Of a stretch of DNA of 52,336 nt, positions 1 to 52,336 are shown piece by piece. The position numbers were made by a program, and so were the translations under genes. The notes below the pieces were generated by a model. That model saw only the letters and a list, made by a program, of their open reading frames with translations, did not search any database and was not told the DNA's origin. How positions within the stretch are numbered: the stretch's first letter is position 1; each line of letters begins with the position of its first letter. This stretch comes from an uncultured Deferribacteraceae bacterium. GTDB taxonomy: Bacteria > Chrysiogenota > Deferribacteres > CAMZNJ01. The stretch spans positions 1 to 52,336 of the forward strand of contig CAMZNS010000024.1 in assembly GCA_947313855.1 (NCBI GenBank), read 5' to 3'.

Positions 1-1553
1 TGCCAAAAGTTACGCTAGGCATTCTGCTCGTATTTGCTATTTCGCTCTACGGGTGCAATAGTCCGATAGGTAGCTACCTAGGTATAAATCCAATAAAAAA
101 GTCTGAGGACTCTGGGAGCGAGAATAACTTGGCTAGTGCCGAGGATATTGATCCTGCATTTGCGGAGAATTATAGAAACATGCTGAAGCTCACCCTTGAG
201 CATGGAGTTGAACGTGCCCAGGTTGTAGCTCAATATGTAAGTGAAGACGATATTTCCTCCAAACAAGGCTTTAACCCCACAGGCTATGAGATTGTTTTAG
301 ACGATATTGAAACACTATTTTTTGAAGATGCCGACTACTCTAAGCTTATACGTACTAGAAATGTTGCTACAGATCCGTCGGGTATGGTGATACTGGATAT
401 CCACGGAAACCCGACGGAGATTGCAGACAGCGCGCAGGAACCGTACTCTATCAGCGAAGTTACTTTGGACGAGGAGCTGACAGAGCTTGTTGACGGATAC
501 CTTAAGGAGATAAATACATATTCGGTAAATGCAACGGATGCTGAAACATTAGACGATATTTCGTTTGCTAACGATGCTGATAATACGTTTACTGAAGGGG
601 ATAAAATATATCCTTTGAATACTCCTGAGGGAGCCCTTGAGGCAGAATTGCGTAACGTTTATGCTCGCGGGGATGACCCTGAGGCGTTTATAGCTGCTGT
701 GGAGGCAATTGCCAATGAGCAGATTGAAGCACTCAAAAACATGGACGGCGTTGAGTCTGTCATGACTCTGGAAGAGGTATACGCTGAAGAGCAGGGGGAT
801 GGGGACGCTCCCCGTGCTGGTGCAGCACGCCTTAAGTCTACAGCCATGTGGCCTGGTGGCAAAATATACTACGCATTTAATATTACCAACCCGGTAAGCA
901 GTAACGCCAGAAGAAATATTCTGTGGGCAATGAATGAGTGGGAACGAAAAACAGGCAATGCTGTCAGGTTTATTGAAAGCAACAGCAACTGGCGTACAAA
1001 AGTGAAAATCAAGGGGCATTCCCCCAGCACTGCTGGGAGAGCTACCCTAGGGTACATTGGTTATAAAGGAGAAATAGAGCTAGGCAGAGATATTACTAAT
1101 CATACAGCTCTTCATGAACTAGGGCATACGTTAGGGCTTGATCATGAGCACCAACGTACAGATAGAGATGCCTACGTTAGGGTTACTCAATCAGGCTCAA
1201 ACTACGATAGACCTTACAGGGCTGTGCTTGAAACTTATATGAAGTGGATAAAAATTCATATTAGCTACAAAAGAGGTTGGATTCGATTCAGCTATACTTC
1301 GTGGCAGAGAGTTCCAAGTACTCGCTGGGTACGCAAGTATAATAATGTTTACCGGTTCTATGGAGCTTACGACTACTCATCCGTGATGCATTACTGGAAC
1401 GAATATGTAGTGCCGAAGAAAGACTTTACTCATGAAGGGTCTGGTTTGACTTGCTATGCATGGACTAGCTGCAGTAACCTCAGTAAAACACCATACCTCA
1501 GCTATAAAGATAGAGACGCAATCAAGAGAATATACGGAAGTAATCCAAAGTAA
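1..1553 (+). CDS. Astacin-type zinc metalloprotease lipoprotein, 5' end cut by the window edge
   Basis: This is a secreted, lipid-anchored zinc endopeptidase of the astacin (M12A) family. The frame is open from base 3, and bases 1-2 (TG) would complete an ATG if the preceding base is A, so the gene probably starts one base outside the window. The first residues form a hydrophobic signal ending in the lipobox LYGC, so the mature protein should be tethered to a membrane. The C-terminal half has the full astacin signature HELGHTLGLDHEHQR (about 1113-1157), with three zinc-ligand His and the catalytic Glu, followed by the Met-turn SVMHY near 1381. The roughly 270 residues before the catalytic domain match no domain I know and may act as a propeptide. 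The substrate is unknown. A second lipoprotein gene follows 96 bases downstream. The family and catalytic competence are well supported; the exact start is inferred. Confidence 0.9.
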   Translation, partial: PKVTLGILLVFAISLYGCNSPIGSYLGINPIKKSEDSGSENNLASAEDIDPAFAENYRNMLKLTLEHGVERAQVVAQYVSEDDISSKQGFNPTGYEIVLDDIETLFFEDADYSKLIRTRNVATDPSGMVILDIHGNPTEIADSAQEPYSISEVTLDEELTELVDGYLKEINTYSVNATDAETLDDISFANDADNTFTEGDKIYPLNTPEGALEAELRNVYARGDDPEAFIAAVEAIANEQIEALKNMDGVESVMTLEEVYAEEQGDGDAPRAGAARLKSTAMWPGGKIYYAFNITNPVSSNARRNILWAMNEWERKTGNAVRFIESNSNWRTKVKIKGHSPSTAGRATLGYIGYKGEIELGRDITNHTALHELGHTLGLDHEHQRTDRDAYVRVTQSGSNYDRPYRAVLETYMKWIKIHISYKRGWIRFSYTSWQRVPSTRWVRKYNNVYRFYGAYDYSSVMHYWNEYVVPKKDFTHEGSGLTCYAWTSCSNLSKTPYLSYKDRDAIKRIYGSNPK

Positions 1554-1649
1554 TTATTGCATGAGCAACCTCAATTTTTTCATTTTAACACTGCAACCAT
1601 GGCGTACTGTGAAAAAACTGAGCTGCAAAGCAAGATATGGGAGATGGAG

Positions 1650-2480
1650 ATGAATACACGAAAGGTTATGTTGTTGGCGTTTATTGTGTCATTATTAGTT
1701 TATGCCTGTGGTCCCGTCGCTGTTACAGACGAATGTATGGATTACAGCTTTGAGTGTGGACCTGAGTTAGCCGAGCAGTTAACAATTAGTTTTCAAGGCG
1801 ATCCTGCTGTGTCATTTAACGAAAGTAGGAGCGATTATGTCGATCCTCGTGTGTCATTTAACGAAAGTAGGAGCATTCATGGCTTAGGACTGGCTACTGC
1901 TGAGTTTGTTTTGTACAACATGAAAAATGGTCAATATACAGAGGTTAACAGTAGAACTGTACTAACTGATGATCTTAGTGATACCGACAAGGGTCTGTCC
2001 TATTACACTGATGATCTTTATATACGGACTTTTGGTTATCGGAATATTACAGATATTGACGATCCTTGGGGGCTAATCACTACCGAAGGGGCTGACTGCT
2101 TCGGGCTAAGAATTGTGTTTACCTATGATAATGGTACAATATTTACTCTTCTTGGTTGGCGTGATGATAGCCAAGCACAGCTCACGCAACAAAACAGTGT
2201 TCAGGGGATTGCTTACATGAACAAAGATGAAGACTTTATCCGTAGCAACCTTGGCTATGCTGACAAGCCCTATACAACTACACCTGAAGGTAAGGAGCTG
2301 CATCAACGCTTGAGATTGTCACTTTCGATTGAGTCTGATGGCAAGATTGCCGCGAGTGTATATCCAGAAGATATTCCCTACAAGGACTATATTGAGTTTA
2401 CTGGGAAGTCATCCCCTAATGATGGTGACTATTTTGAGGATCCTAACCCGTCGCGGTGCAATATTATTACTTCGTCTTAG
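1650..2480 (+). CDS. Lipoprotein of unknown function with an internal 14-residue tandem duplication
   Basis: Unknown function, 276 residues. I chose the ATG at 1650 because GGAGATGGAG lies just before it and it starts a clean lipoprotein signal (MNTRKVMLLAFIVSLLVYAC, lipobox VYAC). Earlier in-frame starts would bury that signal. Residues around 51-78 are two copies of a 14-residue unit, DPAVSFNESRSDYV and DPRVSFNESRSIHG, coming from a 42-bp direct repeat. The rest is polar and acidic, with no recognised domain. It lies 96 bases after the astacin-type protease on the same strand, so the two may be co-transcribed. Its 3' end overlaps the convergent acyltransferase gene by 14 bases. Confidence 0.8.
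   Translation: MNTRKVMLLAFIVSLLVYACGPVAVTDECMDYSFECGPELAEQLTISFQGDPAVSFNESRSDYVDPRVSFNESRSIHGLGLATAEFVLYNMKNGQYTEVNSRTVLTDDLSDTDKGLSYYTDDLYIRTFGYRNITDIDDPWGLITTEGADCFGLRIVFTYDNGTIFTLLGWRDDSQAQLTQQNSVQGIAYMNKDEDFIRSNLGYADKPYTTTPEGKELHQRLRLSLSIESDGKIAASVYPEDIPYKDYIEFTGKSSPNDGDYFEDPNPSRCNIITSS
1800..1883 (+). repeat. 42-bp tandem duplication inside the lipoprotein gene
   Basis: Two adjacent copies (1800-1841 and 1842-1883) are nearly identical over their first 33 bases and diverge at the end of the second copy. The unit length is a multiple of three, so the reading frame is kept. Confidence 0.9.
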
Positions 2481-3264
2481 GACTGGCAACGTCGGCACTA
2501 GAAATAGTGTCGGCAACGTCAACAGGGACTTCAGGGAAGTACTCTGACATAACCGCAGCATGATTGACCCGCAATGAATGGGCAACAGCAGATACAATCT
2601 CCTCAGTACTCTTATCTCGAACACTAATCGGCTCGCAAAACTTAGTTACAACAAGCTTGTTACCATAAATCTTGCCACCACGAGGCATCAAATCCTTGGT
2701 ACCAGCAAAAATAACAGGCATAATAGGCTTGTCAAGCTTCTTCGCAATCAAGCCGATACCAGGATTAATACGACCAAGAGAACCATCACGTGTACGAGTT
2801 CCTTCAGGAAAAATCAGAAGGGAACTTTCAGGCTCAACTGTGCGAAGACCCTTCAAAAGAGAACGGATAGCGTTAGACTGATTACTACGATCGATGAGAA
2901 CAAACTGATACATACGAAAAAGAGTGCTAGCAAGGGGAATCCTAGACAAAGACAGCTTCGCAACAGCAATCATTGGACGATTTTTATTGAGATGGTAGAT
3001 GAGAAAACAATCGTAAAAACTCTGGTGAGTTGGAGCAAAAACGTACGGCTGACCATCAACCATATTCTCCTCACCCAAGACGATGAGGTTGGCGTTACCA
3101 ATATGCTTACAGATAGCACCGGCAGTCTTATTAATGGTCATGAGTTGAGACTTCTTGGTGAAACGAAACTTAACAATGGCAATAATATTGTAGTAACCGC
3201 AAATCAAAAGGGTGATAGGGTAGCGTGTGCGTAATGCCACAGATTCATACAGCTTTCGTAACAT
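2467..3264 (-). CDS. plsC: 1-acyl-sn-glycerol-3-phosphate acyltransferase (PlsC family)
   Basis: Membrane-associated enzyme that transfers a fatty acyl group to lysophosphatidic acid to make phosphatidic acid, the precursor of membrane phospholipids. The 265 residues carry the family's four blocks in order: HQSFYD (HX4D catalytic motif), FVLIDRSN, FPEGTRTRDG (substrate binding) and IMPVIFAGT. A hydrophobic N-terminal stretch (LLICGYYNIIAIV) fits a membrane anchor. The start at 3264 is set by AGGTGG six bases upstream of an ATG; a TTG at 3285 lies in frame but has no ribosome site. It is the last gene of the leftward murJ-metK group, and its 3' end overlaps the convergent lipoprotein gene by 14 bases. 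Family assignment is firm; acyl specificity cannot be read. Confidence 0.9.
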   Translation of the reverse strand: MLRKLYESVALRTRYPITLLICGYYNIIAIVKFRFTKKSQLMTINKTAGAICKHIGNANLIVLGEENMVDGQPYVFAPTHQSFYDCFLIYHLNKNRPMIAVAKLSLSRIPLASTLFRMYQFVLIDRSNQSNAIRSLLKGLRTVEPESSLLIFPEGTRTRDGSLGRINPGIGLIAKKLDKPIMPVIFAGTKDLMPRGGKIYGNKLVVTKFCEPISVRDKSTEEIVSAVAHSLRVNHAAVMSEYFPEVPVDVADTISSADVASPKTK

Positions 3265-3312
3265 AGAGAACCACCTATTATTCAAGAAATGATGATTAAT
3301 TGTTATACTTCC

Positions 3313-3435
3313 ACGAACCCCGCGAACCCCGCGAACCCCGCAAACCCCGCAAACCTCACGAACCCCGCGAACCCCGCAAACCCCGCAAACCCCGCAAACC
3401 CCGCGAACCCCGCAAACCTCACGAACCCCGCGAAC
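3313..3435. repeat. 9-bp minisatellite, about 13 copies
   Basis: Head-to-tail units of the type CGAACCCCG or CAAACCCCG fill the gap between plsC and the small coiled-coil gene. An open frame on the plus strand reads a Pro-Arg/Lys-Pro-Glu/His repeat but has no ribosome site, and I do not call it a gene. Confidence 0.93.
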
Positions 3436-3455
3436 GACCTAAGCACTCCGGTACA

Positions 3456-3677
3456 TTAATAAAAATAACCACCATCGTTATCAGGCGTCTTCGTGCGTCT
3501 GTCAAGCTCCGCGGTGCGTTTATCAAGCTCGTCGGCACGCTTATCAAGCTCATCGGCACGTTTATCAAGCTCACTTAGCTTCTGCTGGATGTTGTAAAAT
3601 ATCACGTCAGCTTTTGTTCCTGAGGCTTTGCTGGAGATATAAATTATTAGTATTATGAACCCGATAAACGTTAACAT
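3456..3677 (-). CDS. Small membrane-anchored coiled-coil protein with heptad repeats
   Basis: Function not recognised; 73 residues. One N-terminal transmembrane segment (MLTFIGFIILIIYIS) is followed by a short linker and then four seven-residue repeats, ELDKRAD, ELDKRAD, ELDKRTA, ELDRRTK. These form a charged heptad pattern typical of a coiled coil. The tail is DNDGGYFY. The start at 3677 is chosen because AAGGAG lies eight bases upstream of this ATG; a GTG nine bases earlier overlaps the ribosome site itself. It sits 21 bases downstream of metK on the same strand. The 21-bp DNA units behind the heptads look like another product of the tandem duplication seen across the window. The good ribosome site makes it likely to be expressed. 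Confidence 0.7.
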   Translation of the reverse strand: MLTFIGFIILIIYISSKASGTKADVIFYNIQQKLSELDKRADELDKRADELDKRTAELDRRTKTPDNDGGYFY

Positions 3678-3698
3678 ACCAAGCACTCCTTGTTGCGA

Positions 3699-4844
3699 CT
3701 ACAGCTGTGTTGTTATGACTTTTGCCAGGTCGGTTGCTTCCCACGAAAACTCCTCCCGACCGAAGTGTCCGTATGCGGCTGTTGGCAAGTAGATGCCCCG
3801 TTTGAGGTTGAGTTTACTAATGATGCCGTTTGGCGTGAGGTCAACATTTTTGAGGATGAACTGGCTGAGCCTCTCTTCGTCAACCTCCCCTGTGCCGAGT
3901 AGGTTGATGTTGAGGGATACAGGTTCGGCAACACCGATGGCGTATGCTATCTGTACTTCGGCGATGTTTGCGGCTCCTGAGGCAACAATATTTTTGGCCA
4001 AGTAGCGTGCCATGTAGGCTGCTGAGCGATCCACTTTGGATGGGTCTTTTCCAGAGAATGCACCGCCACCGTGTCGTCCGATACCGCCGTAAGTGTCGAC
4101 AATGATTTTGCGTCCGGTGAGTCCGCAGTCGCTACTAGGGCCACCGATGACAAACCGTCCTGTGGGGTTGATGTGGAGTGTGATGTTGGATGTGTCGAGG
4201 TTTTGGGGCATGGTGGGTTCGATAACGTGTTTGGTGATATCCTTGCGTAGTTCATCGAGGTGGATATGGTCGGCGTGTTGCGAGGAGACAACGATGGTGT
4301 CGATGGCGACGGGTGTGTTTCCTTGGTATTGCACGGTGACTTGCACTTTGCCATCGGGGCGGAGGTAGTCGATGGTGTTGTTTCGTCGTACGGTGGCGAG
4401 TCGTCGTGCGAGTCGGTGTGAGAGAGCGATTGTGAGTGGCATGAGTTCGGGTGTTTCGTTTGAGGCGTAACCGAACATGAGCCCTTGGTCGCCAGCACCG
4501 CCAGTGTCGACGCCCATTGCGATATCGGGTGATTGTTGATTGATGGCGGAGATGATACCGCAGTTGTGTCCGTCGAAGCCGTATTTGGCACGGTCGTAGC
4601 CGATGTTGGTGATGGTATTGCGTACGATTTCGTCGACGGATATTTGTGCTGTGGTGGTGATTTCGCCGGAGACAATGACAAGTCCTTTGGAGATTAGGGT
4701 TTCGCATGCAACGCGTCCGTTTGCGTCTTGTTTGAGGACTTCGTCGAGTATTGCGTCGGAGATTTGGTCGGCGATTTTGTCGGGATGTCCTTCGGTAACG
4801 GATTCGGATGTTAGGACATATTTTTTATTGTTATCTATTTTGAT
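3699..4844 (-). CDS. metK: S-adenosylmethionine synthetase with an apparent ATC start
   Basis: Makes S-adenosylmethionine from methionine and ATP in the cytosol, supplying the methyl donor used for example by the RsmI-like enzyme encoded here. The frame gives 381 residues, close to the family's usual 380-400, with [12 protein letters not shown] at the N-terminus, [13 protein letters not shown] in the middle and [19 protein letters not shown] later, so all three parts of the fold are present. The odd point is the start. Between the upstream in-frame stop (near 4888) and the conserved GHPDK there is no ATG, GTG or TTG. The best candidate is ATC at 4844-4842, six bases after GGAG within a GGGGGAG run. 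The first ATG in frame lies at 4517, inside the conserved core. A single miscalled base (ATG read as ATC) would also explain this. Gene identity is certain; the start is not. Confidence 0.93.
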
Positions 4845-4880
4845 GGGAGTCTCCCCCTGTGTTTTGTGTTGTACACAGGT
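4845..4880 (-). promoter_or_regulatory. metK leader: hairpin overlapping the ribosome-binding site
   Basis: On the minus strand CCTGTGT (4879-4873) can pair with ACACAGG (4862-4856) across a 10-base loop. The last two G of that arm are also the first of the GGGGGAG ribosome site (4857-4851), and CTCCC (4849-4845) right after it is complementary to GGGAG. The ribosome site could thus be paired on either side. This is a structural reading only. It does not match a SAM riboswitch, and the leader is too short for one. Confidence 0.45.
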
Positions 4881-4924
4881 GTTGGTTTAGTTTAGTTTTG
4901 GTGTTATCGGTTTGCAGTATCGGT

Positions 4925-5518
4925 CTACAGGTATTGAGATACGAGCAGTTGTTGTGCTTCCGTGGAGTTGTGTTTGAAAGTCATTATGAAAGCATCGGAG
5001 TTATTGTAATATTTTTTTCGGGTATTTGCAACAATAAATCCACACTTGTTATAAAACCGAACAGCAGTAGTGTTTTGATTTGATACCTCTAGGAATATCT
5101 TGTGCGATGTGTGTTGCGATGTGTGTTGCAGTGCGTGTCGGATTACGTGTCGAAGCAGGGTTGTGGCAACACCCTCACCGCGGGCGGAGGTTGTTACACC
5201 TAGTCGTAGTATCTCTGTTTCGTCCAGTAGGGTGCGTTGTACGATGTAGCCTGTGTAGCTGTTGCTATCGCTGTTGCGGTACAGGGTTGTGTGGGAGTGG
5301 GGGTTGCGTAGTTCGGCGAGGATGTTGTCAAGGCTCCAGCTGTGTGAGTCGGTAAGCTGTTGTGCGGGGGAGTTGGTACTGTTCGCCACCATGAAGCACG
5401 CTGTTTCCAAGGAATGGATGGCAGGGGCATGGTTCTCGTTGGCATGGATTAGGGTGTACGACGGGGATGTGTTGCGATTGTGTGTGTTGCGATTGTGTGT
5501 GTTGCGGTGTGCTGTCAT
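4925..5518 (-). CDS. rimI: GNAT acetyltransferase, RimI-like
   Basis: Probable N-alpha-acetyltransferase of the RimI type, which acetylates the N-terminal alanine of ribosomal protein S18 in E. coli. The GNAT fold shows in LRLGVTTSARGEGVATTLL (acetyl-CoA loop R-G-x-G-x-A) and NTTAVRFYNKCGF near the C-terminus. The start at 5518 overlaps the tsaB stop as ATGA, which indicates translational coupling; an upstream in-frame start at 5614 would overlap tsaB by 100 bases. Residues about 4-16 are three copies of RNTHN from a 15-bp repeat, and another low-complexity patch (HALQHTSQHTSHK) lies inside the acetyltransferase domain. Pairing with tsaB is a common arrangement in bacteria and supports the name. 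The substrate is inferred, not seen. Confidence 0.78.
   Translation of the reverse strand: MTAHRNTHNRNTHNRNTSPSYTLIHANENHAPAIHSLETACFMVANSTNSPAQQLTDSHSWSLDNILAELRNPHSHTTLYRNSDSNSYTGYIVQRTLLDETEILRLGVTTSARGEGVATTLLRHVIRHALQHTSQHTSHKIFLEVSNQNTTAVRFYNKCGFIVANTRKKYYNNSDAFIMTFKHNSTEAQQLLVSQYL
5472..5512 (-). repeat. 15-bp repeat coding for RNTHN at the RimI N-terminus
   Basis: About two and a half copies of a 15-bp unit immediately after the start codon. Each encodes Arg-Asn-Thr-His-Asn, so the frame is kept. Confidence 0.85.
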
Positions 5519-6339
5519 GGTTGCTGCGTCCGTGGATGGGCGTTTTGGGGCGGGTTGTAGGGGTTCGTTATGGAGTAAAACGGTGTGGGAGCCACTAGTA
5601 GGGCGTTGAGGCATGGGTGGGCAACAATCAGCAAGGGTATGATTTTGTGTTGTGGAGTAGTGGAGCTAAGTCCTGTATTTTCGTTGGCGTTAGCGTTAGC
5701 GTTGGCGTTTTCGTTGGCGTTAGATTGGGAGTGGCGACGTGGTTTGCTGGCAGAGTTCTCGTCAATAATGAGGGGGGTGCTGCTGTCCTCCTGTTGTGTG
5801 AGGGTTGCTTTGTCCACAAGGGAGTAGTCCGAAGCCATGGTGTGGGGGGACTTGGTGTGGGTGGACTTGGTGTGGGTGCGACCAGTATTGCACGAAGCAA
5901 AGTTGTAGCGACGAACAACGTAGCCGAACCGCTCACCCACCGCAACACGCAGGGTTGTCAGGTTGGACGACAGGGCAAAAGCATCGTTGGTGCTAATCCC
6001 TCGCATGGTTATGTTGAGGGCATCGCTAATGCCGAGGAGGGATGCCATGGCGATACGTAGTCCTGTGTAGGAGCCCGGTCCATTGACGACGATAATTCTG
6101 TGTAGCTGTGTTAGGGGTGTGTTTGCGGTGCTGAGAGTGTCTTTGATCATGGGCAGGAAGGTTGTGGTCATATTTCGGCTGACGGGGAGTATTTTTTCTG
6201 CTAGAAGTAGTGTGTTGTTGCTGTTGGTATTTTCGCGTGCAGTATTTTGTGCGATTACTGCCGTTTGGATGTAGTCGCCGTAAGCGTTTACGAATAGTGT
6301 GGTTCGGTTACTGTGTGTCATGTGTGTCATGTGTGTCAT
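5515..6339 (-). CDS. tsaB: TsaB-like tRNA threonylcarbamoyladenosine protein, with repeat-rich second half
   Basis: TsaB is the partner of TsaD in making N6-threonylcarbamoyladenosine at position 37 of ANN-decoding tRNAs. The N-terminal half has the ASKHA-type fold marker VNGPGSYTGLRIAMASLLGIS (about residues 90-110) and a first strand TLFVNAYGDYIQTAV. The 274-residue length exceeds the usual 220-230. The excess is low-complexity: THTKSTHTKSPHT near residue 156 and NANENANANANANENT near residue 207. The N-terminus reads MTHMTHMTHS because a 9-bp unit containing ATG is repeated three times (ATGs at 6339, 6330, 6321). AGGTGA seven bases before 6339 favours the first. It follows the hydrolase gene by 11 bases and overlaps rimI by four. 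The C-terminal half is poorly conserved, so I rely on the N-terminal motif. Confidence 0.8.
   Translation of the reverse strand: MTHMTHMTHSNRTTLFVNAYGDYIQTAVIAQNTARENTNSNNTLLLAEKILPVSRNMTTTFLPMIKDTLSTANTPLTQLHRIIVVNGPGSYTGLRIAMASLLGISDALNITMRGISTNDAFALSSNLTTLRVAVGERFGYVVRRYNFASCNTGRTHTKSTHTKSPHTMASDYSLVDKATLTQQEDSSTPLIIDENSASKPRRHSQSNANENANANANANENTGLSSTTPQHKIIPLLIVAHPCLNALLVAPTPFYSITNPYNPPQNAHPRTQQP
5672..5725 (-). repeat. 6-bp repeat inside tsaB coding for Asn-Ala/Asn-Glu
   Basis: Hexamers read on the minus strand as AACGCN or AACGAR give NANENANANANANENT. The unit is a multiple of three. Confidence 0.85.
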
Positions 6340-6345
6340 GTGTGC
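6319..6345 (-). repeat. 9-bp repeat carrying three alternative tsaB start codons
   Basis: The unit ATGACACAC is present three times in tandem, so each copy supplies an in-frame ATG. Changes in copy number would add or remove Met-Thr-His and change the spacing of the later ATGs from the ribosome site, without a frameshift. Confidence 0.85.
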
Positions 6346-6350
6346 TTCAC

Positions 6351-6995
6351 CTATCTGCGTAAGTGTGGGTTGTTCTGTTTTTCAAATCCGATGGTAGTGA
6401 ACGCATCATGTCCGGGGATAACTTTTGTGTTGTCGGGTAGTGTGAGCAGGTGTTTTTTGATTGCGGGCAGTAGTAGTTTGGGTTGTGCTAGGGGTATGTC
6501 TGTGCGTCCCATCCCTAGGCGAAACAGGGTGTCGCCGGCTAGTAGTAGGTTGATGGCGGGGATGTGGAAGCAGATTGAGCCGGGGGAGTGTCCGGGTACA
6601 TGTTTGAGGTGGATTTCGGTGTTGTCGCTCAGGGTGATAATCTGCCCGTGGTGGAGGTATTTGTCATCCATTTTGCTAGGTGTAAACATTGTGATTTCGT
6701 CGAGGTTGTAGGGGGATATCCATTCGTTGACCTGTTGTAGGAGTGGCAGTTCGAGTTCGTGGCAGTACACGGGAACGTCGTATTTCTCTGTGATGTATGC
6801 CACAGCACCGATGTGGTCGTAATGTGTGTGGGTAAGGAGTACCATCTGCAGAGTTGCACCTGTTTTGGCTAGCTCTTTGCTGATACGTTGCTCGCTCCCG
6901 CCGGGATCAACAATGAGGCAGTCCTCGCCGTTGTTGTAGGTTAGAATTGTGCAGTTGACCCCCAAGGGTTCTACTTGAAAATGTATGGCTTTCAT
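6351..6995 (-). CDS. Metallo-beta-lactamase fold hydrolase, glyoxalase II / YcbL-like
   Basis: Cytosolic metal-dependent hydrolase of the glyoxalase II-like branch. The metal motif HTHYDHIG lies near residue 55, followed by the later ligands in HVPGHSPGSICF, GDTLF (bridging Asp) and IPGHD near the C-terminus. The 214 residues match short YcbL-type proteins, which lack the longer C-terminal domain of classical glyoxalase II. The substrate is probably a thioester such as S-lactoylglutathione or an analogue, but the sequence does not decide this. The gene begins two bases after the murJ stop and ends 11 bases before tsaB, so it lies inside the leftward operon. The metal-binding fold is certain. 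Confidence 0.88.
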   Translation of the reverse strand: MKAIHFQVEPLGVNCTILTYNNGEDCLIVDPGGSEQRISKELAKTGATLQMVLLTHTHYDHIGAVAYITEKYDVPVYCHELELPLLQQVNEWISPYNLDEITMFTPSKMDDKYLHHGQIITLSDNTEIHLKHVPGHSPGSICFHIPAINLLLAGDTLFRLGMGRTDIPLAQPKLLLPAIKKHLLTLPDNTKVIPGHDAFTTIGFEKQNNPHLRR

Positions 6996-6997
6996 AG

Positions 6998-8860
6998 TTA
7001 GTCTAGCTCCTTGAACACTTTTATCAGTCGCACACCAGCAATACGGACGACGACGATGTACAATAATACACTGATTGAAACCATTAGTACAGCATGCATG
7101 CCGATACTGTGCATAAATATTAACGCAACACCCATGATACTGCTAGGTATGAATACTTGGCGGATAATACTGACTGCGGTGGAGGTGGCTGGTAGTAGTG
7201 GGAAACCGTGCTTGCGGAGCATTACCCAAAGCAAAATCATCTGAACCATGGACGTAAGAGTAAACGTGGCCGGGATGCTCAAGAAACCAAGGGGGAGCAA
7301 CAATATGTAGGACACAAGCATGGCAACCAAGGCGGATATGGCAATATACATGGGGGTGCGATACGAACCGAGGGAGTAGTAGATACGTGTGAATATGGAC
7401 GAAAGGGTAATAAACACAAGACTCACAGCGTACAACTGCAAAGCTCGGGCTGTCTGGGAAACATCCTCAGAGGTAAACGCATTGTAACCAAAGGCAAGAT
7501 CGATCAAGGGGTAAGGGATAACAACCAAACCGATGGCAGACGGGATAGTTAAAAGTAACGAAACCAAAATAACCCTCTTAATAAGGGGCATGGTAGCACG
7601 GATGGACGCCTCCTCCCCCATGGTTTGACGATTAACGGACAACTGGCGTGCCAACGAATTGAAAAACACAATACTCAACGCAACACCAAGAATTCCCAAC
7701 GGAAACTGCAGAACACGATGGGAATAAAACAGGTAGGTCACACTACCCATGGGCATAAAAGACGCAATAGAACGACCGATAAGCAAACCGATTTGAGACG
7801 AACCCAACGTAATCGCTGTGGGCAACATATTACGCAACGTCAACCAAAGGGCACTATCCACGGGGGATACACGAACATAACGCAAACCAGAACCGTAAGC
7901 AAACCCCCCAACCAATACCAACTGAACCAAACCACCACCCAAAATACTGTAAGCGATGACGTACATGTTGCCATCAAGGTGGGAGGATGCAAGGATACCA
8001 AAAATAAACGCCAAATTAAACAACGCAACAGAAGCATAAGGGATGTAGTACGAATTATAAACATTTAAATACGAAGTAAACGTGCCCATAAGACCAACAA
8101 TGGGGAGATACAACATAAGAAGACGAATAAGATTATTAATGTAAGAATTACTATCGCTGTCGCTAGTCAAAAAACCGGGCATGACGCTGTGACTCAATAT
8201 CTGTGGGAAAATAAGGGCAACAGCAACAATAATCAGAATCGCACCTAGCTGGAAAAATACTAACTGAGATAAGAAAATATTCGCAGAACGACGACTGTCA
8301 AGTGCCTTACTGTTGAGCAAGGGGATGTAGGAAGAACTAAAACTACCCTCAACAATTAAGACGCGGAAAAGATTGGGGATAGCAAATGCAGCAAGAAAAA
8401 TGTCCGTGGCATGACTCGCCCCAAGGGTAATAGCCATGGTGAGATCGCGGACAAAGCCGAGCACCCGACTGGTGAGAATGCCTAAGCTCATGCGGACAAT
8501 CTTGGGGGAGCGGGTGGATGGGTGTGACGACTGTGGTTGCTGTGACTGCTGTGGCGACTGCGACTGTGACTGCTGTGGCGACTGTGGTTGCTGTGGCGAC
8601 TGTGACTGCTGTGGCGACTGTGGTTGCTGTGACTGCTGTGGCGACTGCGACTGTGACTGCTGTGGCGACTGTGGTTGCTGTGACTGCTGTGGCGACTGCG
8701 ACTGTGACTGCTGTGGTTGCTGTGACTGCTGTGACGACTGTGGTTGCTGTGGCGACTGTGGTTGCTGTGACGACTGTGACTGCTGTGACGACTGTGACGA
8801 GAGATCCCCCTTGTTCCCACTGTTCTCAGAATTTTGAGGCGTTGTCGGCATATCCATCAT
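6998..8860 (-). CDS. murJ: Lipid II flippase MurJ with a Gln/Ser/Pro-rich N-terminal extension
   Basis: Integral inner-membrane flippase that moves the peptidoglycan precursor lipid II to the periplasmic face. The MurJ core starts near residue 120 with SLGILTSRVLGFVRDLTMAITLG and ATDIFLAAFAIPNLFRVLIVEGSFSSSYIPLL, followed by about 14 hydrophobic segments, as the family expects. Ahead of it lies about 100 residues built from SQQ, PQQ, SQSPQQ and similar units, which I do not know from MurJ homologues and which would face the cytosol. The start at 8860 is chosen because GAGGG lies five bases upstream; an in-frame start at 8935 has no such site. The protein is 620 residues against a usual 510-530. 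First gene of the leftward group. It complements the elongasome genes on the other side of the window. Confidence 0.93.
   Translation of the reverse strand: MMDMPTTPQNSENSGNKGDLSSQSSQQSQSSQQPQSPQQPQSSQQSQQPQQSQSQSPQQSQQPQSPQQSQSQSPQQSQQPQSPQQSQSPQQPQSPQQSQSQSPQQSQQPQSSHPSTRSPKIVRMSLGILTSRVLGFVRDLTMAITLGASHATDIFLAAFAIPNLFRVLIVEGSFSSSYIPLLNSKALDSRRSANIFLSQLVFFQLGAILIIVAVALIFPQILSHSVMPGFLTSDSDSNSYINNLIRLLMLYLPIVGLMGTFTSYLNVYNSYYIPYASVALFNLAFIFGILASSHLDGNMYVIAYSILGGGLVQLVLVGGFAYGSGLRYVRVSPVDSALWLTLRNMLPTAITLGSSQIGLLIGRSIASFMPMGSVTYLFYSHRVLQFPLGILGVALSIVFFNSLARQLSVNRQTMGEEASIRATMPLIKRVILVSLLLTIPSAIGLVVIPYPLIDLAFGYNAFTSEDVSQTARALQLYAVSLVFITLSSIFTRIYYSLGSYRTPMYIAISALVAMLVSYILLLPLGFLSIPATFTLTSMVQMILLWVMLRKHGFPLLPATSTAVSIIRQVFIPSSIMGVALIFMHSIGMHAVLMVSISVLLYIVVVRIAGVRLIKVFKELD
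8512..8806 (-). repeat. Gln-rich minisatellite in the murJ N-terminus
   Basis: Imperfect modules of 9 and 12 bases (CAGTCGCCACAG, CAACCACAG and similar on the minus strand) code for the SQQ/PQQ/SPQQ tract. Long open frames on the other strands of this stretch are shadows of the repeat. Confidence 0.93.
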
Positions 8861-8939
8861 TGCGACCCTCTCTGTAGCACATACGAAACGCACGAAGGGT
8901 ACACACAGACCGCTCAGAAGCAAGCCCGTATGCACCCGT

Positions 8940-8998
8940 TATCTATCGTCTATCGTCTATCGTCTAACGTCTATCATTTAACGTTAAACGTTAAACGT
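8940..8998. repeat. 7-bp array upstream of murJ
   Basis: Units CTATCGT, with variants TTAACGT and TAAACGT, repeat about eight times between murJ and the outer-membrane protein gene. I see no clear promoter in this gap. Confidence 0.88.
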
Positions 8999-9026
8999 AC
9001 ACTTCTTCAATAGTGGGCACTCGGTA

Positions 9027-9680
9027 TTAGAGGGAGATACCAACCGTTAGGGCGAATGTTTGAGGTGCAAAAGTGATATCGCTTTCGCTCCTGCCATCAA
9101 ACCTGAAGTCGCCAGTGAATTTTGCAGTGTTAACTTTGTACTCAGCACCAATAAATAGCAACAAGACATTCATACGTGCTCCAACCTTGAATACAGGTGC
9201 GATTGCAGTATCCTTGAGGGTGTCGGAACCCGCTTGGTGTACGCTAAGGGAGTTGTAGCTCAAGCCAACGCCAGCGTATGGTCGTACAATGATGAGTGGC
9301 GGTGTGACAATGAGGGATGCCTCGGTTGTGCTGAGCCTTGCGTATTTGTCGAGGATAGCTGGCATGTCGAGGTTTGCACGAACCATTGCAGGCACGTTGT
9401 CTTCGATGGCCTTTTCGATGAGAGGTTTGACCAATTTATTTTTGAATGTTGAGAGGGATGTGTGTACGTCTAGGTCGACAAATGGAAAAATATCCACGGA
9501 TGCACCTAAGCCGAGGGTTGTAGCTGCTGGGTTGAGGTATGCATCTTGGGACACAGTTTTGTAGTTAAGAAGAGTAACGCCAGCATCGCCATAAACAGAT
9601 ATGGCAGACGCCACAGGCGTGACGGCAACGCTCATCAACGCCACGAGTAAAAAATATTTAAGCCTCTTGGTTATTATCAT
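9027..9680 (-). CDS. Outer-membrane beta-barrel-like protein, paralogue A
   Basis: Secreted protein of 217 residues, function unknown. A Sec signal peptide (KRLKYFLLVALMSVAVTPVASA) is followed by alternating hydrophobic strands (YGDAGVTLLNYKTV, PLIIVRPYAGVGLSYNSLSV, LLFIGAEYKVNTAKF) and an aromatic/hydrophobic C-terminus (FALTVGISL), as in small outer-membrane barrels. AAGGAG lies just before the ATG at 9680. It aligns along its length with the neighbouring gene at 9877-10527: both have ISVY/LSVY after the signal, PPL(I/L)(I/V)(V/I)(R/K)PYA, and EY(K/R).NTA(K/R)F. The pair is therefore a tandem duplication. It has its own promoter, so it is probably expressed separately from paralogue B. Confidence 0.82.
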   Translation of the reverse strand: MIITKRLKYFLLVALMSVAVTPVASAISVYGDAGVTLLNYKTVSQDAYLNPAATTLGLGASVDIFPFVDLDVHTSLSTFKNKLVKPLIEKAIEDNVPAMVRANLDMPAILDKYARLSTTEASLIVTPPLIIVRPYAGVGLSYNSLSVHQAGSDTLKDTAIAPVFKVGARMNVLLLFIGAEYKVNTAKFTGDFRFDGRSESDITFAPQTFALTVGISL

Positions 9681-9790
9681 AAGTGTAGTACTCCTTGGGA
9701 ATATAAAATAGTATAAGATTTTTCGATAGTATTTAGTTATTTAAAATGTCATAAACTGTGCCAACAAGCAGGTGCTAAAATAACACACAA

Positions 9791-9819
9791 ATTATAATAT
9801 GTAAAAAACTATTTGTCAA
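9791..9819 (-). promoter_or_regulatory. Consensus sigma70-type promoter for OMP paralogue A
   Basis: On the minus strand TTGACA (9819-9814) and TATAAT (9796-9791) are separated by exactly 17 bases, matching the consensus at all twelve positions. The start codon is about 110 bases downstream. Confidence 0.88.
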
Positions 9820-9876
9820 CAAAAATTAAGCTTGATGCGAAAAATACTAGACGAACGGAAAGAGCTCCTGAACAAA

Positions 9877-10527
9877 CTAAAAGGCAAAGCCGGCGGAGAT
9901 GAGAGCACTGTCGCCACCGAGAATAATGGGGGTCTTTAGACCGTCGTAATTGAGATCGATGTTGAAACGTGCAGTGTTGGCTCGATACTCAAATCCAACA
10001 AAAACAAAACGGTAGTTGACTCGTGCACCCATCCGCAAGAGGGGAGCAAACACACTGTCCTGAAATATCGGCTTACCAAGCTGAGTGAGGGTGATGGTGC
10101 TGTAGCTGATGCCAGCGGCGGCATACGGCTTGATAACCAACAGTGGAGGGGCGAGAATGATGCTAAAGTCGGTTGCGGTGATGGTGGCCCTTTTGGTCAG
10201 AATCTCCTCTAGAGAACCGTATAAATCTTGGTCGATGACTCTGCCACGACCATCTAAGCGAATGGCAGGAACCACCCGTGAAGCGAATCTTGCGTTGTCG
10301 AATACGGTTATGGCGTAGTGTATGTCCGCCTCGATGAGGTTGATTATCCCCACGGAACCGCCTGCACCGTAGCCGTAACCAAGGTTTGTGAGGTAGTATG
10401 TTCCTAGGGTTTTGATGTTGACGTACGTGAACGACGCATCGGAGTACACCGACAGGGCGGAGGCACTAGGCATGGTCAGTATTGCCATGGAGACAGCAAG
10501 TACGAAGTGTTTGAGTTGCCCGGTCAT
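9877..10527 (-). CDS. Outer-membrane beta-barrel-like protein, paralogue B
   Basis: Secreted protein of 216 residues related to the gene at 9027-9680. The signal peptide MTGQLKHFVLAVSMAILTMPSASA precedes strand-rich sequence (LLVIKPYAAAGISYSTITL, FVFVGFEYRANTARFNIDLNY) and a C-terminal Phe (LISAGFAF), a common outer-membrane targeting end. The start at 10527 is chosen because AAGGTGG lies seven bases upstream and the signal begins here; an in-frame start at 10614 has neither. The two paralogues keep the strands and the VY(S/G)DA block but differ in the long middle segment. No enzyme motif is visible, and a porin or structural role is only a guess. Confidence 0.82.
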   Translation of the reverse strand: MTGQLKHFVLAVSMAILTMPSASALSVYSDASFTYVNIKTLGTYYLTNLGYGYGAGGSVGIINLIEADIHYAITVFDNARFASRVVPAIRLDGRGRVIDQDLYGSLEEILTKRATITATDFSIILAPPLLVIKPYAAAGISYSTITLTQLGKPIFQDSVFAPLLRMGARVNYRFVFVGFEYRANTARFNIDLNYDGLKTPIILGGDSALISAGFAF

Positions 10528-10584
10528 TGTTTTGCCACCTTGTATGTTGCGTATGAAATACTGCACACCCAAGGCAGTACTGTT

Positions 10585-10614
10585 ATCATACCCCCAAAGG
10601 CAAATATTTGTCAA
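10585..10614 (-). promoter_or_regulatory. Strong sigma70-type promoter for OMP paralogue B
   Basis: TTGACA (10614-10609) and TATGAT (10590-10585) on the minus strand are separated by 18 bases, with the ATG about 58 bases downstream of the -10 box. Confidence 0.82.
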
Positions 10615-10676
10615 GCACTAACAAGCATATGTGGCTGGTTAGGTGTATTTTTGTTCGAGAATTGTGTATTGCGACC

Positions 10677-10712
10677 AAGATACTGCCAAAATACTGCCAA
10701 AATACTGCCGAA
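10677..10712. repeat. 11-bp tandem repeat, three copies
   Basis: The unit ATACTGCCAAA is repeated three times in the divergent gap between the OMP gene and the cysteine desulfurase gene. Confidence 0.85.
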
Positions 10713-10799
10713 AAGGTATTAAAATTGTGTTAATTTCTGGCGAACGTGGTATGATGGGTGTTGAGAAACAAAGATCGCATTATTTTTTTGGAGGGCAGT

Positions 10800-11966
10800 A
10801 TGAGTTACATATATTTCGACAACAGTGCGTCAACGCCTGTTGCCCCAGAGGTTCGCGATGAGATGCTGAAATACTTGACAGGTGAGGGGCTTTTCGCCAA
10901 CCCTTCCAGCGTGCACATGTTTGGCGTAGAGGCAAGTGAAGCTGTGGAGCAAGCTCGCACTAGTGTTGCCAAATATTTTGGCTGCTCCCCGAAAGAGGTG
11001 CTATTCACAGCATCGGGGTCGGAATCCGACACACTAGCAATACTCGGCATGGTCAGGGGATTGCAACACAAAGGCAAACACATCATCACCAGTGTAATCG
11101 AGCATCCGGCGGTCTTGGAAGTTTTCCGTGCACTCGAAGAGGAGGGGTTTGACGTAACATTCCTGCCCGTAAATCCGGGGGGACAAGTGTCGTTGGAAGG
11201 GTTCTGCAGTGCCATCCGAAAGGACACTATCTTTGCTAGCATAATGTATGTAAACAACGAAACAGGCGTTATCCAACCCATCGAAGGGATAGTAGAAGCA
11301 TGCCACGAAAATGGCGTAATATTCCACACCGATGCTGTTCAGGCCGCGGGGAAGCTACCCCTAAACGTAAAAACACTAGGAGTCGATCTGCTAACTCTCA
11401 GCGGACACAAAATATACGCCCCAAAAGGGGTCTCGGCACTTTACGTCAAAGAATCACTCATGGAAACACTTGTGCCAGTAATCCGTGGCGGGGGGCATGA
11501 GTTCGGCAAGCGATCGGGAACCGTTGCCGTTCATCAGGTGTCGGCGTTGGCAAAGGCGTGCGACCTACTCGCAGAACGCCACTCAGCAGACAACAAACAT
11601 ATTGCACTGCTCAGAGACACATTCGAACAGAAGCTGACGAACGCATTAGACGATATTGTCATCAACGGCAATCAGGAGGATAGGGTGTCGTCGGTGTCTA
11701 GCGTGACCTTCAAACATATCGACTCGGAAGCCCTACTCGTACTAACAGGTGAGGTGTGTTCGTCGCCGGGGTCTGCTTGTGCAGGGGATGACGGTCTCTC
11801 ACACGTGTTGGAAGCTATGGGGGTGGATCCCATCCATATTCGTGCATCGTTGCGGTTCTCCTTTGGGCGATACAACACCATGGCGGAGGTTGAGCGTGCT
11901 GTAGGCATGATTGTTCCGGCAGTGGAGCGGTTGCGTATGTTTTCACCCCTTGGGAAGGGTGGGTAA
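10800..11966 (+). CDS. Cysteine desulfurase, NifS/IscS family
   Basis: Pyridoxal-phosphate enzyme that takes sulfur from cysteine as a persulfide for iron-sulfur clusters and other thio-cofactors. The class V aminotransferase fold shows in YFDNSASTPV at the start, SGSESDT, HTDAVQAAGK, the cofactor lysine in SGHKIYAPKG (Lys204) and the mobile loop SSPGSACAG with the catalytic cysteine (Cys327). The 388-residue length is normal. GGAGG lies five bases before the ATG at 10800; an in-frame ATG 42 bases upstream lacks a ribosome site. No IscU or regulator gene is adjacent, so NifS and IscS cannot be told apart here. A TATGAT box at 10750-10755 could be its -10 element, but I see no good -35 partner. 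Confidence 0.92.
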   Translation: MSYIYFDNSASTPVAPEVRDEMLKYLTGEGLFANPSSVHMFGVEASEAVEQARTSVAKYFGCSPKEVLFTASGSESDTLAILGMVRGLQHKGKHIITSVIEHPAVLEVFRALEEEGFDVTFLPVNPGGQVSLEGFCSAIRKDTIFASIMYVNNETGVIQPIEGIVEACHENGVIFHTDAVQAAGKLPLNVKTLGVDLLTLSGHKIYAPKGVSALYVKESLMETLVPVIRGGGHEFGKRSGTVAVHQVSALAKACDLLAERHSADNKHIALLRDTFEQKLTNALDDIVINGNQEDRVSSVSSVTFKHIDSEALLVLTGEVCSSPGSACAGDDGLSHVLEAMGVDPIHIRASLRFSFGRYNTMAEVERAVGMIVPAVERLRMFSPLGKGG

Positions 11967-12018
11967 CCCTGCTCGCCACAAAATATAACGATTCGGTTTA
12001 GCGGTTTGGTTTGGCTGT

Positions 12019-12047
12019 TTGACATGTTGAAAATTATTGTGTACAAT
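12019..12047 (+). promoter_or_regulatory. Sigma70-type promoter for mltD
   Basis: TTGACA (12019-12024) and TACAAT (12042-12047) with a 17-base spacer. The start codon is about 160 bases downstream, so the transcript leader would contain the 12115-12189 repeat. Confidence 0.82.
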
Positions 12048-12114
12048 GGCTAAGAATTTATGTATACTTTTGGGAGTACCGCTGTGTTTAGTCGGTGGAT
12101 AGTTGACTGCTGGC

Positions 12115-12189
12115 TATAGATTATCTGTTATCGGTTATCAGCTATCGGTTATCTGTTATCTGTTATCGGTTATCTGTTATCGGTTATCT
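12115..12189. repeat. Simple array of TTATCTG/TTATCGG units in the mltD leader
   Basis: Seven-base units ATCTGTT and ATCGGTT with small variations fill the leader between the promoter and the mltD ribosome site. Apart from this array and the promoter, the 242-base gap 11967-12208 shows nothing I recognise. Confidence 0.85.
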
Positions 12190-12208
12190 TTCTGAGTTGA
12201 GGTGTTGA

Positions 12209-13852
12209 GTGATTTTTCCCCCGAATATGTTCGCAAGGTTGCAAGTTAATCTTCGCCTCATGGTATCTACTCCAAAAGCGTACGTATTGCTTCTGTTGGC
12301 ACTGAGCCTCTCCAGCCTAGTGCTCTGGTCGTGTACGCCCGTTGCGACGCCTAGTAATGGTGCGTCTAGTGTTAGTATGGCTAATGTTGGTCTGACGAAC
12401 CTTGCTACGACCAACCTTGCTACGACCAGTAACATGGGTGGAACAGCAAACAACGGTCGTGGCTCCGTGGGGTTCTACGATATTGTGAGTAACGCCTCGG
12501 CACCCCTACCACTCACAGCCCTTTTGGACAACACCCCCCCCGTAAACTCGGGCAACAACAGCGATTCGATGCGAGACCTCGCCCAGTCTGAACAACTCTA
12601 CTTCGCCTACCTAAACAACGGCACTATCCCTGTAAGCCTGCACCTGCCTCAGGTTGACGCCGCAACATTCATCTCCGATCCGGAATCGCCACCAAGCGAC
12701 CCAACTATGTTCCCCTCCAACTACACCTACCCCATTAATATCGATCCCTTGGCAAAGAAATATATTAGCTACTACACAGGTCCAGCACGCCGAACATTTC
12801 AGATGTGGCTTGAGCGTTCCAATCGTTATATCGATGTTGTAAAAAATATTCTTTACGAAGAGGGTGTTCCTGTGGACTTCATGGCACTACCGTTTGCAGA
12901 AAGTGGCTACAACACCGAAGCTGTATCTTGGGTTGGCGCCACGGGTATCTGGCAGTTTATGCCCAAAACAGGACTCTACTACGGACTAAAACAAGACTTT
13001 TGGCAGGATGATCGCAAAGATTTCGAAGCCTCAACTAGAGCCGCTGCCAAATACCTGAAGAAATCGTACAAGCAGTTCGGAGATTGGCACCTGTCCACAG
13101 CATCCTACAACGCTGGTCCAGGGAAGATTAGCCGTGCCATATCATATTCACGATCCCGTGACTTCTACGTGCTCAACCAAGGCACATACCTTGCCAAAGA
13201 AACAAGTCACTACGTTCCGAAATACACCGCCCTGCTTATCATCTACAAAAACTACCTAGACTACGGCTTCACCATGCCCAAAACAGAGCCCATGATTTAC
13301 AAAACCATAAATATGCCAAGTCAGGCAAACTTTTATGTAATCGCAGATACGCTGGGGATTAGCGTTGGGGAGATACGTGAGTTTAACCCCGGATTGCTCC
13401 ACCCTGTAACGCCACCGAATTCGTACAACCTACGCATCCCCGTGTCGGTCAGCCAAAAGAACATCAACAAACTTCTGGGGATGAGTCGCGAAGAGCTACT
13501 GCAGTACACCGTTTACTATGCCAACAAAGGGCAGAGCGTCAAATCCATCGCTGATCGCTACGGGGTGTCCATCGCCGAGCTCAAACGTATTAACGCACTC
13601 TCCAGCAGCTACTTAACATCAACTAGACCCGTATTGGTGCCTCTGAAAGGTTACTACGATCGCAGCCTAAACAAATGGTTCCAGCTGAATGTTAAACCGG
13701 GTAACGATCTCTACCTTGTGCGTCGTGGCGACTCCTTGGAATCCATTGCACGTAAGGTAAGCATGAGTGTGGAGGAGTTAATCTACCTAAATGGGGAGCG
13801 GAGTTATGGTGAGATTATTCCGGGGCAACGCTTGGTGATTGGTGCACGTTAG
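12209..13852 (+). CDS. mltD: Membrane-bound lytic transglycosylase with LysM repeats (MltD-like lipoprotein)
   Basis: Periplasmic murein hydrolase that cleaves between N-acetylmuramic acid and N-acetylglucosamine. The hydrophobic N-terminus ends in a lipobox-like WSC (LSSLVLWSC), suggesting lipid anchoring. A Ser/Thr/Asn-rich linker follows, including a duplicated TNLATTNLATT from a 15-bp repeat. The SLT domain has the catalytic Glu in LPFAESGYN (about Glu231), GATGIWQFMPKTG and TASYNAGPGKI. The C-terminal third holds three LysM-type segments for peptidoglycan binding (FYVIADTLGISVGEI, YTVYYANKGQSVKSIADRYGVS, YLVRRGDSLESIARKVS). The GTG start at 12209 is supported by GAGG six bases upstream; ATGs at 12227 and 12260 lack one. 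The stop codon lies inside the first unit of the downstream minisatellite. Confidence 0.9.
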   Translation: MIFPPNMFARLQVNLRLMVSTPKAYVLLLLALSLSSLVLWSCTPVATPSNGASSVSMANVGLTNLATTNLATTSNMGGTANNGRGSVGFYDIVSNASAPLPLTALLDNTPPVNSGNNSDSMRDLAQSEQLYFAYLNNGTIPVSLHLPQVDAATFISDPESPPSDPTMFPSNYTYPINIDPLAKKYISYYTGPARRTFQMWLERSNRYIDVVKNILYEEGVPVDFMALPFAESGYNTEAVSWVGATGIWQFMPKTGLYYGLKQDFWQDDRKDFEASTRAAAKYLKKSYKQFGDWHLSTASYNAGPGKISRAISYSRSRDFYVLNQGTYLAKETSHYVPKYTALLIIYKNYLDYGFTMPKTEPMIYKTINMPSQANFYVIADTLGISVGEIREFNPGLLHPVTPPNSYNLRIPVSVSQKNINKLLGMSREELLQYTVYYANKGQSVKSIADRYGVSIAELKRINALSSSYLTSTRPVLVPLKGYYDRSLNKWFQLNVKPGNDLYLVRRGDSLESIARKVSMSVEELIYLNGERSYGEIIPGQRLVIGAR

Positions 13853-14223
13853 TGACGCGGTTGCGTTAGTGACGCGGTTGCGTTAGTGACGCGGTTGCGT
13901 TAGTGATGCGGTTGCGTTAGTGATGCGGTTACGTTAGTGATGCGGTTACGGTTACGTTAGTGATGCGGTTACGTTAGTGATGCGGTTACGTTAGTGATGC
14001 GGTTGCGTTAGTGATGCGGTTGCGTTAGTGATGCGGTTGCGGTTACGTTAGTGATGCGGTTACGTTAGTGATGCGGTTACGTTAGTGTTGCGGTTGCGGT
14101 TACGTTAGTGATGCGGTTACGTTAGTGATGCGGTTACGTTAGTGATGCGGTTACGGTTACGTTAGTGATGCGGTTGCGGTTACGTTAGTGATGCGGTTAC
14201 GTTAGTGTTGCGGTTGCGGTTAC
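13848..14223. repeat. 17-bp minisatellite, 20 units, starting at the mltD stop codon
   Basis: Twenty head-to-tail copies of GTTAGTGATGCGGTTAC, with C/T and A/G variants. Six units carry an extra GGTTAC or GGTTGC and are 23 bases long. The first unit includes the mltD stop TAG. Every unit contains TTAGTGA, so plus-strand translation is stopped repeatedly. No non-repeated spacers are present, which rules out a CRISPR array. The array fills nearly all of the 416-base gap before the transporter gene. Confidence 0.96.
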
Positions 14224-14268
14224 GTTGGCATGCACGTTGACTAGTTACACCGTTGGGGGTTGGTTGTT

Positions 14269-15195
14269 ATGCACATATTCATTATTTTGGCACCCTTGAT
14301 AATCATGGTTACGGTTGGCTACCTATCCGTACGCACAGGGTTCCTCCCCACGAGCTTTTACGATGGTGTTAGCAGGCTCCTCTACTACTTCCTCATGCCG
14401 GGCACAGTATTTTACTCCCTTTGGGTATCGGACATCAACCACCTTGTTTTTAGTGTAAACATCCCCCTGATTTTGCTTACATACGTCATAACTCTCTCTG
14501 TTTCGGGTGGGTTGCTCCTATTCATTCATGGTTGGGATCGTGCCATGCGTGTTACGTTGTGGGTGGGCTCCATTCGCACCAACGCCGTCTACATTGCGTT
14601 CCCCATTGTTTACGCGGCATACGGCGTCGAGGGTTTGTCCATTTTGTCCATTGTGGTGATGATCTCGTCCATCCTGACAAACGTCTATTCGGTGGTAACT
14701 TACGGCATCCTTTTGAACGCCGAGGGCAACATCAAAACGGCTGTTTTGCAAACAACACGCAACCCTATTTTGATTGCGGTAACACTGGGTATTGTGTTTT
14801 CCTTGGCGGGTATCCCCGTGGCAACAATCACGGAAACAACTTTTACCATGATTAGCAATGCCATGTCTCCGTTGGCACTTCTTTTTGTTGGCTCCACCAT
14901 CGACTTCAGCTACATAAAGGGTAACAGTCGTGCCATCTTTTTTGGCGTATTTATGAAAATGGTTCTTTTTCCGAGTACGTTCCTTGTTTTGGCGTTAACG
15001 TTCGATACCCCTTTGAATATTCACCATTTCGTTATTTTGATCATGCTTGCGGCACCTTTATCTTTGGCACACTGCGTTCTCACGTCGAACATGGGTGGGG
15101 ACAGGCGTATTGCTGATGCCACCCTAGTTGTGTCCCTCATCCTTTCTTTGCTGACGTACCCTGTGTGGTTGTATATTATCCATTTGTTTGGGTAG
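14269..15195 (+). CDS. AEC family (auxin efflux carrier-like) transporter
   Basis: Inner-membrane secondary transporter with about ten hydrophobic segments over 308 residues, which is standard for the AEC family. Recognisable parts are the opening LAPLIIMVTVGYLSVRTGFLP, LMPGTVFYSL, the GSIRTNAVYIAFPIVYAAYGVEGL block and the closing MLAAPLSLAHCVLTSNMGGDRRIADATLVVSLILSLLTYPVWL. Bacterial members move carboxylates such as malate or other small anions; the substrate cannot be read here. I start at ATG 14269; a TTG nine bases upstream is possible, and the purine-rich GGGGGTTGG before it is a weak ribosome site. The neighbouring arrays separate it from mltD, and the ATP synthase operon follows 392 bases later. 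Confidence 0.82.
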   Translation: MHIFIILAPLIIMVTVGYLSVRTGFLPTSFYDGVSRLLYYFLMPGTVFYSLWVSDINHLVFSVNIPLILLTYVITLSVSGGLLLFIHGWDRAMRVTLWVGSIRTNAVYIAFPIVYAAYGVEGLSILSIVVMISSILTNVYSVVTYGILLNAEGNIKTAVLQTTRNPILIAVTLGIVFSLAGIPVATITETTFTMISNAMSPLALLFVGSTIDFSYIKGNSRAIFFGVFMKMVLFPSTFLVLALTFDTPLNIHHFVILIMLAAPLSLAHCVLTSNMGGDRRIADATLVVSLILSLLTYPVWLYIIHLFG

Positions 15196-15342
15196 CAGAG
15201 AAATAATACTGGATTTGTGAAGTTATTGTTGGTAAAATTATAACACACCTTGATATCGCTGCAAGGTACTACTGGTCTTGCTATTCGTGGCAAGGGGGGA
15301 GGTAGGTTTTTGCATTTTGGTGCATCACTTAAAAATTATTTC

Positions 15343-15371
15343 TTGAAAAATATGCAAATATTTACAATAAT
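15343..15371 (+). promoter_or_regulatory. Possible promoter of the ATP synthase operon
   Basis: TTGAAA (15343-15348) with AATAAT (15366-15371) 17 bases apart, about 215 bases before the first atp gene. The -10 is poor. The rest of the gap 15196-15587 is unstructured to my eye; a 63-codon open frame on the minus strand has no ribosome site or recognisable content. Confidence 0.4.
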
Positions 15372-15587
15372 AGGGTAGTGGGAAATATCTTGCCTATGAC
15401 GGTACCCCCCCCATTACTCATCGGGTGACGATTGTTATTTTCCGCTTTGGCAAACATATCAAACAAACGAAGGCGTAACACTGATTGCGTTGGCGTGTCT
15501 GAGTTATCATGGTTACATTGATAGGTCGGTGCCACACCATCTAGCAAATCCATGTGCTGTTTCGTGCTTTAAGTAGAGGTTCTAATA

Positions 15588-16016
15588 ATGGTTGTAGATC
15601 TATCCATGTCCCTCGTGGGCATTCTATCGATGACGGTGCTACTCATGGCTTTCATTCTTATTGCGAAATACCTATTGCTCGATCCCATCGACAAGGTAGT
15701 AACTGCACGAGACAAAAGCATTGAAACGAGCCAGTCAAACCTCCATGGACTCAACAAAGAGCTTCACACCCTGAAAACCCAGTTTGAAACGAACTCCCAA
15801 GAATCGGTGCAAGAGGTTAATCATATTTTCGAGTCCTACCGATTAGATGCTGTCAAAGGGGCGAACGCCATCGTAGAGGAATCCCGCAACGCCCTTCGCA
15901 AAAAATCAGCAGAACTTCACAAAGACTTGGAAGCCAACAGAGATACACTCAAAAAAGAGCTAACACCACAAGTTGACGAAATATCCCAGCAGATTATCAA
16001 AAAGGTTTTAGGTTAA
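15588..16016 (+). CDS. atpF': F-type ATP synthase subunit b' (membrane stalk)
   Basis: One of the two peripheral-stalk subunits that hold the F1 head against the membrane rotor. The 142 residues consist of one N-terminal transmembrane segment (ILSMTVLLMAFILIAKYLLLDPI) and a long charged helix. VTARDKSIETSQ after the membrane segment is typical of b-type subunits. AGAGGT lies seven bases before the ATG. It is first in the order b', b, delta, alpha, gamma, beta, epsilon. Subunits a and c are absent, so their genes must lie elsewhere. Four bases separate it from atpF. Confidence 0.88.
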   Translation: MVVDLSMSLVGILSMTVLLMAFILIAKYLLLDPIDKVVTARDKSIETSQSNLHGLNKELHTLKTQFETNSQESVQEVNHIFESYRLDAVKGANAIVEESRNALRKKSAELHKDLEANRDTLKKELTPQVDEISQQIIKKVLG

Positions 16017-16020
16017 GCTT

Positions 16021-16614
16021 ATGAAACTCAAATCTACTAGTACCTACTTAGTCCTTATTATTTTAGCACTATCCATACCGGGGGGAGCACTTGCCGCAGG
16101 GGAAGTAAGATACTACAACTGGCACGATATCGCTTGGCGTATTGCCAACTTTACAGTGTTCGCTGCCCTTGTTGTCTACCTGTTCAAACGCTATGGAGTA
16201 GGGTTCCTCGAAGCATATCGCAAAGGGGTCGAAGGACGAATCGCCGCCTCAAAGGCAAGTCTTGCCGACGCCAAAAAAGAGATGGCAGAGTACCGACAAG
16301 AGATAGAATCACTCACCGAACGACTGGAATCTCTCAAAGCCGAAGCCTCCGAAGAGGCAAAACTCAAACACGATGCCATAATCAAAGACGCACACGAACG
16401 TGCCGAAAATATTAGCAAAAAATACAGCACCGAACTACAAGTTGCCGTAGAAGCCATGAAACAAGAGATTATGAGCGAAGTATTCCAAGATGCTGTGAAA
16501 AATGCGGTAACCAAACTAAAAACAGAACTGTCCGACGATGATGCACGTAAATTTACAGCGAAATCTGTGGCAGAAATACCCGTGCACAAAACTGCTCACG
16601 GAGGTGGCAAATGA
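16021..16614 (+). CDS. atpF: F-type ATP synthase subunit b (membrane stalk)
   Basis: Second peripheral-stalk subunit, 197 residues. It has two hydrophobic stretches: a signal-like segment ending LALSIPGGALAAG, then the true anchor WRIANFTVFAALVVYLFKRYGVGFL, followed by a long alanine/glutamate-rich coiled coil. The signal-like first segment, with WHDIAWRIANF after it, resembles longer b subunits in several diderm phyla. The C-terminus overlaps atpH by four bases (ATGA), and GGAGGTGG inside the last codons is the atpH ribosome site. Identity rests on position and architecture as much as on sequence, but the operon context makes it firm. Confidence 0.9.
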   Translation: MKLKSTSTYLVLIILALSIPGGALAAGEVRYYNWHDIAWRIANFTVFAALVVYLFKRYGVGFLEAYRKGVEGRIAASKASLADAKKEMAEYRQEIESLTERLESLKAEASEEAKLKHDAIIKDAHERAENISKKYSTELQVAVEAMKQEIMSEVFQDAVKNAVTKLKTELSDDDARKFTAKSVAEIPVHKTAHGGGK

Positions 16615-17138
16615 GCCAAGAAGTTTTAGCCATGAGGTACGGCGAAGGGGTTTTCACAGCCAGCAATTGCCAAAAATCACTCCTCGAAGATGTCCAAATA
16701 CTAGAAGAAATGCTCGCAACTAACAACGACTTCCTTGTACTCACCACCGTACCCACAATAAGAGCAGAACTACGACTGAACGTCTTCCACGAAATGCACA
16801 ACAAAGGCGTTTTCGGACAGGCAGCACTAAACATACTGCGAGTACTCACCGACAACGGAAGACTACCCATGCTCCCCAATGTGCTGAACGCACTGCGTAC
16901 ACTGGACTCCATGACCAAAGGGGAGGTTCGAGTTGATGCCGTATTCGCCCTAGAACCCAACCAAGACGATATCAACAACCTCAAAAAACAGCTCGCCGGA
17001 AGGTATGGACAACACCTAGACGTACATGTCTCCACCGACAAAAACCTTCTAGCAGGCGTAGTGATACGTGTGGGGAATGAAGTTCTCGATAACTCACTAA
17101 TCCGAACCGTGAATAGCATCTTTGAACAACCCCAATAA
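16611..17138 (+). CDS. atpH: F-type ATP synthase subunit delta
   Basis: Connects the b/b' stalk to the top of the F1 head (OSCP homologue); 175 residues, the usual length. The N-terminal helical domain (AMRYGEGVFTASN to FLVLTTVPTI) and the C-terminal strand region (VRVDAVFALEPNQDDINNLKKQLAGRYG, then LLAGVVIRVGNEVLDNS) follow the family pattern; LAGVVIRVGNEVLDNS is the most conserved block. Translation is coupled to atpF through the ATGA overlap. A 120-base gap with a strong inverted repeat separates it from atpA. Confidence 0.92.
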   Translation: MSQEVLAMRYGEGVFTASNCQKSLLEDVQILEEMLATNNDFLVLTTVPTIRAELRLNVFHEMHNKGVFGQAALNILRVLTDNGRLPMLPNVLNALRTLDSMTKGEVRVDAVFALEPNQDDINNLKKQLAGRYGQHLDVHVSTDKNLLAGVVIRVGNEVLDNSLIRTVNSIFEQPQ

Positions 17139-17191
17139 CACAACAAAGAAAACAATACATAATAAAAATAGATACTAATTTGTGGCAAACA

Positions 17192-17238
17192 ACTCCCCAA
17201 GGCAGACCTACAAAAGGTAATCTGCAAAACAGGGGAGT
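17192..17238 (+). promoter_or_regulatory. Long hairpin in the atpH-atpA gap, just upstream of the atpA ribosome site
   Basis: ACTCCCC (17192-17198) pairs with GGGGAGT (17232-17238). Inside that, GCAGA (17202-17206) pairs with TCTGC (17221-17225), and CCT with AGG closer to the loop. The structure ends seven bases before AAGGAG (17246-17251) of atpA. It has no T-run, so it is not an intrinsic terminator; it may be a processing or stability element that raises the alpha subunit relative to the stalk subunits. Confidence 0.6.
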
Positions 17239-17258
17239 ATTAGCAAGGAGCAAACCCT

Positions 17259-18785
17259 ATGCGTATTCGTACAGAAGAGATTAGCAGCATAATTCGTCAG
17301 CAGATCGAATCCTACGACAAAAAAGTGGATTTCCAAGAAGTTGGTACTGTGATTAGTGCTGGTGACGGTATTGCAACGGTCTACGGATTAGACAAAGCCA
17401 TGTCTGGCGAACTTGTGAAGTTTGAATCGGGTACCATGGGCATGGTTCTCAACCTCGACCTTGATACTGTCGGTATCGTTGCCCTCGGCGACTACGCCTC
17501 CATCAAGGAGGGGGATGAAGTGCATCGTACGGGCAAAATTACCTCGGTGAAAGTGGGCAAAGCCTTGGTTGGTAGGGTTGTTAACCCCCTAGGCGTTCCC
17601 ATCGACGGCAAAGGCGAAATCGATACCGAAGAAACCGACGTTATTGAAAAAATCGCGCCCGGTATCGTTAAACGTAAACCTGTTGGCGAACCCCTGCAGA
17701 CAGGTATCAAATCTGTTGACGGGATGATACCCATCGGTCGTGGTCAGCGTGAGCTAATTATCGGCGACCGCCAAACAGGGAAAACAGCCATCGCCATCGA
17801 TGCTATTATCAATCAGAAAGGGCAAGATGTTATCTGTGTTTACGTTGCCATTGGTCAGAAGAACTCCACTGTTGCCCGCGTTGTTCAGATGTTGGAGGAG
17901 AAGGGTGCCATGGAGTACACCATTGTTGTTGCTGCCACAGCCGCTGATCCTGCCTCCCTCAAATACATTGCACCATTCTCTGGCACCACAATGGCGGAGT
18001 ACTTCCGTGATAGGGGTCAGCATGCGTTGATTGTTTACGATGATCTTAGCAAGCAAGCTGAGGCTTACCGTGAGATGTCCCTTCTTCTTCGTCGCCCCCC
18101 CGGTCGCGAAGCCTATCCCGGTGACGTATTCTACCTCCACAGTCGCCTTCTCGAGCGTGCGGCCAAACTTGAAGACTCAGAGGGTGGCGGCTCTTTGACA
18201 GCACTACCTATCATCGAGACCCTTGCGGGGGATGTTGCTGCCTACATCCCTACAAACGTTATATCCATTACCGACGGACAGATCTACCTTGAGGCTGACC
18301 TGTTCAACTCCGGAATTCGTCCTGCGATTAACGTTGGTGTTTCCGTTTCCCGCGTTGGTGGGGCTGCTCAGATAAAAGCGATGAAACAGGTTGCTGGCAG
18401 ACTTCGTATCGATCTTGCACAGTTTCGTGAGCTTGAAGCATTCTCCCAATTCGGCTCCGACTTGGATCCCGCAACACGCATGCAACTTGAACGTGGTAAA
18501 AGGCTTGTGGAGTTGCTCAAGCAGCCACAATACTCGCCACTTCGTGTTGAGGAGCAGGTTGTGTCACTCTTTGCTGGTGTTAACGGTTTCTTGGATCCTG
18601 TTCCCGTGGAATTTATTCGCAAATGTGAATCGGAACTCCTCGACTTTGTTGCCTCCAAACAACCACACCTGTACGCAAGTATCCTCGAAAAGGGTGTAAT
18701 TAGTGATGATCTGAAGGGTGAGATGGAAAAAATGATAACAACATTTGTGGAAGACTTCATGCTCAAGCATGTTGCAAGCAAGTAG
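17259..18785 (+). CDS. atpA: F-type ATP synthase subunit alpha
   Basis: Forms the non-catalytic nucleotide-binding positions of the alpha3-beta3 head; 508 residues, normal length. It opens with [16 protein letters not shown] and has the Walker [12 protein letters not shown], the block PYTG-like [62 protein letters not shown], and [21 protein letters not shown] lies eight bases before the ATG. This is one of the most conserved stretches in the window, with no repeat insertions, in contrast to atpG. The gap before it holds the hairpin at 17192-17238. Confidence 0.97.
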
Positions 18786-18794
18786 GGTGGTTTC

Positions 18795-19808
18795 ATGCCT
18801 AGTTTAAGACCGTTACGACGTAAAATTTCATCCATCGAAAGTACACGCAAAATTACTGTTGCCATGAAAATGGTTTCAGCAGCCAAGCTTCGTAAAGCTG
18901 TGAACAACATGGATGCTGCGAAACCCTATGCCGAAGGGATAGTAGGGCTCATGTCCAAACTATCCACTACTGCTGTGGGGGATAATCCTTATTTGAGCAG
19001 TGGTGCTGAGTCATCGTCGTCCCATGGTGGCGGTGGCGATGTTGGTGTTGGTGTTGGTGGCAACGGCAATGCTGGTGGCACCCTTGTTGTTGTGATAACC
19101 TCCGACCGAGGTCTTTGTGGTGCGTTCAATACTGCTCTCATCAAGCGTGCCGTCACCCTCATGGACGCCGAAGGTCATAGCAATATCATGGTTTACGCTG
19201 TTGGGAAAAAAGGACACGACTATTTTAGTCGCAAGGGGTACAAAGTTGTCAACCCCCTGCAAACATACCCCCATGGGTTTACGTACGCTGATGCCACAGA
19301 TATCTCCGACAGCATCGACAAGATGTTTGTTTCAGGTGATTGCACCCGCGTGATCATGGTTCGCAACGAATACCGTAGCACAGCATCTCAGGTTCCGGTG
19401 GATTCGGTGGTTCTGCCCATCTCCCCTTCACCTATCCATGCTTCTGGTTCGAAGGTCGCCGATACGTCCCCTTTTGATGGAACCACCTCGGTTGCGTCCG
19501 CAGTGTCGTCCGCAGTGTCGTCCGCAGTGTCGCCCTCAGTGTCGCCCGTTGATGTATTCGAGTTTGAGCCAGAGGCAGACGCTGTTTTGGCAGAGCTGAT
19601 CCCGCGTTATATTCGTTTCACCCTGTATTTTGCTGTTTTGGAGTCCATTGCTGGGGAGAACGGTGCTAGGATGGTTGCCATGGATGCGGCTAGTCGCAAT
19701 GCCAAGGATCTTCTTGAGTCCACCAAAAGCGAGCTAAATAAGGCACGTCAGTCGAATATTACTGGAGAGCTACTGGATATCATTAACGGTGTGCAGGCAT
19801 TAGCCTAA
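18795..19808 (+). CDS. atpG: F-type ATP synthase subunit gamma, with two low-complexity insertions
   Basis: Central shaft of the rotary enzyme. The conserved ends are present: MPSLRPLRRKISSIESTRKITVAMKMVSAAKLRKA at the N-terminus, VVITSDRGLCGAFNT after it, and ESTKSELNKARQSNITGELLDIINGVQAL at the C-terminus. The protein is 337 residues, about 50 more than usual. The excess lies in residues about 68-95 (SSGAESSSSHGGGGDVGVGVGGNGNAGG) and about 212-254 (ending SAVSSAVSSAVSPSVSPV, from a 12-bp repeat). Both fall where the fold can accept loops, outside the shaft helices. It starts nine bases after atpA, with AGGGTGG before the ATG. Function is probably intact, since the frame is kept and both helices of the shaft are complete. 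Confidence 0.93.
   Translation: MPSLRPLRRKISSIESTRKITVAMKMVSAAKLRKAVNNMDAAKPYAEGIVGLMSKLSTTAVGDNPYLSSGAESSSSHGGGGDVGVGVGGNGNAGGTLVVVITSDRGLCGAFNTALIKRAVTLMDAEGHSNIMVYAVGKKGHDYFSRKGYKVVNPLQTYPHGFTYADATDISDSIDKMFVSGDCTRVIMVRNEYRSTASQVPVDSVVLPISPSPIHASGSKVADTSPFDGTTSVASAVSSAVSSAVSPSVSPVDVFEFEPEADAVLAELIPRYIRFTLYFAVLESIAGENGARMVAMDAASRNAKDLLESTKSELNKARQSNITGELLDIINGVQALA
19493..19552 (+). repeat. 12-bp repeat inside atpG
   Basis: The unit GCAGTGTCGTCC and variants repeat about four times and encode SAVS-type residues in a predicted surface insertion. The unit is a multiple of three. Confidence 0.87.
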
Positions 19809-21305
<1,497 letters not shown>

Positions 21306-21325
21306 TGCCGTAGATAGGTATTGTT

Positions 21326-21745
21326 ATGAATAGTGTAGAGCAGATACAACTAAAAGTAATCGCCCCCGACAGAATACTCGTGGACAGCATGGTGGACAGC
21401 GTCTACCTCCCCGGAACTGAAGGCGAAATGGGGATAATGCCAGAACACATGAACCTATTAACAGCAATGAATATGGGGGAAGTGCTGTACACCATCAACG
21501 GCGAAGACACATACATCGTCATCGATGGCGGATTTGTGCAGGTCAAAAATAACGAAGTGATTCTTCTTGTGGAGAACGCCTCTTTCGACAGGGAGATAGA
21601 CCTCGAAGAGGCGTCTAGGCGTAGGAAAGACGTTGAAGCAAACCTAAAGGACGTAAAAACAGGCTCGCAAGAGTTTATGGCCATGGAGATGCAACTGCAC
21701 AGAGCCATGCTCGATATCTCCAGTGCCAAGCGAGCACGATTTTAG
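21326..21745 (+). CDS. atpC: F-type ATP synthase subunit epsilon
   Basis: Rotor subunit joining gamma to the c-ring, able to inhibit ATP hydrolysis; 139 residues. The beta-sandwich is seen in LKVIAPDRILVDSMVDSVYLPGTEGEMGIMPEHMNLLTAMNMGEVLY and YIVIDGGFVQVKNNEVILLVENA, followed by the two C-terminal helices. AGGT lies six bases before the ATG. It ends the atp operon, and its stop codon abuts the stop codon of the convergent aroC with no base between. Confidence 0.93.
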   Translation: MNSVEQIQLKVIAPDRILVDSMVDSVYLPGTEGEMGIMPEHMNLLTAMNMGEVLYTINGEDTYIVIDGGFVQVKNNEVILLVENASFDREIDLEEASRRRKDVEANLKDVKTGSQEFMAMEMQLHRAMLDISSAKRARF

Positions 21746-23038
21746 TTAGCGGTCTGTGTGGTGCTCGCGTCCGTGGTGCTCGCGTCCGTGGTGCTCGCGT
21801 CCGTGGTGCTTGTACCCGTGGTGCTTGTACCCGTGGTGCTTGTACCCGTGGTATTCCATGAGTAGGTCGAGGACGCTCAGTGCAACCATACTCTCAGCAA
21901 TAACGATGCTACGGCTACCAACAAAACAATCATGACGACCACCAATTTCCACGTTGGTGTTCGCGTCCATGGTGTTAGCATCCGTGGTGTTCGCGTCCGT
22001 GGTGTTAGCATCCGTGGTGTTCGCGTCCGTGGTGCTCGCATCCGTGCTGGCGTTGCTTAGGGTGGCGTTCTCCTTGAGCAGCGATGAGGGTGCCTTAATA
22101 CTGTACCGTAAGGTAATGGTTTCACCGTTGGAGATGCCCCCTTGTATGCCACCATAGATACTTGGCGGTGATGGTGGGTTGTCCCCTGTCTTATTGGCTT
22201 TGCCTGTGTTGTTCGCCTTGCTAATGAGGGTATCCACGTCACTGCTCGTCATATGTCCAAACTGAAACCCCAGTCCGAACTCAACACCCGTTACAGCTGG
22301 TATGGACATAATCGCCCCAGCTAATTGGCTATTGAGCTTTCGGAACACAGGCTCGCCAACCCCCCCCTCTAGTCCTGCGATGGAGACTTCCACAACGCCA
22401 CCGATACTGTGTCCATTTTGACATGCCTGCTCGAGTGCGGTAATCATTGCGTTGTAGTTGTGTGGGAGTGGTGCTTTGATGGTATTTTGGTCGCTGTGGA
22501 CAAAGTCGAAGTCAACCATGTGTGCCCCTTTTGTCGGGTCGATGGTTGCGCGAGCCTCCCCCACAGCAACAACGTAGCCACAAATAGAGACGCCGTGTTG
22601 AGCCAGTATTTTGAGTGCGATGGCACCACCGGCAACTCGTCCGATGGTTTCCCTTGCGGAAGATCGTCCACCACCACGGTGGTCGCGGTGGTTGTATTTT
22701 AGGTGGTATGTGTAGTCGGCGTGTCCTGTTCGAAACGTATTTTTCAGGTGTTTGTAGTCGTTGCTATTGTGGTCGTTGTTTCGGACGATCATTGTTATTG
22801 GTGTGCCGAGTGTTTTGCCTTCGAATATGCCAGAGACAATTTCCACCGTATCTTTTTCATGTCGTGGAGTTTCGAACGGTTTTAATCCGGGTCGTCGTTT
22901 GTTGAGTTGTTTTTGGATGTATTGTGTGTCGATGTGGAGTCCTGCAGGGCATCCGTCAACGATGACGCCTAAGGCATGTCCATGGCTTTCGCCGAAAGTT
23001 GTGATGCGGAAATTGCGTCCGTAAGAGTTGCCTGCCAT
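21746..23038 (-). CDS. aroC: Chorismate synthase with two insertions of one 15-bp repeat
   Basis: Last enzyme of the shikimate pathway, converting 5-enolpyruvylshikimate-3-phosphate to chorismate with reduced FMN. Conserved blocks are GNSYGRNFRITTFGESHGHALGVIVDGCPAG, RRPGLKPFETPRHEKDTVEIVSGIFEG, HRDHRGGGRSSARETIGRVAGGAIA, and GGRHDCFVGSRSIVIAESMVALSVLDLLMEY near the C-terminus. The 430 residues exceed the usual 350-390 because of an inserted DANTT repeat (about residues 330-361) and a C-terminal tail of HGYKH and HGREH units (about residues 395-430). The core looks complete. It is the third gene of a fliD-fliS-aroC group on the minus strand; a shikimate gene behind flagellar genes is unusual. 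The stop abuts the atpC stop. Confidence 0.95.
   Translation of the reverse strand: MAGNSYGRNFRITTFGESHGHALGVIVDGCPAGLHIDTQYIQKQLNKRRPGLKPFETPRHEKDTVEIVSGIFEGKTLGTPITMIVRNNDHNSNDYKHLKNTFRTGHADYTYHLKYNHRDHRGGGRSSARETIGRVAGGAIALKILAQHGVSICGYVVAVGEARATIDPTKGAHMVDFDFVHSDQNTIKAPLPHNYNAMITALEQACQNGHSIGGVVEVSIAGLEGGVGEPVFRKLNSQLAGAIMSIPAVTGVEFGLGFQFGHMTSSDVDTLISKANNTGKANKTGDNPPSPPSIYGGIQGGISNGETITLRYSIKAPSSLLKENATLSNASTDASTTDANTTDANTTDANTTDANTMDANTNVEIGGRHDCFVGSRSIVIAESMVALSVLDLLMEYHGYKHHGYKHHGYKHHGREHHGREHHGREHHTDR
21752..21856 (-). repeat. 15-bp repeat forming the C-terminal tail of AroC
   Basis: Six or seven copies of a 15-bp unit, read on the minus strand as CAC-CAC-GGA-CGC-GAG (HHGRE) or its CAC-CAC-GGG-TAC-AAG variant (HHGYK). 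Confidence 0.92.
21953..22050 (-). repeat. 15-bp repeat inserted within AroC, same family as the tail repeat
   Basis: Six copies of a unit whose DNA matches the 21752-21856 repeat (plus strand GTGGTGTTCGCGTCC against GTGGTGCTCGCGTCC) but is read one frame over, as GAC-GCG-AAC-ACC-ACG (DANTT). Confidence 0.92.
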
Positions 23039-23066
23039 AGTTAGCCGCCAGTGTTAGTTTTGTTGG

Positions 23067-23702
23067 TTAGCCGGAGATATCTAGGCTAGCAGTACCCTTT
23101 GTGTTATTGGTTCTGAGTTCAGGTGTTTTGGTTGCCTTGATGTTCCCCTGTTTTTTAGGTCGTGCATAGGCACCGTAGCCACTAGGTGTGTTAGTTAGTT
23201 TGTGTGCTTCGCTACTTGGTATCGTGGGTGTTGCGTCATGGGTTTGATCGTTGGTATTTGTTATGGGTTTGTTGCCACTAATGTTTGCGGTGGCAGCAGT
23301 TGTGGGTGTTGGTTTGCCCACTTTTGCTTCCTCTTGCGCCACCACTTCACGCCATGTGGTACGTAAGGGTTGGATAATATCGAGAACGTCGCTTAGGTGA
23401 GCAGTATTTTTTTCGATATTTGCTTTTTCGAGTTTGCGAATGACGTAGTCGTAGAGGCTTGCGAGGTTGTCGGCCATTTCGCCCCCAGCTTCTCTGTCTA
23501 GTGAGGAGAGTAGTTCGTAGACAATATCTTGGGATCGGATAATGTAGTTGTGTGCTTCTTGGATATTTTTGTCATCCACATGTTTGATGGAGAGGTTGAT
23601 GAATTTCACAAGTCCGTCGAATAGCATTACGAGTATTGTGCCGTTTGAGGCACCTTCCACTGCATTTCGGAGGTAGTTTTTTGCATAATTTGCTGTACTC
23701 AT
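23067..23702 (-). CDS. fliS: Flagellar chaperone FliS with a Thr/Asn-rich C-terminal extension
   Basis: Cytosolic chaperone that keeps flagellin monomers from polymerising before export. The FliS domain covers residues 1-125: YAKNYLRNAVEGASNGTILVMLFDGLVKFINLSI opens it, and LYDYVIRKLEKANIEKNTAHLSDVLDIIQPLRTTWREV closes it. About 85 further residues, rich in Thr, Asn, Pro and Lys, are not part of the usual 120-130 residue protein and look disordered. It lies directly after fliD, the usual pairing, and 28 bases before aroC. GGAG is ten bases before the ATG, a rather long spacing. No flagellin gene is in the window. Confidence 0.9.
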   Translation of the reverse strand: MSTANYAKNYLRNAVEGASNGTILVMLFDGLVKFINLSIKHVDDKNIQEAHNYIIRSQDIVYELLSSLDREAGGEMADNLASLYDYVIRKLEKANIEKNTAHLSDVLDIIQPLRTTWREVVAQEEAKVGKPTPTTAATANISGNKPITNTNDQTHDATPTIPSSEAHKLTNTPSGYGAYARPKKQGNIKATKTPELRTNNTKGTASLDISG

Positions 23703-23859
23703 AGTTTATTCGCTCCATACTCATAGGGTTTAGATATGTCACCCTGTTGTGGTGTGTTCATGGTTATGCGACGGCTGTGCAACGGTTGTGTGTGTTGTGC
23801 GATTGTTGCGACCATGTATTATCCTTGTTTATTTACCTATCGTCTAAAAGTACAATAAG

Positions 23860-26800
23860 TTAACCTCCAGTGTTAAGTTGTTGTGCGAGGTAGTTGGCCT
23901 GTGATTGTAGTTGTGAGACGCGTAGTTCCATGTTGACGAACCTTTCGGAGAGGGAGCGTAGTGCTTGTTCGTTGCGTCGCGATATTGTTGCGATGCTTTC
24001 GTAGAGTTGTGCGAGGTGTTTGTCGATTGAGCCGTTGGTTTTTATTTTGGATTGTATGGGTCCTGTGAACGATGTTGTGTTTGTGATGTATGTGTTGTAG
24101 ATTCGTGAGAGTCCGATGTCGCGGGAGTTTGTGCCGACGTTGTCTACTTCGGCGAAGAATTGGTGGAGTGAGTTGGGGGCAAACTTTGCGAGGCTCATGA
24201 AGGAGTCATTTTTTTCCAGTAGTTTTTTGATCTGGTCGATATCGGTGGTATCTTCCATGAGTAGTCCTTTTTGGAGCAGGTTGGCGTCGAAGCTGTCGCC
24301 TGTGCCGATGATTCTGATGTCGAAATCGGATAGGAAGCTGAGTCCACTTGAGCCTTTGACTTCGCTGCCGACGAGTGTACGCATTTTGTTACGAATGGAT
24401 CTCATGGTAGCTTCGCTGAGTATGATGTCGGCGGTGTGGTATTTCTTCCAATTCTCTTTGTAGGATTCGATCTCTTTGTCGCTCATGGATGCTGCGTCTT
24501 GACTTGAGAGTGGGTTTTTGTATTGTTCGAGTCGTTTGCGTTCGCCGGTGTCGGCTGTGAGGTATGTCATGATGTCGTTGTAGTTGGCGACAAACGATGC
24601 CATTGCGTCTATGGTTGGTTCTGTGTCCACAGTGACGTCCACAACTGTAACGCCTTCGCTGTAAAGGGTAATGCTTGCACCTTCGATAATATCCTCTAGG
24701 TTGTTGGTTTCGGAGGTGTATCGGATGCCGTTGAGGTCGAATTCGGCACCATGTCCTGTGCTACCGAGGTAGATGGGTTTGGTGGCGTTGGTTGTGAGGT
24801 TTAGGGTTTCGAGGAAGTTGCCAGCTTTGGTATCGTGTTCGGAGCCGATTTTGATGAGATCGGTGCCGTCTGTGGATCTGATTTCGATGGACTGTGTGCC
24901 TGAGTTGAACGACATGATAACGTTGGCGTTGGATTTGTTGACCCTGTTCATTACGTCGTTTAGGGTGTCCGTTGAGGGATCGTAGTAGATGCTAACGTCG
25001 TTGATGGTGAAGATACCCTTGGAGAAGCCTGGCAGTACGTCGCTTAGGGTGTTACCTGCGTCAAGTTTTGGTGATGTGAAGCCTTGGATAAACTGGGCAC
25101 CACGGTCGGAACGCATGTTGAGGAGGTCGTTGAAGGCACCGACGCTAGAGTCGCCAGTCATTCGCACAGGTTTGCCACTTGGTGAGTTGATGGTAAATTT
25201 TTCCGAAGATTCGTCGAAGTACATGTCGATATCGAGGGCTGGGTTGGAGTTGACTAGCCCCATCATTTCGGAGAGGGTCATGTTGTCGCGTATTTTAATT
25301 TGGACATCGTTGATTTCGAGGATGCCGTAGTTGTAGAGAACTCTTGTGCCGTCTAGTGTGCCGTCACCGTTGGTGTCTATGGGCTCTGTTTCCTCGAAGG
25401 AGAACAGTTTGTCGGTGGTGACGCTGCTGTTGAAGAAGCCGTTGTCCACGAGGTCGGCAATGGTTCGTCCGTTAAGAATGTTTTTGTAGCTTGAGCCAGC
25501 AAGGGTAGCAGGGTCAAAGATATTGTCGCCACTTGTGTAAACAGATTTTTTTGTACCGAGATCGCCAGGTCGAGAGGTGGTTTCGTAGATGAAGCCCCCC
25601 TCTTTCAGGGCGTTGGCGGGGTCGCTGGAATGGTCATCGGTGGCGAAGTTTGGTGTTGCAAATCCAACATTGCGAATTAGGGCGGCATTTTTGGCGTTGA
25701 ATAGGTAGAACCCGTCTGCACCTGTGCTATGGGAGAAGCTGGGGTCTGCCTCTGTGCCCGATATGCCTGCACCAAGGCGTAATTCGAGGTTGCGTGATGA
25801 TTCTTCGGCAATCATGTTGACCATGGTTTGTGTTCGGTTAGTGGAGATATTGATAAATCCTAGGGCGAGTGCGAGTGCATCGTTGCCAAGTGGGTCGTTA
25901 AGGGAGGCATCAATGGTGAGGTTTTTGCCTGAAACGTCGTAAGTGGCGACTGTCCATTCCCCTGTTGTGGCATCTCGCTCCGCTTTGAGGGCGACATACT
26001 GTAGGGAGCCGGTGTTGTGTAAGTTATTTATTTGGTCGTTGAGTTTGTCTTCAATATCCGAGAGTATTTCGGTTAGGGTGTGTCCTGTTTCGAGGTCGAT
26101 GTGTATTGGTGGAAGTGTTACCCCGTCGATGATAAACTCGATGGGCTCCGATGCTGACGATGCACCGCCAGGGAAAGCAACACGCCCCCATGTATCGATA
26201 TACCTTGTGTCCACGGAGAGTCCGTTGGTGTGCTTGGTGACAACTTTGCCGTCTTCAAATTCGAAGATATCCTTGGCGATCCAAACGTCGCCCGCACCAA
26301 CACCACCGCTGCCACCACCGCCGCCACTGGATCCGGGGATGTACTCCACAAAGTGGTTAATAGGTAGAGCGTCGATGTATTCGGTACGATCGATGCCACC
26401 GAGTAGGTTTGTTGTTTCGTTGAGGTTGGTGATTTTGTGTTGCGAGCTTCCGCCGTACAGACCGAGCTTGAACTCTGTGCCTTCACGCTCAACAGCGGGC
26501 ACAAAGTATTTGACACCACTGGTACCCATTTCGACGTTAATGGCGTCGTTCATGGCGTTGGTCATCCTGTCCATGACATCGTTTGCGGTTTCGTCTTTTT
26601 TGATATCGAAATTGATGCTGATATTGACGGTTTGTATTGTGGCAGGCACTGTTGGCGGGATAGCTTCCACGTCCATGCTGAATGAGTAGCTGAGGCTTTT
26701 GTCGGCGGATACAACACCGTCGTCAAGGTCGGGGTCAGCATCAACGTTGGCATCAAGCATGAAGGAGCTTGCATCCCCGAACATAAATCGTTGGAAAAGG

Positions 26801-27831
26801 TTTACTTCTTTTTGTTCGGTGGGTGGCGTGTAGGTATCTGAGCCGATGTCGTCAATACCGAAGTCTCCGCCATAGCTTAGGGCTCTCATGTTGAAGTCCA
26901 TTTTGTCGTTACCGGGTGTTGTGTCGGTGATAACAAGTCGCCATCCGTTGGCATCATTGTCCCAGAAGGCATCAACTTCGATGGGGTTGCCTGTTGTTTG
27001 TCCATCGTTTTGAAGTGCTGTATTGATTTTGCGTGCAAGATCTTGGAGGTCATCCTGCAGAAGGGAGCCTAGGGATCCAAAGCCTATTGTTTTGTAGTTT
27101 GAGTATCCTCCTGAGCCGTCGGGAAGTCCGATTTGCATCTCTTTGTTGACATATTGCCCTGTTGCGTTGGGGTCGTATGTGCCGTCACTGGCGTAACCGG
27201 GCATGACCGATGAGCCAACGTAGACGTCGTAATCAGGGTTGGTGCCCCCGCCACCCGGATCGATGGGTACGTTGGCGATGTATTTGATGGCTTTGGCATC
27301 TGTTTGGGTAAACGGAGAAACTTTGTGGGTGGCATCGGTAGAGCCCCCAGAGCCCCCTGAGCCCCCCGTTCCGCTGAAATACCCAAGGTCTTGGATACTA
27401 ATATTGTGGCGACCTTCAACTTGGTCGTACATTGTTGGTCGACCGGCGGCACTGTTAACATTTGCACCTCTGTAGGAGAGGTATCCTGTGGTAAATATGG
27501 ATGAAGCTCGTGCAGGTTCGGCGAGTTGGAGTACGTCAAAGCGGTAGCTACCGATGGGGGTGGTGGCACTTGGTGTAAACGATAGTATGCCGGGATTGGA
27601 GTTGGTGGAGAGCTTACTATTGAATGTTGCGGCGAGGTTGAGGTCGACGAGGTTGTTTTTGAATCCCTGCATTTTTTTGTTGAGATCGCGGTAGATGTCT
27701 TGGCGGAGTTTGAGGAGGTCGACCTGTTTGTTGGCGGCATCAATGGGGATGTTTAGGGATGCGGCGTAAGCGTCGACAATGTCGTTTGTGGGTAGTCCAG
27801 AAGCTAGTCCACCGATGGCTAAGTCTCTCAT
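23860..27831 (-). CDS. fliD: Flagellar filament cap protein FliD, unusually large
   Basis: Caps the flagellar filament and helps flagellin fold into place. The N-terminal FliD domain (residues 1-105) starts IGGLASGLPTNDIVDAYAASLNIP and includes ARASSIFTTGYLS. Flagellin-IN-type segments recur around residues 834 (LEINDVQIKIRDNMTLSEMMGLVN) and 942 (FTINDVSIYYDPSTDTLNDVMNRVN). The C-terminus has the FliD signature region (VDVTVDTEPTIDAMASFVANYNDIM) and ends in a coiled segment (MELRVSQLQSQANYLAQQLN). At 1323 residues it is two to three times the usual 450-700. The extra mass lies between about residues 150 and 820 and includes glycine-rich linkers (GGSGGSGG, GGGGGSGG). This surface-exposed insertion may form additional outer domains. 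It is first in the group with fliS and aroC. Confidence 0.9.
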   Translation of the reverse strand: MRDLAIGGLASGLPTNDIVDAYAASLNIPIDAANKQVDLLKLRQDIYRDLNKKMQGFKNNLVDLNLAATFNSKLSTNSNPGILSFTPSATTPIGSYRFDVLQLAEPARASSIFTTGYLSYRGANVNSAAGRPTMYDQVEGRHNISIQDLGYFSGTGGSGGSGGSTDATHKVSPFTQTDAKAIKYIANVPIDPGGGGTNPDYDVYVGSSVMPGYASDGTYDPNATGQYVNKEMQIGLPDGSGGYSNYKTIGFGSLGSLLQDDLQDLARKINTALQNDGQTTGNPIEVDAFWDNDANGWRLVITDTTPGNDKMDFNMRALSYGGDFGIDDIGSDTYTPPTEQKEVNLFQRFMFGDASSFMLDANVDADPDLDDGVVSADKSLSYSFSMDVEAIPPTVPATIQTVNISINFDIKKDETANDVMDRMTNAMNDAINVEMGTSGVKYFVPAVEREGTEFKLGLYGGSSQHKITNLNETTNLLGGIDRTEYIDALPINHFVEYIPGSSGGGGGSGGVGAGDVWIAKDIFEFEDGKVVTKHTNGLSVDTRYIDTWGRVAFPGGASSASEPIEFIIDGVTLPPIHIDLETGHTLTEILSDIEDKLNDQINNLHNTGSLQYVALKAERDATTGEWTVATYDVSGKNLTIDASLNDPLGNDALALALGFINISTNRTQTMVNMIAEESSRNLELRLGAGISGTEADPSFSHSTGADGFYLFNAKNAALIRNVGFATPNFATDDHSSDPANALKEGGFIYETTSRPGDLGTKKSVYTSGDNIFDPATLAGSSYKNILNGRTIADLVDNGFFNSSVTTDKLFSFEETEPIDTNGDGTLDGTRVLYNYGILEINDVQIKIRDNMTLSEMMGLVNSNPALDIDMYFDESSEKFTINSPSGKPVRMTGDSSVGAFNDLLNMRSDRGAQFIQGFTSPKLDAGNTLSDVLPGFSKGIFTINDVSIYYDPSTDTLNDVMNRVNKSNANVIMSFNSGTQSIEIRSTDGTDLIKIGSEHDTKAGNFLETLNLTTNATKPIYLGSTGHGAEFDLNGIRYTSETNNLEDIIEGASITLYSEGVTVVDVTVDTEPTIDAMASFVANYNDIMTYLTADTGERKRLEQYKNPLSSQDAASMSDKEIESYKENWKKYHTADIILSEATMRSIRNKMRTLVGSEVKGSSGLSFLSDFDIRIIGTGDSFDANLLQKGLLMEDTTDIDQIKKLLEKNDSFMSLAKFAPNSLHQFFAEVDNVGTNSRDIGLSRIYNTYITNTTSFTGPIQSKIKTNGSIDKHLAQLYESIATISRRNEQALRSLSERFVNMELRVSQLQSQANYLAQQLNTGG

Positions 27832-28020
27832 AGTGTAAACCCTCGAGCACGACTTTACGTTATGGTTGTGTTGTTGTGTAACGTAAAGGGGTGGCTCAGT
27901 TTGTTGTATCTATCTTTGTTGTATTCAGGTATAAATAAAGCAACTATGAAAACAAGGGTAATTAGTCGCCAGCATGGCACTAGTAATAATCTTAATTATT
28001 ATCTTAGCACATACAATGTT

Positions 28021-28048
28021 ATATCGGCAACAAAAATCGTAAGCTTTA
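28021..28048 (-). promoter_or_regulatory. Sigma28 (FliA)-type promoter upstream of fliD
   Basis: On the minus strand TAAAGCTT (28048-28041), twelve bases, then GCCGATAT (28028-28021). This is TAAA-N16-GCCGATAT against the enteric consensus TAAA-N15-GCCGATAA, with seven of eight -10 positions matching. It points at fliD, about 190 bases away, and would make fliD-fliS-aroC a late flagellar unit. The rest of the gap 27832-28206 shows only an AT-rich inverted repeat near 27985. Confidence 0.65.
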
Positions 28049-28206
28049 GGATTACGCTAGCTATTTTTATGCCAAAAGGTTGGGTTAAGATAATGTTTAC
28101 AACGCGTAGGGTACAGAACAACGCTTACAACGTAATAGATAAAGGTTGCAAACATCATGAAGTTTATAAAGTCAAAACACGTGGTTGATATATTTTTTAA
28201 TTGATT

Positions 28207-28235
28207 TTGAATTTTTTTTGTATTAATGTTACACT
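28207..28235 (+). promoter_or_regulatory. Sigma70-type promoter for the RND efflux genes
   Basis: TTGAAT (28207-28212) and TACACT (28230-28235), 17 bases apart. The start codon of the adaptor gene is about 108 bases beyond the -10 box. Confidence 0.68.
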
Positions 28236-28342
28236 ACTAATATGGCGTGAAAGGATTGCTCTACCAAAAGCTGTCACCACACATGACTCTTTTGCGTGTA
28301 ACTCTTCTACGTGTACGTAAAAAACAATTTGCAGGTAAAACT

Positions 28343-29545
28343 ATGAGCAAAGCAAAGATACTGACTGCTGTCCCTTTTATGGCACTACTCGCACTACTGC
28401 TAGTATCGTGCTCCTCCGACAAAGGACCCCGTGCCGACAAAAGACTGCACGTTGCAACCATGGAACTGGAAAAAAGCAATATATCGAGTAGCATCAAACT
28501 ATCATCAAAAATACAGGCCGCTAGCGATATCACTACACCATTCCGACTGGCAGATTACGTACAAAAGGTAAACTTTGCCGAAGGGGACAGGGTGAAAAAA
28601 GGGGACATCGTTATCGAGCTACAAAGCAAAGCTCAACAATCAGCCCTAGAACAGGCAAAAATATCTCTCGGTAACGCAAAAAAAGACCACGACCGTGCCA
28701 AAAGGCTAAGACGAAGTGGAACATACTCCGACGCACAACTAGAACAGTCCAGTAGCAAACTGAAAGCCGCTGAAGCACAATACGAAACAGCAAAAGCCAT
28801 GGAAAGCTACTCGCGACTACCATCCCCAATAACAGGCACAATCAACCGTATCCCCCTCAAAGAAGGGGACTTCGCTAGCGTAGGAGGTGTAGCCTTCCAA
28901 GTAGTGGATATGAGCTCCCTTGAAGCAGAAATATGGGTGCCAGAAAGAAACATCAACCTCCTGGAAATGAACAGCGAAGCATCAATCATGCGTAGCAACG
29001 ATCCCGATGCCATACCCTACAAAGGGAAAATATCAAGCATCTCGCTCACACCCGATCCCGCAACCAACACATACAGGGTGCTTGTGAAGATACAACCCCA
29101 ACCAACACTACTCATATACGACTCAAGCAACCCCAACAACAATGCTCCGCAAGCCGCCATGCTACGCCCCGGCAATATCGTAACTGTGAGCATCACAACA
29201 CACACCTACAACAACATATACGCCATACCCCTCAACGCCATTGTTCTCAAAGGGGACAGCAAGTTTATCTACCTAACCAAAGATGGTGACCTGAAAAAAA
29301 TAGTACCATCACTTCTGGGCACAATAGGGGAGCTAGCAGTTATCGATAACAATATCGACGACGGGTATCGCTTAATCATACAGGGACAAACGTTTATTTC
29401 TGAGAGCACCAAGGTGCTAGATGTTACCACGCAAGGGGACACTAATACCGACAACAAAGGCAAGGGATCCGAAAACTCTACCAACAAAGGCAAGAAGAAA
29501 GGTAACAGCAACACTACCGAAGGCGACGCAACCAAGGGCTCCTAA
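28343..29545 (+). CDS. RND efflux periplasmic adaptor lipoprotein (membrane fusion protein)
   Basis: Adaptor linking an inner-membrane RND pump to an outer-membrane channel. A lipoprotein signal (ILTAVPFMALLALLLVSC) is followed by barrel and lipoyl halves (VNFAEGDRVKKGDIVIELQSKAQQSALEQAKISL), a helical hairpin with coiled-coil character (residues about 110-155), SRLPSPITGTINRIPLKEGDFAS as the second lipoyl half, and a beta-barrel with LRPGNIVTVSI. The order matches AcrA-type proteins. The last 40 residues are a low-complexity tail of Asn, Thr, Gly and Lys. The start at 28343 has AGGT six bases upstream and begins the signal; an upstream in-frame start at 28247 lacks one. The pump gene follows after a 317-base gap filled by a repeat array. 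Confidence 0.9.
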   Translation: MSKAKILTAVPFMALLALLLVSCSSDKGPRADKRLHVATMELEKSNISSSIKLSSKIQAASDITTPFRLADYVQKVNFAEGDRVKKGDIVIELQSKAQQSALEQAKISLGNAKKDHDRAKRLRRSGTYSDAQLEQSSSKLKAAEAQYETAKAMESYSRLPSPITGTINRIPLKEGDFASVGGVAFQVVDMSSLEAEIWVPERNINLLEMNSEASIMRSNDPDAIPYKGKISSISLTPDPATNTYRVLVKIQPQPTLLIYDSSNPNNNAPQAAMLRPGNIVTVSITTHTYNNIYAIPLNAIVLKGDSKFIYLTKDGDLKKIVPSLLGTIGELAVIDNNIDDGYRLIIQGQTFISESTKVLDVTTQGDTNTDNKGKGSENSTNKGKKKGNSNTTEGDATKGS

Positions 29546-29604
29546 AGAATGGACTGAAGGACACCCTTTCGACACGACAGGAGTAGCCCCTATTCACGCC
29601 CCAT

Positions 29605-29780
29605 CAACGTAACGTAACGCAACGCAACGTAACGCAACGTAACGCAACGCAACGTAACGCAACGTAACGCAACGCAACGCAACGCAAGCAACGCAAGCAA
29701 CGCAAGCAACGCAACGCAAGCAACGCAAGCAACGCAAGCAACGTAACGCAAGCAACGTAACGCAAGCAACGCAAGCAACG
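29605..29780. repeat. Pentamer array (ACGCA/ACGTA) between the RND adaptor and pump genes
   Basis: About 35 units of CAACG, TAACG and CAAGCAACG types fill most of the gap 29546-29862. If the two genes form one operon, the array is transcribed. There is no sign of a hairpin or promoter in it. Confidence 0.94.
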
Positions 29781-29862
29781 GGCGAACCCGATACGAAAAA
29801 ACCACTGCCATTGGCAATCTAGTGGGTGTGGCTAATTGAAAATTGACTATAGAGAGTGAAAT

Positions 29863-32800
29863 ATGATTTTAACTAGATTAGTTCTGAAATTCAACAAAGC
29901 CTCGTTCCTATTAATGATATTTGTGCTTATTGCTGGGTTCTCCACTTACAAAAATATGCCACGGGAGGCAACACCTGAAATTATCCTCCCCTACTACTTC
30001 ATCTCCACCCCCTACCAAGGTGCCAACCCCGCTACAGTGGAAAGCCTCATTACTATCCCCATTGAAGACGCTGTGCGAGGAATATCTGGTATCGTCAAGA
30101 TTGAATCGAAGAGCTCCCAAGGCTTCTCCAATATGCTTATTCAGTTTGAAGACACTGTTGACCAAACAGAGGTACTGGTAGATCTGCAGGCGGCAGTGGA
30201 TCAAGCACAACGAGAGCTACCTAATGACCTTGAAGCAGACCCACTCATTACAGAAGTGAACATCAACGACTTCCCATTCCACAACTACCTCATATCCTCG
30301 TCAGTACTAAGTGAAGAGGAGTTGTACGAAGCAGCAAACGATTTTCGTGATTCCCTTGAAGGCGTTGAAGGCGTCCTGAATGTAAGCCTCGCCGGCTCAT
30401 CTCTAAACACGGTGGAGATATTTGTTGATCCCATTCGTATGCAACAGTACAACATTAGTATTCAAGACGTACGAACAGCCATCACCAACGCTAATGCCGC
30501 TATCCCTGGTGGTACGGTGGAGATAGGTCCGAGTGGTTACCGTATCTCCGTCCCAAACCTCATCGATAACCCTGAAGACTTCAACCAGGTGCCAGTGGCA
30601 TACCGCAACAACAAATTCATCTACCTCGCCGATATTGGATCAGCATCATTTGCTTACGAAGACCTGTCGAGCTACAGCAGGAATAACCTTGTGAATACCA
30701 TTAGTATTTCCGTCAAGTCTCGTCAAGGTACAGACATTGTCGACGTAACCAGTAAGATGGATGAGGCGAGCAGAAAGTTTGAGAAATCGCTAAACAACGA
30801 CGTAGAGGTTATCACCCTTTTCTCCACCTCCGAAACAATCAAGCTTTTCATTAGCGACTTGGAGAACTCCATTATCACCTCCCTTATTGTTCTTATGGCT
30901 GTTTTGGTGCTGTTTATCGGCCTGAGTAGTGCCGTGTTCGTGGGTTTTGCCATCCCCTTGTCCCTCCTTATGTCCATGATTGCTATTCGGTTACTTGGCT
31001 ACAACCTCAGCCCCATACTACTTGGTGCTATGCTTATTTCATTAGGTATGCTTGTTGATAATGCCATTGTTGTTGTTGAGAATATTTATCGTCATCTTCG
31101 TTCGGGTAAGTCCCGCTATGATGCCGTAATAACCGCTGTGGACGAGGTTGGCTGGCCGATTATCGCCTCCACAGCAACCACTGTCGCCGCATTTTTCCCC
31201 CTCACATTTTGGCCAGGGATTATCGGTCAGTTCATGTCCGTCTTCCCCTCCACCATCATTGTTGTGCTGATTGCGTCCCTATTCATAGCACTAACATTTA
31301 ACCCCCTGCTGTGTGCAACATTCATGAAGGTGCCGAAATCACAGCTGGGGAACACAAAAGAATGGGGCTTAGCAAGCTTCTACCGCAAAAGCATTACATC
31401 TTTGCTTGACAATAAAAAGCGTGTACTTCTCGTTTCAGGCATAATTTTTATGGCATCTTTCCCCATTTTTGCCATAGGTAACCGTGGGCTAATCTTCTTC
31501 CCCGAATCTGCCCCCGACAGCATCGTCGTCAATATTCGCACACCCGAAGGCTCCACCCTCAACTCCACAAATGCCATAGTCGCCCCCATCGAAGAGTATG
31601 CACAAAAATACCTCGGGGATTTATCAGACAACGTCTTGGCCGACATCGGAGTCAGAAGTGCAACCGTCACCATATTCCTTTACGGCTCCACAGACCTCGC
31701 TTACGACTACAACACTGCCATAGATGAACTACGAGGTAAGTTCGGCAAGATTCCCGGTGCAAGAGTAACAGTTGACATCACTAGCACTGATGGACCACCA
31801 ACCTCGGGCGGACGACCATTCAACATGCGACTCTCAGGGAGCAATAACTCTGCTCTTGCTGATGCTGTGGTTCAAGTTGAAGCAATACTCGCAACCATCG
31901 ATGGCGTACGCGATATCGATAGTAATGCTGAGGCGGGCATACCACAAGCAACCATTAAAGTGGATCGTGAACGTGCGGCTATGCTAGGGTTTACCCCCGC
32001 CATGGTTGCCAGTCAGATCAACCAGATCATCAACCCCACAGAACTGGACACCTTCCGCAAAGATGGCAATAGCTACGACATCAACCTTGTATTCCCCGAA
32101 GAATACTACAACGACTACACAAAACTCGACAACATCATCATCACAAACAACAAAGGGGTGGGTGTACCTATCTCTAGCGTTGCCACCATTAGCCTTGAAG
32201 CTGGCGAAGGGGCGTTGAGGCGTGAAGCGTATCGACGCGTCTACACTGTTAGCTCCAACCTTGATCGAGACATTAATACGGTTGGATCGATTATCTCCGA
32301 ACTCACAGCTGAACTAGAACTTCAACCACTACCACAAGGTGTTACCTACGACTTCACTGGGGAACAACAGGATATTGCAGAGGCAACATCGTTCCTCGGA
32401 AAGGCGTTAGGGGTATCCCTCATGCTAATATTCATCGCTCTGCTAGCTGAGTTCAACTCCTTCAAACAAGGCTTGATAATTATCGCAACAATTATCCTTG
32501 CCATTGGTGGTGTGTTGCTCGGTCTGGGTATTATGCGAGGTCAGTTTGTTGCAACCATGACATTCCTCGCCATCATATCCCTGGCAGGGATTGTGGTAAA
32601 CAACGGAATCATTTTCATCGACTACATGAATCAGCTACGAAAACGAGGGATGCCACTGCGTGAAGCAATTATCGAAGGTGGGGCAACACGTCTGCGTCCT
32701 GTTCTGCTCACAGCCATTACCGCATCCATAGCTCTGCTACCATTTGTATTCAAGTTTACCATCGACTTCGTAAACCTAACATACATCTACGACTCAGCAA

Positions 32801-33315
32801 CAGCACAACTATGGCAAGCAATGTCGCAATCCATCCTTTACGGACTCATATTCTCCACACTCCTAACACTACTACTGCTACCCGTGCTTTACGGACTTTT
32901 CGAAGGGGACGGTTGGGGCAAACCACTAAGGCTAGGGGGGATGATACGCGACATCATGACAACACTAATACTGTGGTACATCAAGCTCATGAAGTTTGCG
33001 GCACCAAAACTCAACATCCGATCAGCCATGACCGGACTCATGATGCTACAACAGTTTACACGACTCAAAGGGATACCATGGGTAATGCGTATGCTAATGT
33101 TTATCCTGGGAATACCTGCTATGATACTCAACAGAATGATGGGTATGTACAGAAAAAGACGTGCACACACGCGTGCTGTAAAAATTACCAAAAAACGACG
33201 CAACAACCTACACGAAAGGGTGCACAGGGTGATGGAATCGGACTTCAACAAGGACAACAACATACATGGAAACGAATTCTACCACGATGATCCGCACAAC
33301 GATCCCATGAAGTAG
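29863..33315 (+). CDS. RND (AcrB/HAE1-type) efflux transporter
   Basis: Proton-driven inner-membrane pump, 1150 residues, with the usual two-fold repeat of transmembrane bundles and large periplasmic loops. Recognisable parts: MPREATPEIILPYYFISTPYQGANPATVESLITIPIEDAVRGISGI after the first membrane helix; GAMLISLGMLVDNAIVVVENIYRHLRSG in TM4 (Asp399 conserved, the second acidic position is Asn400); FFPESAPDSIVVNIRTPEGSTL; and IISLAGIVVNNGIIFIDYMNQL with RLRPVLLTAITASIALLPF in the second half. About 110 residues at the C-terminus, beyond the last helix, are basic and Met-rich and not typical of AcrB. The drug or lipid handled is unknown, and no outer-membrane channel gene is adjacent. Confidence 0.93.
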   Translation: MILTRLVLKFNKASFLLMIFVLIAGFSTYKNMPREATPEIILPYYFISTPYQGANPATVESLITIPIEDAVRGISGIVKIESKSSQGFSNMLIQFEDTVDQTEVLVDLQAAVDQAQRELPNDLEADPLITEVNINDFPFHNYLISSSVLSEEELYEAANDFRDSLEGVEGVLNVSLAGSSLNTVEIFVDPIRMQQYNISIQDVRTAITNANAAIPGGTVEIGPSGYRISVPNLIDNPEDFNQVPVAYRNNKFIYLADIGSASFAYEDLSSYSRNNLVNTISISVKSRQGTDIVDVTSKMDEASRKFEKSLNNDVEVITLFSTSETIKLFISDLENSIITSLIVLMAVLVLFIGLSSAVFVGFAIPLSLLMSMIAIRLLGYNLSPILLGAMLISLGMLVDNAIVVVENIYRHLRSGKSRYDAVITAVDEVGWPIIASTATTVAAFFPLTFWPGIIGQFMSVFPSTIIVVLIASLFIALTFNPLLCATFMKVPKSQLGNTKEWGLASFYRKSITSLLDNKKRVLLVSGIIFMASFPIFAIGNRGLIFFPESAPDSIVVNIRTPEGSTLNSTNAIVAPIEEYAQKYLGDLSDNVLADIGVRSATVTIFLYGSTDLAYDYNTAIDELRGKFGKIPGARVTVDITSTDGPPTSGGRPFNMRLSGSNNSALADAVVQVEAILATIDGVRDIDSNAEAGIPQATIKVDRERAAMLGFTPAMVASQINQIINPTELDTFRKDGNSYDINLVFPEEYYNDYTKLDNIIITNNKGVGVPISSVATISLEAGEGALRREAYRRVYTVSSNLDRDINTVGSIISELTAELELQPLPQGVTYDFTGEQQDIAEATSFLGKALGVSLMLIFIALLAEFNSFKQGLIIIATIILAIGGVLLGLGIMRGQFVATMTFLAIISLAGIVVNNGIIFIDYMNQLRKRGMPLREAIIEGGATRLRPVLLTAITASIALLPFVFKFTIDFVNLTYIYDSATAQLWQAMSQSILYGLIFSTLLTLLLLPVLYGLFEGDGWGKPLRLGGMIRDIMTTLILWYIKLMKFAAPKLNIRSAMTGLMMLQQFTRLKGIPWVMRMLMFILGIPAMILNRMMGMYRKRRAHTRAVKITKKRRNNLHERVHRVMESDFNKDNNIHGNEFYHDDPHNDPMK

Positions 33316-33360
33316 GGTGCTCAGGGTGCTCAGGTGCTCAGGTGCTCAGGTGCTCAGGGG
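33316..33360. repeat. 9-bp GGTGCTCAG array at the pump gene stop
   Basis: About five copies start directly after the stop codon of the RND pump gene. Its GGTGCT core recurs inside the following ribF gene as GGTGCTGAC. Confidence 0.88.
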
Positions 33361-33442
33361 CAACAACACGGCACAGCCTCAGGGCACGCAAACTAACGAA
33401 GTAACACCTGTCTGCAAAAAAATGACGAGGCATAACGATACA

Positions 33443-34612
33443 ATGAAAGTTTACTACGATATCCCAAACCTGAACGAACCAACATCCATCGTTATCGGAA
33501 ACTTTGACGGGGTACACGAAGCACACGATCAACTAATATCCATGGGGCAGATCGCCGCAAAAGAGGGGGAGCTCAAACTACTCATCCTCTCCCTCTACCC
33601 CCACCCATCCAAAGTAATACCCTACGAAAGCAAACTGCTATCCACACACCAACAACAAGTGGAACTACTCCGCAAATACAACCCTAGCTACATCGTGTTC
33701 ATGCCGTTTAGTCGCGAACTGCAAAACATTGAACCACAAAACTTCTTCGACAACATCCTCATACGTAAGCTGAATGCCAAAAATATTAGTGTTGGCTACA
33801 ACTACACTTTCGGCAAAAATCGCTTGGGCACCGTGGAAAAACTACGCGTAATGTGCCAAACAACACCGCAAACAGTCAACCTCTCAGTGCTGGAACGGGT
33901 GCAAATTAATCCCGAAACCTTTGTACTCAGTGGCGGGGCGGGGGGTGGTTACGGTGCTGACGGTGCTGACGGTGCTGACGGTGACGCGGAGTGTATATCC
34001 GTGTCGAGCACACACATACGACAAGCACTTATGGCAGGCAATTTATCCCTCGCAAACGCAATGCTGGGGCGGTACTACACCCTCGCAGGCAAAATCGTGC
34101 ACGGCGACGGCATCGGGAGCAAGTCTTTGTATCCAACAATAAATCTGGACTGTGAGAACGAACTACTACCCAACGACGGCATTTACGCAGGGTATGCCAC
34201 AGTGTTCCGCAGTATCGAGCCGACGATCATGGACGACGGTGCTGACGGTGCTGACGTTGCTGGCGGTGCTGACGTTGCTGGCGTTGCTGACGTTGCTGAC
34301 GGTGCTGACGGTGCTGGCACTCGAACCGACAACCATGCGTCGACCTATCGATGTGCAATTTACATAGGCAAACGCCCATCCATACCCCGCACCTCACACC
34401 ATGGTGCCCCCGCGACCCTAGATCAGCGTGTTGAAGCGTACCTGCTGAACTTCTCCGGGGATATTCACGGACGATACGTAATCCTACATCTGGCAAAGCA
34501 CATTCGCAATGACATAAAATTCCCCTCCTTTGAGCAACTCAAAGTGCAGATTACGAAGGATATTTCAGCCGTGCAGGAGACTCTGTCTAGCCTCCCACAC
34601 CCCTCACCCTAA
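33443..34612 (+). CDS. ribF: Bifunctional riboflavin kinase / FAD synthetase with Gly-Ala-Asp repeats
   Basis: Makes FMN from riboflavin and then FAD. The N-terminal adenylyltransferase domain has IVIGNFDGVHEAHDQLI and YNYTFGKNRLGTVEKL, and the SSTHIRQALMAGNLSLANAMLGRYYTLAG block leads into the kinase domain with GKIVHGDGIGSKSLYPTINLD (FMN-binding loop). Two insertions of GAD-type repeats lie at about residues 166-182 and 264-294, the second inside the kinase domain between strands. The start at 33443 (MKVYYDI) fits the family's beginning; GAGG lies twelve bases upstream, a long spacing. Earlier in-frame starts would read through the upstream 9-bp array. The protein is 389 residues against 300-320, the excess being the repeats and a C-terminal tail. 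Confidence 0.9.
   Translation: MKVYYDIPNLNEPTSIVIGNFDGVHEAHDQLISMGQIAAKEGELKLLILSLYPHPSKVIPYESKLLSTHQQQVELLRKYNPSYIVFMPFSRELQNIEPQNFFDNILIRKLNAKNISVGYNYTFGKNRLGTVEKLRVMCQTTPQTVNLSVLERVQINPETFVLSGGAGGGYGADGADGADGDAECISVSSTHIRQALMAGNLSLANAMLGRYYTLAGKIVHGDGIGSKSLYPTINLDCENELLPNDGIYAGYATVFRSIEPTIMDDGADGADVAGGADVAGVADVADGADGAGTRTDNHASTYRCAIYIGKRPSIPRTSHHGAPATLDQRVEAYLLNFSGDIHGRYVILHLAKHIRNDIKFPSFEQLKVQITKDISAVQETLSSLPHPSP
33942..33988 (+). repeat. 9-bp GGTGCTGAC repeat in ribF, first site
   Basis: Three full units and flanking variants encode Gly-Ala-Asp triplets between the adenylyltransferase and kinase domains. Confidence 0.9.
34234..34323 (+). repeat. 9-bp GGTGCTGAC/GTTGCTGGC repeat in ribF, second site
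   Basis: About nine units encoding Gly-Ala-Asp or Val-Ala-Gly triplets, inside the kinase domain. It is the same unit family as the first site. Confidence 0.9.
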
Positions 34613-34698
34613 CCCCCCCCCCAAAAAAAAACACGCCTGCGTGCCCGAAACAGCCCCCCCCAAATTAAATATTTTTTCAACTGAGTATGTATCAACCC

Positions 34699-34727
34699 TT
34701 TACAAGGCGTATTGTATGTGGTACAAT
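34699..34727 (+). promoter_or_regulatory. Sigma70-type promoter for the BamD-like gene
   Basis: TTTACA (34699-34704) and TACAAT (34722-34727) with a 17-base spacer, 65 bases before the start codon. The gap also holds C10 and A9 homopolymer runs at 34613-34631. Confidence 0.75.
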
Positions 34728-34792
34728 CTATTTTGGTTGCTACTTACTTTTAACAACTGCTGTGACCACAATAAACGTTTCTGGGGGTTATC

Positions 34793-35674
34793 ATGTTTTT
34801 CAAAAATACACTACAACTGTATCTTGACCACCCTGAAGGTGCAAGCAAATTACACCACACACTCCTAACCATTGCCATATCCATTATCTTGCCCACAATT
34901 ATGCTCGCAGTCTTTGTTGCTACGCCGTCGAGTGCATCAGCATTCCTGCTTTTCGGAGAACGACCAACCAAAGACGCCGCATACTACCTAAACAAAGGGG
35001 ATATCCACCTCGAACGAGCAGGTGGCTTCATCTGGCGTCCGTTGGCAATCTCAGAATACCAAAAAGCACTAATACTATCCAATACCGTTGTTGACGCCAA
35101 AAGATCGCAACTAGGCATTGCCGACGGATACATACGCAACAGAGAGTACGCCAACGCAATCTCGGCGTATCAAGTCTACCTTGAATTCTACAGACTCGAC
35201 TACGACTCACCCGAAGTTATCTACAACCTCGGCTACGCCTATCACAAACTCTACAAAGGGAAGGGCAGACGCGTGGACTACCAACAACAAGCCCTAGTAG
35301 CATTTAGCGAATTGAAAAAAACATACCCCGAATACTACATGAACTCCAACGCCTCAGAACTAGAAAAAATATCCACCAACAGGATACTTGACGCAGAAAT
35401 ACACGTCGGCGAACTCTACATACGACTCAAAGACTACGACTCCGTCGTGCATAGGCTCGAGGGAACTTACGACGCCTTCCCCCAAAGCAAATCCCTGCCC
35501 GAAGCACAATTTACGCTAGCCAAGGCATACTACAAATTAGGCAATCGAGAAGGGTACGACAAAGCTCTAAACAACCTGAGAGAACACTACCTAGGAGACA
35601 ATGCTGACAACGAAAATACGCGTGCAGAAAAAAAATATATAAAAAAAACAGCAAAGCTCTGGAAAACTAAGTAA
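34793..35674 (+). CDS. BamD-like tetratricopeptide protein without a lipobox
   Basis: Periplasmic TPR protein of the BamD/YfiO class; in other diderms BamD is a lipoprotein subunit of the outer-membrane protein assembly complex. A hydrophobic N-terminal segment (TLLTIAISIILPTIMLAVFVATPSSASAF) ends in a signal-peptidase I-like site, and I see no cysteine at the expected position. Several helical pairs follow, including REYANAISAYQVYLEFYRLD, PEVIYNLGYAYHKLYKGKG, VHRLEGTYDAFPQSKSLPEAQFTLAKAYYKLGN and the FSELKKTYPEYY pattern typical of BamD (F..l...yP). The 293 residues are somewhat longer than BamD. GGGGGT is four bases before the ATG. It could instead be a generic TPR protein of the CpoB type; I consider BamD more likely from the spacing of the repeats. 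Confidence 0.65.
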   Translation: MFFKNTLQLYLDHPEGASKLHHTLLTIAISIILPTIMLAVFVATPSSASAFLLFGERPTKDAAYYLNKGDIHLERAGGFIWRPLAISEYQKALILSNTVVDAKRSQLGIADGYIRNREYANAISAYQVYLEFYRLDYDSPEVIYNLGYAYHKLYKGKGRRVDYQQQALVAFSELKKTYPEYYMNSNASELEKISTNRILDAEIHVGELYIRLKDYDSVVHRLEGTYDAFPQSKSLPEAQFTLAKAYYKLGNREGYDKALNNLREHYLGDNADNENTRAEKKYIKKTAKLWKTK

Positions 35675-35724
35675 GAGCCTTGCAAACACTCAATCCTACA
35701 TCTTAAACACACCGAGGTGACCCC

Positions 35725-37005
35725 ATGATAGATATCTCCCTAATACGCGAAAAATACGACTACGTTGAAAAAAAACTCCAAGAACGAAAGAGCAGTATCG
35801 ACCTGAAAACAGTGGCAAATCTAGACCAATCCCGACGGACAACTATCACCAACCTCGAATCCAAAAGAGCCGAAAAGGGTGGACTAAGTAAAAAAATCGG
35901 CGAAGCTAAAAAAACTGGCGACGAAAAACTCTTCCAAAACCTTAGCACACAAGTCGCAACCCTCTCCGACGAAATAAAACTACTCGAAAATAACCTCGAC
36001 AACACCGAACAAAAACTCAACGAACTACTAGTAAACATACCAAACCTACTACACGACTCCGTTCCGCTAGGTGACGACGAAGACCAAAACCAATTTGTAC
36101 GCGAATGGGGAACAAAACCCAACCTCAACTTCGAACCACTCAACCACTGGGATATTCTCGAACCAACTGGAGGAGTAGACTTCCAACGGGGGGCAAAAAT
36201 CGCCAAAAGCCGATTCGCTGTCACCAAAAGCAACATAGCCCGAATGGAACGAGCTCTCATCAACTTCATGATCGACACACACACTGCCAACGGATATGTG
36301 GAACTATCCGTGCCCTACCTCGTTAACCAAGACAGCATGTTTGCCAGCGGGCAGTACCCCAAATTCAAAGACGAACTGTTTTTATGCGAACGGGACGACC
36401 TCTACCTCATCCCCACAACCGAAGTGCCCCTTGTTAATATTCATCGTGACGAAGTTATCGCCGAAGACGAACTGCCCATCAGCTACACAGGCTACTCCGC
36501 ATGCTTCCGACGCGAAGCAGGATCGTACGGCAGGGACGTGCGTGGACTAATACGCCAACACCAGTTCCAAAAAGTTGAGTTGGTCAAATTCTCCACGCCA
36601 GAAACCTCCTACAACGAACTAGACAACCTTGTTACCAGTGCCACAAGCATTCTCGAAGCACTCAACCTACACCACCGCGTAATCGTACTCTGTAGCGGGG
36701 ACACAGGGTTTGGGTCAACCAAAACATACGACGTTGAAGTGTGGCTACCCGGTCAACAGGCGTACCGTGAAATATCATCATGCAGCAACTGCGAAGACTT
36801 CCAAGCACGACGGGGGAATATTCGTTACCGCCCCGCAGGCGAAACCAAAAATCGCTACTTACACACCCTGAACGGTTCAGGGTTAGCCGTTGGTCGCACC
36901 TTGGTTGCCATAGTGGAAAACTACCAGCAAGAGGACGGCAGCATACTTGTTCCCGAAGTGTTACAACCCTACATGGGCGGGCTAACAGTCATCAACCAAT
37001 CGTAA
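35725..37005 (+). CDS. serS: Seryl-tRNA synthetase
   Basis: Charges tRNA-Ser with serine and also tRNA-Sec where present. The N-terminal coiled-coil arm (residues about 25-100, KKLQERKSSIDLKTVANLDQSRRTTITNLESKRAEKGGLSKKIGEAK) binds the tRNA. The class II core has ELSVPYLVNQDSMFASGQYPKFKDELF, motif 2 CFRREAGSYGRDVRGLIRQHQFQKVELVKF, SCSNCEDFQARRGNIRYR, and motif 3 TLNGSGLAVGRTLVAIVENYQ. The length of 426 residues is normal, with no repeat insertion. GAGGTG lies just before the ATG at 35725. It follows the BamD-like gene by 50 bases. Confidence 0.97.
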   Translation: MIDISLIREKYDYVEKKLQERKSSIDLKTVANLDQSRRTTITNLESKRAEKGGLSKKIGEAKKTGDEKLFQNLSTQVATLSDEIKLLENNLDNTEQKLNELLVNIPNLLHDSVPLGDDEDQNQFVREWGTKPNLNFEPLNHWDILEPTGGVDFQRGAKIAKSRFAVTKSNIARMERALINFMIDTHTANGYVELSVPYLVNQDSMFASGQYPKFKDELFLCERDDLYLIPTTEVPLVNIHRDEVIAEDELPISYTGYSACFRREAGSYGRDVRGLIRQHQFQKVELVKFSTPETSYNELDNLVTSATSILEALNLHHRVIVLCSGDTGFGSTKTYDVEVWLPGQQAYREISSCSNCEDFQARRGNIRYRPAGETKNRYLHTLNGSGLAVGRTLVAIVENYQQEDGSILVPEVLQPYMGGLTVINQS

Positions 37006-37077
37006 GAGAACGTGGATAAATCGCCCGATATTATTACTATTATTAAGGGTAATATAACATTAATGGAGCAATGTTTT

Positions 37078-37836
37078 ATGACTCAAAATAAGTGTACTGT
37101 TTTCGTAATGGCTCTGCCATTAGGTGGCGACTTCTCCAACATACCCATCCAGCACAGACGTATCGCCGAAGGGTGCTGTGCTGTTATTGGTGAGGAACGC
37201 TCTGTGGCCATGAAGGTTTTGGCTGAGTTGGGGATGACGAGTAACGTGCGAACGATTCATCACGATACCGACTACACTAGCTCGGAAAGCGACACAAGTA
37301 ATGGTATCCTGAACCTCTACCTACTAAACGAGCACAGCGATAAAAAGTATAAATCTTGGTTGGGCAAGCATATTGCTAAAAGCCACAAAAAGGTTGTGTT
37401 TTTCTCCGACAACGGTACACCCGCCATTGCTGATCCCGATTATGAATTCATCGACAAGTGTTACCGATCCAAGGTGGATGTTATCCCCCTCGCTGGGGCA
37501 TGTAGTATCTCTGCGGGTCTGTCCATTAGCGGTTTTTGTGCAACGTCTTTCACCTACCTTGGGTTCCCCCCCAAGCAACCTCACGAACGCAAAACATTCT
37601 TCAAAGATATTGTGGTCAACAGTCGCACAGTAGTTTTTATGGAGCGACCGTATTCGTTGGACAGGGTGGTTAATACCGACCTGCAGAGCATTGAGAAGAA
37701 GCTCCACCTGCGTAGGGTCTGCATAATCATCGATATTGATGGTGCGAACTACCAGGTGCTACGGGGAACGGTGTCGCAAGTGAAAAAGATGTATGTTAAG
37801 GTGAAGGCACCGTTTATTGTTGTTGTTGAGGGGTAG
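37078..37836 (+). CDS. RsmI-like SAM-dependent methyltransferase (tetrapyrrole methylase fold)
   Basis: RsmI 2'-O-methylates C1402 of 16S rRNA using S-adenosylmethionine. The 252-residue protein has the fold's blocks: VFVMALPLGGDFSNIPIQHRRIAEGCCAVIGEE, VVFFSDNGTPAIADPDYEFIDKC, VIPLAGACSISAGLSISGF, FTYLGFPPKQPHERKTFFKDI and RTVVFMERPYSLDRVV. They match RsmI loosely: the first glycine loop is ALPLGGD rather than ATPIGNL, and SDNGTPAIADPDY replaces SDAGTPGISDPGY. It may be a divergent subgroup. The start at 37078 has GGAG nine bases upstream; two earlier in-frame starts at 37012 and 37063 have poorer sites. It follows serS by 72 bases and ends the rightward group before a large repeat region. 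Confidence 0.75.
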   Translation: MTQNKCTVFVMALPLGGDFSNIPIQHRRIAEGCCAVIGEERSVAMKVLAELGMTSNVRTIHHDTDYTSSESDTSNGILNLYLLNEHSDKKYKSWLGKHIAKSHKKVVFFSDNGTPAIADPDYEFIDKCYRSKVDVIPLAGACSISAGLSISGFCATSFTYLGFPPKQPHERKTFFKDIVVNSRTVVFMERPYSLDRVVNTDLQSIEKKLHLRRVCIIIDIDGANYQVLRGTVSQVKKMYVKVKAPFIVVVEG

Positions 37837-38325
37837 CGTCTGCGTCTGAGTCGACTTGCCCGTCGGGTGTTGGGCGTTGGGCGCGGTGTGGTGACGTGTT
37901 GGGGTGGTGAGCGGGTCACGCGGTTGATCCGGGTTGTGGGTGCGTCGGGGTCGGGTGGCGCGTGGGGTGTTGGGGTTTGGTCGTGGGGTGGCTCGGGGTT
38001 TTGGTGGTTTAGGGGGGTCGCGTCGGCGTCTGAGTCGGCTTGCCCGTCGGGTGTTGGGCGTTGGTCGTGGTGTGGTTAGCGGTTCACGTGGTTAACGGCT
38101 CACGCGTCTGCGTCTGAGTCGACTTGCCCGTCGGGTGTTGGGCGTTGGTCGTGGTGTGGTTAGCGGTTCACGTGGTTAACGGCTCACGCGTCTGCGTCTG
38201 CGTCTGAGTCGACTTGCCCGTCGGGTGTTGGTCGTTGGTCGTGGTGTGGTTAGCGGTTCACGTGGTTAACGGCTCACGCGTCTGCGTCGGCGTCGGCTTG
38301 CCCGTCGGGTGTTGGGCGTTGGTCG
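37837..38325. repeat. Five 84-90-bp direct repeats between the RsmI-like gene and lysS
   Basis: Copies begin near 37837 (degenerate), 38020, 38104, 38188 and 38278. Each contains GCGTCTGCGTCTGAGTCGAC, CTTGCCCGTCGGGTGTTGGG, then GGTTCACGTGGTTAACGGCT. Units are 84, 84 and 90 bases apart; the 6-base difference is one extra GTCTGC. The first copy starts directly after the stop codon at 37836. There is no spacer between units, so this is not CRISPR. Confidence 0.93.
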
Positions 38326-38392
38326 TCAGTCGTCGGTCGTCGGTCGTCAGTCGTCGGTCGTCGGTCGTCAGTCGTCAGTCGTCGGTTGGTAC
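38326..38392. repeat. 7-bp CGTCGGT/CGTCAGT array
   Basis: About nine copies of a heptamer adjoining the 84-bp repeats, in the gap between the convergent RsmI-like and lysS genes. The rest of the gap to 38459 is an ACCAAC-rich remnant. Confidence 0.92.
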
Positions 38393-38459
38393 ACCAACAC
38401 CAACCGCAACCTCATCGCAACACCAACATCAACCGCGGTTGGCGAAACACCCCTAACAA

Positions 38460-39971
38460 CTAATCATGATCGCTACGCATGTGGGGGAACAGTATCACCT
38501 CGCGTATGGATTGGGAGTTGGTGAGTAGCATGACGAGCCTATCGATACCCACGCCGATGCCGGTGGTCGGTGGTAGCCCCACTGCTAGTGCGTTGATGTA
38601 GTCTTCGTCCATGTCGGTTGTTTCCTTGTCGCCGGCGTCGCGATCTTCTAGCTGTTTTTTGAATCTTTCGTACTGATCTATGGGGTCGTTGAGTTCGTTG
38701 AATCCGTTTGCGACCTCCATGTTTGCGATGTAGAGTTCGAATCTTTCGGTGGTATTTGGATCGTTGTCTTTGGCTTTGGCGAGTGGTGAGACCTCTGTGG
38801 GGAAGTCGATGATGAATGTTGGTTGGAAGAGGTGTTTTTCGGCAACCTCTTCGAATACTTCTGCGAGCATGCGTCCTGCACCCCAGCTGTCCTCTTTTTT
38901 GATGCCTAGTGTTTGCAATGTTTTCGTGAGATTTTCCATGCCTGTAATATCTTCTGGTTGTAGCGAGGAGTGTTTGAGTATGGCGTCAAACATTGTGAGT
39001 TTTTCCCAGGGTTGGGACAGGTTGAGCGCTTTGTCGCCGTAAGGGACTGTTCCTGTGCCGAGTATGTTGACTGCTGCTGTTGTGATGATGTCTTGTACCA
39101 TGTCCATTATTTGTTCGTAGTTGGAGTACGCCATGTACCATTCGATCATTGTGAATTCGGGGTTGTGTCGTGTTGAGACCCCTTCGTTTCGGAAGTTTCT
39201 GTTGAGTTCGAATACGCGTTCGAGTCCACCGACGACAAGTCGTTTGAGGTGTAGTTCCGAGGCGATACGCAGGTAGAGATCCATGTTGAGGGCGTTGTGG
39301 TGTGTTGTGAATGGTTCTGCCGCTGCACCTGTGACGAGGGCGTGCATCATGGGTGTTTCGACTTCGTAGAAGCCGAGGTTTTCGAGGTAGTTTCTGATAT
39401 GGCTTACGGTTTTTGATCGTATGATAAATTTTTGTTTGACATCGTTGTTTATGACGAGGTCATTGTATCGTTGTCGGTATCGTTTTTCCACATCTTTGAG
39501 TCCGTGCCATTTTTCGGGTAGTCCTGCCAGTGATTTTGTGAGCATTTCGATTTTGTGTGTTTTGAGTGTGAGTTCGTTGGTATTTGTTTTGAAGAGTACC
39601 CCGTGGCATGCGAGGAAGTCGCCCACGTCCATATTTTCTGCTACAATTTTGCTATTGTCGTCGAGGTTTCCTATTTTGATGTAGATTTGGATACTTCCGG
39701 TGCGATCGGTAATGGTGAAGAAGCTTGCTTTCCCCATTTTTCTCATAGCCATGACCCTTCCGGCGAGGATTAGTTCTACGTTTTCGGATTCGAGAGTTGG
39801 TTTGTCCATTGTGTTGTATGGTAGAGCTGTTTGAATGTCTTTATTTTTGGTGTAGGAGTTGATGTATGGTGGTATGTTTGCGTTTTCGAGGTTAGTTTTT
39901 TTTTCGAGTCGAAAGCTTTGGTAGGCGATGGTTTCGGTGTTGTTGCGGTTATTTTCTGTGGTGTTGTTCAT
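38460..39971 (-). CDS. lysS: Lysyl-tRNA synthetase, class II
   Basis: Charges tRNA-Lys. The N-terminal OB-fold domain binds the anticodon (ILAGRVMAMRKMGKASFFTITDRTGSIQIYI), and the class II core follows: FIIRSKTVSHIRNYLENLGFYEVETPMMHALVTGAAAEPFTTHHNALNMDLYLRIASELHLKRLVVGGLERVFELNRNFRNEG (motif 2), HNPEFTMIEWYMAYSNYEQIMDMVQ, and GIGVGIDRLVMLLT (motif 3). At 503 residues it is normal. The extreme N-terminus (MNNTTENNRNNTETIAYQ) is Asn/Thr-rich, as in PheS. AAGGAG lies ten bases before the ATG at 39971. It faces mreB divergently across a 160-base gap with two promoters. Confidence 0.97.
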   Translation of the reverse strand: MNNTTENNRNNTETIAYQSFRLEKKTNLENANIPPYINSYTKNKDIQTALPYNTMDKPTLESENVELILAGRVMAMRKMGKASFFTITDRTGSIQIYIKIGNLDDNSKIVAENMDVGDFLACHGVLFKTNTNELTLKTHKIEMLTKSLAGLPEKWHGLKDVEKRYRQRYNDLVINNDVKQKFIIRSKTVSHIRNYLENLGFYEVETPMMHALVTGAAAEPFTTHHNALNMDLYLRIASELHLKRLVVGGLERVFELNRNFRNEGVSTRHNPEFTMIEWYMAYSNYEQIMDMVQDIITTAAVNILGTGTVPYGDKALNLSQPWEKLTMFDAILKHSSLQPEDITGMENLTKTLQTLGIKKEDSWGAGRMLAEVFEEVAEKHLFQPTFIIDFPTEVSPLAKAKDNDPNTTERFELYIANMEVANGFNELNDPIDQYERFKKQLEDRDAGDKETTDMDEDYINALAVGLPPTTGIGVGIDRLVMLLTNSQSIREVILFPHMRSDHD

Positions 39972-40018
39972 TGTGGTTTATCTCCTTTTAGAAGTACCGA
40001 TTATTTGATACCACAAGT

Positions 40019-40047
40019 ATATTACATTAAAGTTACATATTATTCAA
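40019..40047 (-). promoter_or_regulatory. Sigma70-type promoter for lysS
   Basis: On the minus strand TTGAAT (40047-40042) and TAATAT (40024-40019), 17 bases apart, 48 bases before the start codon. Its -35 box lies 8 bases from the mreB -35 box on the other strand. Confidence 0.78.
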
Positions 40048-40055
40048 TATTTTAC

Positions 40056-40084
40056 TTGTTAAAAGGTGTTGCGTGTTGTAGAAT
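40056..40084 (+). promoter_or_regulatory. Sigma70-type promoter for mreB
   Basis: TTGTTA (40056-40061) and TAGAAT (40079-40084) with a 17-base spacer, 46 bases before the mreB start. Confidence 0.72.
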
Positions 40085-40130
40085 AGAACAGATTTGTTAT
40101 ATTTGTGTTTACAAGGAGCCACAGCTACTT

Positions 40131-41171
40131 ATGTTTAGTTTTAATATAGTTCCATCCAACGGTATCGCCATCGATTTAGGTACGGCCAATACCCTTATTT
40201 ACATGAAAAATAAAGGGATAGTTTGCAACGAACCCTCTGTTGTCGCCATCAATACTGCTAACCAAAAACCGATCGCTTTCGGGCACGATGCCAAGAAGAT
40301 GCTGGAGCGTACCCCCGCAAATATTACAGCCATACGACCCATGCGAGACGGCGTTATCGCCAATTACGAAGTGACGGAGCAGATGCTCAAACATTTCATG
40401 AACGCTGTGCGTGGCGAATCGCCGTTTAAAAGCAGATTCAAACCGCGGGTGATTGTCTGTGTTCCGTCGGGGGTTACCCAAGTTGAGAAACGTGCCGTGA
40501 AGGATAGTGCCTATCAAGCTGGTGCACGGGAAGTATTCCTACTAGACGAAGCTATGGCGGCCGCAGTTGGTGCTGGTCTCCCCATTCAAGAACCTAGTGG
40601 CAACATGATTGTGGATATTGGCGGTGGCACCACCGAAGTTGCCATAATATCCCTGTCGGGCATTGTGTACTCAAGCTCTGTACGCGTTGGCGGCGACGAA
40701 CTCAGCGACTCCATTGTCAACTACATCAAGAAAAAATACTCCCTGCTTGTGGGCACACTAAGTGCGGAAGCGGTGAAAATCGCCATCGGCTCTGCCGACC
40801 CACATGGTGACGGCGATAACGGCAAAACATTCAAAGAGGTCAAAGGACGCGACCTTCTCACAGGTATCCCCAAAACCATCAACATTACCATGGAGGAGAT
40901 TAGCGAGGCGATGGCACCCGCAATTAACGAAATTATCGAAGTTGTACGTATCGCACTGGAAAAAACACCACCCGAACTATCATCCGATATCATGGACAGA
41001 GGGATTGTTCTCACCGGCGGCGGTGCTCTATTGCAAAATCTGGACAAGGTTCTCGAAGATGCAACAGGGTTACCCATTATTATCCACGACGAACCGCTGT
41101 ATGCCGTTGTAAACGGTGCTGGGAAGGCGTTGGAAAATATGGATCTGCTCAAAAAGATAGCAATTACGTAG
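40131..41171 (+). CDS. mreB: Rod-shape actin homologue MreB
   Basis: Cytoskeletal ATPase that guides the cell-wall elongation machinery along the inner membrane. The 346 residues carry IAIDLGTANTLIYMKNKGIVCNEPSVVAI (phosphate 1), VCVPSGVTQVEKRAVKDSAYQAGAREVFLLDEAMAAAVGAGLPI, NMIVDIGGGTTEVAIISLSGIV (phosphate 2) and RGIVLTGGGALLQNLDKVLEDATGLPI (adenosine motif). The start at 40131 is preceded by AAGGAG at a long spacing of 12 bases. An upstream in-frame start at 39831 would lie inside lysS on the other strand and lacks the family's beginning. It heads the mreB-mreC-mreD-PBP2-rodA cluster, but a 212-base repeat-filled gap separates it from mreC. Confidence 0.97.
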   Translation: MFSFNIVPSNGIAIDLGTANTLIYMKNKGIVCNEPSVVAINTANQKPIAFGHDAKKMLERTPANITAIRPMRDGVIANYEVTEQMLKHFMNAVRGESPFKSRFKPRVIVCVPSGVTQVEKRAVKDSAYQAGAREVFLLDEAMAAAVGAGLPIQEPSGNMIVDIGGGTTEVAIISLSGIVYSSSVRVGGDELSDSIVNYIKKKYSLLVGTLSAEAVKIAIGSADPHGDGDNGKTFKEVKGRDLLTGIPKTINITMEEISEAMAPAINEIIEVVRIALEKTPPELSSDIMDRGIVLTGGGALLQNLDKVLEDATGLPIIIHDEPLYAVVNGAGKALENMDLLKKIAIT

Positions 41172-41182
41172 GGCAACGTTAC

Positions 41183-41330
41183 TGTTGGCTCGTGTGGCTG
41201 TGTGGCTGGTGTGGCTGGTGTGGCTGGTGGCTGGTCTCGGTTGGCTCGTGTGGCTGGCGGCTGTGTGCCTGGTGGCTGGTGTGGCTGGCGGCTGGTCTCG
41301 GTTGGCTCATGTGGCTGGCGGCTGTGTGGC
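41183..41330. repeat. TGGCTGG-rich array between mreB and mreC
   Basis: Units of GTGGCTGGT and GGCTGGCG. A block of about 39 bases beginning GGCTGGTCTCGGTTGGCTC occurs twice, about 60 bases apart. It lies inside what should be one transcription unit. Confidence 0.9.
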
Positions 41331-41382
41331 CCCTAAGATCGCGTCAGTATGCTGAAGTTAAAAAACAATTACTTGGTTTGAT

Positions 41383-42168
41383 ATGTGGAAAAAAGTACTA
41401 ATAGCTGTAGGTGTTGTCTGTGTTCTACTCATCTTTCAGAGCCGAAACCCCAACATTGAACGACACGTACGCGGTGCTGTTGGCAATATTATCAACCCGA
41501 TTATCTACAATATCGATCGTGTGAAAGGCGTTGTCTCCAATCTGGTGAGCAATTATATCTACCTTGTTGACGTTCAAGGGGAGAATCGTCAGTTGCGTGA
41601 AGAGATGCGACTGATGATGCTCACTAATGTTAGGCTTCGTCAGCAAATTATTGCTAACGATCAAATTAGTCTTCTTGGATTTTTCAGGGATAGCTCTTTG
41701 GAGTACACACCGGCGAAGATTATCTCCCGTAATCTGTATGGGTTTTCTAGCTACTACCTTCTCAATAAAGGATCGTCTGATGGTATTGCAGTTAACGATA
41801 TTGTTGTTGATGTTAGCGGTCTTGTGGGGAAGGTGGTTGAGACGTACCATTCGTCTTCGCGGATATCGTCCATACTGGAGTCTGATACCTATGTGAGTGT
41901 ACGCAATGAGCGATCTGGTGTTTTGGGTATGATTCATGGCGACAGCAAAGGTTCTTTGCTAGTCGAGTATTACGACATTATGGCTAACCCTGAGGTTGGT
42001 GATCTACTGGTAACGTCTGGTCTTGGTGGCATATATTTTTCGGGTATTCCTGTTGCAGAGATAACGTCGGTTCATTCTGCGAAGTCGGGTTTGTTCCGTT
42101 ATTTTAATATGCGTTATATTGCTGATTTAAACAGGGTGGATTATGTCCTTATTATCAAGGGAAACTAG
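41383..42168 (+). CDS. mreC: Rod-shape determining protein MreC
   Basis: Periplasmic elongasome scaffold that activates PBP2. A single N-terminal membrane anchor (VLIAVGVVCVLLIFQS) is followed by a coiled-coil segment (VDVQGENRQLREEMRLMMLTNVRLRQQI), then the beta-barrel with YTPAKIISRNLYGFSSYYLLNKGSSDGIAVNDIVVDVSGLVGKVVETYHSSSRI and DLLVTSGLGGIYFSGIPVAEIT. At 261 residues the length is ordinary. The ATG at 41383 is preceded only by a weak purine stretch (TTGG), so its ribosome site is poor. It overlaps mreD by 26 bases. Confidence 0.93.
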   Translation: MWKKVLIAVGVVCVLLIFQSRNPNIERHVRGAVGNIINPIIYNIDRVKGVVSNLVSNYIYLVDVQGENRQLREEMRLMMLTNVRLRQQIIANDQISLLGFFRDSSLEYTPAKIISRNLYGFSSYYLLNKGSSDGIAVNDIVVDVSGLVGKVVETYHSSSRISSILESDTYVSVRNERSGVLGMIHGDSKGSLLVEYYDIMANPEVGDLLVTSGLGGIYFSGIPVAEITSVHSAKSGLFRYFNMRYIADLNRVDYVLIIKGN

Positions 42169-42619
42169 GGTTGCTTCTGCTAAGTTGTTTGCTCTTTTGT
42201 TGTTCATATACATTGCGATGCATGGTGCTCCCATAGTATTTTCGTTTGTGTCTTTTTTGGGTTTTGTGATTATCCCCTTTGTGGTTTTGATCCACCGCAT
42301 AACTCCTCAGTCTGTTATCCCTGTTGCGATTGTGTACGGTTTTTTTTATGACATCGATAGCGGTTTATATTTTGGCGTAGGTTTCTTGTTGATACTGTCG
42401 CTCTACTTTTTGTACGACTACACTGGCAATCTTTATAGTCAGAGTTCCTATGTTTTCACATTGCTAAACTACCTTAGTATTGTTGCGTTGTACAATATCG
42501 TAACAGCGTACTTAATGTTCCCTTTTAATGGTAGTTACATTTGGGGTATTATGCTTCATATTCTTGCGGACTACGTTGTGATTATTGTACTACGCATTCT
42601 GCTTTTTAGGAAGGTTTAG
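42143..42619 (+). CDS. mreD: Rod-shape determining membrane protein MreD
   Basis: Small inner-membrane elongasome subunit, 158 residues with about five hydrophobic segments. Sequence conservation is low, as usual for MreD. The placement between mreC and PBP2, the length and the FDIDSG-like motif YGFFYDIDSGLYFGVGFLLILSLYFLYDY support it. AGGGTGG precedes the ATG, and the start lies 26 bases inside mreC, suggesting coupled translation. Three bases separate it from the PBP2 gene. Confidence 0.85.
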   Translation: MSLLSRETRVASAKLFALLLFIYIAMHGAPIVFSFVSFLGFVIIPFVVLIHRITPQSVIPVAIVYGFFYDIDSGLYFGVGFLLILSLYFLYDYTGNLYSQSSYVFTLLNYLSIVALYNIVTAYLMFPFNGSYIWGIMLHILADYVVIIVLRILLFRKV

Positions 42620-42622
42620 AAG

Positions 42623-44488
42623 ATGCAGTTACCCGTATTGAAGGATGAGGATAGCGATAGACTGCGTGGTTACAGCTACTATGTAATTTACATTGCAGTA
42701 TTTTTGACTCTAATCCTCATTGCACGCCTATTTTTCTTGCAAATCTACAGCCACAAATACTACAGCGACTTGGCGGAAAACAACCATATCCGTATTCTAC
42801 CCATTTACGCTGAGCGTGGTTATATTTACGACACCAACGGTGAGTTACTGGTTTCCAATCAGCCAACATTCTCCCTTCACCTCCCCTTAATACGTGAGGA
42901 GGATGTCTCCGATATACTCAGACGCATCAGCGAACATGTGCCCATTAACATGACTTCAGCCATAGAAAGTGTTAAAAGTGCAACATATTTTTACCCTGCC
43001 GTTATTGCTAAAGGGTTAAATTTTACTCAGGTATCCTATTTTTACGAGCATAAGAACGAGTTCGCCTCGCTGATAATCAACAACGAAGGGGTGCGTAAAT
43101 ATTTCTACCCTCAATCCATGACTCATATTCTCGGCTATGTGGGGGAGGTGAGCAAGGCGACACTTAGCCTCTCCGATGAGTTTCGTCCCGGCGATAGTAT
43201 TGGTGTGAACGGTATGGAGTCGTATTACGATCGAATACTGCGAGGTATGGATGGAGCCATGCAGGTGCGTGTTGATTCCCGTGGGCGTAGGTTGGGTATC
43301 CTAAGTCAAAAAGATCCACAGCAGGGTTCCGATATTCATATCACCATCGATGCTGAACTACAGAAATATGCCTACGATGTTATGAAAAGGCGTAACGAAA
43401 CAGGTGCAGTAGTTGTTATGAATATCTCCGACGGCTCACTGCTCACACTCTTTTCAGCACCAACATACGACTTGGAGCAGTTTACCCCCATGGTAGACAC
43501 GGATTACCTGCGAACAATCCGTGCACAAGAGAATAAGCCGTTTATCAATCGAGCAATATCCAGTGCGTACCCCCCTGGATCGATATTCAAGCTGTGGATG
43601 CTTGCCGGGGGGCTTAACGACAACGTTGTCACCACCGAAACACAGTTTAACTGCCGTGGTGTGTTCACCTACTCGCGAACCCAGTCGTACTTCTGTTGGC
43701 GACGAAGTGGTCACGGCGATGTTAGTGCTGTCAGAGCCTTGGAGGAATCCTGCGATGTATACTTCTACAACCTCGGACTCCTCATGGGGATCGATACTAT
43801 CAACAAATACGCCACAAACTACGGGTTCGGCAACAGAACAGGGGTTGATCTCCCTTCAGAGCGAAAAGGGTTTTTCCCAAGCAAAACATGGAAAGAAGAC
43901 AGGGGTGGTGTTTGGTTCCCCGGCGAAAGCATAATCACCTCCATCGGACAAGGGTACATCACAACCACACCCCTGCAAATAGCCGTATCCACGGCCGCAC
44001 TATTCAACGGCGGAACTGTTTACACACCACACATCTTGAAAAAAGTTGTGGAACCTGAAATGAATGAACGGTATGGACCCAAAAACATAACCCTAAACCT
44101 CTCCTATCCGCGTGCCGCAAGGGTAGTGGAGGGGATGAACAATAGCAGTATTGAGGCTGTTCGCGAAGGGATGTTCCGTGTAAGCAATGGGAAACGGGGC
44201 ACAGCGAGGGGGTACAAACCCAAAGGTGTGGTAATTGGGGGCAAAACAGGTACGTCACAGGTTGTCAGCCTGGAAGCTGTAGCCAAATACAAAAAAGACG
44301 AAATACCATTCAACTTACGCGACCACGGTTGGTTTGTGGCAATTGCCCCTGTGGACAACCCCAAATACGTGATTACTGTGTTTGCCGAGCATGGTGGATC
44401 GGGATCGGGAGCAGCCGCACCTGTTGCCCGTAGCATGATCAACAAAATGGTTGCAATGGGGTATTTCGAGGCGGACTCAGAAGAGTAG
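42623..44488 (+). CDS. mrdA: Penicillin-binding protein 2 (elongation transpeptidase)
   Basis: Cross-links new peptidoglycan during rod elongation, working with RodA. It has one N-terminal membrane helix (YYVIYIAVFLTLILIARLFFLQIY), the pedestal (RILPIYAERGYIYDTNGELLVSNQPTFSL, GYVGEVSK, IGVNGMESYYDRILRGMDG) and the transpeptidase domain with SAYPPGSIFKLWM (SxxK active serine), ESCDVYFYNLG (SxD variant of SxN, normal for PBP2) and GGKTGTSQV (KTGT). WFVAIAPVDNPKYVITVFAEHGGSGSGAAAP closes it. The 621 residues match the family. Confidence 0.96.
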   Translation: MQLPVLKDEDSDRLRGYSYYVIYIAVFLTLILIARLFFLQIYSHKYYSDLAENNHIRILPIYAERGYIYDTNGELLVSNQPTFSLHLPLIREEDVSDILRRISEHVPINMTSAIESVKSATYFYPAVIAKGLNFTQVSYFYEHKNEFASLIINNEGVRKYFYPQSMTHILGYVGEVSKATLSLSDEFRPGDSIGVNGMESYYDRILRGMDGAMQVRVDSRGRRLGILSQKDPQQGSDIHITIDAELQKYAYDVMKRRNETGAVVVMNISDGSLLTLFSAPTYDLEQFTPMVDTDYLRTIRAQENKPFINRAISSAYPPGSIFKLWMLAGGLNDNVVTTETQFNCRGVFTYSRTQSYFCWRRSGHGDVSAVRALEESCDVYFYNLGLLMGIDTINKYATNYGFGNRTGVDLPSERKGFFPSKTWKEDRGGVWFPGESIITSIGQGYITTTPLQIAVSTAALFNGGTVYTPHILKKVVEPEMNERYGPKNITLNLSYPRAARVVEGMNNSSIEAVREGMFRVSNGKRGTARGYKPKGVVIGGKTGTSQVVSLEAVAKYKKDEIPFNLRDHGWFVAIAPVDNPKYVITVFAEHGGSGSGAAAPVARSMINKMVAMGYFEADSEE

Positions 44489-44532
44489 ACTGCTGGTGTG
44501 TGGATTTGTTACATGAGGTTTGAGGTTGCGAT

Positions 44533-45642
44533 ATGTTTGATGCTATGATGGAAAAGATATTGGTGATGAACTACAAGCTCATTTTCGTGTACTTTTTGTT
44601 GTCGATTTTAGGCATACTGATTATCTACAGTGCGGACTACAACACAGCACTTGGGCATGTTAACAAAGGTTACTACCTTCGCCAAATTGTTTTTGTACTC
44701 ACTGGTATTACCCTGTTTTTCATCTTTTCGTTCATTAACTACCGCCTGTGGATACATTTCGCCTTGTATATTTTCATATTCGGCATCGGTCTACTACTTT
44801 TCGTTCTATATTTTTCCCCTCCGATAAATGGTGCTCGTAGTTGGATTAACGTTGGTTTCTTCTCCTTACAGCCGTCTGAGTTCATGAAAGTGGCGGCGAT
44901 TATCCTTACTTCAACCATGTTTCTTAACTATGACGGTCGTCTTCTAGGTTTTCTTGGTGTTGCGCGATACTCCATTCCGGTGCTAGTTTCCGTCGCTCTG
45001 ATTATCCTCCAGCCCGATCAGGGTACAGCACTTGTTTACGTGTTAATGTTTGGTTTGTTGATTCTTGCCGTTGGTTTGCGTCTGTATGTTTTGCTTAGTT
45101 TTGGTGTTCTGACACTACTCTCCTTGCCCCTTGTTTGGAGTCTTCTCAAGCCGTATCAGCGTGAGCGTGTCATGGTGATTCTTGATCCGGGTCGCGATCC
45201 GTTCAATGCAGGTTATCAGGTGATACAGTCTAAGATTGCCATCGGTGCTGGAGGTATTCCGGGGAAAGGTTATTTGGAAGGGACGCAGTCGAACCTCAAC
45301 TTTATACCATACCCACACAATGATTTTATTTTCACCATTGCAGCTGAGGAGTTTGGGTTTATTGGCAGTGTCATTATCATCCTTCTGGTTCTTTTTCTAA
45401 TCTATACTGTGTTTATTAGTGCGTACAACGTGAAGGAGATGCCAGCCAAGGTAATCATTATCTGTACGGCGACACTACTGCTGACTCAGTTTATTGTCAA
45501 TACCTACATGGTTTTGGGGTTAATCCCCGTCATCGGTATCCCTTTCCCGTTCCTCTCCTATGGTGGTTCGTCCTATCTAACGTTTGCAATCCTTCTGGGA
45601 ATTGTTCACTCCATACATATTAGTCGACGCTTGCAGGTTTAG
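44533..45642 (+). CDS. rodA: Peptidoglycan glycosyltransferase RodA (SEDS family)
   Basis: Polymerises glycan strands for side-wall growth together with PBP2. It is an integral membrane protein of 369 residues with about ten membrane segments. SEDS markers are NGARSWINVGFFSLQPSEFMKVAAI, LQPDQGTALVY, RVMVILDPGRDPFNAGYQVIQSKIAIGAGGIPGKGYLEGTQSNLNFIPYPHNDFIFTIAAEEFGFIG and GLIPVIGIPFPFLSYGGSSYLTF. GAGGT lies six bases before the ATG. It is 44 bases after the PBP2 gene and 19 before the next gene. Confidence 0.96.
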   Translation: MFDAMMEKILVMNYKLIFVYFLLSILGILIIYSADYNTALGHVNKGYYLRQIVFVLTGITLFFIFSFINYRLWIHFALYIFIFGIGLLLFVLYFSPPINGARSWINVGFFSLQPSEFMKVAAIILTSTMFLNYDGRLLGFLGVARYSIPVLVSVALIILQPDQGTALVYVLMFGLLILAVGLRLYVLLSFGVLTLLSLPLVWSLLKPYQRERVMVILDPGRDPFNAGYQVIQSKIAIGAGGIPGKGYLEGTQSNLNFIPYPHNDFIFTIAAEEFGFIGSVIIILLVLFLIYTVFISAYNVKEMPAKVIIICTATLLLTQFIVNTYMVLGLIPVIGIPFPFLSYGGSSYLTFAILLGIVHSIHISRRLQV

Positions 45643-45661
45643 TTCGACCAAGGGGGCTGAT

Positions 45662-46549
45662 ATGGCTGATGCAACACTTAATCACAAAAATATCGCCTCA
45701 GTGGTGGCATTCTTGGAGGATGTGTATGAATACTATCACCGAAGCGAATTCATAGGCTCCGATCCCATTACCTACCCACGCAACGCCATTGCGAAAGGGT
45801 TGCCCATCCACGAAGTGGAATACATAGCGTTTCTGTCTGCCATGTTTGCTTATGGTAACGTTAAGGCTATTCAGAGGTTTCTCGAAAACCTGTTCAACGA
45901 ATACGGTACCAATCCCATGGCTATTCGTTCAGGTGCGATTAAAGCCAACAAGCACCTTTACTATCGGTTTCAGAGTTCTCAGGACGTTGCAAATATTATT
46001 TCCTCAGTAGCAGGTGTGTATCAAGATTACGGATCGTTGCAAGGTCTCATGGACTCACAAAAACTAGGCACTAGCAATCAGATGTCAAGTAGCGAGTTTG
46101 GAGTTATGAAGGGGGGATTCAACAACCACTTTAGGCGCAATACCCCCCTAACTTCTGGTGTAAAGATGATGTTTGCTCAGGTGGACAAATCGGCGGCGAA
46201 GCGTTTGTCCATGTTTTTGCGATGGATGATACGCGACGACAATATCGACATGGGTTTGTGGAGCGACTACACGCCCAGCGTTTTGGCTGTTCCCCTCGAT
46301 GTACACATTACTCAATTTGGGAGAAGGATAGGTCTTCTACAAACGAGTAATGCGAGTAAAAAGAACATGAATACTGTGACCGATTTTTTCATCAGTATTT
46401 CGCCTGAGGATCCTGTTAAGTATGATTTTGCACTTACACGTCCGGGAATAGTTCGTGGTTGTAAATTTATGTTTACACGATTGGAAAAAGTTTGTTATAC
46501 TTGCCCTCAACGCACTAGTTGTGAATTAATCTATGATGTTTGTAGCTAA
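45662..46549 (+). CDS. TIGR02757 (DUF2400) family protein
   Basis: Conserved family without a known role; 295 residues. The parts I recognise are DPITYPRNAIAKGLPIHEVEYIAFLSAMFAYGNVKAIQRFLENLF near the start, KRLSMFLRWMIRDDNIDMGLWSDYTPSVLAVPLDVHITQFGRRIGLL in the middle, and a cysteine-rich end (CKFMFTRLEKVCYTCPQRTSCELIYDVC). The cysteine spacing suggests a metal or Fe-S site like that of some DNA glycosylases, a guess only. The start at 45662 has AGGGGG five bases upstream; an in-frame frame extension to 45584 lies inside rodA. About 35 residues around 150-185 (QKLGTSNQMSSSEFG...) look like a low-complexity insertion. Homologues occur in spirochaetes, Bacteroidetes and several proteobacterial and Deferribacterota lines. 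Confidence 0.78.
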   Translation: MADATLNHKNIASVVAFLEDVYEYYHRSEFIGSDPITYPRNAIAKGLPIHEVEYIAFLSAMFAYGNVKAIQRFLENLFNEYGTNPMAIRSGAIKANKHLYYRFQSSQDVANIISSVAGVYQDYGSLQGLMDSQKLGTSNQMSSSEFGVMKGGFNNHFRRNTPLTSGVKMMFAQVDKSAAKRLSMFLRWMIRDDNIDMGLWSDYTPSVLAVPLDVHITQFGRRIGLLQTSNASKKNMNTVTDFFISISPEDPVKYDFALTRPGIVRGCKFMFTRLEKVCYTCPQRTSCELIYDVCS

Positions 46550-46610
46550 TTTGTTCAGATTAGTTTATACTGTTTGTGTTGAGATAATTGTTGATTCTGT
46601 TGGTCACGAT

Positions 46611-46701
46611 AGAAATAGAAATAGAAATAGAAATAGAAATAGAAATAGAAATAGAAATAGAAATAAAAATAGAAATAAAAATAGAAATAAAAATAAAAAT
46701 A
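46611..46701. repeat. Hexanucleotide ATAGAA array ending two bases before a -35 box
   Basis: About fifteen units of ATAGAA, changing to ATAAAA near the end. The array ends directly before the TTGACA at 46703, so its length sets what lies upstream of the thioredoxin promoter. The gap 46550-46794 holds only this array and the promoter. Confidence 0.94.
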
Positions 46702-46702
46702 T

Positions 46703-46732
46703 TTGACACAGTGTTGACCCTATAGATACTAT
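46703..46732 (+). promoter_or_regulatory. Sigma70-type promoter for the thioredoxin gene
   Basis: TTGACA (46703-46708) and TACTAT (46727-46732), 18 bases apart, 62 bases before the start codon. Confidence 0.75.
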
Positions 46733-46794
46733 TAAATACTTAAGGATATGCTTGGGAGAAAATCTCTTGGGTATGTTTATTTTAGGAGGCTATT

Positions 46795-47112
46795 ATGGCT
46801 TTACATGTTACGGACGCTGATTTTCAGACACAAGTACTTGATTCATCTGTTCCTGTGTTGGTAGATTTTTGGGCAGAGTGGTGCCAACCATGTTTGATGC
46901 TTGCCCCTGTGATAGAGCAGGTAGGTCAGGATTTTGATGGTCGAGCAACAGTTGCCAAGCTTGATGTTGATGCGAACCCTATTTCGGCAGCGGAGTATGG
47001 TATTAGGAGTATACCGACGGTGCTTTTGTTTAAGGGTGGTGCTGTAGTTGAGCAGATTATTGGTGTTCAGCCTATAACTGCTTACAAGAAAGCTATTGAG
47101 AAGCATCTGTAG
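46795..47112 (+). CDS. Thioredoxin with a WCQPC active site
   Basis: Small cytosolic disulfide reductase; 105 residues, normal for thioredoxin. The fold markers are VLVDFWAEWC near the start, the buried Asp (VLVDF), KLDVDANPISAAEYGIRSIPTVLLFKGG with the cis-Pro after SI, and GVQPITAYKKAIEKHL. The active site is Trp29-Cys30-Gln31-Pro32-Cys33, whereas thioredoxin 1 has Gly in the middle; replacement of that Gly is known in other family members and usually changes redox potential. AGGAGG lies just before the ATG. Its own promoter and terminator make it a single-gene unit. Confidence 0.93.
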   Translation: MALHVTDADFQTQVLDSSVPVLVDFWAEWCQPCLMLAPVIEQVGQDFDGRATVAKLDVDANPISAAEYGIRSIPTVLLFKGGAVVEQIIGVQPITAYKKAIEKHL

Positions 47113-47157
47113 TTTGTAGTTTTGCTTTTGTCCTTAGTGGGCTGGGTATTGTACTGT

Positions 47158-47197
47158 GGACTATTGATTATTGATTATTGATTATTATTATTGTTAT
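47158..47197. repeat. TTGATTA short array before the thioredoxin terminator
   Basis: TATTGATTATTGATTATTG followed by TTATTA units; roughly five copies of a 7-base unit between the thioredoxin stop and its terminator. Confidence 0.75.
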
Positions 47198-47206
47198 TGG
47201 ACGCGT

Positions 47207-47243
47207 ACCCCTGCAGTCGGTTAGAGTCTGTGGGGGTTTTTTT
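47207..47243 (+). terminator. Intrinsic terminator after the thioredoxin gene
   Basis: ACCCCTGCAG (47207-47216) pairs with CTGTGGGGGT (47228-47237) over ten positions with two G-T pairs and an 11-base loop, followed by a run of seven T. It is the only convincing Rho-independent terminator I found in the window. Confidence 0.87.
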
Positions 47244-47282
47244 GTGCGTTGTGTGGGGTGGCTTACAGCTGTACCATCGGTG

Positions 47283-47311
47283 TTGAACTACCAACAAACA
47301 TGTGATATAAT
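47283..47311 (+). promoter_or_regulatory. Sigma70-type promoter for pheS-pheT
   Basis: TTGAAC (47283-47288) and TATAAT (47306-47311) with a 17-base spacer, 40 bases before the pheS start. Confidence 0.82.
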
Positions 47312-47350
47312 CAAAAGATTATTCTTGACTTTAAAACAAGGTGGAACAAT

Positions 47351-48418
47351 ATGAAGAAAAATACAAACAACACCGAAAATACAAACACGAACACAAACGC
47401 AAACACGAACATCAAAAACAACATCTCTAAACAACTCGAACTCGCAAAAGACCTAAAACAACTCGAACAAGTAAGACTCAACTTCCTAGGCAAAAAAGGA
47501 ACAATAACTCTACTAAACAAAGAAATAAAAAATATACCAACACACGAAAGAAAAAACTACGGCGAAAAAGTAAACAAACTCAGACAACACTTCGAAAATA
47601 TCTACAATGCAAAAAAAAATAACCTAGAAGAAACACACCTAAATAAGGCTCTAAACGAACAAACTCTAGACACAACCCTGCCCGGTGCAACATTCGGAAT
47701 GGGACTCGGAGCACACCACATACTCACAAGAGTCTACTACGAACTACTAGACATACTAATATCAATGGGATTCGAAGTAGTGGACGACAGGGAAGTGGAA
47801 GGAGTCTTCTACAACTTCACAGCACTCAATATGGACGAAAATCACCCCGCAAGGGACGAACACGATACGTTCTTCTTCGACGACAACACAGTGCTAAGAA
47901 CACACACTTCGTCCGTACAGATTCGACACATGCTCAAAAACAAACCACCCATCGCTATCGTATCCTCAGGCAAAGTTTATCGCAGCGACTACGATGCCAC
48001 ACACACACCAATGTTTCACCAAATCGAAGGACTGGTCGTGGACAAAGGAACAAGTATGGCCGAAATGAAGGGGGTGCTCTGGGAGCTAATCAGCACATTC
48101 TTCGGACGAAAAACAAAACTACGATTCAGAAGCAGTTACTTCCCCTTCACTGAACCATCGGCTGAAGTGGATATGGCTTGCTTCTCATGTAACGGCTCCG
48201 GATGCCGACTGTGTGGCGGTTCCGGATGGATCGAGGTTTTAGGATGCGGAATGGTGGACAACGAAGTCTTCAAACACGTGGACTACGATCACACCGAATA
48301 CTCAGGGTTTGCATTCGGAATGGGGGTGGAGCGTATGGCGATGCTCAAGTACTCCATCGACGACCTCAGACTATTCTACGACAACAATTACAAATTTCTC
48401 AACCAATGGAGGGGCTAG
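47351..48418 (+). CDS. pheS: Phenylalanyl-tRNA synthetase alpha subunit
   Basis: Catalytic half of the alpha2-beta2 enzyme charging tRNA-Phe. After an Asn/Thr repeat N-terminus (residues 1-25: NTNNTENTNTNTNANTNIKNN), the tRNA-binding coiled coil (QLELAKDLKQLEQVRLNFLGKKGTITLLNKEI) leads to the class II core: GAHHILTRVYYELLDILISMGFEVVDDREVEGVFYNFTALNMDENHPARDEHDTFFFDD, LRTHTSSVQIRHML, GKVYRSDYDATHTPMFHQIEGLVVD, CNGSGCRLCGGSGWIEVLGCGMVDNEV and GFAFGMGVERMAML (motif 3). Length 355 residues. AAGGTGG lies six bases before the ATG. The N-terminal repeat is an addition; the usual protein begins near the coiled coil. Confidence 0.97.
   Translation: MKKNTNNTENTNTNTNANTNIKNNISKQLELAKDLKQLEQVRLNFLGKKGTITLLNKEIKNIPTHERKNYGEKVNKLRQHFENIYNAKKNNLEETHLNKALNEQTLDTTLPGATFGMGLGAHHILTRVYYELLDILISMGFEVVDDREVEGVFYNFTALNMDENHPARDEHDTFFFDDNTVLRTHTSSVQIRHMLKNKPPIAIVSSGKVYRSDYDATHTPMFHQIEGLVVDKGTSMAEMKGVLWELISTFFGRKTKLRFRSSYFPFTEPSAEVDMACFSCNGSGCRLCGGSGWIEVLGCGMVDNEVFKHVDYDHTEYSGFAFGMGVERMAMLKYSIDDLRLFYDNNYKFLNQWRG
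47364..47426 (+). repeat. AACAC/AAAC-type simple repeat at the start of pheS
   Basis: Six-base units of ACAAAC and similar encode the Asn-Thr-Asn-Thr tract right behind the pheS start. Confidence 0.8.
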
Positions 48419-48421
48419 GGC

Positions 48422-50989
48422 ATGCTTGTACCTATTAAATGGCTAAATTCTTTTGTGGATACGAGGGACATCCCCTTTAACGAACTTGTGGACAGGGTGT
48501 CGGAGTGTGGTAACGAGGTTGACTCTGTTGCCGAATACCCCTGCCAAGGGGTGGTTACCGCCCTGGTCGAAAGCAAGGTGAAGCACCCCGATGCGGACAC
48601 CCTTGCCGTATGCGTAGTGTTTGACGGAGCACAACGACATAACGTTGTATGCGGGGCACCGAATGTTGATGCTGGACAGATAGTTGCCTTTGCCCCTATC
48701 GGTGCGAAGCTGCCTGAGATGGTTTTGCGTAAGGTGAAGATTCGCGGTATCGAGTCCCAAGGGATGATATGTTCCAAGGGTGAGTTGGGGCTCCCTGTTA
48801 CCGATGAGAGCGAGGATGGTATCTGGGTGCTGGGCACACACACACACGACACACACACACACGACACACACACACTCGGCACAAGTAGCAACAATAATGG
48901 CGACGCTGAAACAGTCCCCCTTGGACTAGATGTGGCTGAGATGTTCGCCATCGGCGGTGCGGTGCTGGATATCGGTCTAACGCCAAACCGTGGTGATTGC
49001 TTGAGTATTCGAGGCATGGCACGTGAGGTGCATGCCATATTCGACACACCCATGAAGCATGCCTACGAGGATGTTATTGCGAGTATGCCCGAGGCGTCGC
49101 AAAGTATTGCTGGTGGTGTGCCCACATACACGGTTGAGGGGGGTGCTGCGGATAGGTATCTTCTTGCCAAGGTTGCGGGTGTATCTGTTGGCGAGTCGCC
49201 GACGTTGATACAGGCACGTTTGCATGGTTGTGGCATTCGTCCCATAAATAATATTGTGGACACGACCAATTACGTCATGTTGGAGTTGGGGCAACCCATG
49301 CACGCTTTCGATGCCGACCATATCGAGGGGGATATTGCCATACGCCTCTCAGGTGAGGGGGAGCGGGTTGTAACGCTGGATGGGGCGGAGCGGAGCGTAC
49401 CTGCTGGCGTGCCCGTAATTACCGATGCTAAGGGTATTATTGCTATCGCGGGTGTTATGGGTGGGTTACGCGGATCGGTGTCCTCGTCCACAACGAATAT
49501 ACTGTTGGAGAGTGCCGTCTTCCCGCCAAGCCTTGTGCGTCGTAGTGCTAAGGTTTTGGGGTTGTCCACCGATTCGTCCCATAGGTTTGAGCGTGGTATT
49601 GATATCTCTACAACAGACGTTGCGTTGCGTTATGCTATCGCCCTGTTGAACACGGATGGGGCTGAGTATGCGTACTGCAACAATGCCGGTAGCGAATTTG
49701 TGTTGCCACCCAAACCTGTTATTCAGTTTGACGAGGAGTTTATCCCATCCCTGCTAGGGGCAGACGATATTACTCACGAGCAAATTACCGCCAACCTAGA
49801 AAAACTTGGGTATGGTGTGGCACGGGAAAATGGTCGATACGCCGTAACAGTACCCTATCACCGTATGGAAACAGCACGATACAGTGCCGACATCGCTGAA
49901 GAGGTTGTGCGTTTGTATGGCATCAACAACCTGCCCAACAAACTCCCCAAACTATTTGCCAAGGCGACGACGTTGCCTCAAGGATTCCAAGATCGCCGAA
50001 ATATATCCAGTGCACTGATACACCAAGGGTTCTTCGAAATTATCACCTACCCGTTCATCAAAAGTGAAACGGTAACCCTATTTGCCGAGAAGAGGGGTAC
50101 TGAACTGGAGCCGATGACCTTGCGTAATCCCATATCCGAAGACATGAAGGTGATGCGTACAACCATGGTCGCAAACCTCGTAACAACATTTGTCGCCAAC
50201 TTCAACCAAGGGGTGAGGTGGGGTAAGTTGTTCGAGTTCGGAAGCGTGTACAGGCATGAAAATAATACCACAACGCAAAACAATAACAGCAGTGGCGAGG
50301 GGATGAAGGTCGACGAAGAACCGCGGTTGGGACTACTCGCATACGGCGACGAACACTTTGCCACATACCCCTTTACCAACAAAGATACCAAAACTGAAGT
50401 ACAGTTCTTTGTCCTCAAAGGGGTTGTAACAAGGGTGCTTGCTGCCCTCGGAGCTGATGCTGAATTCAACACAACAGACACACCCGATTTCCTACACCCC
50501 GGTCGGGCATGCAATGTTATCCTGAAAGGGAAGTTCCCCGGTGGGAAAGAGGGAGTCGTGATCGGTATCATTGGCGAACTGCACCCTAATGTTGCCAAAA
50601 AATGCGATGCACCCGACGGAGTTGTTGTTGCAGAAATCTACACACACCTTGCAACATCACTAATAAAAAAACGGGTGCCAAAATTCAAAACATTCCTGCG
50701 AACACCAGATATTCGCAAAGACATAACCGTTGTTGTGGATGAAACAACACCCTTCGGCGACCTCGTACAAACCATATCCAAGGTGAAGCTGGGGAACGGA
50801 CTCAAAGTGGTGGACGTGTATTTGATCGACGAATATCGCAACGAAAAAGTATTGCAAGGGAAACGTTCCATTACAATAAGGGTGATGCTGAACGCGAGGG
50901 AATCCACGCCAACGGATACACACCTTAGCGAAGGGATGGACAGGGTTGTGCAGGCTCTGGCAGACAGCAATAACGCTGTGCTACGGTAG
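48422..50989 (+). CDS. pheT: Phenylalanyl-tRNA synthetase beta subunit
   Basis: Recognises tRNA-Phe and edits mischarged tyrosine. The 855 residues contain the tRNA-binding OB domain (VVTALVESKVKHPDADTLAVCVVFDGAQRHNVVCGAPNVDAGQIVAFAPIGAKLP), the B1-B5 region with MICSKGELGLP, LTPNRGDCLSIRGMAREV, RPINNIVDTTNYVMLELGQPMHAFDADHI, SHRFERGID, the catalytic-like domain (YPFIKSETV, LRNPISEDMKVMRTTMVANLV) and the C-terminal anticodon-binding fold (FKTFLRTPDIRKDITVVVDETTPFGDLVQTI). At residues about 138-156 a histidine/threonine tract (THTHDTHTHDTHTLGT) is inserted between the OB and B domains. GGAGG in the last pheS codons serves as its ribosome site. The stop lies in a 10-bp repeat. Confidence 0.96.
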   Translation: MLVPIKWLNSFVDTRDIPFNELVDRVSECGNEVDSVAEYPCQGVVTALVESKVKHPDADTLAVCVVFDGAQRHNVVCGAPNVDAGQIVAFAPIGAKLPEMVLRKVKIRGIESQGMICSKGELGLPVTDESEDGIWVLGTHTHDTHTHDTHTLGTSSNNNGDAETVPLGLDVAEMFAIGGAVLDIGLTPNRGDCLSIRGMAREVHAIFDTPMKHAYEDVIASMPEASQSIAGGVPTYTVEGGAADRYLLAKVAGVSVGESPTLIQARLHGCGIRPINNIVDTTNYVMLELGQPMHAFDADHIEGDIAIRLSGEGERVVTLDGAERSVPAGVPVITDAKGIIAIAGVMGGLRGSVSSSTTNILLESAVFPPSLVRRSAKVLGLSTDSSHRFERGIDISTTDVALRYAIALLNTDGAEYAYCNNAGSEFVLPPKPVIQFDEEFIPSLLGADDITHEQITANLEKLGYGVARENGRYAVTVPYHRMETARYSADIAEEVVRLYGINNLPNKLPKLFAKATTLPQGFQDRRNISSALIHQGFFEIITYPFIKSETVTLFAEKRGTELEPMTLRNPISEDMKVMRTTMVANLVTTFVANFNQGVRWGKLFEFGSVYRHENNTTTQNNNSSGEGMKVDEEPRLGLLAYGDEHFATYPFTNKDTKTEVQFFVLKGVVTRVLAALGADAEFNTTDTPDFLHPGRACNVILKGKFPGGKEGVVIGIIGELHPNVAKKCDAPDGVVVAEIYTHLATSLIKKRVPKFKTFLRTPDIRKDITVVVDETTPFGDLVQTISKVKLGNGLKVVDVYLIDEYRNEKVLQGKRSITIRVMLNARESTPTDTHLSEGMDRVVQALADSNNAVLR
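48836..48875 (+). repeat. ACACAC-rich repeat inside pheT coding for Thr-His-Asp
   Basis: Units of CACACGACA keep the frame and give THTHDTHTHDTHT, probably in a surface loop between domains. Confidence 0.82.
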
Positions 50990-51019
50990 TGCGTGGTAGT
51001 GCGTGGTAGTGCGTGGCTG
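50984..51019. repeat. 10-bp array starting at the pheT stop codon
   Basis: Three and a half copies of GGTAGTGCGT. The first contains the pheT stop TAG, and the following copies carry further TAG triplets. Confidence 0.85.
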
Positions 51020-51130
51020 TGCCCCTACCTATCCGCAGGCACTAGGAACAAAAACACCCACACCCTCAAACTATGGGCAAATATTGCCCCCGAGGGGTGG
51101 GTGCTAGGTACTGTTCTGACATGAAAAAAG

Positions 51131-51484
51131 CTAGGACTTCATTATCTCGATCGTAAGATTGCTGAGATTGGAGGTATCACCGATGGTCTTGATTAGCGAC
51201 TCGGTATCGCTTGAACGAACCTTATCAACAAGGTCTTGGAACTTCGAGTGATTAAGGGACTGACCCTGACTCTCCCTATTTAGATTGTCGATGTAGCCCA
51301 CAAGCTCTGATCGCTTCAGGGATGTTGTGTCGTAGGAGTCTGACCTGCCTTGCGAATCATTACGCCCAATATCTCGCTGATTATTTTCAGCTGCACTGTT
51401 GGTATCACTACTTCTGCTAGCATTATTTTTGCCGACAGCCTTCTCTACACCAGTGTTGTTGATACTATTAACATACCCTACCAT
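51131..51484 (-). CDS. Small hydrophilic protein of unknown function
   Basis: Not recognised; 117 residues. Residues 1-60 are rich in Asn, Ser, Asp and Arg and look disordered (VEKAVGKNNASRSSDTNSAAENNQRD). The second half may form helices (SLKRSELVGYIDNLNRESQ, SKFQDLVDKVRSSDTESLIKTIGD). I chose ATG 51484 because GGAGG lies six bases upstream; the ATG directly before it (51487) is only three bases from that site. A disordered N-terminus with a helical end recalls FlgM-type anti-sigma factors, and the window has a sigma28-type promoter, but I see no FlgM motif and treat this as speculation. It is flanked by convergent pheT and the divergent DJ-1-type gene. Confidence 0.6.
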   Translation of the reverse strand: MVGYVNSINNTGVEKAVGKNNASRSSDTNSAAENNQRDIGRNDSQGRSDSYDTTSLKRSELVGYIDNLNRESQGQSLNHSKFQDLVDKVRSSDTESLIKTIGDTSNLSNLTIEIMKS

Positions 51485-51577
51485 CATTAGCCTCCGTGTT
51501 GGCAATTACTTACTAAAATAAGACGTCCTTGTCTCTTAGAAGTTCATACGCAAAAAATGTGCCATGTTTTTTGTCTA

Positions 51578-51606
51578 TTCCCAAAAAGAACTATATTTGA
51601 TACAAT
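51578..51606 (+). promoter_or_regulatory. Extended -10 promoter for the DJ-1-type gene
   Basis: TACAAT at 51601-51606 is preceded by TGA, the extended -10 arrangement; TTCCCA at 51578-51583 is a poor -35 with a 17-base spacer. It lies 36 bases before the start codon. Confidence 0.5.
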
Positions 51607-51641
51607 TAAATATTAAGAAGTCTGACCAACTAGGAGGCATT

Positions 51642-52190
51642 ATGAGCAGAATGTTAGTATTTATCGAGGACGGATTTGAGGAGATTGAAGCCATAACTGT
51701 TGTGGATATTCTGCGTCGTGCTGAGATGGAAGTCGCAATCGTTAGCTCCAAAGAGGCACCAACAGGGGCACATGGCGTAACCATTCTAAGGGATGCAGAC
51801 GTCAATACTGTGAACTACTCAGGCTACGACGCAATATTCTTGCCAGGGGGGATACCGGGGGCAGACAACCTGTTCGCACTACCCAAGGTGGGGGAGGTGT
51901 TGGACGATTTCCACGCTAGGGGGAAGCTAGTAGTAGCAATATGTGCAGCACCCTACGTTTTGGGGCTCCGAGGCATGCTGAAGGGCAGGAAGGCAACATG
52001 CTACCCACATGAAACATTCATCGATAGGCTCCAAGGGGCAATATATGTGGAGGAACCCGTTGTGTTGGATGGCAATATTATGACTAGCCAAGGGCCAGGG
52101 ACTGCGGGCAAGTTAGGGTACGCCATAGTAGACTACTTACACGGGGATGGTGCGAGTAGGAGTCTGCGTAAGGAGATGTTGGCGGGGTAG
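51642..52190 (+). CDS. DJ-1/PfpI family protein (ThiJ-like)
   Basis: Cytosolic member of the DJ-1/ThiJ/PfpI superfamily, with reported glyoxalase, deglycase or redox-sensing roles. The 182 residues show the fold from LVFIEDGFEEIEAITVVDILRRAEMEVAIVS (conserved Glu near the start), DAIFLPGGIPGADNL, GKLVVAICAAPYVLGLRGMLKGRKATCYP with the nucleophile Cys101 at the elbow, and NIMTSQGPGTAGKLGYAIVDYL. AGGAGG lies five bases before ATG 51642, deciding the start over an upstream in-frame start at 51564. The exact reaction cannot be told. A repeat array follows and runs to the window end. Confidence 0.92.
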   Translation: MSRMLVFIEDGFEEIEAITVVDILRRAEMEVAIVSSKEAPTGAHGVTILRDADVNTVNYSGYDAIFLPGGIPGADNLFALPKVGEVLDDFHARGKLVVAICAAPYVLGLRGMLKGRKATCYPHETFIDRLQGAIYVEEPVVLDGNIMTSQGPGTAGKLGYAIVDYLHGDGASRSLRKEMLAG

Positions 52191-52192
52191 TT

Positions 52193-52336
52193 TGCACGCA
52201 CGGCAACGCACGCACGGCACGGCAACACAACGCACGCACGGTAATGCACGCACGGCACGGCAATGCAACGCACGCACGGTAATGCACGCACGGCACGGCA
52301 ACGCAACGCACGCACGGCAATGCACGGCACGGCAAC
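52193..52336. repeat. GCACGCACGGCA array running to the window end
   Basis: Units of ACGCACGCACGGCACGGCA and AACGCACGCACGGTAATGC, combining 4-, 5- and 10-base steps, begin right after the DJ-1 gene stop and continue past the window. Short open frames on the minus strand here (Cys/Arg/Ala-rich) are repeat shadows. Confidence 0.93.

Follow-up and report, generated by a model that had tools for sequence, protein, structure and literature searches.

Selection against frameshifting repeats in coding DNA was reportedly described by Metzgar and colleagues in 2000 and in later work. The housekeeping proteins of Plasmodium carry fast-evolving low-complexity inserts, made of short codon runs under a strong AT bias. 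Among bacteria, the tandem-repeat genome of Ehrlichia ruminantium (Collins et al. 2005) is ascribed, in a passage of a later paper, to a process targeted at noncoding regions (PMC10710844), and the Rickettsia palindromic elements (Ogata et al. 2000, 2002) are described in part of another as palindromes of about 150 bp belonging to ten families (PMC10969869). The tandem arrays analysed here belong to a kind of phenomenon that is already known; their scale, their targets and the cut-off in the size of their units appear to be new.

The window, by which we mean the whole stretch of 52,336 nucleotides that was analysed, is one contig (C24) of a Deferribacteres metagenome-assembled genome (G000; 1.34 Mb in 49 contigs, 91% complete, GC content about 47%). 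Its congener, G001, is a SnakePit metagenome-assembled genome from the midgut of Rimicaris, and the two share about 87% nucleotide identity. The genus inhabits the gut of shrimps living at deep-sea vents, and G000, judged by its size, its GC content and this identity, is probably another of the Rimicaris genomes; the name Ca. Rimicarispirillum atlantis appears in a later publication (PMC12887300). Passages of the papers on the Rimicaris Deferribacteres symbionts (PMC9636832, PMC12887300) make no mention of tandem repeats in coding genes, and the word ‘tandem’ is absent from the former. A genome scan with an AroC query found no third congener; a match in Halorubrum was discarded, as it aligned to the repeat stretch of the query only. 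The samples analysed comprised 298 kb of G000 and 349 kb of G001, one genome per species. Gene calling relied on a simple home-made model, which in the version used still misses MreB, and the coding core was defined as confident genes minus their first 60 codons, 442 kb in all.

Array density was 4.9 per 10 kb in G000 and 5.2 in G001, as against family means of 0 to 1.5 in relatives, and arrays covered 4.7% and 4.1% of the sampled DNA, respectively. An array was present in 47 of 196 confident genes of G000 (24%) and 57 of 230 of G001 (25%), compared with 6 of 284 (2.1%) in relatives. Array-bearing genes with an assigned family include those for FtsY, RsmB, a sigma factor, a LolC/E permease, a PLP enzyme, topoisomerase I and a diguanylate cyclase, and SbcD, MutL and PolA also bear arrays. 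First-order Markov sequence of matched composition gave zero scored tracts with units of at least 5 bp, and third-order Markov sequence gave zero tracts with units of 6-12 bp at a length of at least 24 bp, so the arrays are not due to chance. The orientation of arrays with respect to the replication strand or the transcription strand is weak and disagrees between G000 and G001. One relative (G024) has high array coverage, largely because of its long 108-bp repeats (L117, 3305-8096), which differ in kind from the arrays studied here.

Within the window, the sequence-only reading had named low-complexity stretches in nine conserved proteins, and repeat detection found an array in every one of them (MurJ, TsaB, RimI, AtpG, AroC, RibF, PheS, PheT and MltD). 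The features are as follows.

3300..3578, plus strand: small open reading frame that consists of repeats with 9-bp (HEPREPR) and 21-bp units and is probably a product of these arrays
4925..5614, minus strand: RimI, with arrays at 5103-5129 (12-bp unit, aa 162-170) and 5468-5506 (15-bp unit, N-terminal, aa 37-49)
5515..6339, minus strand: TsaB, with arrays at 5682-5723 (6/12-bp unit, aa 206-219), 5838-5878 (15-bp unit, aa 154-167) and 6312-6344 (9-bp unit, at the start codon, coding MTHMTHMTH)
6998..8935, minus strand: MurJ, with an 18-bp array at 8523-8796 coding a Q/S/P-rich N-terminal extension (aa 47-137)
12209..13852, plus strand: MltD, with a 15-bp array at 12394-12428 (LTNLATTNLATT) in the N-terminal linker
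13846..14215: intergenic 17-bp array, 21 copies
19013..19088, plus strand: AtpG insert 1, about aa 74-95, S/G-rich, with a 6-bp array at 19040-19059 (aa 82-88)
19385..19619, plus strand: AtpG insert 2, about aa 212-252, with a 12-bp array at 19495-19548 (aa 234-251)
21758..21852, minus strand: AroC C-terminal tail array, 15-bp unit (HGYKH/HGREH), past the last conserved helix
21955..22046, minus strand: AroC internal array, 15-bp unit (DANTT), just ahead of the GRHD motif
29605..29780: intergenic 5-bp array, 37 copies
33316-33358: 8-bp array in the frame called as RibF, probably upstream of the true RibF start (MKVYYDIPN)
33951..33983, plus strand: RibF array 1, 9-bp unit, GAD repeats, between the adenylyltransferase and kinase blocks
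34235..34316, plus strand: RibF array 2, 9-bp unit, 9 copies
37942..38326: intergenic 84-bp array, 4.5 copies
47377..47421, plus strand: PheS N-terminal array, 6/18-bp unit (ENTNTNTNANTN)
48835..48883, plus strand: PheT array, 15-bp unit (THTHD), aa 138-154

Weak arrays are present in FliD and FliS too. Of the unit lengths first given for coding arrays, 6, 9, 12, 15 and 21 bp were recovered and 42 bp was not found, with 18 bp also in use; the intergenic units of 5, 7, 10, 11 and 17 bp were all confirmed, and units of 30 and 84 bp were seen in addition. AtpA, AtpD, SerS and the core of LysS had been taken from the outset to be untouched, and AtpA, AtpD, SerS and LysS align to G001 without gaps at 99, 99, 93 and 96%. 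Two further observations concern the same window. The metK gene (4518-4850, minus strand) gave a first impression of truncation, which was ruled out: the reading frame continues unbroken as far as the N-terminus should reach. The start is non-standard, there being no in-frame ATG, GTG or TTG, and a GGGGGAG motif lies ahead of ATC/ATA codons. At the window edge (129-1553), this gut symbiont has a gene for an astacin-like (M12A) zinc protease.

The term ‘insertions’, under which these stretches were first grouped, holds for only part of them, since the arrays at the N-termini of MurJ, PheS and RimI, that in the N-terminal linker of MltD and the second AroC array are terminal extensions. In MurJ, for instance, the recognized domain (aa 149-637) lies downstream of the array-coded extension. 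An AlphaFold model of AtpG built from a two-sequence alignment was unusable (mean pLDDT 35), and insert placement was therefore taken from alignments to solved homologues in the PDB, by which the proposed mapping on structures could be carried out. These alignments place the inserts between conserved blocks: at about aa 68-95 and 212-252 in AtpG, at about aa 137-163 in PheT, at aa 205-222 and about 304-340 in RibF, in a short turn in RimI and just before GRHD in AroC. Relatives sharing the same inserts would have spoken against the sequence-only reading, and a search for them, made in part, favoured it: AtpG is 337 aa long in G000 and 317 aa in G001, and the proteins of other relatives are without the inserts (about 279-319 aa for all those with a full-length frame, and 284-307 aa for those within the class).

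The idea that selection has kept only in-frame events received strong support. The repeat unit was divisible by three for 38 of 41 arrays in the coding cores of G000 and 71 of 72 in those of G001 (109 of 113 together), as compared with 26 of 73 and 32 of 86 in noncoding DNA (58 of 159 together), where the proportion is close to a random third (Fisher test of coding core against noncoding DNA, 9e-10 for G000 and 2e-18 for G001). Of the four exceptions, three are weak, amounting to roughly two copies each, and the fourth is PheT, whose CA-rich array really has a 15-bp unit, so that no convincing array with a frame-breaking unit was found in the 442 kb of coding core. Arrays with units divisible by three reach 0.32 (G000) and 0.45 (G001) of their noncoding density inside genes, and those with other units 0.014 and 0.004. 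As even the former are rarer in genes than outside and the latter are nearly gone, the pattern reflects removal of frame-breaking events and not an excess of triplets driven by codons. A test that is independent of repeat finding gave the same picture: net length differences between G000 and G001 were multiples of three in 37 of 47 cases inside genes and in 10 of 42 between genes (P=2e-7), and all ten of the within-gene exceptions lie close to the beginning of a called frame, a region in which the real start codon is in doubt.

Comparison of the two species further showed that the arrays turn over. Among 76 ortholog pairs, 20 of them array-bearing, 12 array sites were shared, 10 were private to G000 and 11 to G001, and identity was 88% outside arrays and 59% inside. 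Random placement would give 1.2 shared sites if arrays could fall anywhere and 4.1 if the genes were kept, against the 12 observed. At shared protein sites the unit often differs between the species, and this reoccupation with differing units marks the sites as tolerant places that are reused. In PheT, the corresponding position of G001 is filled by a different 15-bp unit (QHQGT/QHQDA) repeated nine times, and in SbcD a single site between the GDVFD and GNHD motifs is occupied by 18 copies of an 18-bp unit in G000 and 14 copies of a 9-bp unit in G001, the HN/HD/A array (L123, L124) amounting to about 111 aa and about 41 aa, respectively. Relative to the window, G001 is 45 nt shorter in AtpG insert 1, a net 27 nt shorter in AtpG insert 2, 42 nt shorter in the AroC internal array and 63 nt shorter in RibF array 2, and it lacks the GAD array of RibF. 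At the place of the intergenic 84-bp array it has arrays of 21-51 bp with another sequence. The dN/dS ratio of the cores between G000 and G001 is 0.096, so purifying selection is effective on them.

The frame filter operates where selection still maintains the gene, and it is not absolute for every gene, as aroC of G001 (C40, L095) makes plain. This gene has lost by an out-of-frame deletion the 55 nt that in G000 encode a conserved C-terminal helix (window equivalent about 21853-21910), and its tail array is read in another frame, whereas the window aroC is intact; either the helix is dispensable in G001 or the gene is decaying. The arrays of G001 aroC have an identical stretch of about 35 bp in common, which suggests local copying between arrays. 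The two AroC arrays of the window (21758-22046) belong to the same 15-bp family and are read in different frames.

The size of the repeat unit is subject to a limit as well. Units of 1-4 bp showed no clear excess over relatives, whereas those of at least 6 bp were in strong excess in both genomes and five-base units were weakly raised. Among tracts of at least 18 bp, units of 2, 3 and 4 bp were absent from G000, G001 and relatives alike, while 6-bp tracts occurred at 6.4 and 6.9 per 100 kb (G000 and G001, as against 0.5 in relatives) and 9-bp tracts at 25 and 25 per 100 kb (as against 3.8). None of the listed intergenic arrays had a unit below 5 bp. The cut-off is not perfectly sharp, since at a length of at least 12 bp the 3-bp tracts slightly exceed those of relatives (4.7-4.9 vs 1.5 per 100 kb), as do the 2-bp tracts of G000 (1.0 vs 0.25 per 100 kb). 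Homopolymer frequency is the same as in relatives; apparent long one-base tracts in G000 proved to be runs of N. Selection in genes does not explain the gap in small units, as 3-bp units are harmless to the frame and yet missing. The MutS of Escherichia coli is described, in a passage of PMC5427490, as repairing loops of up to four nucleotides, a limit measured in fission yeast, and the boundary found here matches it. MutS is present at full length with its FYE and GPNMAGKST motifs, as is MutL, both scoring above their curated cut-offs with open frames, and recJ, polA, xseA, recA and sbcD are likewise present in the lineage. With small units near background, large units in excess and mutS and mutL in place, we infer that mismatch repair corrects small slips and leaves large ones in place.

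We consider it likely that the arrays result from large-loop slippage that escapes mismatch repair and is subsequently filtered by selection on the reading frame. The arrays would arise when DNA slips (or is exchanged unequally) by at least 5 bases at a time; loops of up to 4 bases would be removed by MutS and MutL while larger ones escape; and selection would purge from genes the arrays with frame-breaking units along with more than half of those divisible by three, the survivors being those situated in loops, linkers and termini. Much of this inserted sequence is probably ballast, neutral or mildly harmful, which strong drift in a host-bound population may have allowed to persist. A more far-reaching proposal, which we advance only tentatively and regard as the less probable outcome, is that a lineage-specific change in replication or large-loop processing has raised slippage of at least 5 bases with mismatch repair intact. 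The genome would then preserve a natural archive of slips of this size, and essential enzymes would steadily acquire new disordered stretches through successive expansions at loops that tolerate them. Rather than escape from mismatch repair, the origin of the arrays may also lie in a defect of a different pathway that restrains such slippage, for instance in the replisome or in lagging-strand processing.

Array length and sequence differ between species, and AtpG insert 2 lies at the site of the regulatory insert of the chloroplast gamma subunit, both of which might be expected of programmed variable contingency loci that tune or switch proteins. We think this very improbable, as the targets identified are not mainly surface genes, with cytosolic enzymes, repair nucleases, a sigma factor, FtsY and TopA among them, the insert sequences are unconserved between species, and units that are in frame make on/off switching of a gene impossible. 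A hypermutator with unstable repeats, produced by loss of mismatch repair, is slightly less probable again: the reduced symbiont genome and its very many repeats would suit such a state, but mutS and mutL are present with conserved motifs and long mono- and dinucleotide runs, its classic marker, exceed those of relatives by a trace at most. There is very little chance that the inserts are copies of mobile elements carrying an open frame. In-frame insertion into unrelated housekeeping genes does resemble the Rickettsia case as described in part of PMC10969869; the repeats, however, are tandem, the unit at one site differs between species, 80-82% of arrays are singletons, unrelated to any other array (117 of 146 and 149 of 181), and the units are no more self-complementary than shuffled ones. 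Our simple gene caller and the use of metagenome assemblies could in principle mean that divisibility by three stems artificially from codon structure or from the gene calls, or that the arrays themselves are assembly errors, yet this is just as implausible given that only arrays with frame-breaking units vanish from genes, that between-species indels obey the same frame rule and that two separate assemblies have arrays at the same sites with different units.

Large-loop slippage filtered by frame selection would make these genomes informative in several respects. Protein tolerance to in-frame additions can be read over a large share of the genes, with the congener as a replicate, and the split between small and large units provides a natural test in the wild of the loop-size limit of mismatch repair. 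Proteins are expected to shrink in reduced symbiont genomes, whereas AtpG, SbcD and others have grown here. Annotation based on length, and family cut-offs, may miss genes in such symbionts, RimI having scored below its curated family cut-off.

Set beside the systems described at the outset, the arrays share with frame selection of the Metzgar type the property that coding repeats are nearly all multiples of three and noncoding repeats are not, but the classic case concerns microsatellites of 1-6 bp, whereas here the units are mainly of 6-21 bp, hardly any are of 2-4 bp, and one gene in four carries an array. As in Ehrlichia ruminantium, a small host-bound genome contains widespread tandem repeats that expand and contract; here, however, they also lie within housekeeping genes. 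The in-frame additions to unrelated housekeeping genes recall the Rickettsia palindromic elements, from which they differ in consisting of local tandem units with no common family. Like Plasmodium, the present genus has housekeeping proteins with low-complexity inserts, although it is a bacterium of about 47% GC and its units are longer. Finally, AtpG insert 2 aligns to the same loop as the insert of the chloroplast ATP synthase gamma subunit (PDB 6fkf, chain g) and is of similar length; it contains no cysteine (aa 212-252) and gives no sign of redox control, and, unlike the chloroplast insert, it is repetitive and unconserved between species.

Follow-up and report, generated by a model that had tools for sequence, protein, structure and literature searches.

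A stop-straddling minisatellite downstream of mltD among the abundant tandem arrays of a vent shrimp gut symbiont genome

The mltD locus and other arrays of the window

The stretch of DNA analysed here, called the window (52,336 nucleotides), is contig 24 of the 49 that form a metagenome-assembled genome (MAG) of 1.34 Mb and 90.7% completeness, named G000. Its only same-genus relative, G001 (86% complete), matches CAMZNJ010000033.1 of M_SnakePit_MAG_00002, given in main-text passages of PMC9636832 as Candidatus Rimicarispirillum nautilei, which inhabits the midgut of the vent shrimp Rimicaris exoculata as a symbiont. The host of the array described below is a reduced-genome gut symbiont of the genus Candidatus Rimicarispirillum (Deferribacterota) from deep-sea vent shrimp.

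A tandem array lies 3' of an mltD-like gene, and a permease gene starts about 45 bp 3' of the array end (Table 1). TRF called the array at 13846-14215, with a period of 17, about 21 copies and a score of 406-415. Counting the motif TTAGTG gave exactly 20 head-to-tail units from 13849 to about 14221, although the copy number of this ~370 bp array is uncertain if the window comes from the MAGs of PMC9636832, which were assembled with MEGAHIT from 2 x 150 bp Illumina reads. The array consists of contiguous copies of one unit, whose length falls in the roughly 6-100 bp of minisatellites, and a preliminary description correctly recognized 20 repeats of a 17-bp unit beginning at the mltD stop. There are 14 units of 17 bp, five of 23 bp and a cut last unit. 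The 23-bp units correspond to the 17-bp unit plus an extra hexamer (GGTTAC or GGTTGC), also found in the cut unit; the six insert-bearing units first reported are therefore a fair count, composed of five full units plus the cut one. The motif TTAGTGA, which had been attributed to every unit, is present in 18 of the 20, but the other two have TTAGTGT.

As first described, the mltD TAG (13850-13852) is included in unit 1, and the array begins within the last codon of the gene. This stop is real, since the sister species G001 terminates mltD at the same codon (GCACGC TAG); the MltD proteins share 96% identity over residues 95-547. Because 17 is not a multiple of three, TAG and TGA recur out of frame, and stop codons are found in the three frames of the array (13, 12 and 12). 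A CRISPR array was rejected, as the units adjoin without spacers and the Rfam search gave no match. An RNA element was also rejected: in addition to the empty Rfam search, no terminator-like site was found in the array, and its RNA fold was only slightly more stable than shuffled sequences (z -1.67), a weak signal. The array probably has no function of its own.

Table 1. Genes and tandem arrays of the window discussed in the text.
Feature	Position	Strand	Comment
mltD-like membrane-bound lytic murein transglycosylase, SLT domain and two LysM	12209..13852	+	C-terminus and TAG conserved in sister species
17-bp minisatellite, consensus ACGTTAGTGATGCGGTT, 20 units, five of 23 bp	13846..14223	+	mltD stop spanned by the first unit
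AEC-family (auxin efflux carrier / Mem_trans) permease	14269..15195	+	Likely ATG 14269; longest ORF from TTG 14260
8-bp array	33316..33358		Immediately follows an RND permease gene (stop at 33315)
84-bp unit array	37837..38326		Diverged first copy adjoins TAG 37834-37836
10-bp array	50985..51022		Overlaps the pheT stop codon (50987-50989)
19/38-bp array	52194..52334		Preceded by a DJ-1/PfpI gene, whose stop is 3 bp away; reaches the contig end

Four other arrays of the window had been placed inside the stop codon of pheT or right after a stop, and their positions held on inspection. The gene upstream of the 84-bp array encodes a TP_methylase (16S rRNA 2'-O-methyltransferase-like); the TRF call of this array starts only at 37942 and is preceded by the diverged first copy, from 37837. 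The contig itself terminates within the last array (52194-52336), suggesting that arrays probably break the assembly and that some are perhaps longer than shown.

Distribution of arrays in two sister genomes

About half of each of the two incomplete MAGs was covered (620 kb of G000, with five contigs given as N among them, and 513 kb of G001), together with several hundred kb of class relatives. Genes were called by a simple in-frame hexamer model, so that gene starts are approximate, and arrays were called with TRF using block-shuffled sequence as control. Tandem repeats are not discussed in the main-text passages searched of PMC9636832 or PMC10344455, both on these symbionts, and no prior genome-wide test relating arrays to stop codons in bacteria was found in the mostly open-access literature searched.

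Array density was 52.8 per 100 kb in G000 and 53.2 in G001, compared with 1.0 and 0.8 in block-shuffled sequence, indicating that the arrays are not due to chance; they occupy 5.2% and 4.4% of the bases, respectively. Most class relatives with dnaQ had 0-27 arrays per 100 kb, and the 20 kb sample of one dnaQ-positive genome (G009) was as array-dense as the window. Strong arrays reached 24.0 and 22.5 per 100 kb in G000 and G001, versus 0-1.5 in the better-sampled dnaQ-positive relatives.

The distribution follows gene orientation. The array share of intergenic bases in G000 and G001 was 42% and 49% in convergent gaps, 17% and 15% in co-directional gaps, and 5% and 7% in divergent gaps. Within co-directional gaps, arrays closer to the upstream stop outnumbered those closer to the downstream start (72 vs 34 in G000, p = 0.0003; 49 vs 21 in G001, p = 0.001). 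Starts within 5 bp of the stop were found for 26 of 106 arrays in G000 and 18 of 70 in G001, while only 3/106 and 0/70 ended no more than 5 bp from the next start. If arrays were placed at random within the gap, 7.1 stop-adjacent starts would be expected for G000, with none of 4000 simulations reaching 26, and 6.4 for G001. The enrichment of array starts at stops that the preliminary description proposed to look for across the genome is thus present in both species. Gene 3' ends without a stop codon also carry arrays: an array lay within 30 bp of the 3' end of 8 of 36 tRNA genes, and of the 5' end of 1 of 36. A minisatellite was seen directly 3' of the tRNA-Cys gene of G000 (L002 1420-1770, C17), and G001 also has an array, 23 bp downstream of its tRNA-Cys gene.

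Arrays inside genes are spread along the gene length and obey a different rule. Their best period was divisible by three in 127 of 136 cases in G000 and 134 of 138 in G001 (93-97%), in contrast with 50 of 155 and 48 of 113 between-gene arrays (Fisher p about 1e-29 and 1e-24, respectively). Together with the gradient from convergent to co-directional to divergent gaps, this nearly constant conservation of the frame gives good support to the original suggestion that arrays at 3' ends do no harm. Control of unit composition by replication strand or gene direction was considered and rejected, the correlations being weak (Spearman 0.19-0.35).

The reading frame also bears on whether the repeats could be false or mis-sized products of short-read metagenomic assembly. 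The 2 x 150 bp Illumina reads and MEGAHIT assembly given in main-text passages of PMC9636832 would favor such an artefact, as would the 9 of 60 sampled contig ends that lie within 15 bp of an array. However, an artefact would ignore reading frames, which the arrays respect, and two separately assembled species concur on the density, the orientation gradient and the in-frame rule, so we give this explanation almost no credence.

Selection and nucleation at gene 3' ends

Arrays sit at gene 3' ends, and a null model was used in which seeds are drawn with equal chance at every position where the CDS stays intact, with 20-40 bp before the next gene kept free. For starts within 5 bp of stops in co-directional gaps, this model predicts 18.7-24.9 in G000 (26 observed) and 17.5-23.2 in G001 (18 observed). 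Convergent gaps showed no clear excess either (10-12 expected and 13 observed in G000; 13-14 and 14 in G001). When the reserve before the next gene was removed, the expectation for G000 fell to 14.6-18.1 and an excess remained. In the narrower window of -3 to +3 bp in co-directional gaps, the 14 starts of G000 exceed the 5-8.5 expected, a residual that the null does not explain and that was not repeated in G001, with 4 observed versus 5-9 expected.

These counts are relevant to the idea that arrays are actively nucleated by stop codons or the 3' ends of genes, with R-loops, transcription-termination conflicts or broken strands where transcripts end as possible mechanisms. The 26/106 starts versus the 7 of naive placement, the residual -3 to +3 bp excess in G000, the arrays at tRNA 3' ends and the existence of seeds that straddle stops would all agree with nucleation. 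Nevertheless, the counts of the two species are explained once the CDS-intact null includes a small 5' reserve, convergent gaps lack a clear excess, and in-frame arrays arise freely within genes, all along their length. We therefore consider active nucleation unlikely. A stop codon is not required for an array, since arrays also follow tRNA 3' ends; the in-gene arrays with periods divisible by three, the CDS-intact null and the tRNA arrays point to selection on the allowed places rather than nucleation, and stop codons need not be special seeding sites. The proposal that arrays grow outward from the 3' ends of genes stands only in part: some seeds do straddle a stop, but no special seeding there is needed to obtain similar counts.

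Comparison of 110 orthologous gene ends with the same neighbor orientation in G000 and G001 showed arrays in both species at 26, in one species at 29 and in neither at 55. Among arrays starting within 10 bp of a stop, 4 were common to both species and 24 were present in one only, and their units usually differ. Turnover is fast, as orthologous gene ends bear different arrays in the two species. The same comparison bears on a possible functional role of the arrays at 3' ends, for example in insulating or terminating transcription, in stabilizing mRNA or as all-frame safety stops. The strong 3' bias, the stops in all three frames of the mltD array and its slightly stable fold could be read in favor of such a role, but the sequence varies by locus and, at a given gene end, from one sister species to the other, 55 of the 110 orthologous gaps are array-free in both species, and the mltD array lacks both a terminator-like site and an Rfam match, making this reading very improbable.

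Array-free orthologues were used to recognize seeds only in clear single cases, since intergenic DNA is too diverged and statistics over all arrays would be biased towards coding seeds. In gene 1 of locus L108 the gene tail (...CCGAACTGTAA) is repeated downstream, and gene 4 of L147 also has a clear stop-derived seed; both orthologues are array-free. The 3' end of mltD carries an array in each species, and the units are not the same. In the Snake Pit genome (G001), the last part of the array is a complete copy of the gene tail, GCACGCTAGTGATACGTTGAC, which abuts the conserved flank; this arrangement fits an origin by stop-straddling duplication, and the two mltD arrays may have arisen once or twice. 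In these cases (mltD in both species, L108 gene 1 and L147 gene 4), arrays clearly grew from a segment straddling the stop.

The mltD array is best regarded as one scar of a genome-wide process of minisatellite birth and fast turnover filtered by selection, a reading to which we assign a probability of about 0.75. A segment straddling the mltD stop (about ACGTTAGTGA...) would have been duplicated in tandem and would then have grown by slipped-strand replication or unequal exchange. When a duplication spans a stop codon, the stop stays in place in the first copy and the encoded protein does not change; MltD is accordingly unaffected, with the extra copies falling in the untranslated 3' portion of its mRNA. 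Selection weeds out arrays that disrupt reading frames, promoters or ribosome-binding sites, and the statistics show the survivors accumulating after genes.

Missing proofreading and known repeat-rich genomes

Both genomes encode MutS, MutL, RecJ, RecG, PolA, ExoVII and RecA, so that loss of mismatch repair, or of RecJ, ExoVII, RecG, PolA or RecA, was rejected as the cause of the arrays. A clear SbcC homologue is also present; the SbcC-like protein of G000 (C34:18472-21846) matches TIGR00618 far better than the other searched class relatives do, and possibly has a different origin. In contrast, searches for DnaQ (TIGR00573) and the DnaQ/RNase_T family (PF00929) gave no match in G000 or G001, and DnaQ is likely absent from both genomes, which are 90.7% and 86% complete. 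One to four proteins of this family were found in 32 of the 39 searched class genomes. According to a review (PMC3942315), single-strand exonucleases keep the tandem repeats of E. coli stable.

A DnaQ-family exonuclease was also undetected in the genomes of another genus (f7 g12) and in G028. The four dnaQ-less genomes of f7 g12 had 6.4 strong arrays per 100 kb, compared with 1.2 and 0 in genera of its family that have dnaQ, and arrays made up 22% of the bases in convergent, 11% in co-directional and 0.5% in divergent gaps. On the other hand, G028, with neither DnaQ nor MutS nor MutL above the cut-off, had no strong arrays in 113 kb, which indicates that dnaQ loss is a candidate contributor and not a sufficient cause. 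The G028 sample has few tandem repeats and a coding density of 94%. Small samples are noisy, as illustrated by the dnaQ-positive G009 and G004, with 7.5 strong arrays per 100 kb in 40 kb. Absence of DnaQ-family 3'-5' exonuclease proofreading is a plausible but unproven explanation, and the best candidate, for the high birth rate of arrays.

Long open frames were observed in G000 for MutS (925 aa), RecG (867), an Mfd-like protein (1227), PolA (890) and RecA (377), and in the window for PheT (855) and RibF (431). The open frames of several conserved proteins exceed those of relatives or the length of family models, which agrees with an extension of proteins by in-frame tandem repeats in a reduced genome.

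The closest parallel is Portiera aleyrodidarum of Bemisia and Singhiella whiteflies, a dnaQ-less endosymbiont with repeat-rich, expanded intergenic DNA (PMC7821994). As in Portiera, this is a reduced animal symbiont without dnaQ in which many repeats are concentrated between genes: DnaQ was undetected in G000 and G001, and their tandem repeats are far above those of relatives and mostly intergenic. Portiera has mainly microsatellites, direct repeats and rearrangements, and a massive loss of replication and repair genes, whereas G000 and G001 have mostly minisatellites (5-40+ bp), keep MutS and MutL, and show many in-frame arrays within genes and a strong measured 3' bias.

The MIRU/VNTR loci of Mycobacterium are intergenic minisatellites that can overlap neighboring stop codons, and MIRUs form one dispersed sequence family. 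G000 likewise has minisatellites between genes that can overlap the stop codons of adjacent genes; unlike in MIRUs, the unit is a different one at every locus of G000 and G001 and seems to stem from the surrounding sequence. A MIRU-type dispersed family was rejected for the mltD array, whose unit is found in just four other places, as partial matches of 71-80% identity.

The interest of the mltD array lies in the genome-wide process that it reflects and in a possible link to missing proofreading. What appeared as a single-repeat anecdote becomes a measured rule, in which, wherever repeats are born at a high rate, the surviving arrays map the insertion-tolerant positions of a bacterial genome, namely gene 3' ends and in-frame sites within genes. 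Alongside Portiera, the genus would also provide another symbiont lineage, unrelated to the first, that combines an absence of DnaQ with tandem-repeat overload in spite of retained mismatch repair genes, making the cause testable. More tentatively, loss of proofreading may repeatedly turn symbiont genomes into minisatellite generators, in which stop-straddling duplications rewrite many gene 3' ends and in-frame repeats lengthen proteins, all within the divergence of two sister species.

What the first reader, a model, noticed from the sequence alone, without database searches (positions are those of the whole stretch)
28021..28048. Sigma28-type promoter driving fliD-fliS-aroC
TAAA-N16-GCCGATAT points at fliD and places the shikimate enzyme AroC, 28 bases behind fliS, in a late flagellar transcript. 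Essential aromatic synthesis under flagellar control would be strange, so an internal aroC promoter may exist.
Basis: partly seen in the sequence, partly recalled or inferred. Interest (0 to 1): 0.55.

Follow-up and report, generated by a model that had tools for sequence, protein, structure and literature searches.

The report
Flagellar promoter before fliD-fliS-aroC
A normal flagellar (sigma-28) promoter really does precede the filament-cap gene fliD in what is probably a vent-shrimp gut symbiont, and an unrelated chorismate-making gene has come to sit directly behind, so that gene may partly be read on a flagellar transcript.

Summary
Minus-strand TAAA-N16-GCCGATAT at 28048-28021 is the window's best sigma-28 site by a matrix trained on other genera; 0 of 2000 shuffles reach it. 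The genome has fliA. The site lies in a conserved block before fliD in the sister genome, and 18 of 20 fetched class relatives have such a site 18-46 nt before fliD. So fliD is almost certainly a FliA gene, which is textbook.

Two things are particular to this genus. The promoter sits 189 nt (sister 206 nt) before fliD. And aroC follows fliS by 28 nt in 2 of 34 genomes with both genes, both of this genus. No terminator-like site separates the genes, so read-through into aroC is likely, though unmeasured.

'Essential aromatic synthesis' needs qualifying: aroA passes its model and aroB and aroK relatives are present, but no Chorismate_bind enzyme was found while MqnA/MqnD-family genes exist, so chorismate probably feeds menaquinone. 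I found no good evidence for an aroC promoter at the end of fliS. Interest is low to moderate.

The parts
28021..28048 (-). sigma-28 (FliA) promoter: -35 TAAA at 28045-28048, spacer 16, -10 GCCGATAT at 28021-28028
27832..28020 (-). 189-nt region between the -10 box and the fliD start codon (206 nt in the sister); 18-46 nt in 18 of 20 fetched class relatives
27853..27888 (-). possible hairpin (10-bp stem) just before the fliD ribosome site; weak evidence
   Evidence: z -1.9; sister (z -0.4); no Rfam match
23860..27831 (-). fliD, filament cap protein, 1323 aa
   Evidence: FliD_N and FliD_C
23837..23863 (-). weak second sigma-28-like site TTAA-N15-GACGATAG in the fliD-fliS gap, conserved in the sister; could serve fliS-aroC
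   Evidence: 3 mismatches of 12; not distinguished from chance
23067..23702 (-). fliS, flagellin chaperone, 211 aa with a long C-terminal tail
   Evidence: Pfam, TIGR00208
21746..23038 (-). aroC, chorismate synthase, 430 aa with tandem-repeat insertions near the C terminus
   Evidence: Pfam, TIGR00033; repeats
21326..21745 (+). atpC (ATP synthase epsilon), convergent with aroC, abutting it with 0 nt between

Best explanation
The site is an ordinary class-3 flagellar promoter. RNA polymerase with FliA (sigma-28) starts just below 28021 on the minus strand and transcribes fliD and fliS late in flagellar assembly. In the ancestor of this symbiont genus, gene rearrangement put aroC directly behind fliS, so the FliA transcript most likely runs on through aroC until it meets the convergent ATP synthase operon. 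AroC then makes chorismate, probably mainly for menaquinone by the futalosine route. A basal supply for aroC probably comes from a weaker promoter further upstream, for example in the 157-nt fliD-fliS gap. Shown here: the site, its conservation, the presence of fliA, the gene order, and the absence of terminator-like sites. Inferred: FliA dependence, read-through, the use of chorismate, and any second promoter.
For: Best-scoring site of the window, 0 of 2000 shuffles. It lies in a 75-column block with 5 differences from the sister genome, against about 25% divergence at 4-fold sites. Same promoter type before fliD in 18 of 20 fetched relatives; shuffle mean 1.56, maximum 5 of 20. FliA_WhiG protein over its cut-off, in a cluster with flhA, an flhF-like and an flhG-like gene and fliM. 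A flagellin region of the same genome carries a strong site of the same kind, TAAAGTTT-N11-GCCGATTA. No minus-strand terminator-like site between fliD and aroC. Same fliD-fliS-aroC order in the sister.
Against: No transcript data. The 28 columns of the site alone differ from the sister at 3, which is not significantly below 25% (p 0.055), and the sister site scores lower (14.5 bits). The leader is unusually long (189 nt). Not every flagellin has a good site: of 25 class-relative flagellin loci scanned, 13 had no site with 3 or fewer mismatches within 250 nt, and L045 and L046 of this genus had none above 12 bits. Read-through into aroC rests on gene spacing and on the absence of terminator-like sites.
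Confidence: 0.8

Rival explanations
1. fliD-fliS are FliA genes, but aroC has its own sigma-70 promoter and is expressed independently; the flagellar transcript contributes little.
For: Chorismate supply should be needed at all times (general knowledge). Weak sigma-70-like sites exist in the fliD-fliS gap (TAGACG-N17-GATAAT, 9 of 12) and inside fliS (TCGAAA/AATACT, 8 of 12, about 363 nt before aroC in both genomes).
Against: 9 promoter-like sites were found in the region against 8.0 in shuffles, so such sites mean little. No dip of synonymous divergence at the fliS 3' end: 0.40 in fliS codons 177-211 against 0.23 for the gene.
Confidence: 0.35
2. A second, weak sigma-28 promoter in the fliD-fliS gap (23863-23837) drives fliS-aroC apart from fliD.
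For: TTAA-N15-GACGATAG is conserved in the sister within a 61-column block with 7 differences.
Against: 3 of 12 mismatches, a quality I did not separate from chance here; its -35 overlaps the fliD stop codon.
Confidence: 0.12
3. The TAAA...GCCGATAT match is chance, and fliD is driven from another promoter.
For: Leader of 189 nt where relatives have 18-46 nt. A sigma-54-like TGGCATAAAAATAGCT lies just upstream at 28074-28059, and rpoN is present.
Against: 0 of 2000 shuffles, sister conservation, and the class-wide sigma-28 promoter of fliD. Sigma-54-like sites of that quality are near chance level in the window: 42 found against 32.7 expected, 8 of 100 shuffles reaching 42.
Confidence: 0.05

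Closest known systems
FliA-dependent fliDST operon of E. coli
   Same: sigma-28 promoter before fliD-fliS; fliDST is listed as a class 3 operon in PMC4183435 (passage). The TAAA / GCCGATAA boxes are recalled.
   Different: no aroC behind it there (recalled); here a 189-nt leader, and no fliT between fliS and aroC
fliD promoters of other Deferribacteres
   Same: TAAAG-N14/15-nnCGAT-type sites before fliD in 18 of 20 fetched genomes, spacers 15 or 16
   Different: 18-46 nt before the start codon instead of 189; fliS not followed by aroC
FliA promoters of non-flagellar genes (modA, flxA in E. coli)
   Same: a gene with no evident motility role under FliA (PMC4183435, passages)
   Different: here by read-through from a flagellar operon, and only predicted

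Membership tests
sigma-28 (FliA) promoter | TAAA -35 and GCCGATAA-like -10 (consensus recalled) | tested here: met
   11 of 12 positions
sigma-28 (FliA) promoter | spacer 15-16 nt between the boxes | tested here: met
   16 here; of the 18 relatives' sites 15 have 15 and 3 have 16
sigma-28 (FliA) promoter | cognate FliA sigma factor in the genome | tested here: met
   TIGR02479 220 bits, cut-off 189.6
sigma-28 (FliA) promoter | conserved upstream of the same late flagellar gene | tested here: met
   sister genome; 18 of 20 fetched class relatives
sigma-28 (FliA) promoter | FliA-dependent transcription start | not testable with these tools
   needs 5'-end mapping or a reporter
fliD-fliS-aroC operon | same strand, short gaps, no terminator between | tested here: met
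   gaps 157 and 28 nt; no minus-strand terminator-like site between
fliD-fliS-aroC operon | conserved gene order | tested here: met
   kept in the sister, but confined to this genus: 2 of 34 genomes with both genes
fliD-fliS-aroC operon | one RNA spanning fliS and aroC | not testable with these tools
   needs RT-PCR or RNA-seq
chorismate synthase AroC | equivalog score over cut-off | tested here: met
   TIGR00033 347 bits, cut-off 212

The most novel reading that the evidence does not exclude
In this reduced symbiont the capture of aroC by a FliA operon is adaptive: chorismate, and through it menaquinone and respiration, is raised together with flagellar assembly, and the same transcript, running without a gap into the convergent atp operon, tempers ATP synthase expression.
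Probability: 0.06. Interest if true: 0.6.

Novelty: new member of a known kind. Interest (0 to 1): 0.27.

Why it matters
It extends FliA control of fliD to an uncultured gut symbiont of the Deferribacterota whose flagellar genes are thought to serve host colonisation (PMC9636832). It also gives a clear case in which genome rearrangement placed a metabolic gene behind a flagellar promoter, which a single RT-PCR or RNA-seq experiment could turn into a test of whether such captures change regulation.

Tried and rejected
A sigma-54 site (TGGCATAAAAATAGCT, 28074-28059): conserved in the sister, but 42 matches of that quality were found in the window against 32.7 expected, so not claimed. An RNA element in the leader: fold z -1.9 here and -0.4 in the sister, no Rfam match; left as possible. 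An aroC promoter hidden at the end of fliS: no dip in synonymous divergence and no convincing box. The two other exact TAAA-N14-17-GCCGATA sites of the genome: one lies antisense within an MlaD-family ORF; the other lies near a contig end, beyond a proton-antiporter-family ORF. Neither was followed further.

Literature: 'chorismate synthase' with 'flagellar operon' gave 1 paper, unrelated by its title; 'fliS', 'aroC' and 'operon' gave 6, none of which by title and opening of abstract concerns their adjacency; FliA, fliD, sigma28 and Deferribacter (three of four terms) gave 90, 8 listed, none of the 8 holding Deferribacter. These searches cover only the held open library. DAHP synthase, AroD/AroQ, AroE and PheA/TyrA were not searched, so a complete shikimate pathway is not shown.

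Full report
What was claimed.

The minus strand reads TAAA-N16-GCCGATAT at exactly those coordinates. FliD, FliS and chorismate synthase are confirmed by Pfam and, for FliS and AroC, by NCBIfam models over their cut-offs. The gaps are 157 nt (fliD-fliS) and 28 nt (fliS-aroC). No minus-strand terminator-like site lies between fliD and aroC. aroC ends directly against the convergent atpC.

Where it is. The window is contig C24 of a 1.34-Mb, 91%-complete genome. In its only congener among the 40 genomes searched, G001, contig C40 has the same length (41,775) as record CAMZNJ010000040.1, 'uncultured Deferribacteraceae bacterium isolate M_SnakePit_MAG_00002'. That isolate name fits the Rimicaris exoculata midgut MAGs of PMC9636832, whose four Deferribacteres genomes are 1.25-1.36 Mb (passages). 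That the window is from the same group of shrimp symbionts is an inference.

Is it more than chance? I fetched the fliS region of 20 class relatives (of 36 outside the genus with a FliS match) and looked within 60 nt before fliD. A TAAA-N15/16-GCCGATAA-like site with at most 3 of 12 mismatches is present in 18 of 20, 18-46 nt before the start codon; shuffled upstream regions give a mean of 1.56 and a maximum of 5 of 20. The two without are L090 and L104. A matrix from these 18 sites, with no sequence of this genus in it, ranks the window site first in 52 kb and above all 2000 shuffles of the intergenic region. Caveat: the training sites had been chosen by likeness to the recalled E. coli consensus.

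Conservation. In the sister the order efflux genes / fliD-fliS-aroC / atp genes is the same (one search gives frames of matching lengths). The upstream region aligns. The 75-column block that ends just past the -10 has 5 differences, against 25% at 4-fold sites of fliD; the block was chosen after the fact. The 28 columns of the site alone have 3 differences, which is not significant (p 0.055), and the sister's site (spacer 15, TAAAC, GCCGATTT) scores lower, 14.5 bits.

The sigma factor. FliA is present with 220 bits, in a run flhA (FHIPEP), an flhF-like SRP54 GTPase, a MinD-like flhG candidate, fliA, then fliM. A flagellin region of the genome has TAAAGTTTTGTTCACTTCTGCCGATTA, scored 21.4 bits, though about 740 nt before the nearest plus-strand flagellin start. 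Another flagellin has TAAAGTTT-N11-GACGATGT, nearly identical in the sister, roughly 90 nt before its start. The remaining flagellin and flagellin-like loci of the two genomes had no site above 12 bits.

The odd part 1: leader length. Relatives place the promoter 18-46 nt before fliD; here it is 189 nt, and 206 nt in the sister, with no site of 4 or fewer mismatches within 150 nt of the start. The fliD-fliS gap is also longer: 157 nt against 11-66 nt (upper bounds) in the 20 relatives. A hairpin may form just before the ribosome site, but folding statistics are weak and Rfam has no match.

The odd part 2: aroC. Of 40 genomes searched, 34 have both a FliS and an AroC match, and only G000 and G001 have them adjacent. 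In the other 32 they are on different contigs or, on the same contig, 26 kb to 1.6 Mb apart (G016, G004, G014, G021). In two relatives examined (L012, L031) aroC instead follows an Oxidored_molyb and a DUF190 gene; in a third (L021) an ankyrin-repeat gene lies before it. So aroC most simply joined fliS within this lineage.

What aroC is for. AroA passes its model (302.7 bits, cut-off 287.25). AroB (258 bits, cut-off 305) and a shikimate kinase next to it match their families below the equivalog cut-offs. No Chorismate_bind (PF00425) enzyme was found in G000, G001 or G021, while G014 has one; the missing tenth of the genome could hide one. Two VitK2_biosynth proteins (the MqnA/MqnD family) are in each of the four genomes, though no NCBIfam model named the two from G000. 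With PMC9636832 reporting only serine, glycine and alanine pathways complete (passages), menaquinone by the futalosine route is the likeliest use of chorismate (inference). The other shikimate steps were not searched.

Is there an aroC promoter? Synonymous divergence gives no sign at the end of fliS: fliS codons 177-211 differ at 0.40 of 4-fold sites against 0.23 overall. Sigma-70-like sites are at background level. The most promising place is the fliD-fliS gap, where a 61-column block has 7 differences and includes a weak sigma-28-like TTAA-N15-GACGATAG. None of this is decisive.

Conclusion. The promoter is real with high probability and ordinary: fliDST is a known FliA operon in E. coli (PMC4183435, passages). 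The position of aroC behind it was found only in this symbiont genus and makes partial FliA control of aroC likely but unproven.

Noticed in passing
window, e.g. 21758-21852, 21955-22046, 8523-8800, 13846-14215, 29605-29780, 37942-38386: Tandem repeats cover 5.4% of the window and 4.8% of 57.6 kb of other G000 stretches, 2.6% of 31.8 kb of the sister, but 0.63% of 166 kb of 20 class relatives; several lie inside genes.
   Followed up: partly
window 21746-22052; L038:13130-13420: AroC carries in-frame 5-residue repeats (TTDAN-like) near the C terminus and a HHGYK/HHGRE tail. In the sister the last part of the conserved region is replaced by similar repeats, a real change or an assembly collapse.
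   Followed up: partly
G000:C49:3756-5375 (aroA), G000:C38:27941-29446 (aroB): AroA (539 aa) and AroB (501 aa) frames are also longer than those of the relatives in the same searches, with matches broken into pieces or partial, perhaps from the same repeat growth.
   Followed up: no
window 21745/21746: aroC and atpC converge with no base between them (a 4-nt overlap in the sister), so an aroC transcript must end inside the atp operon or run antisense to it.
   Followed up: no
L160:3912 and L160:4100: Two sigma-28-like sites lie about 740 and 555 nt before a plus-strand flagellin start, another long leader like that of fliD.
   Followed up: no
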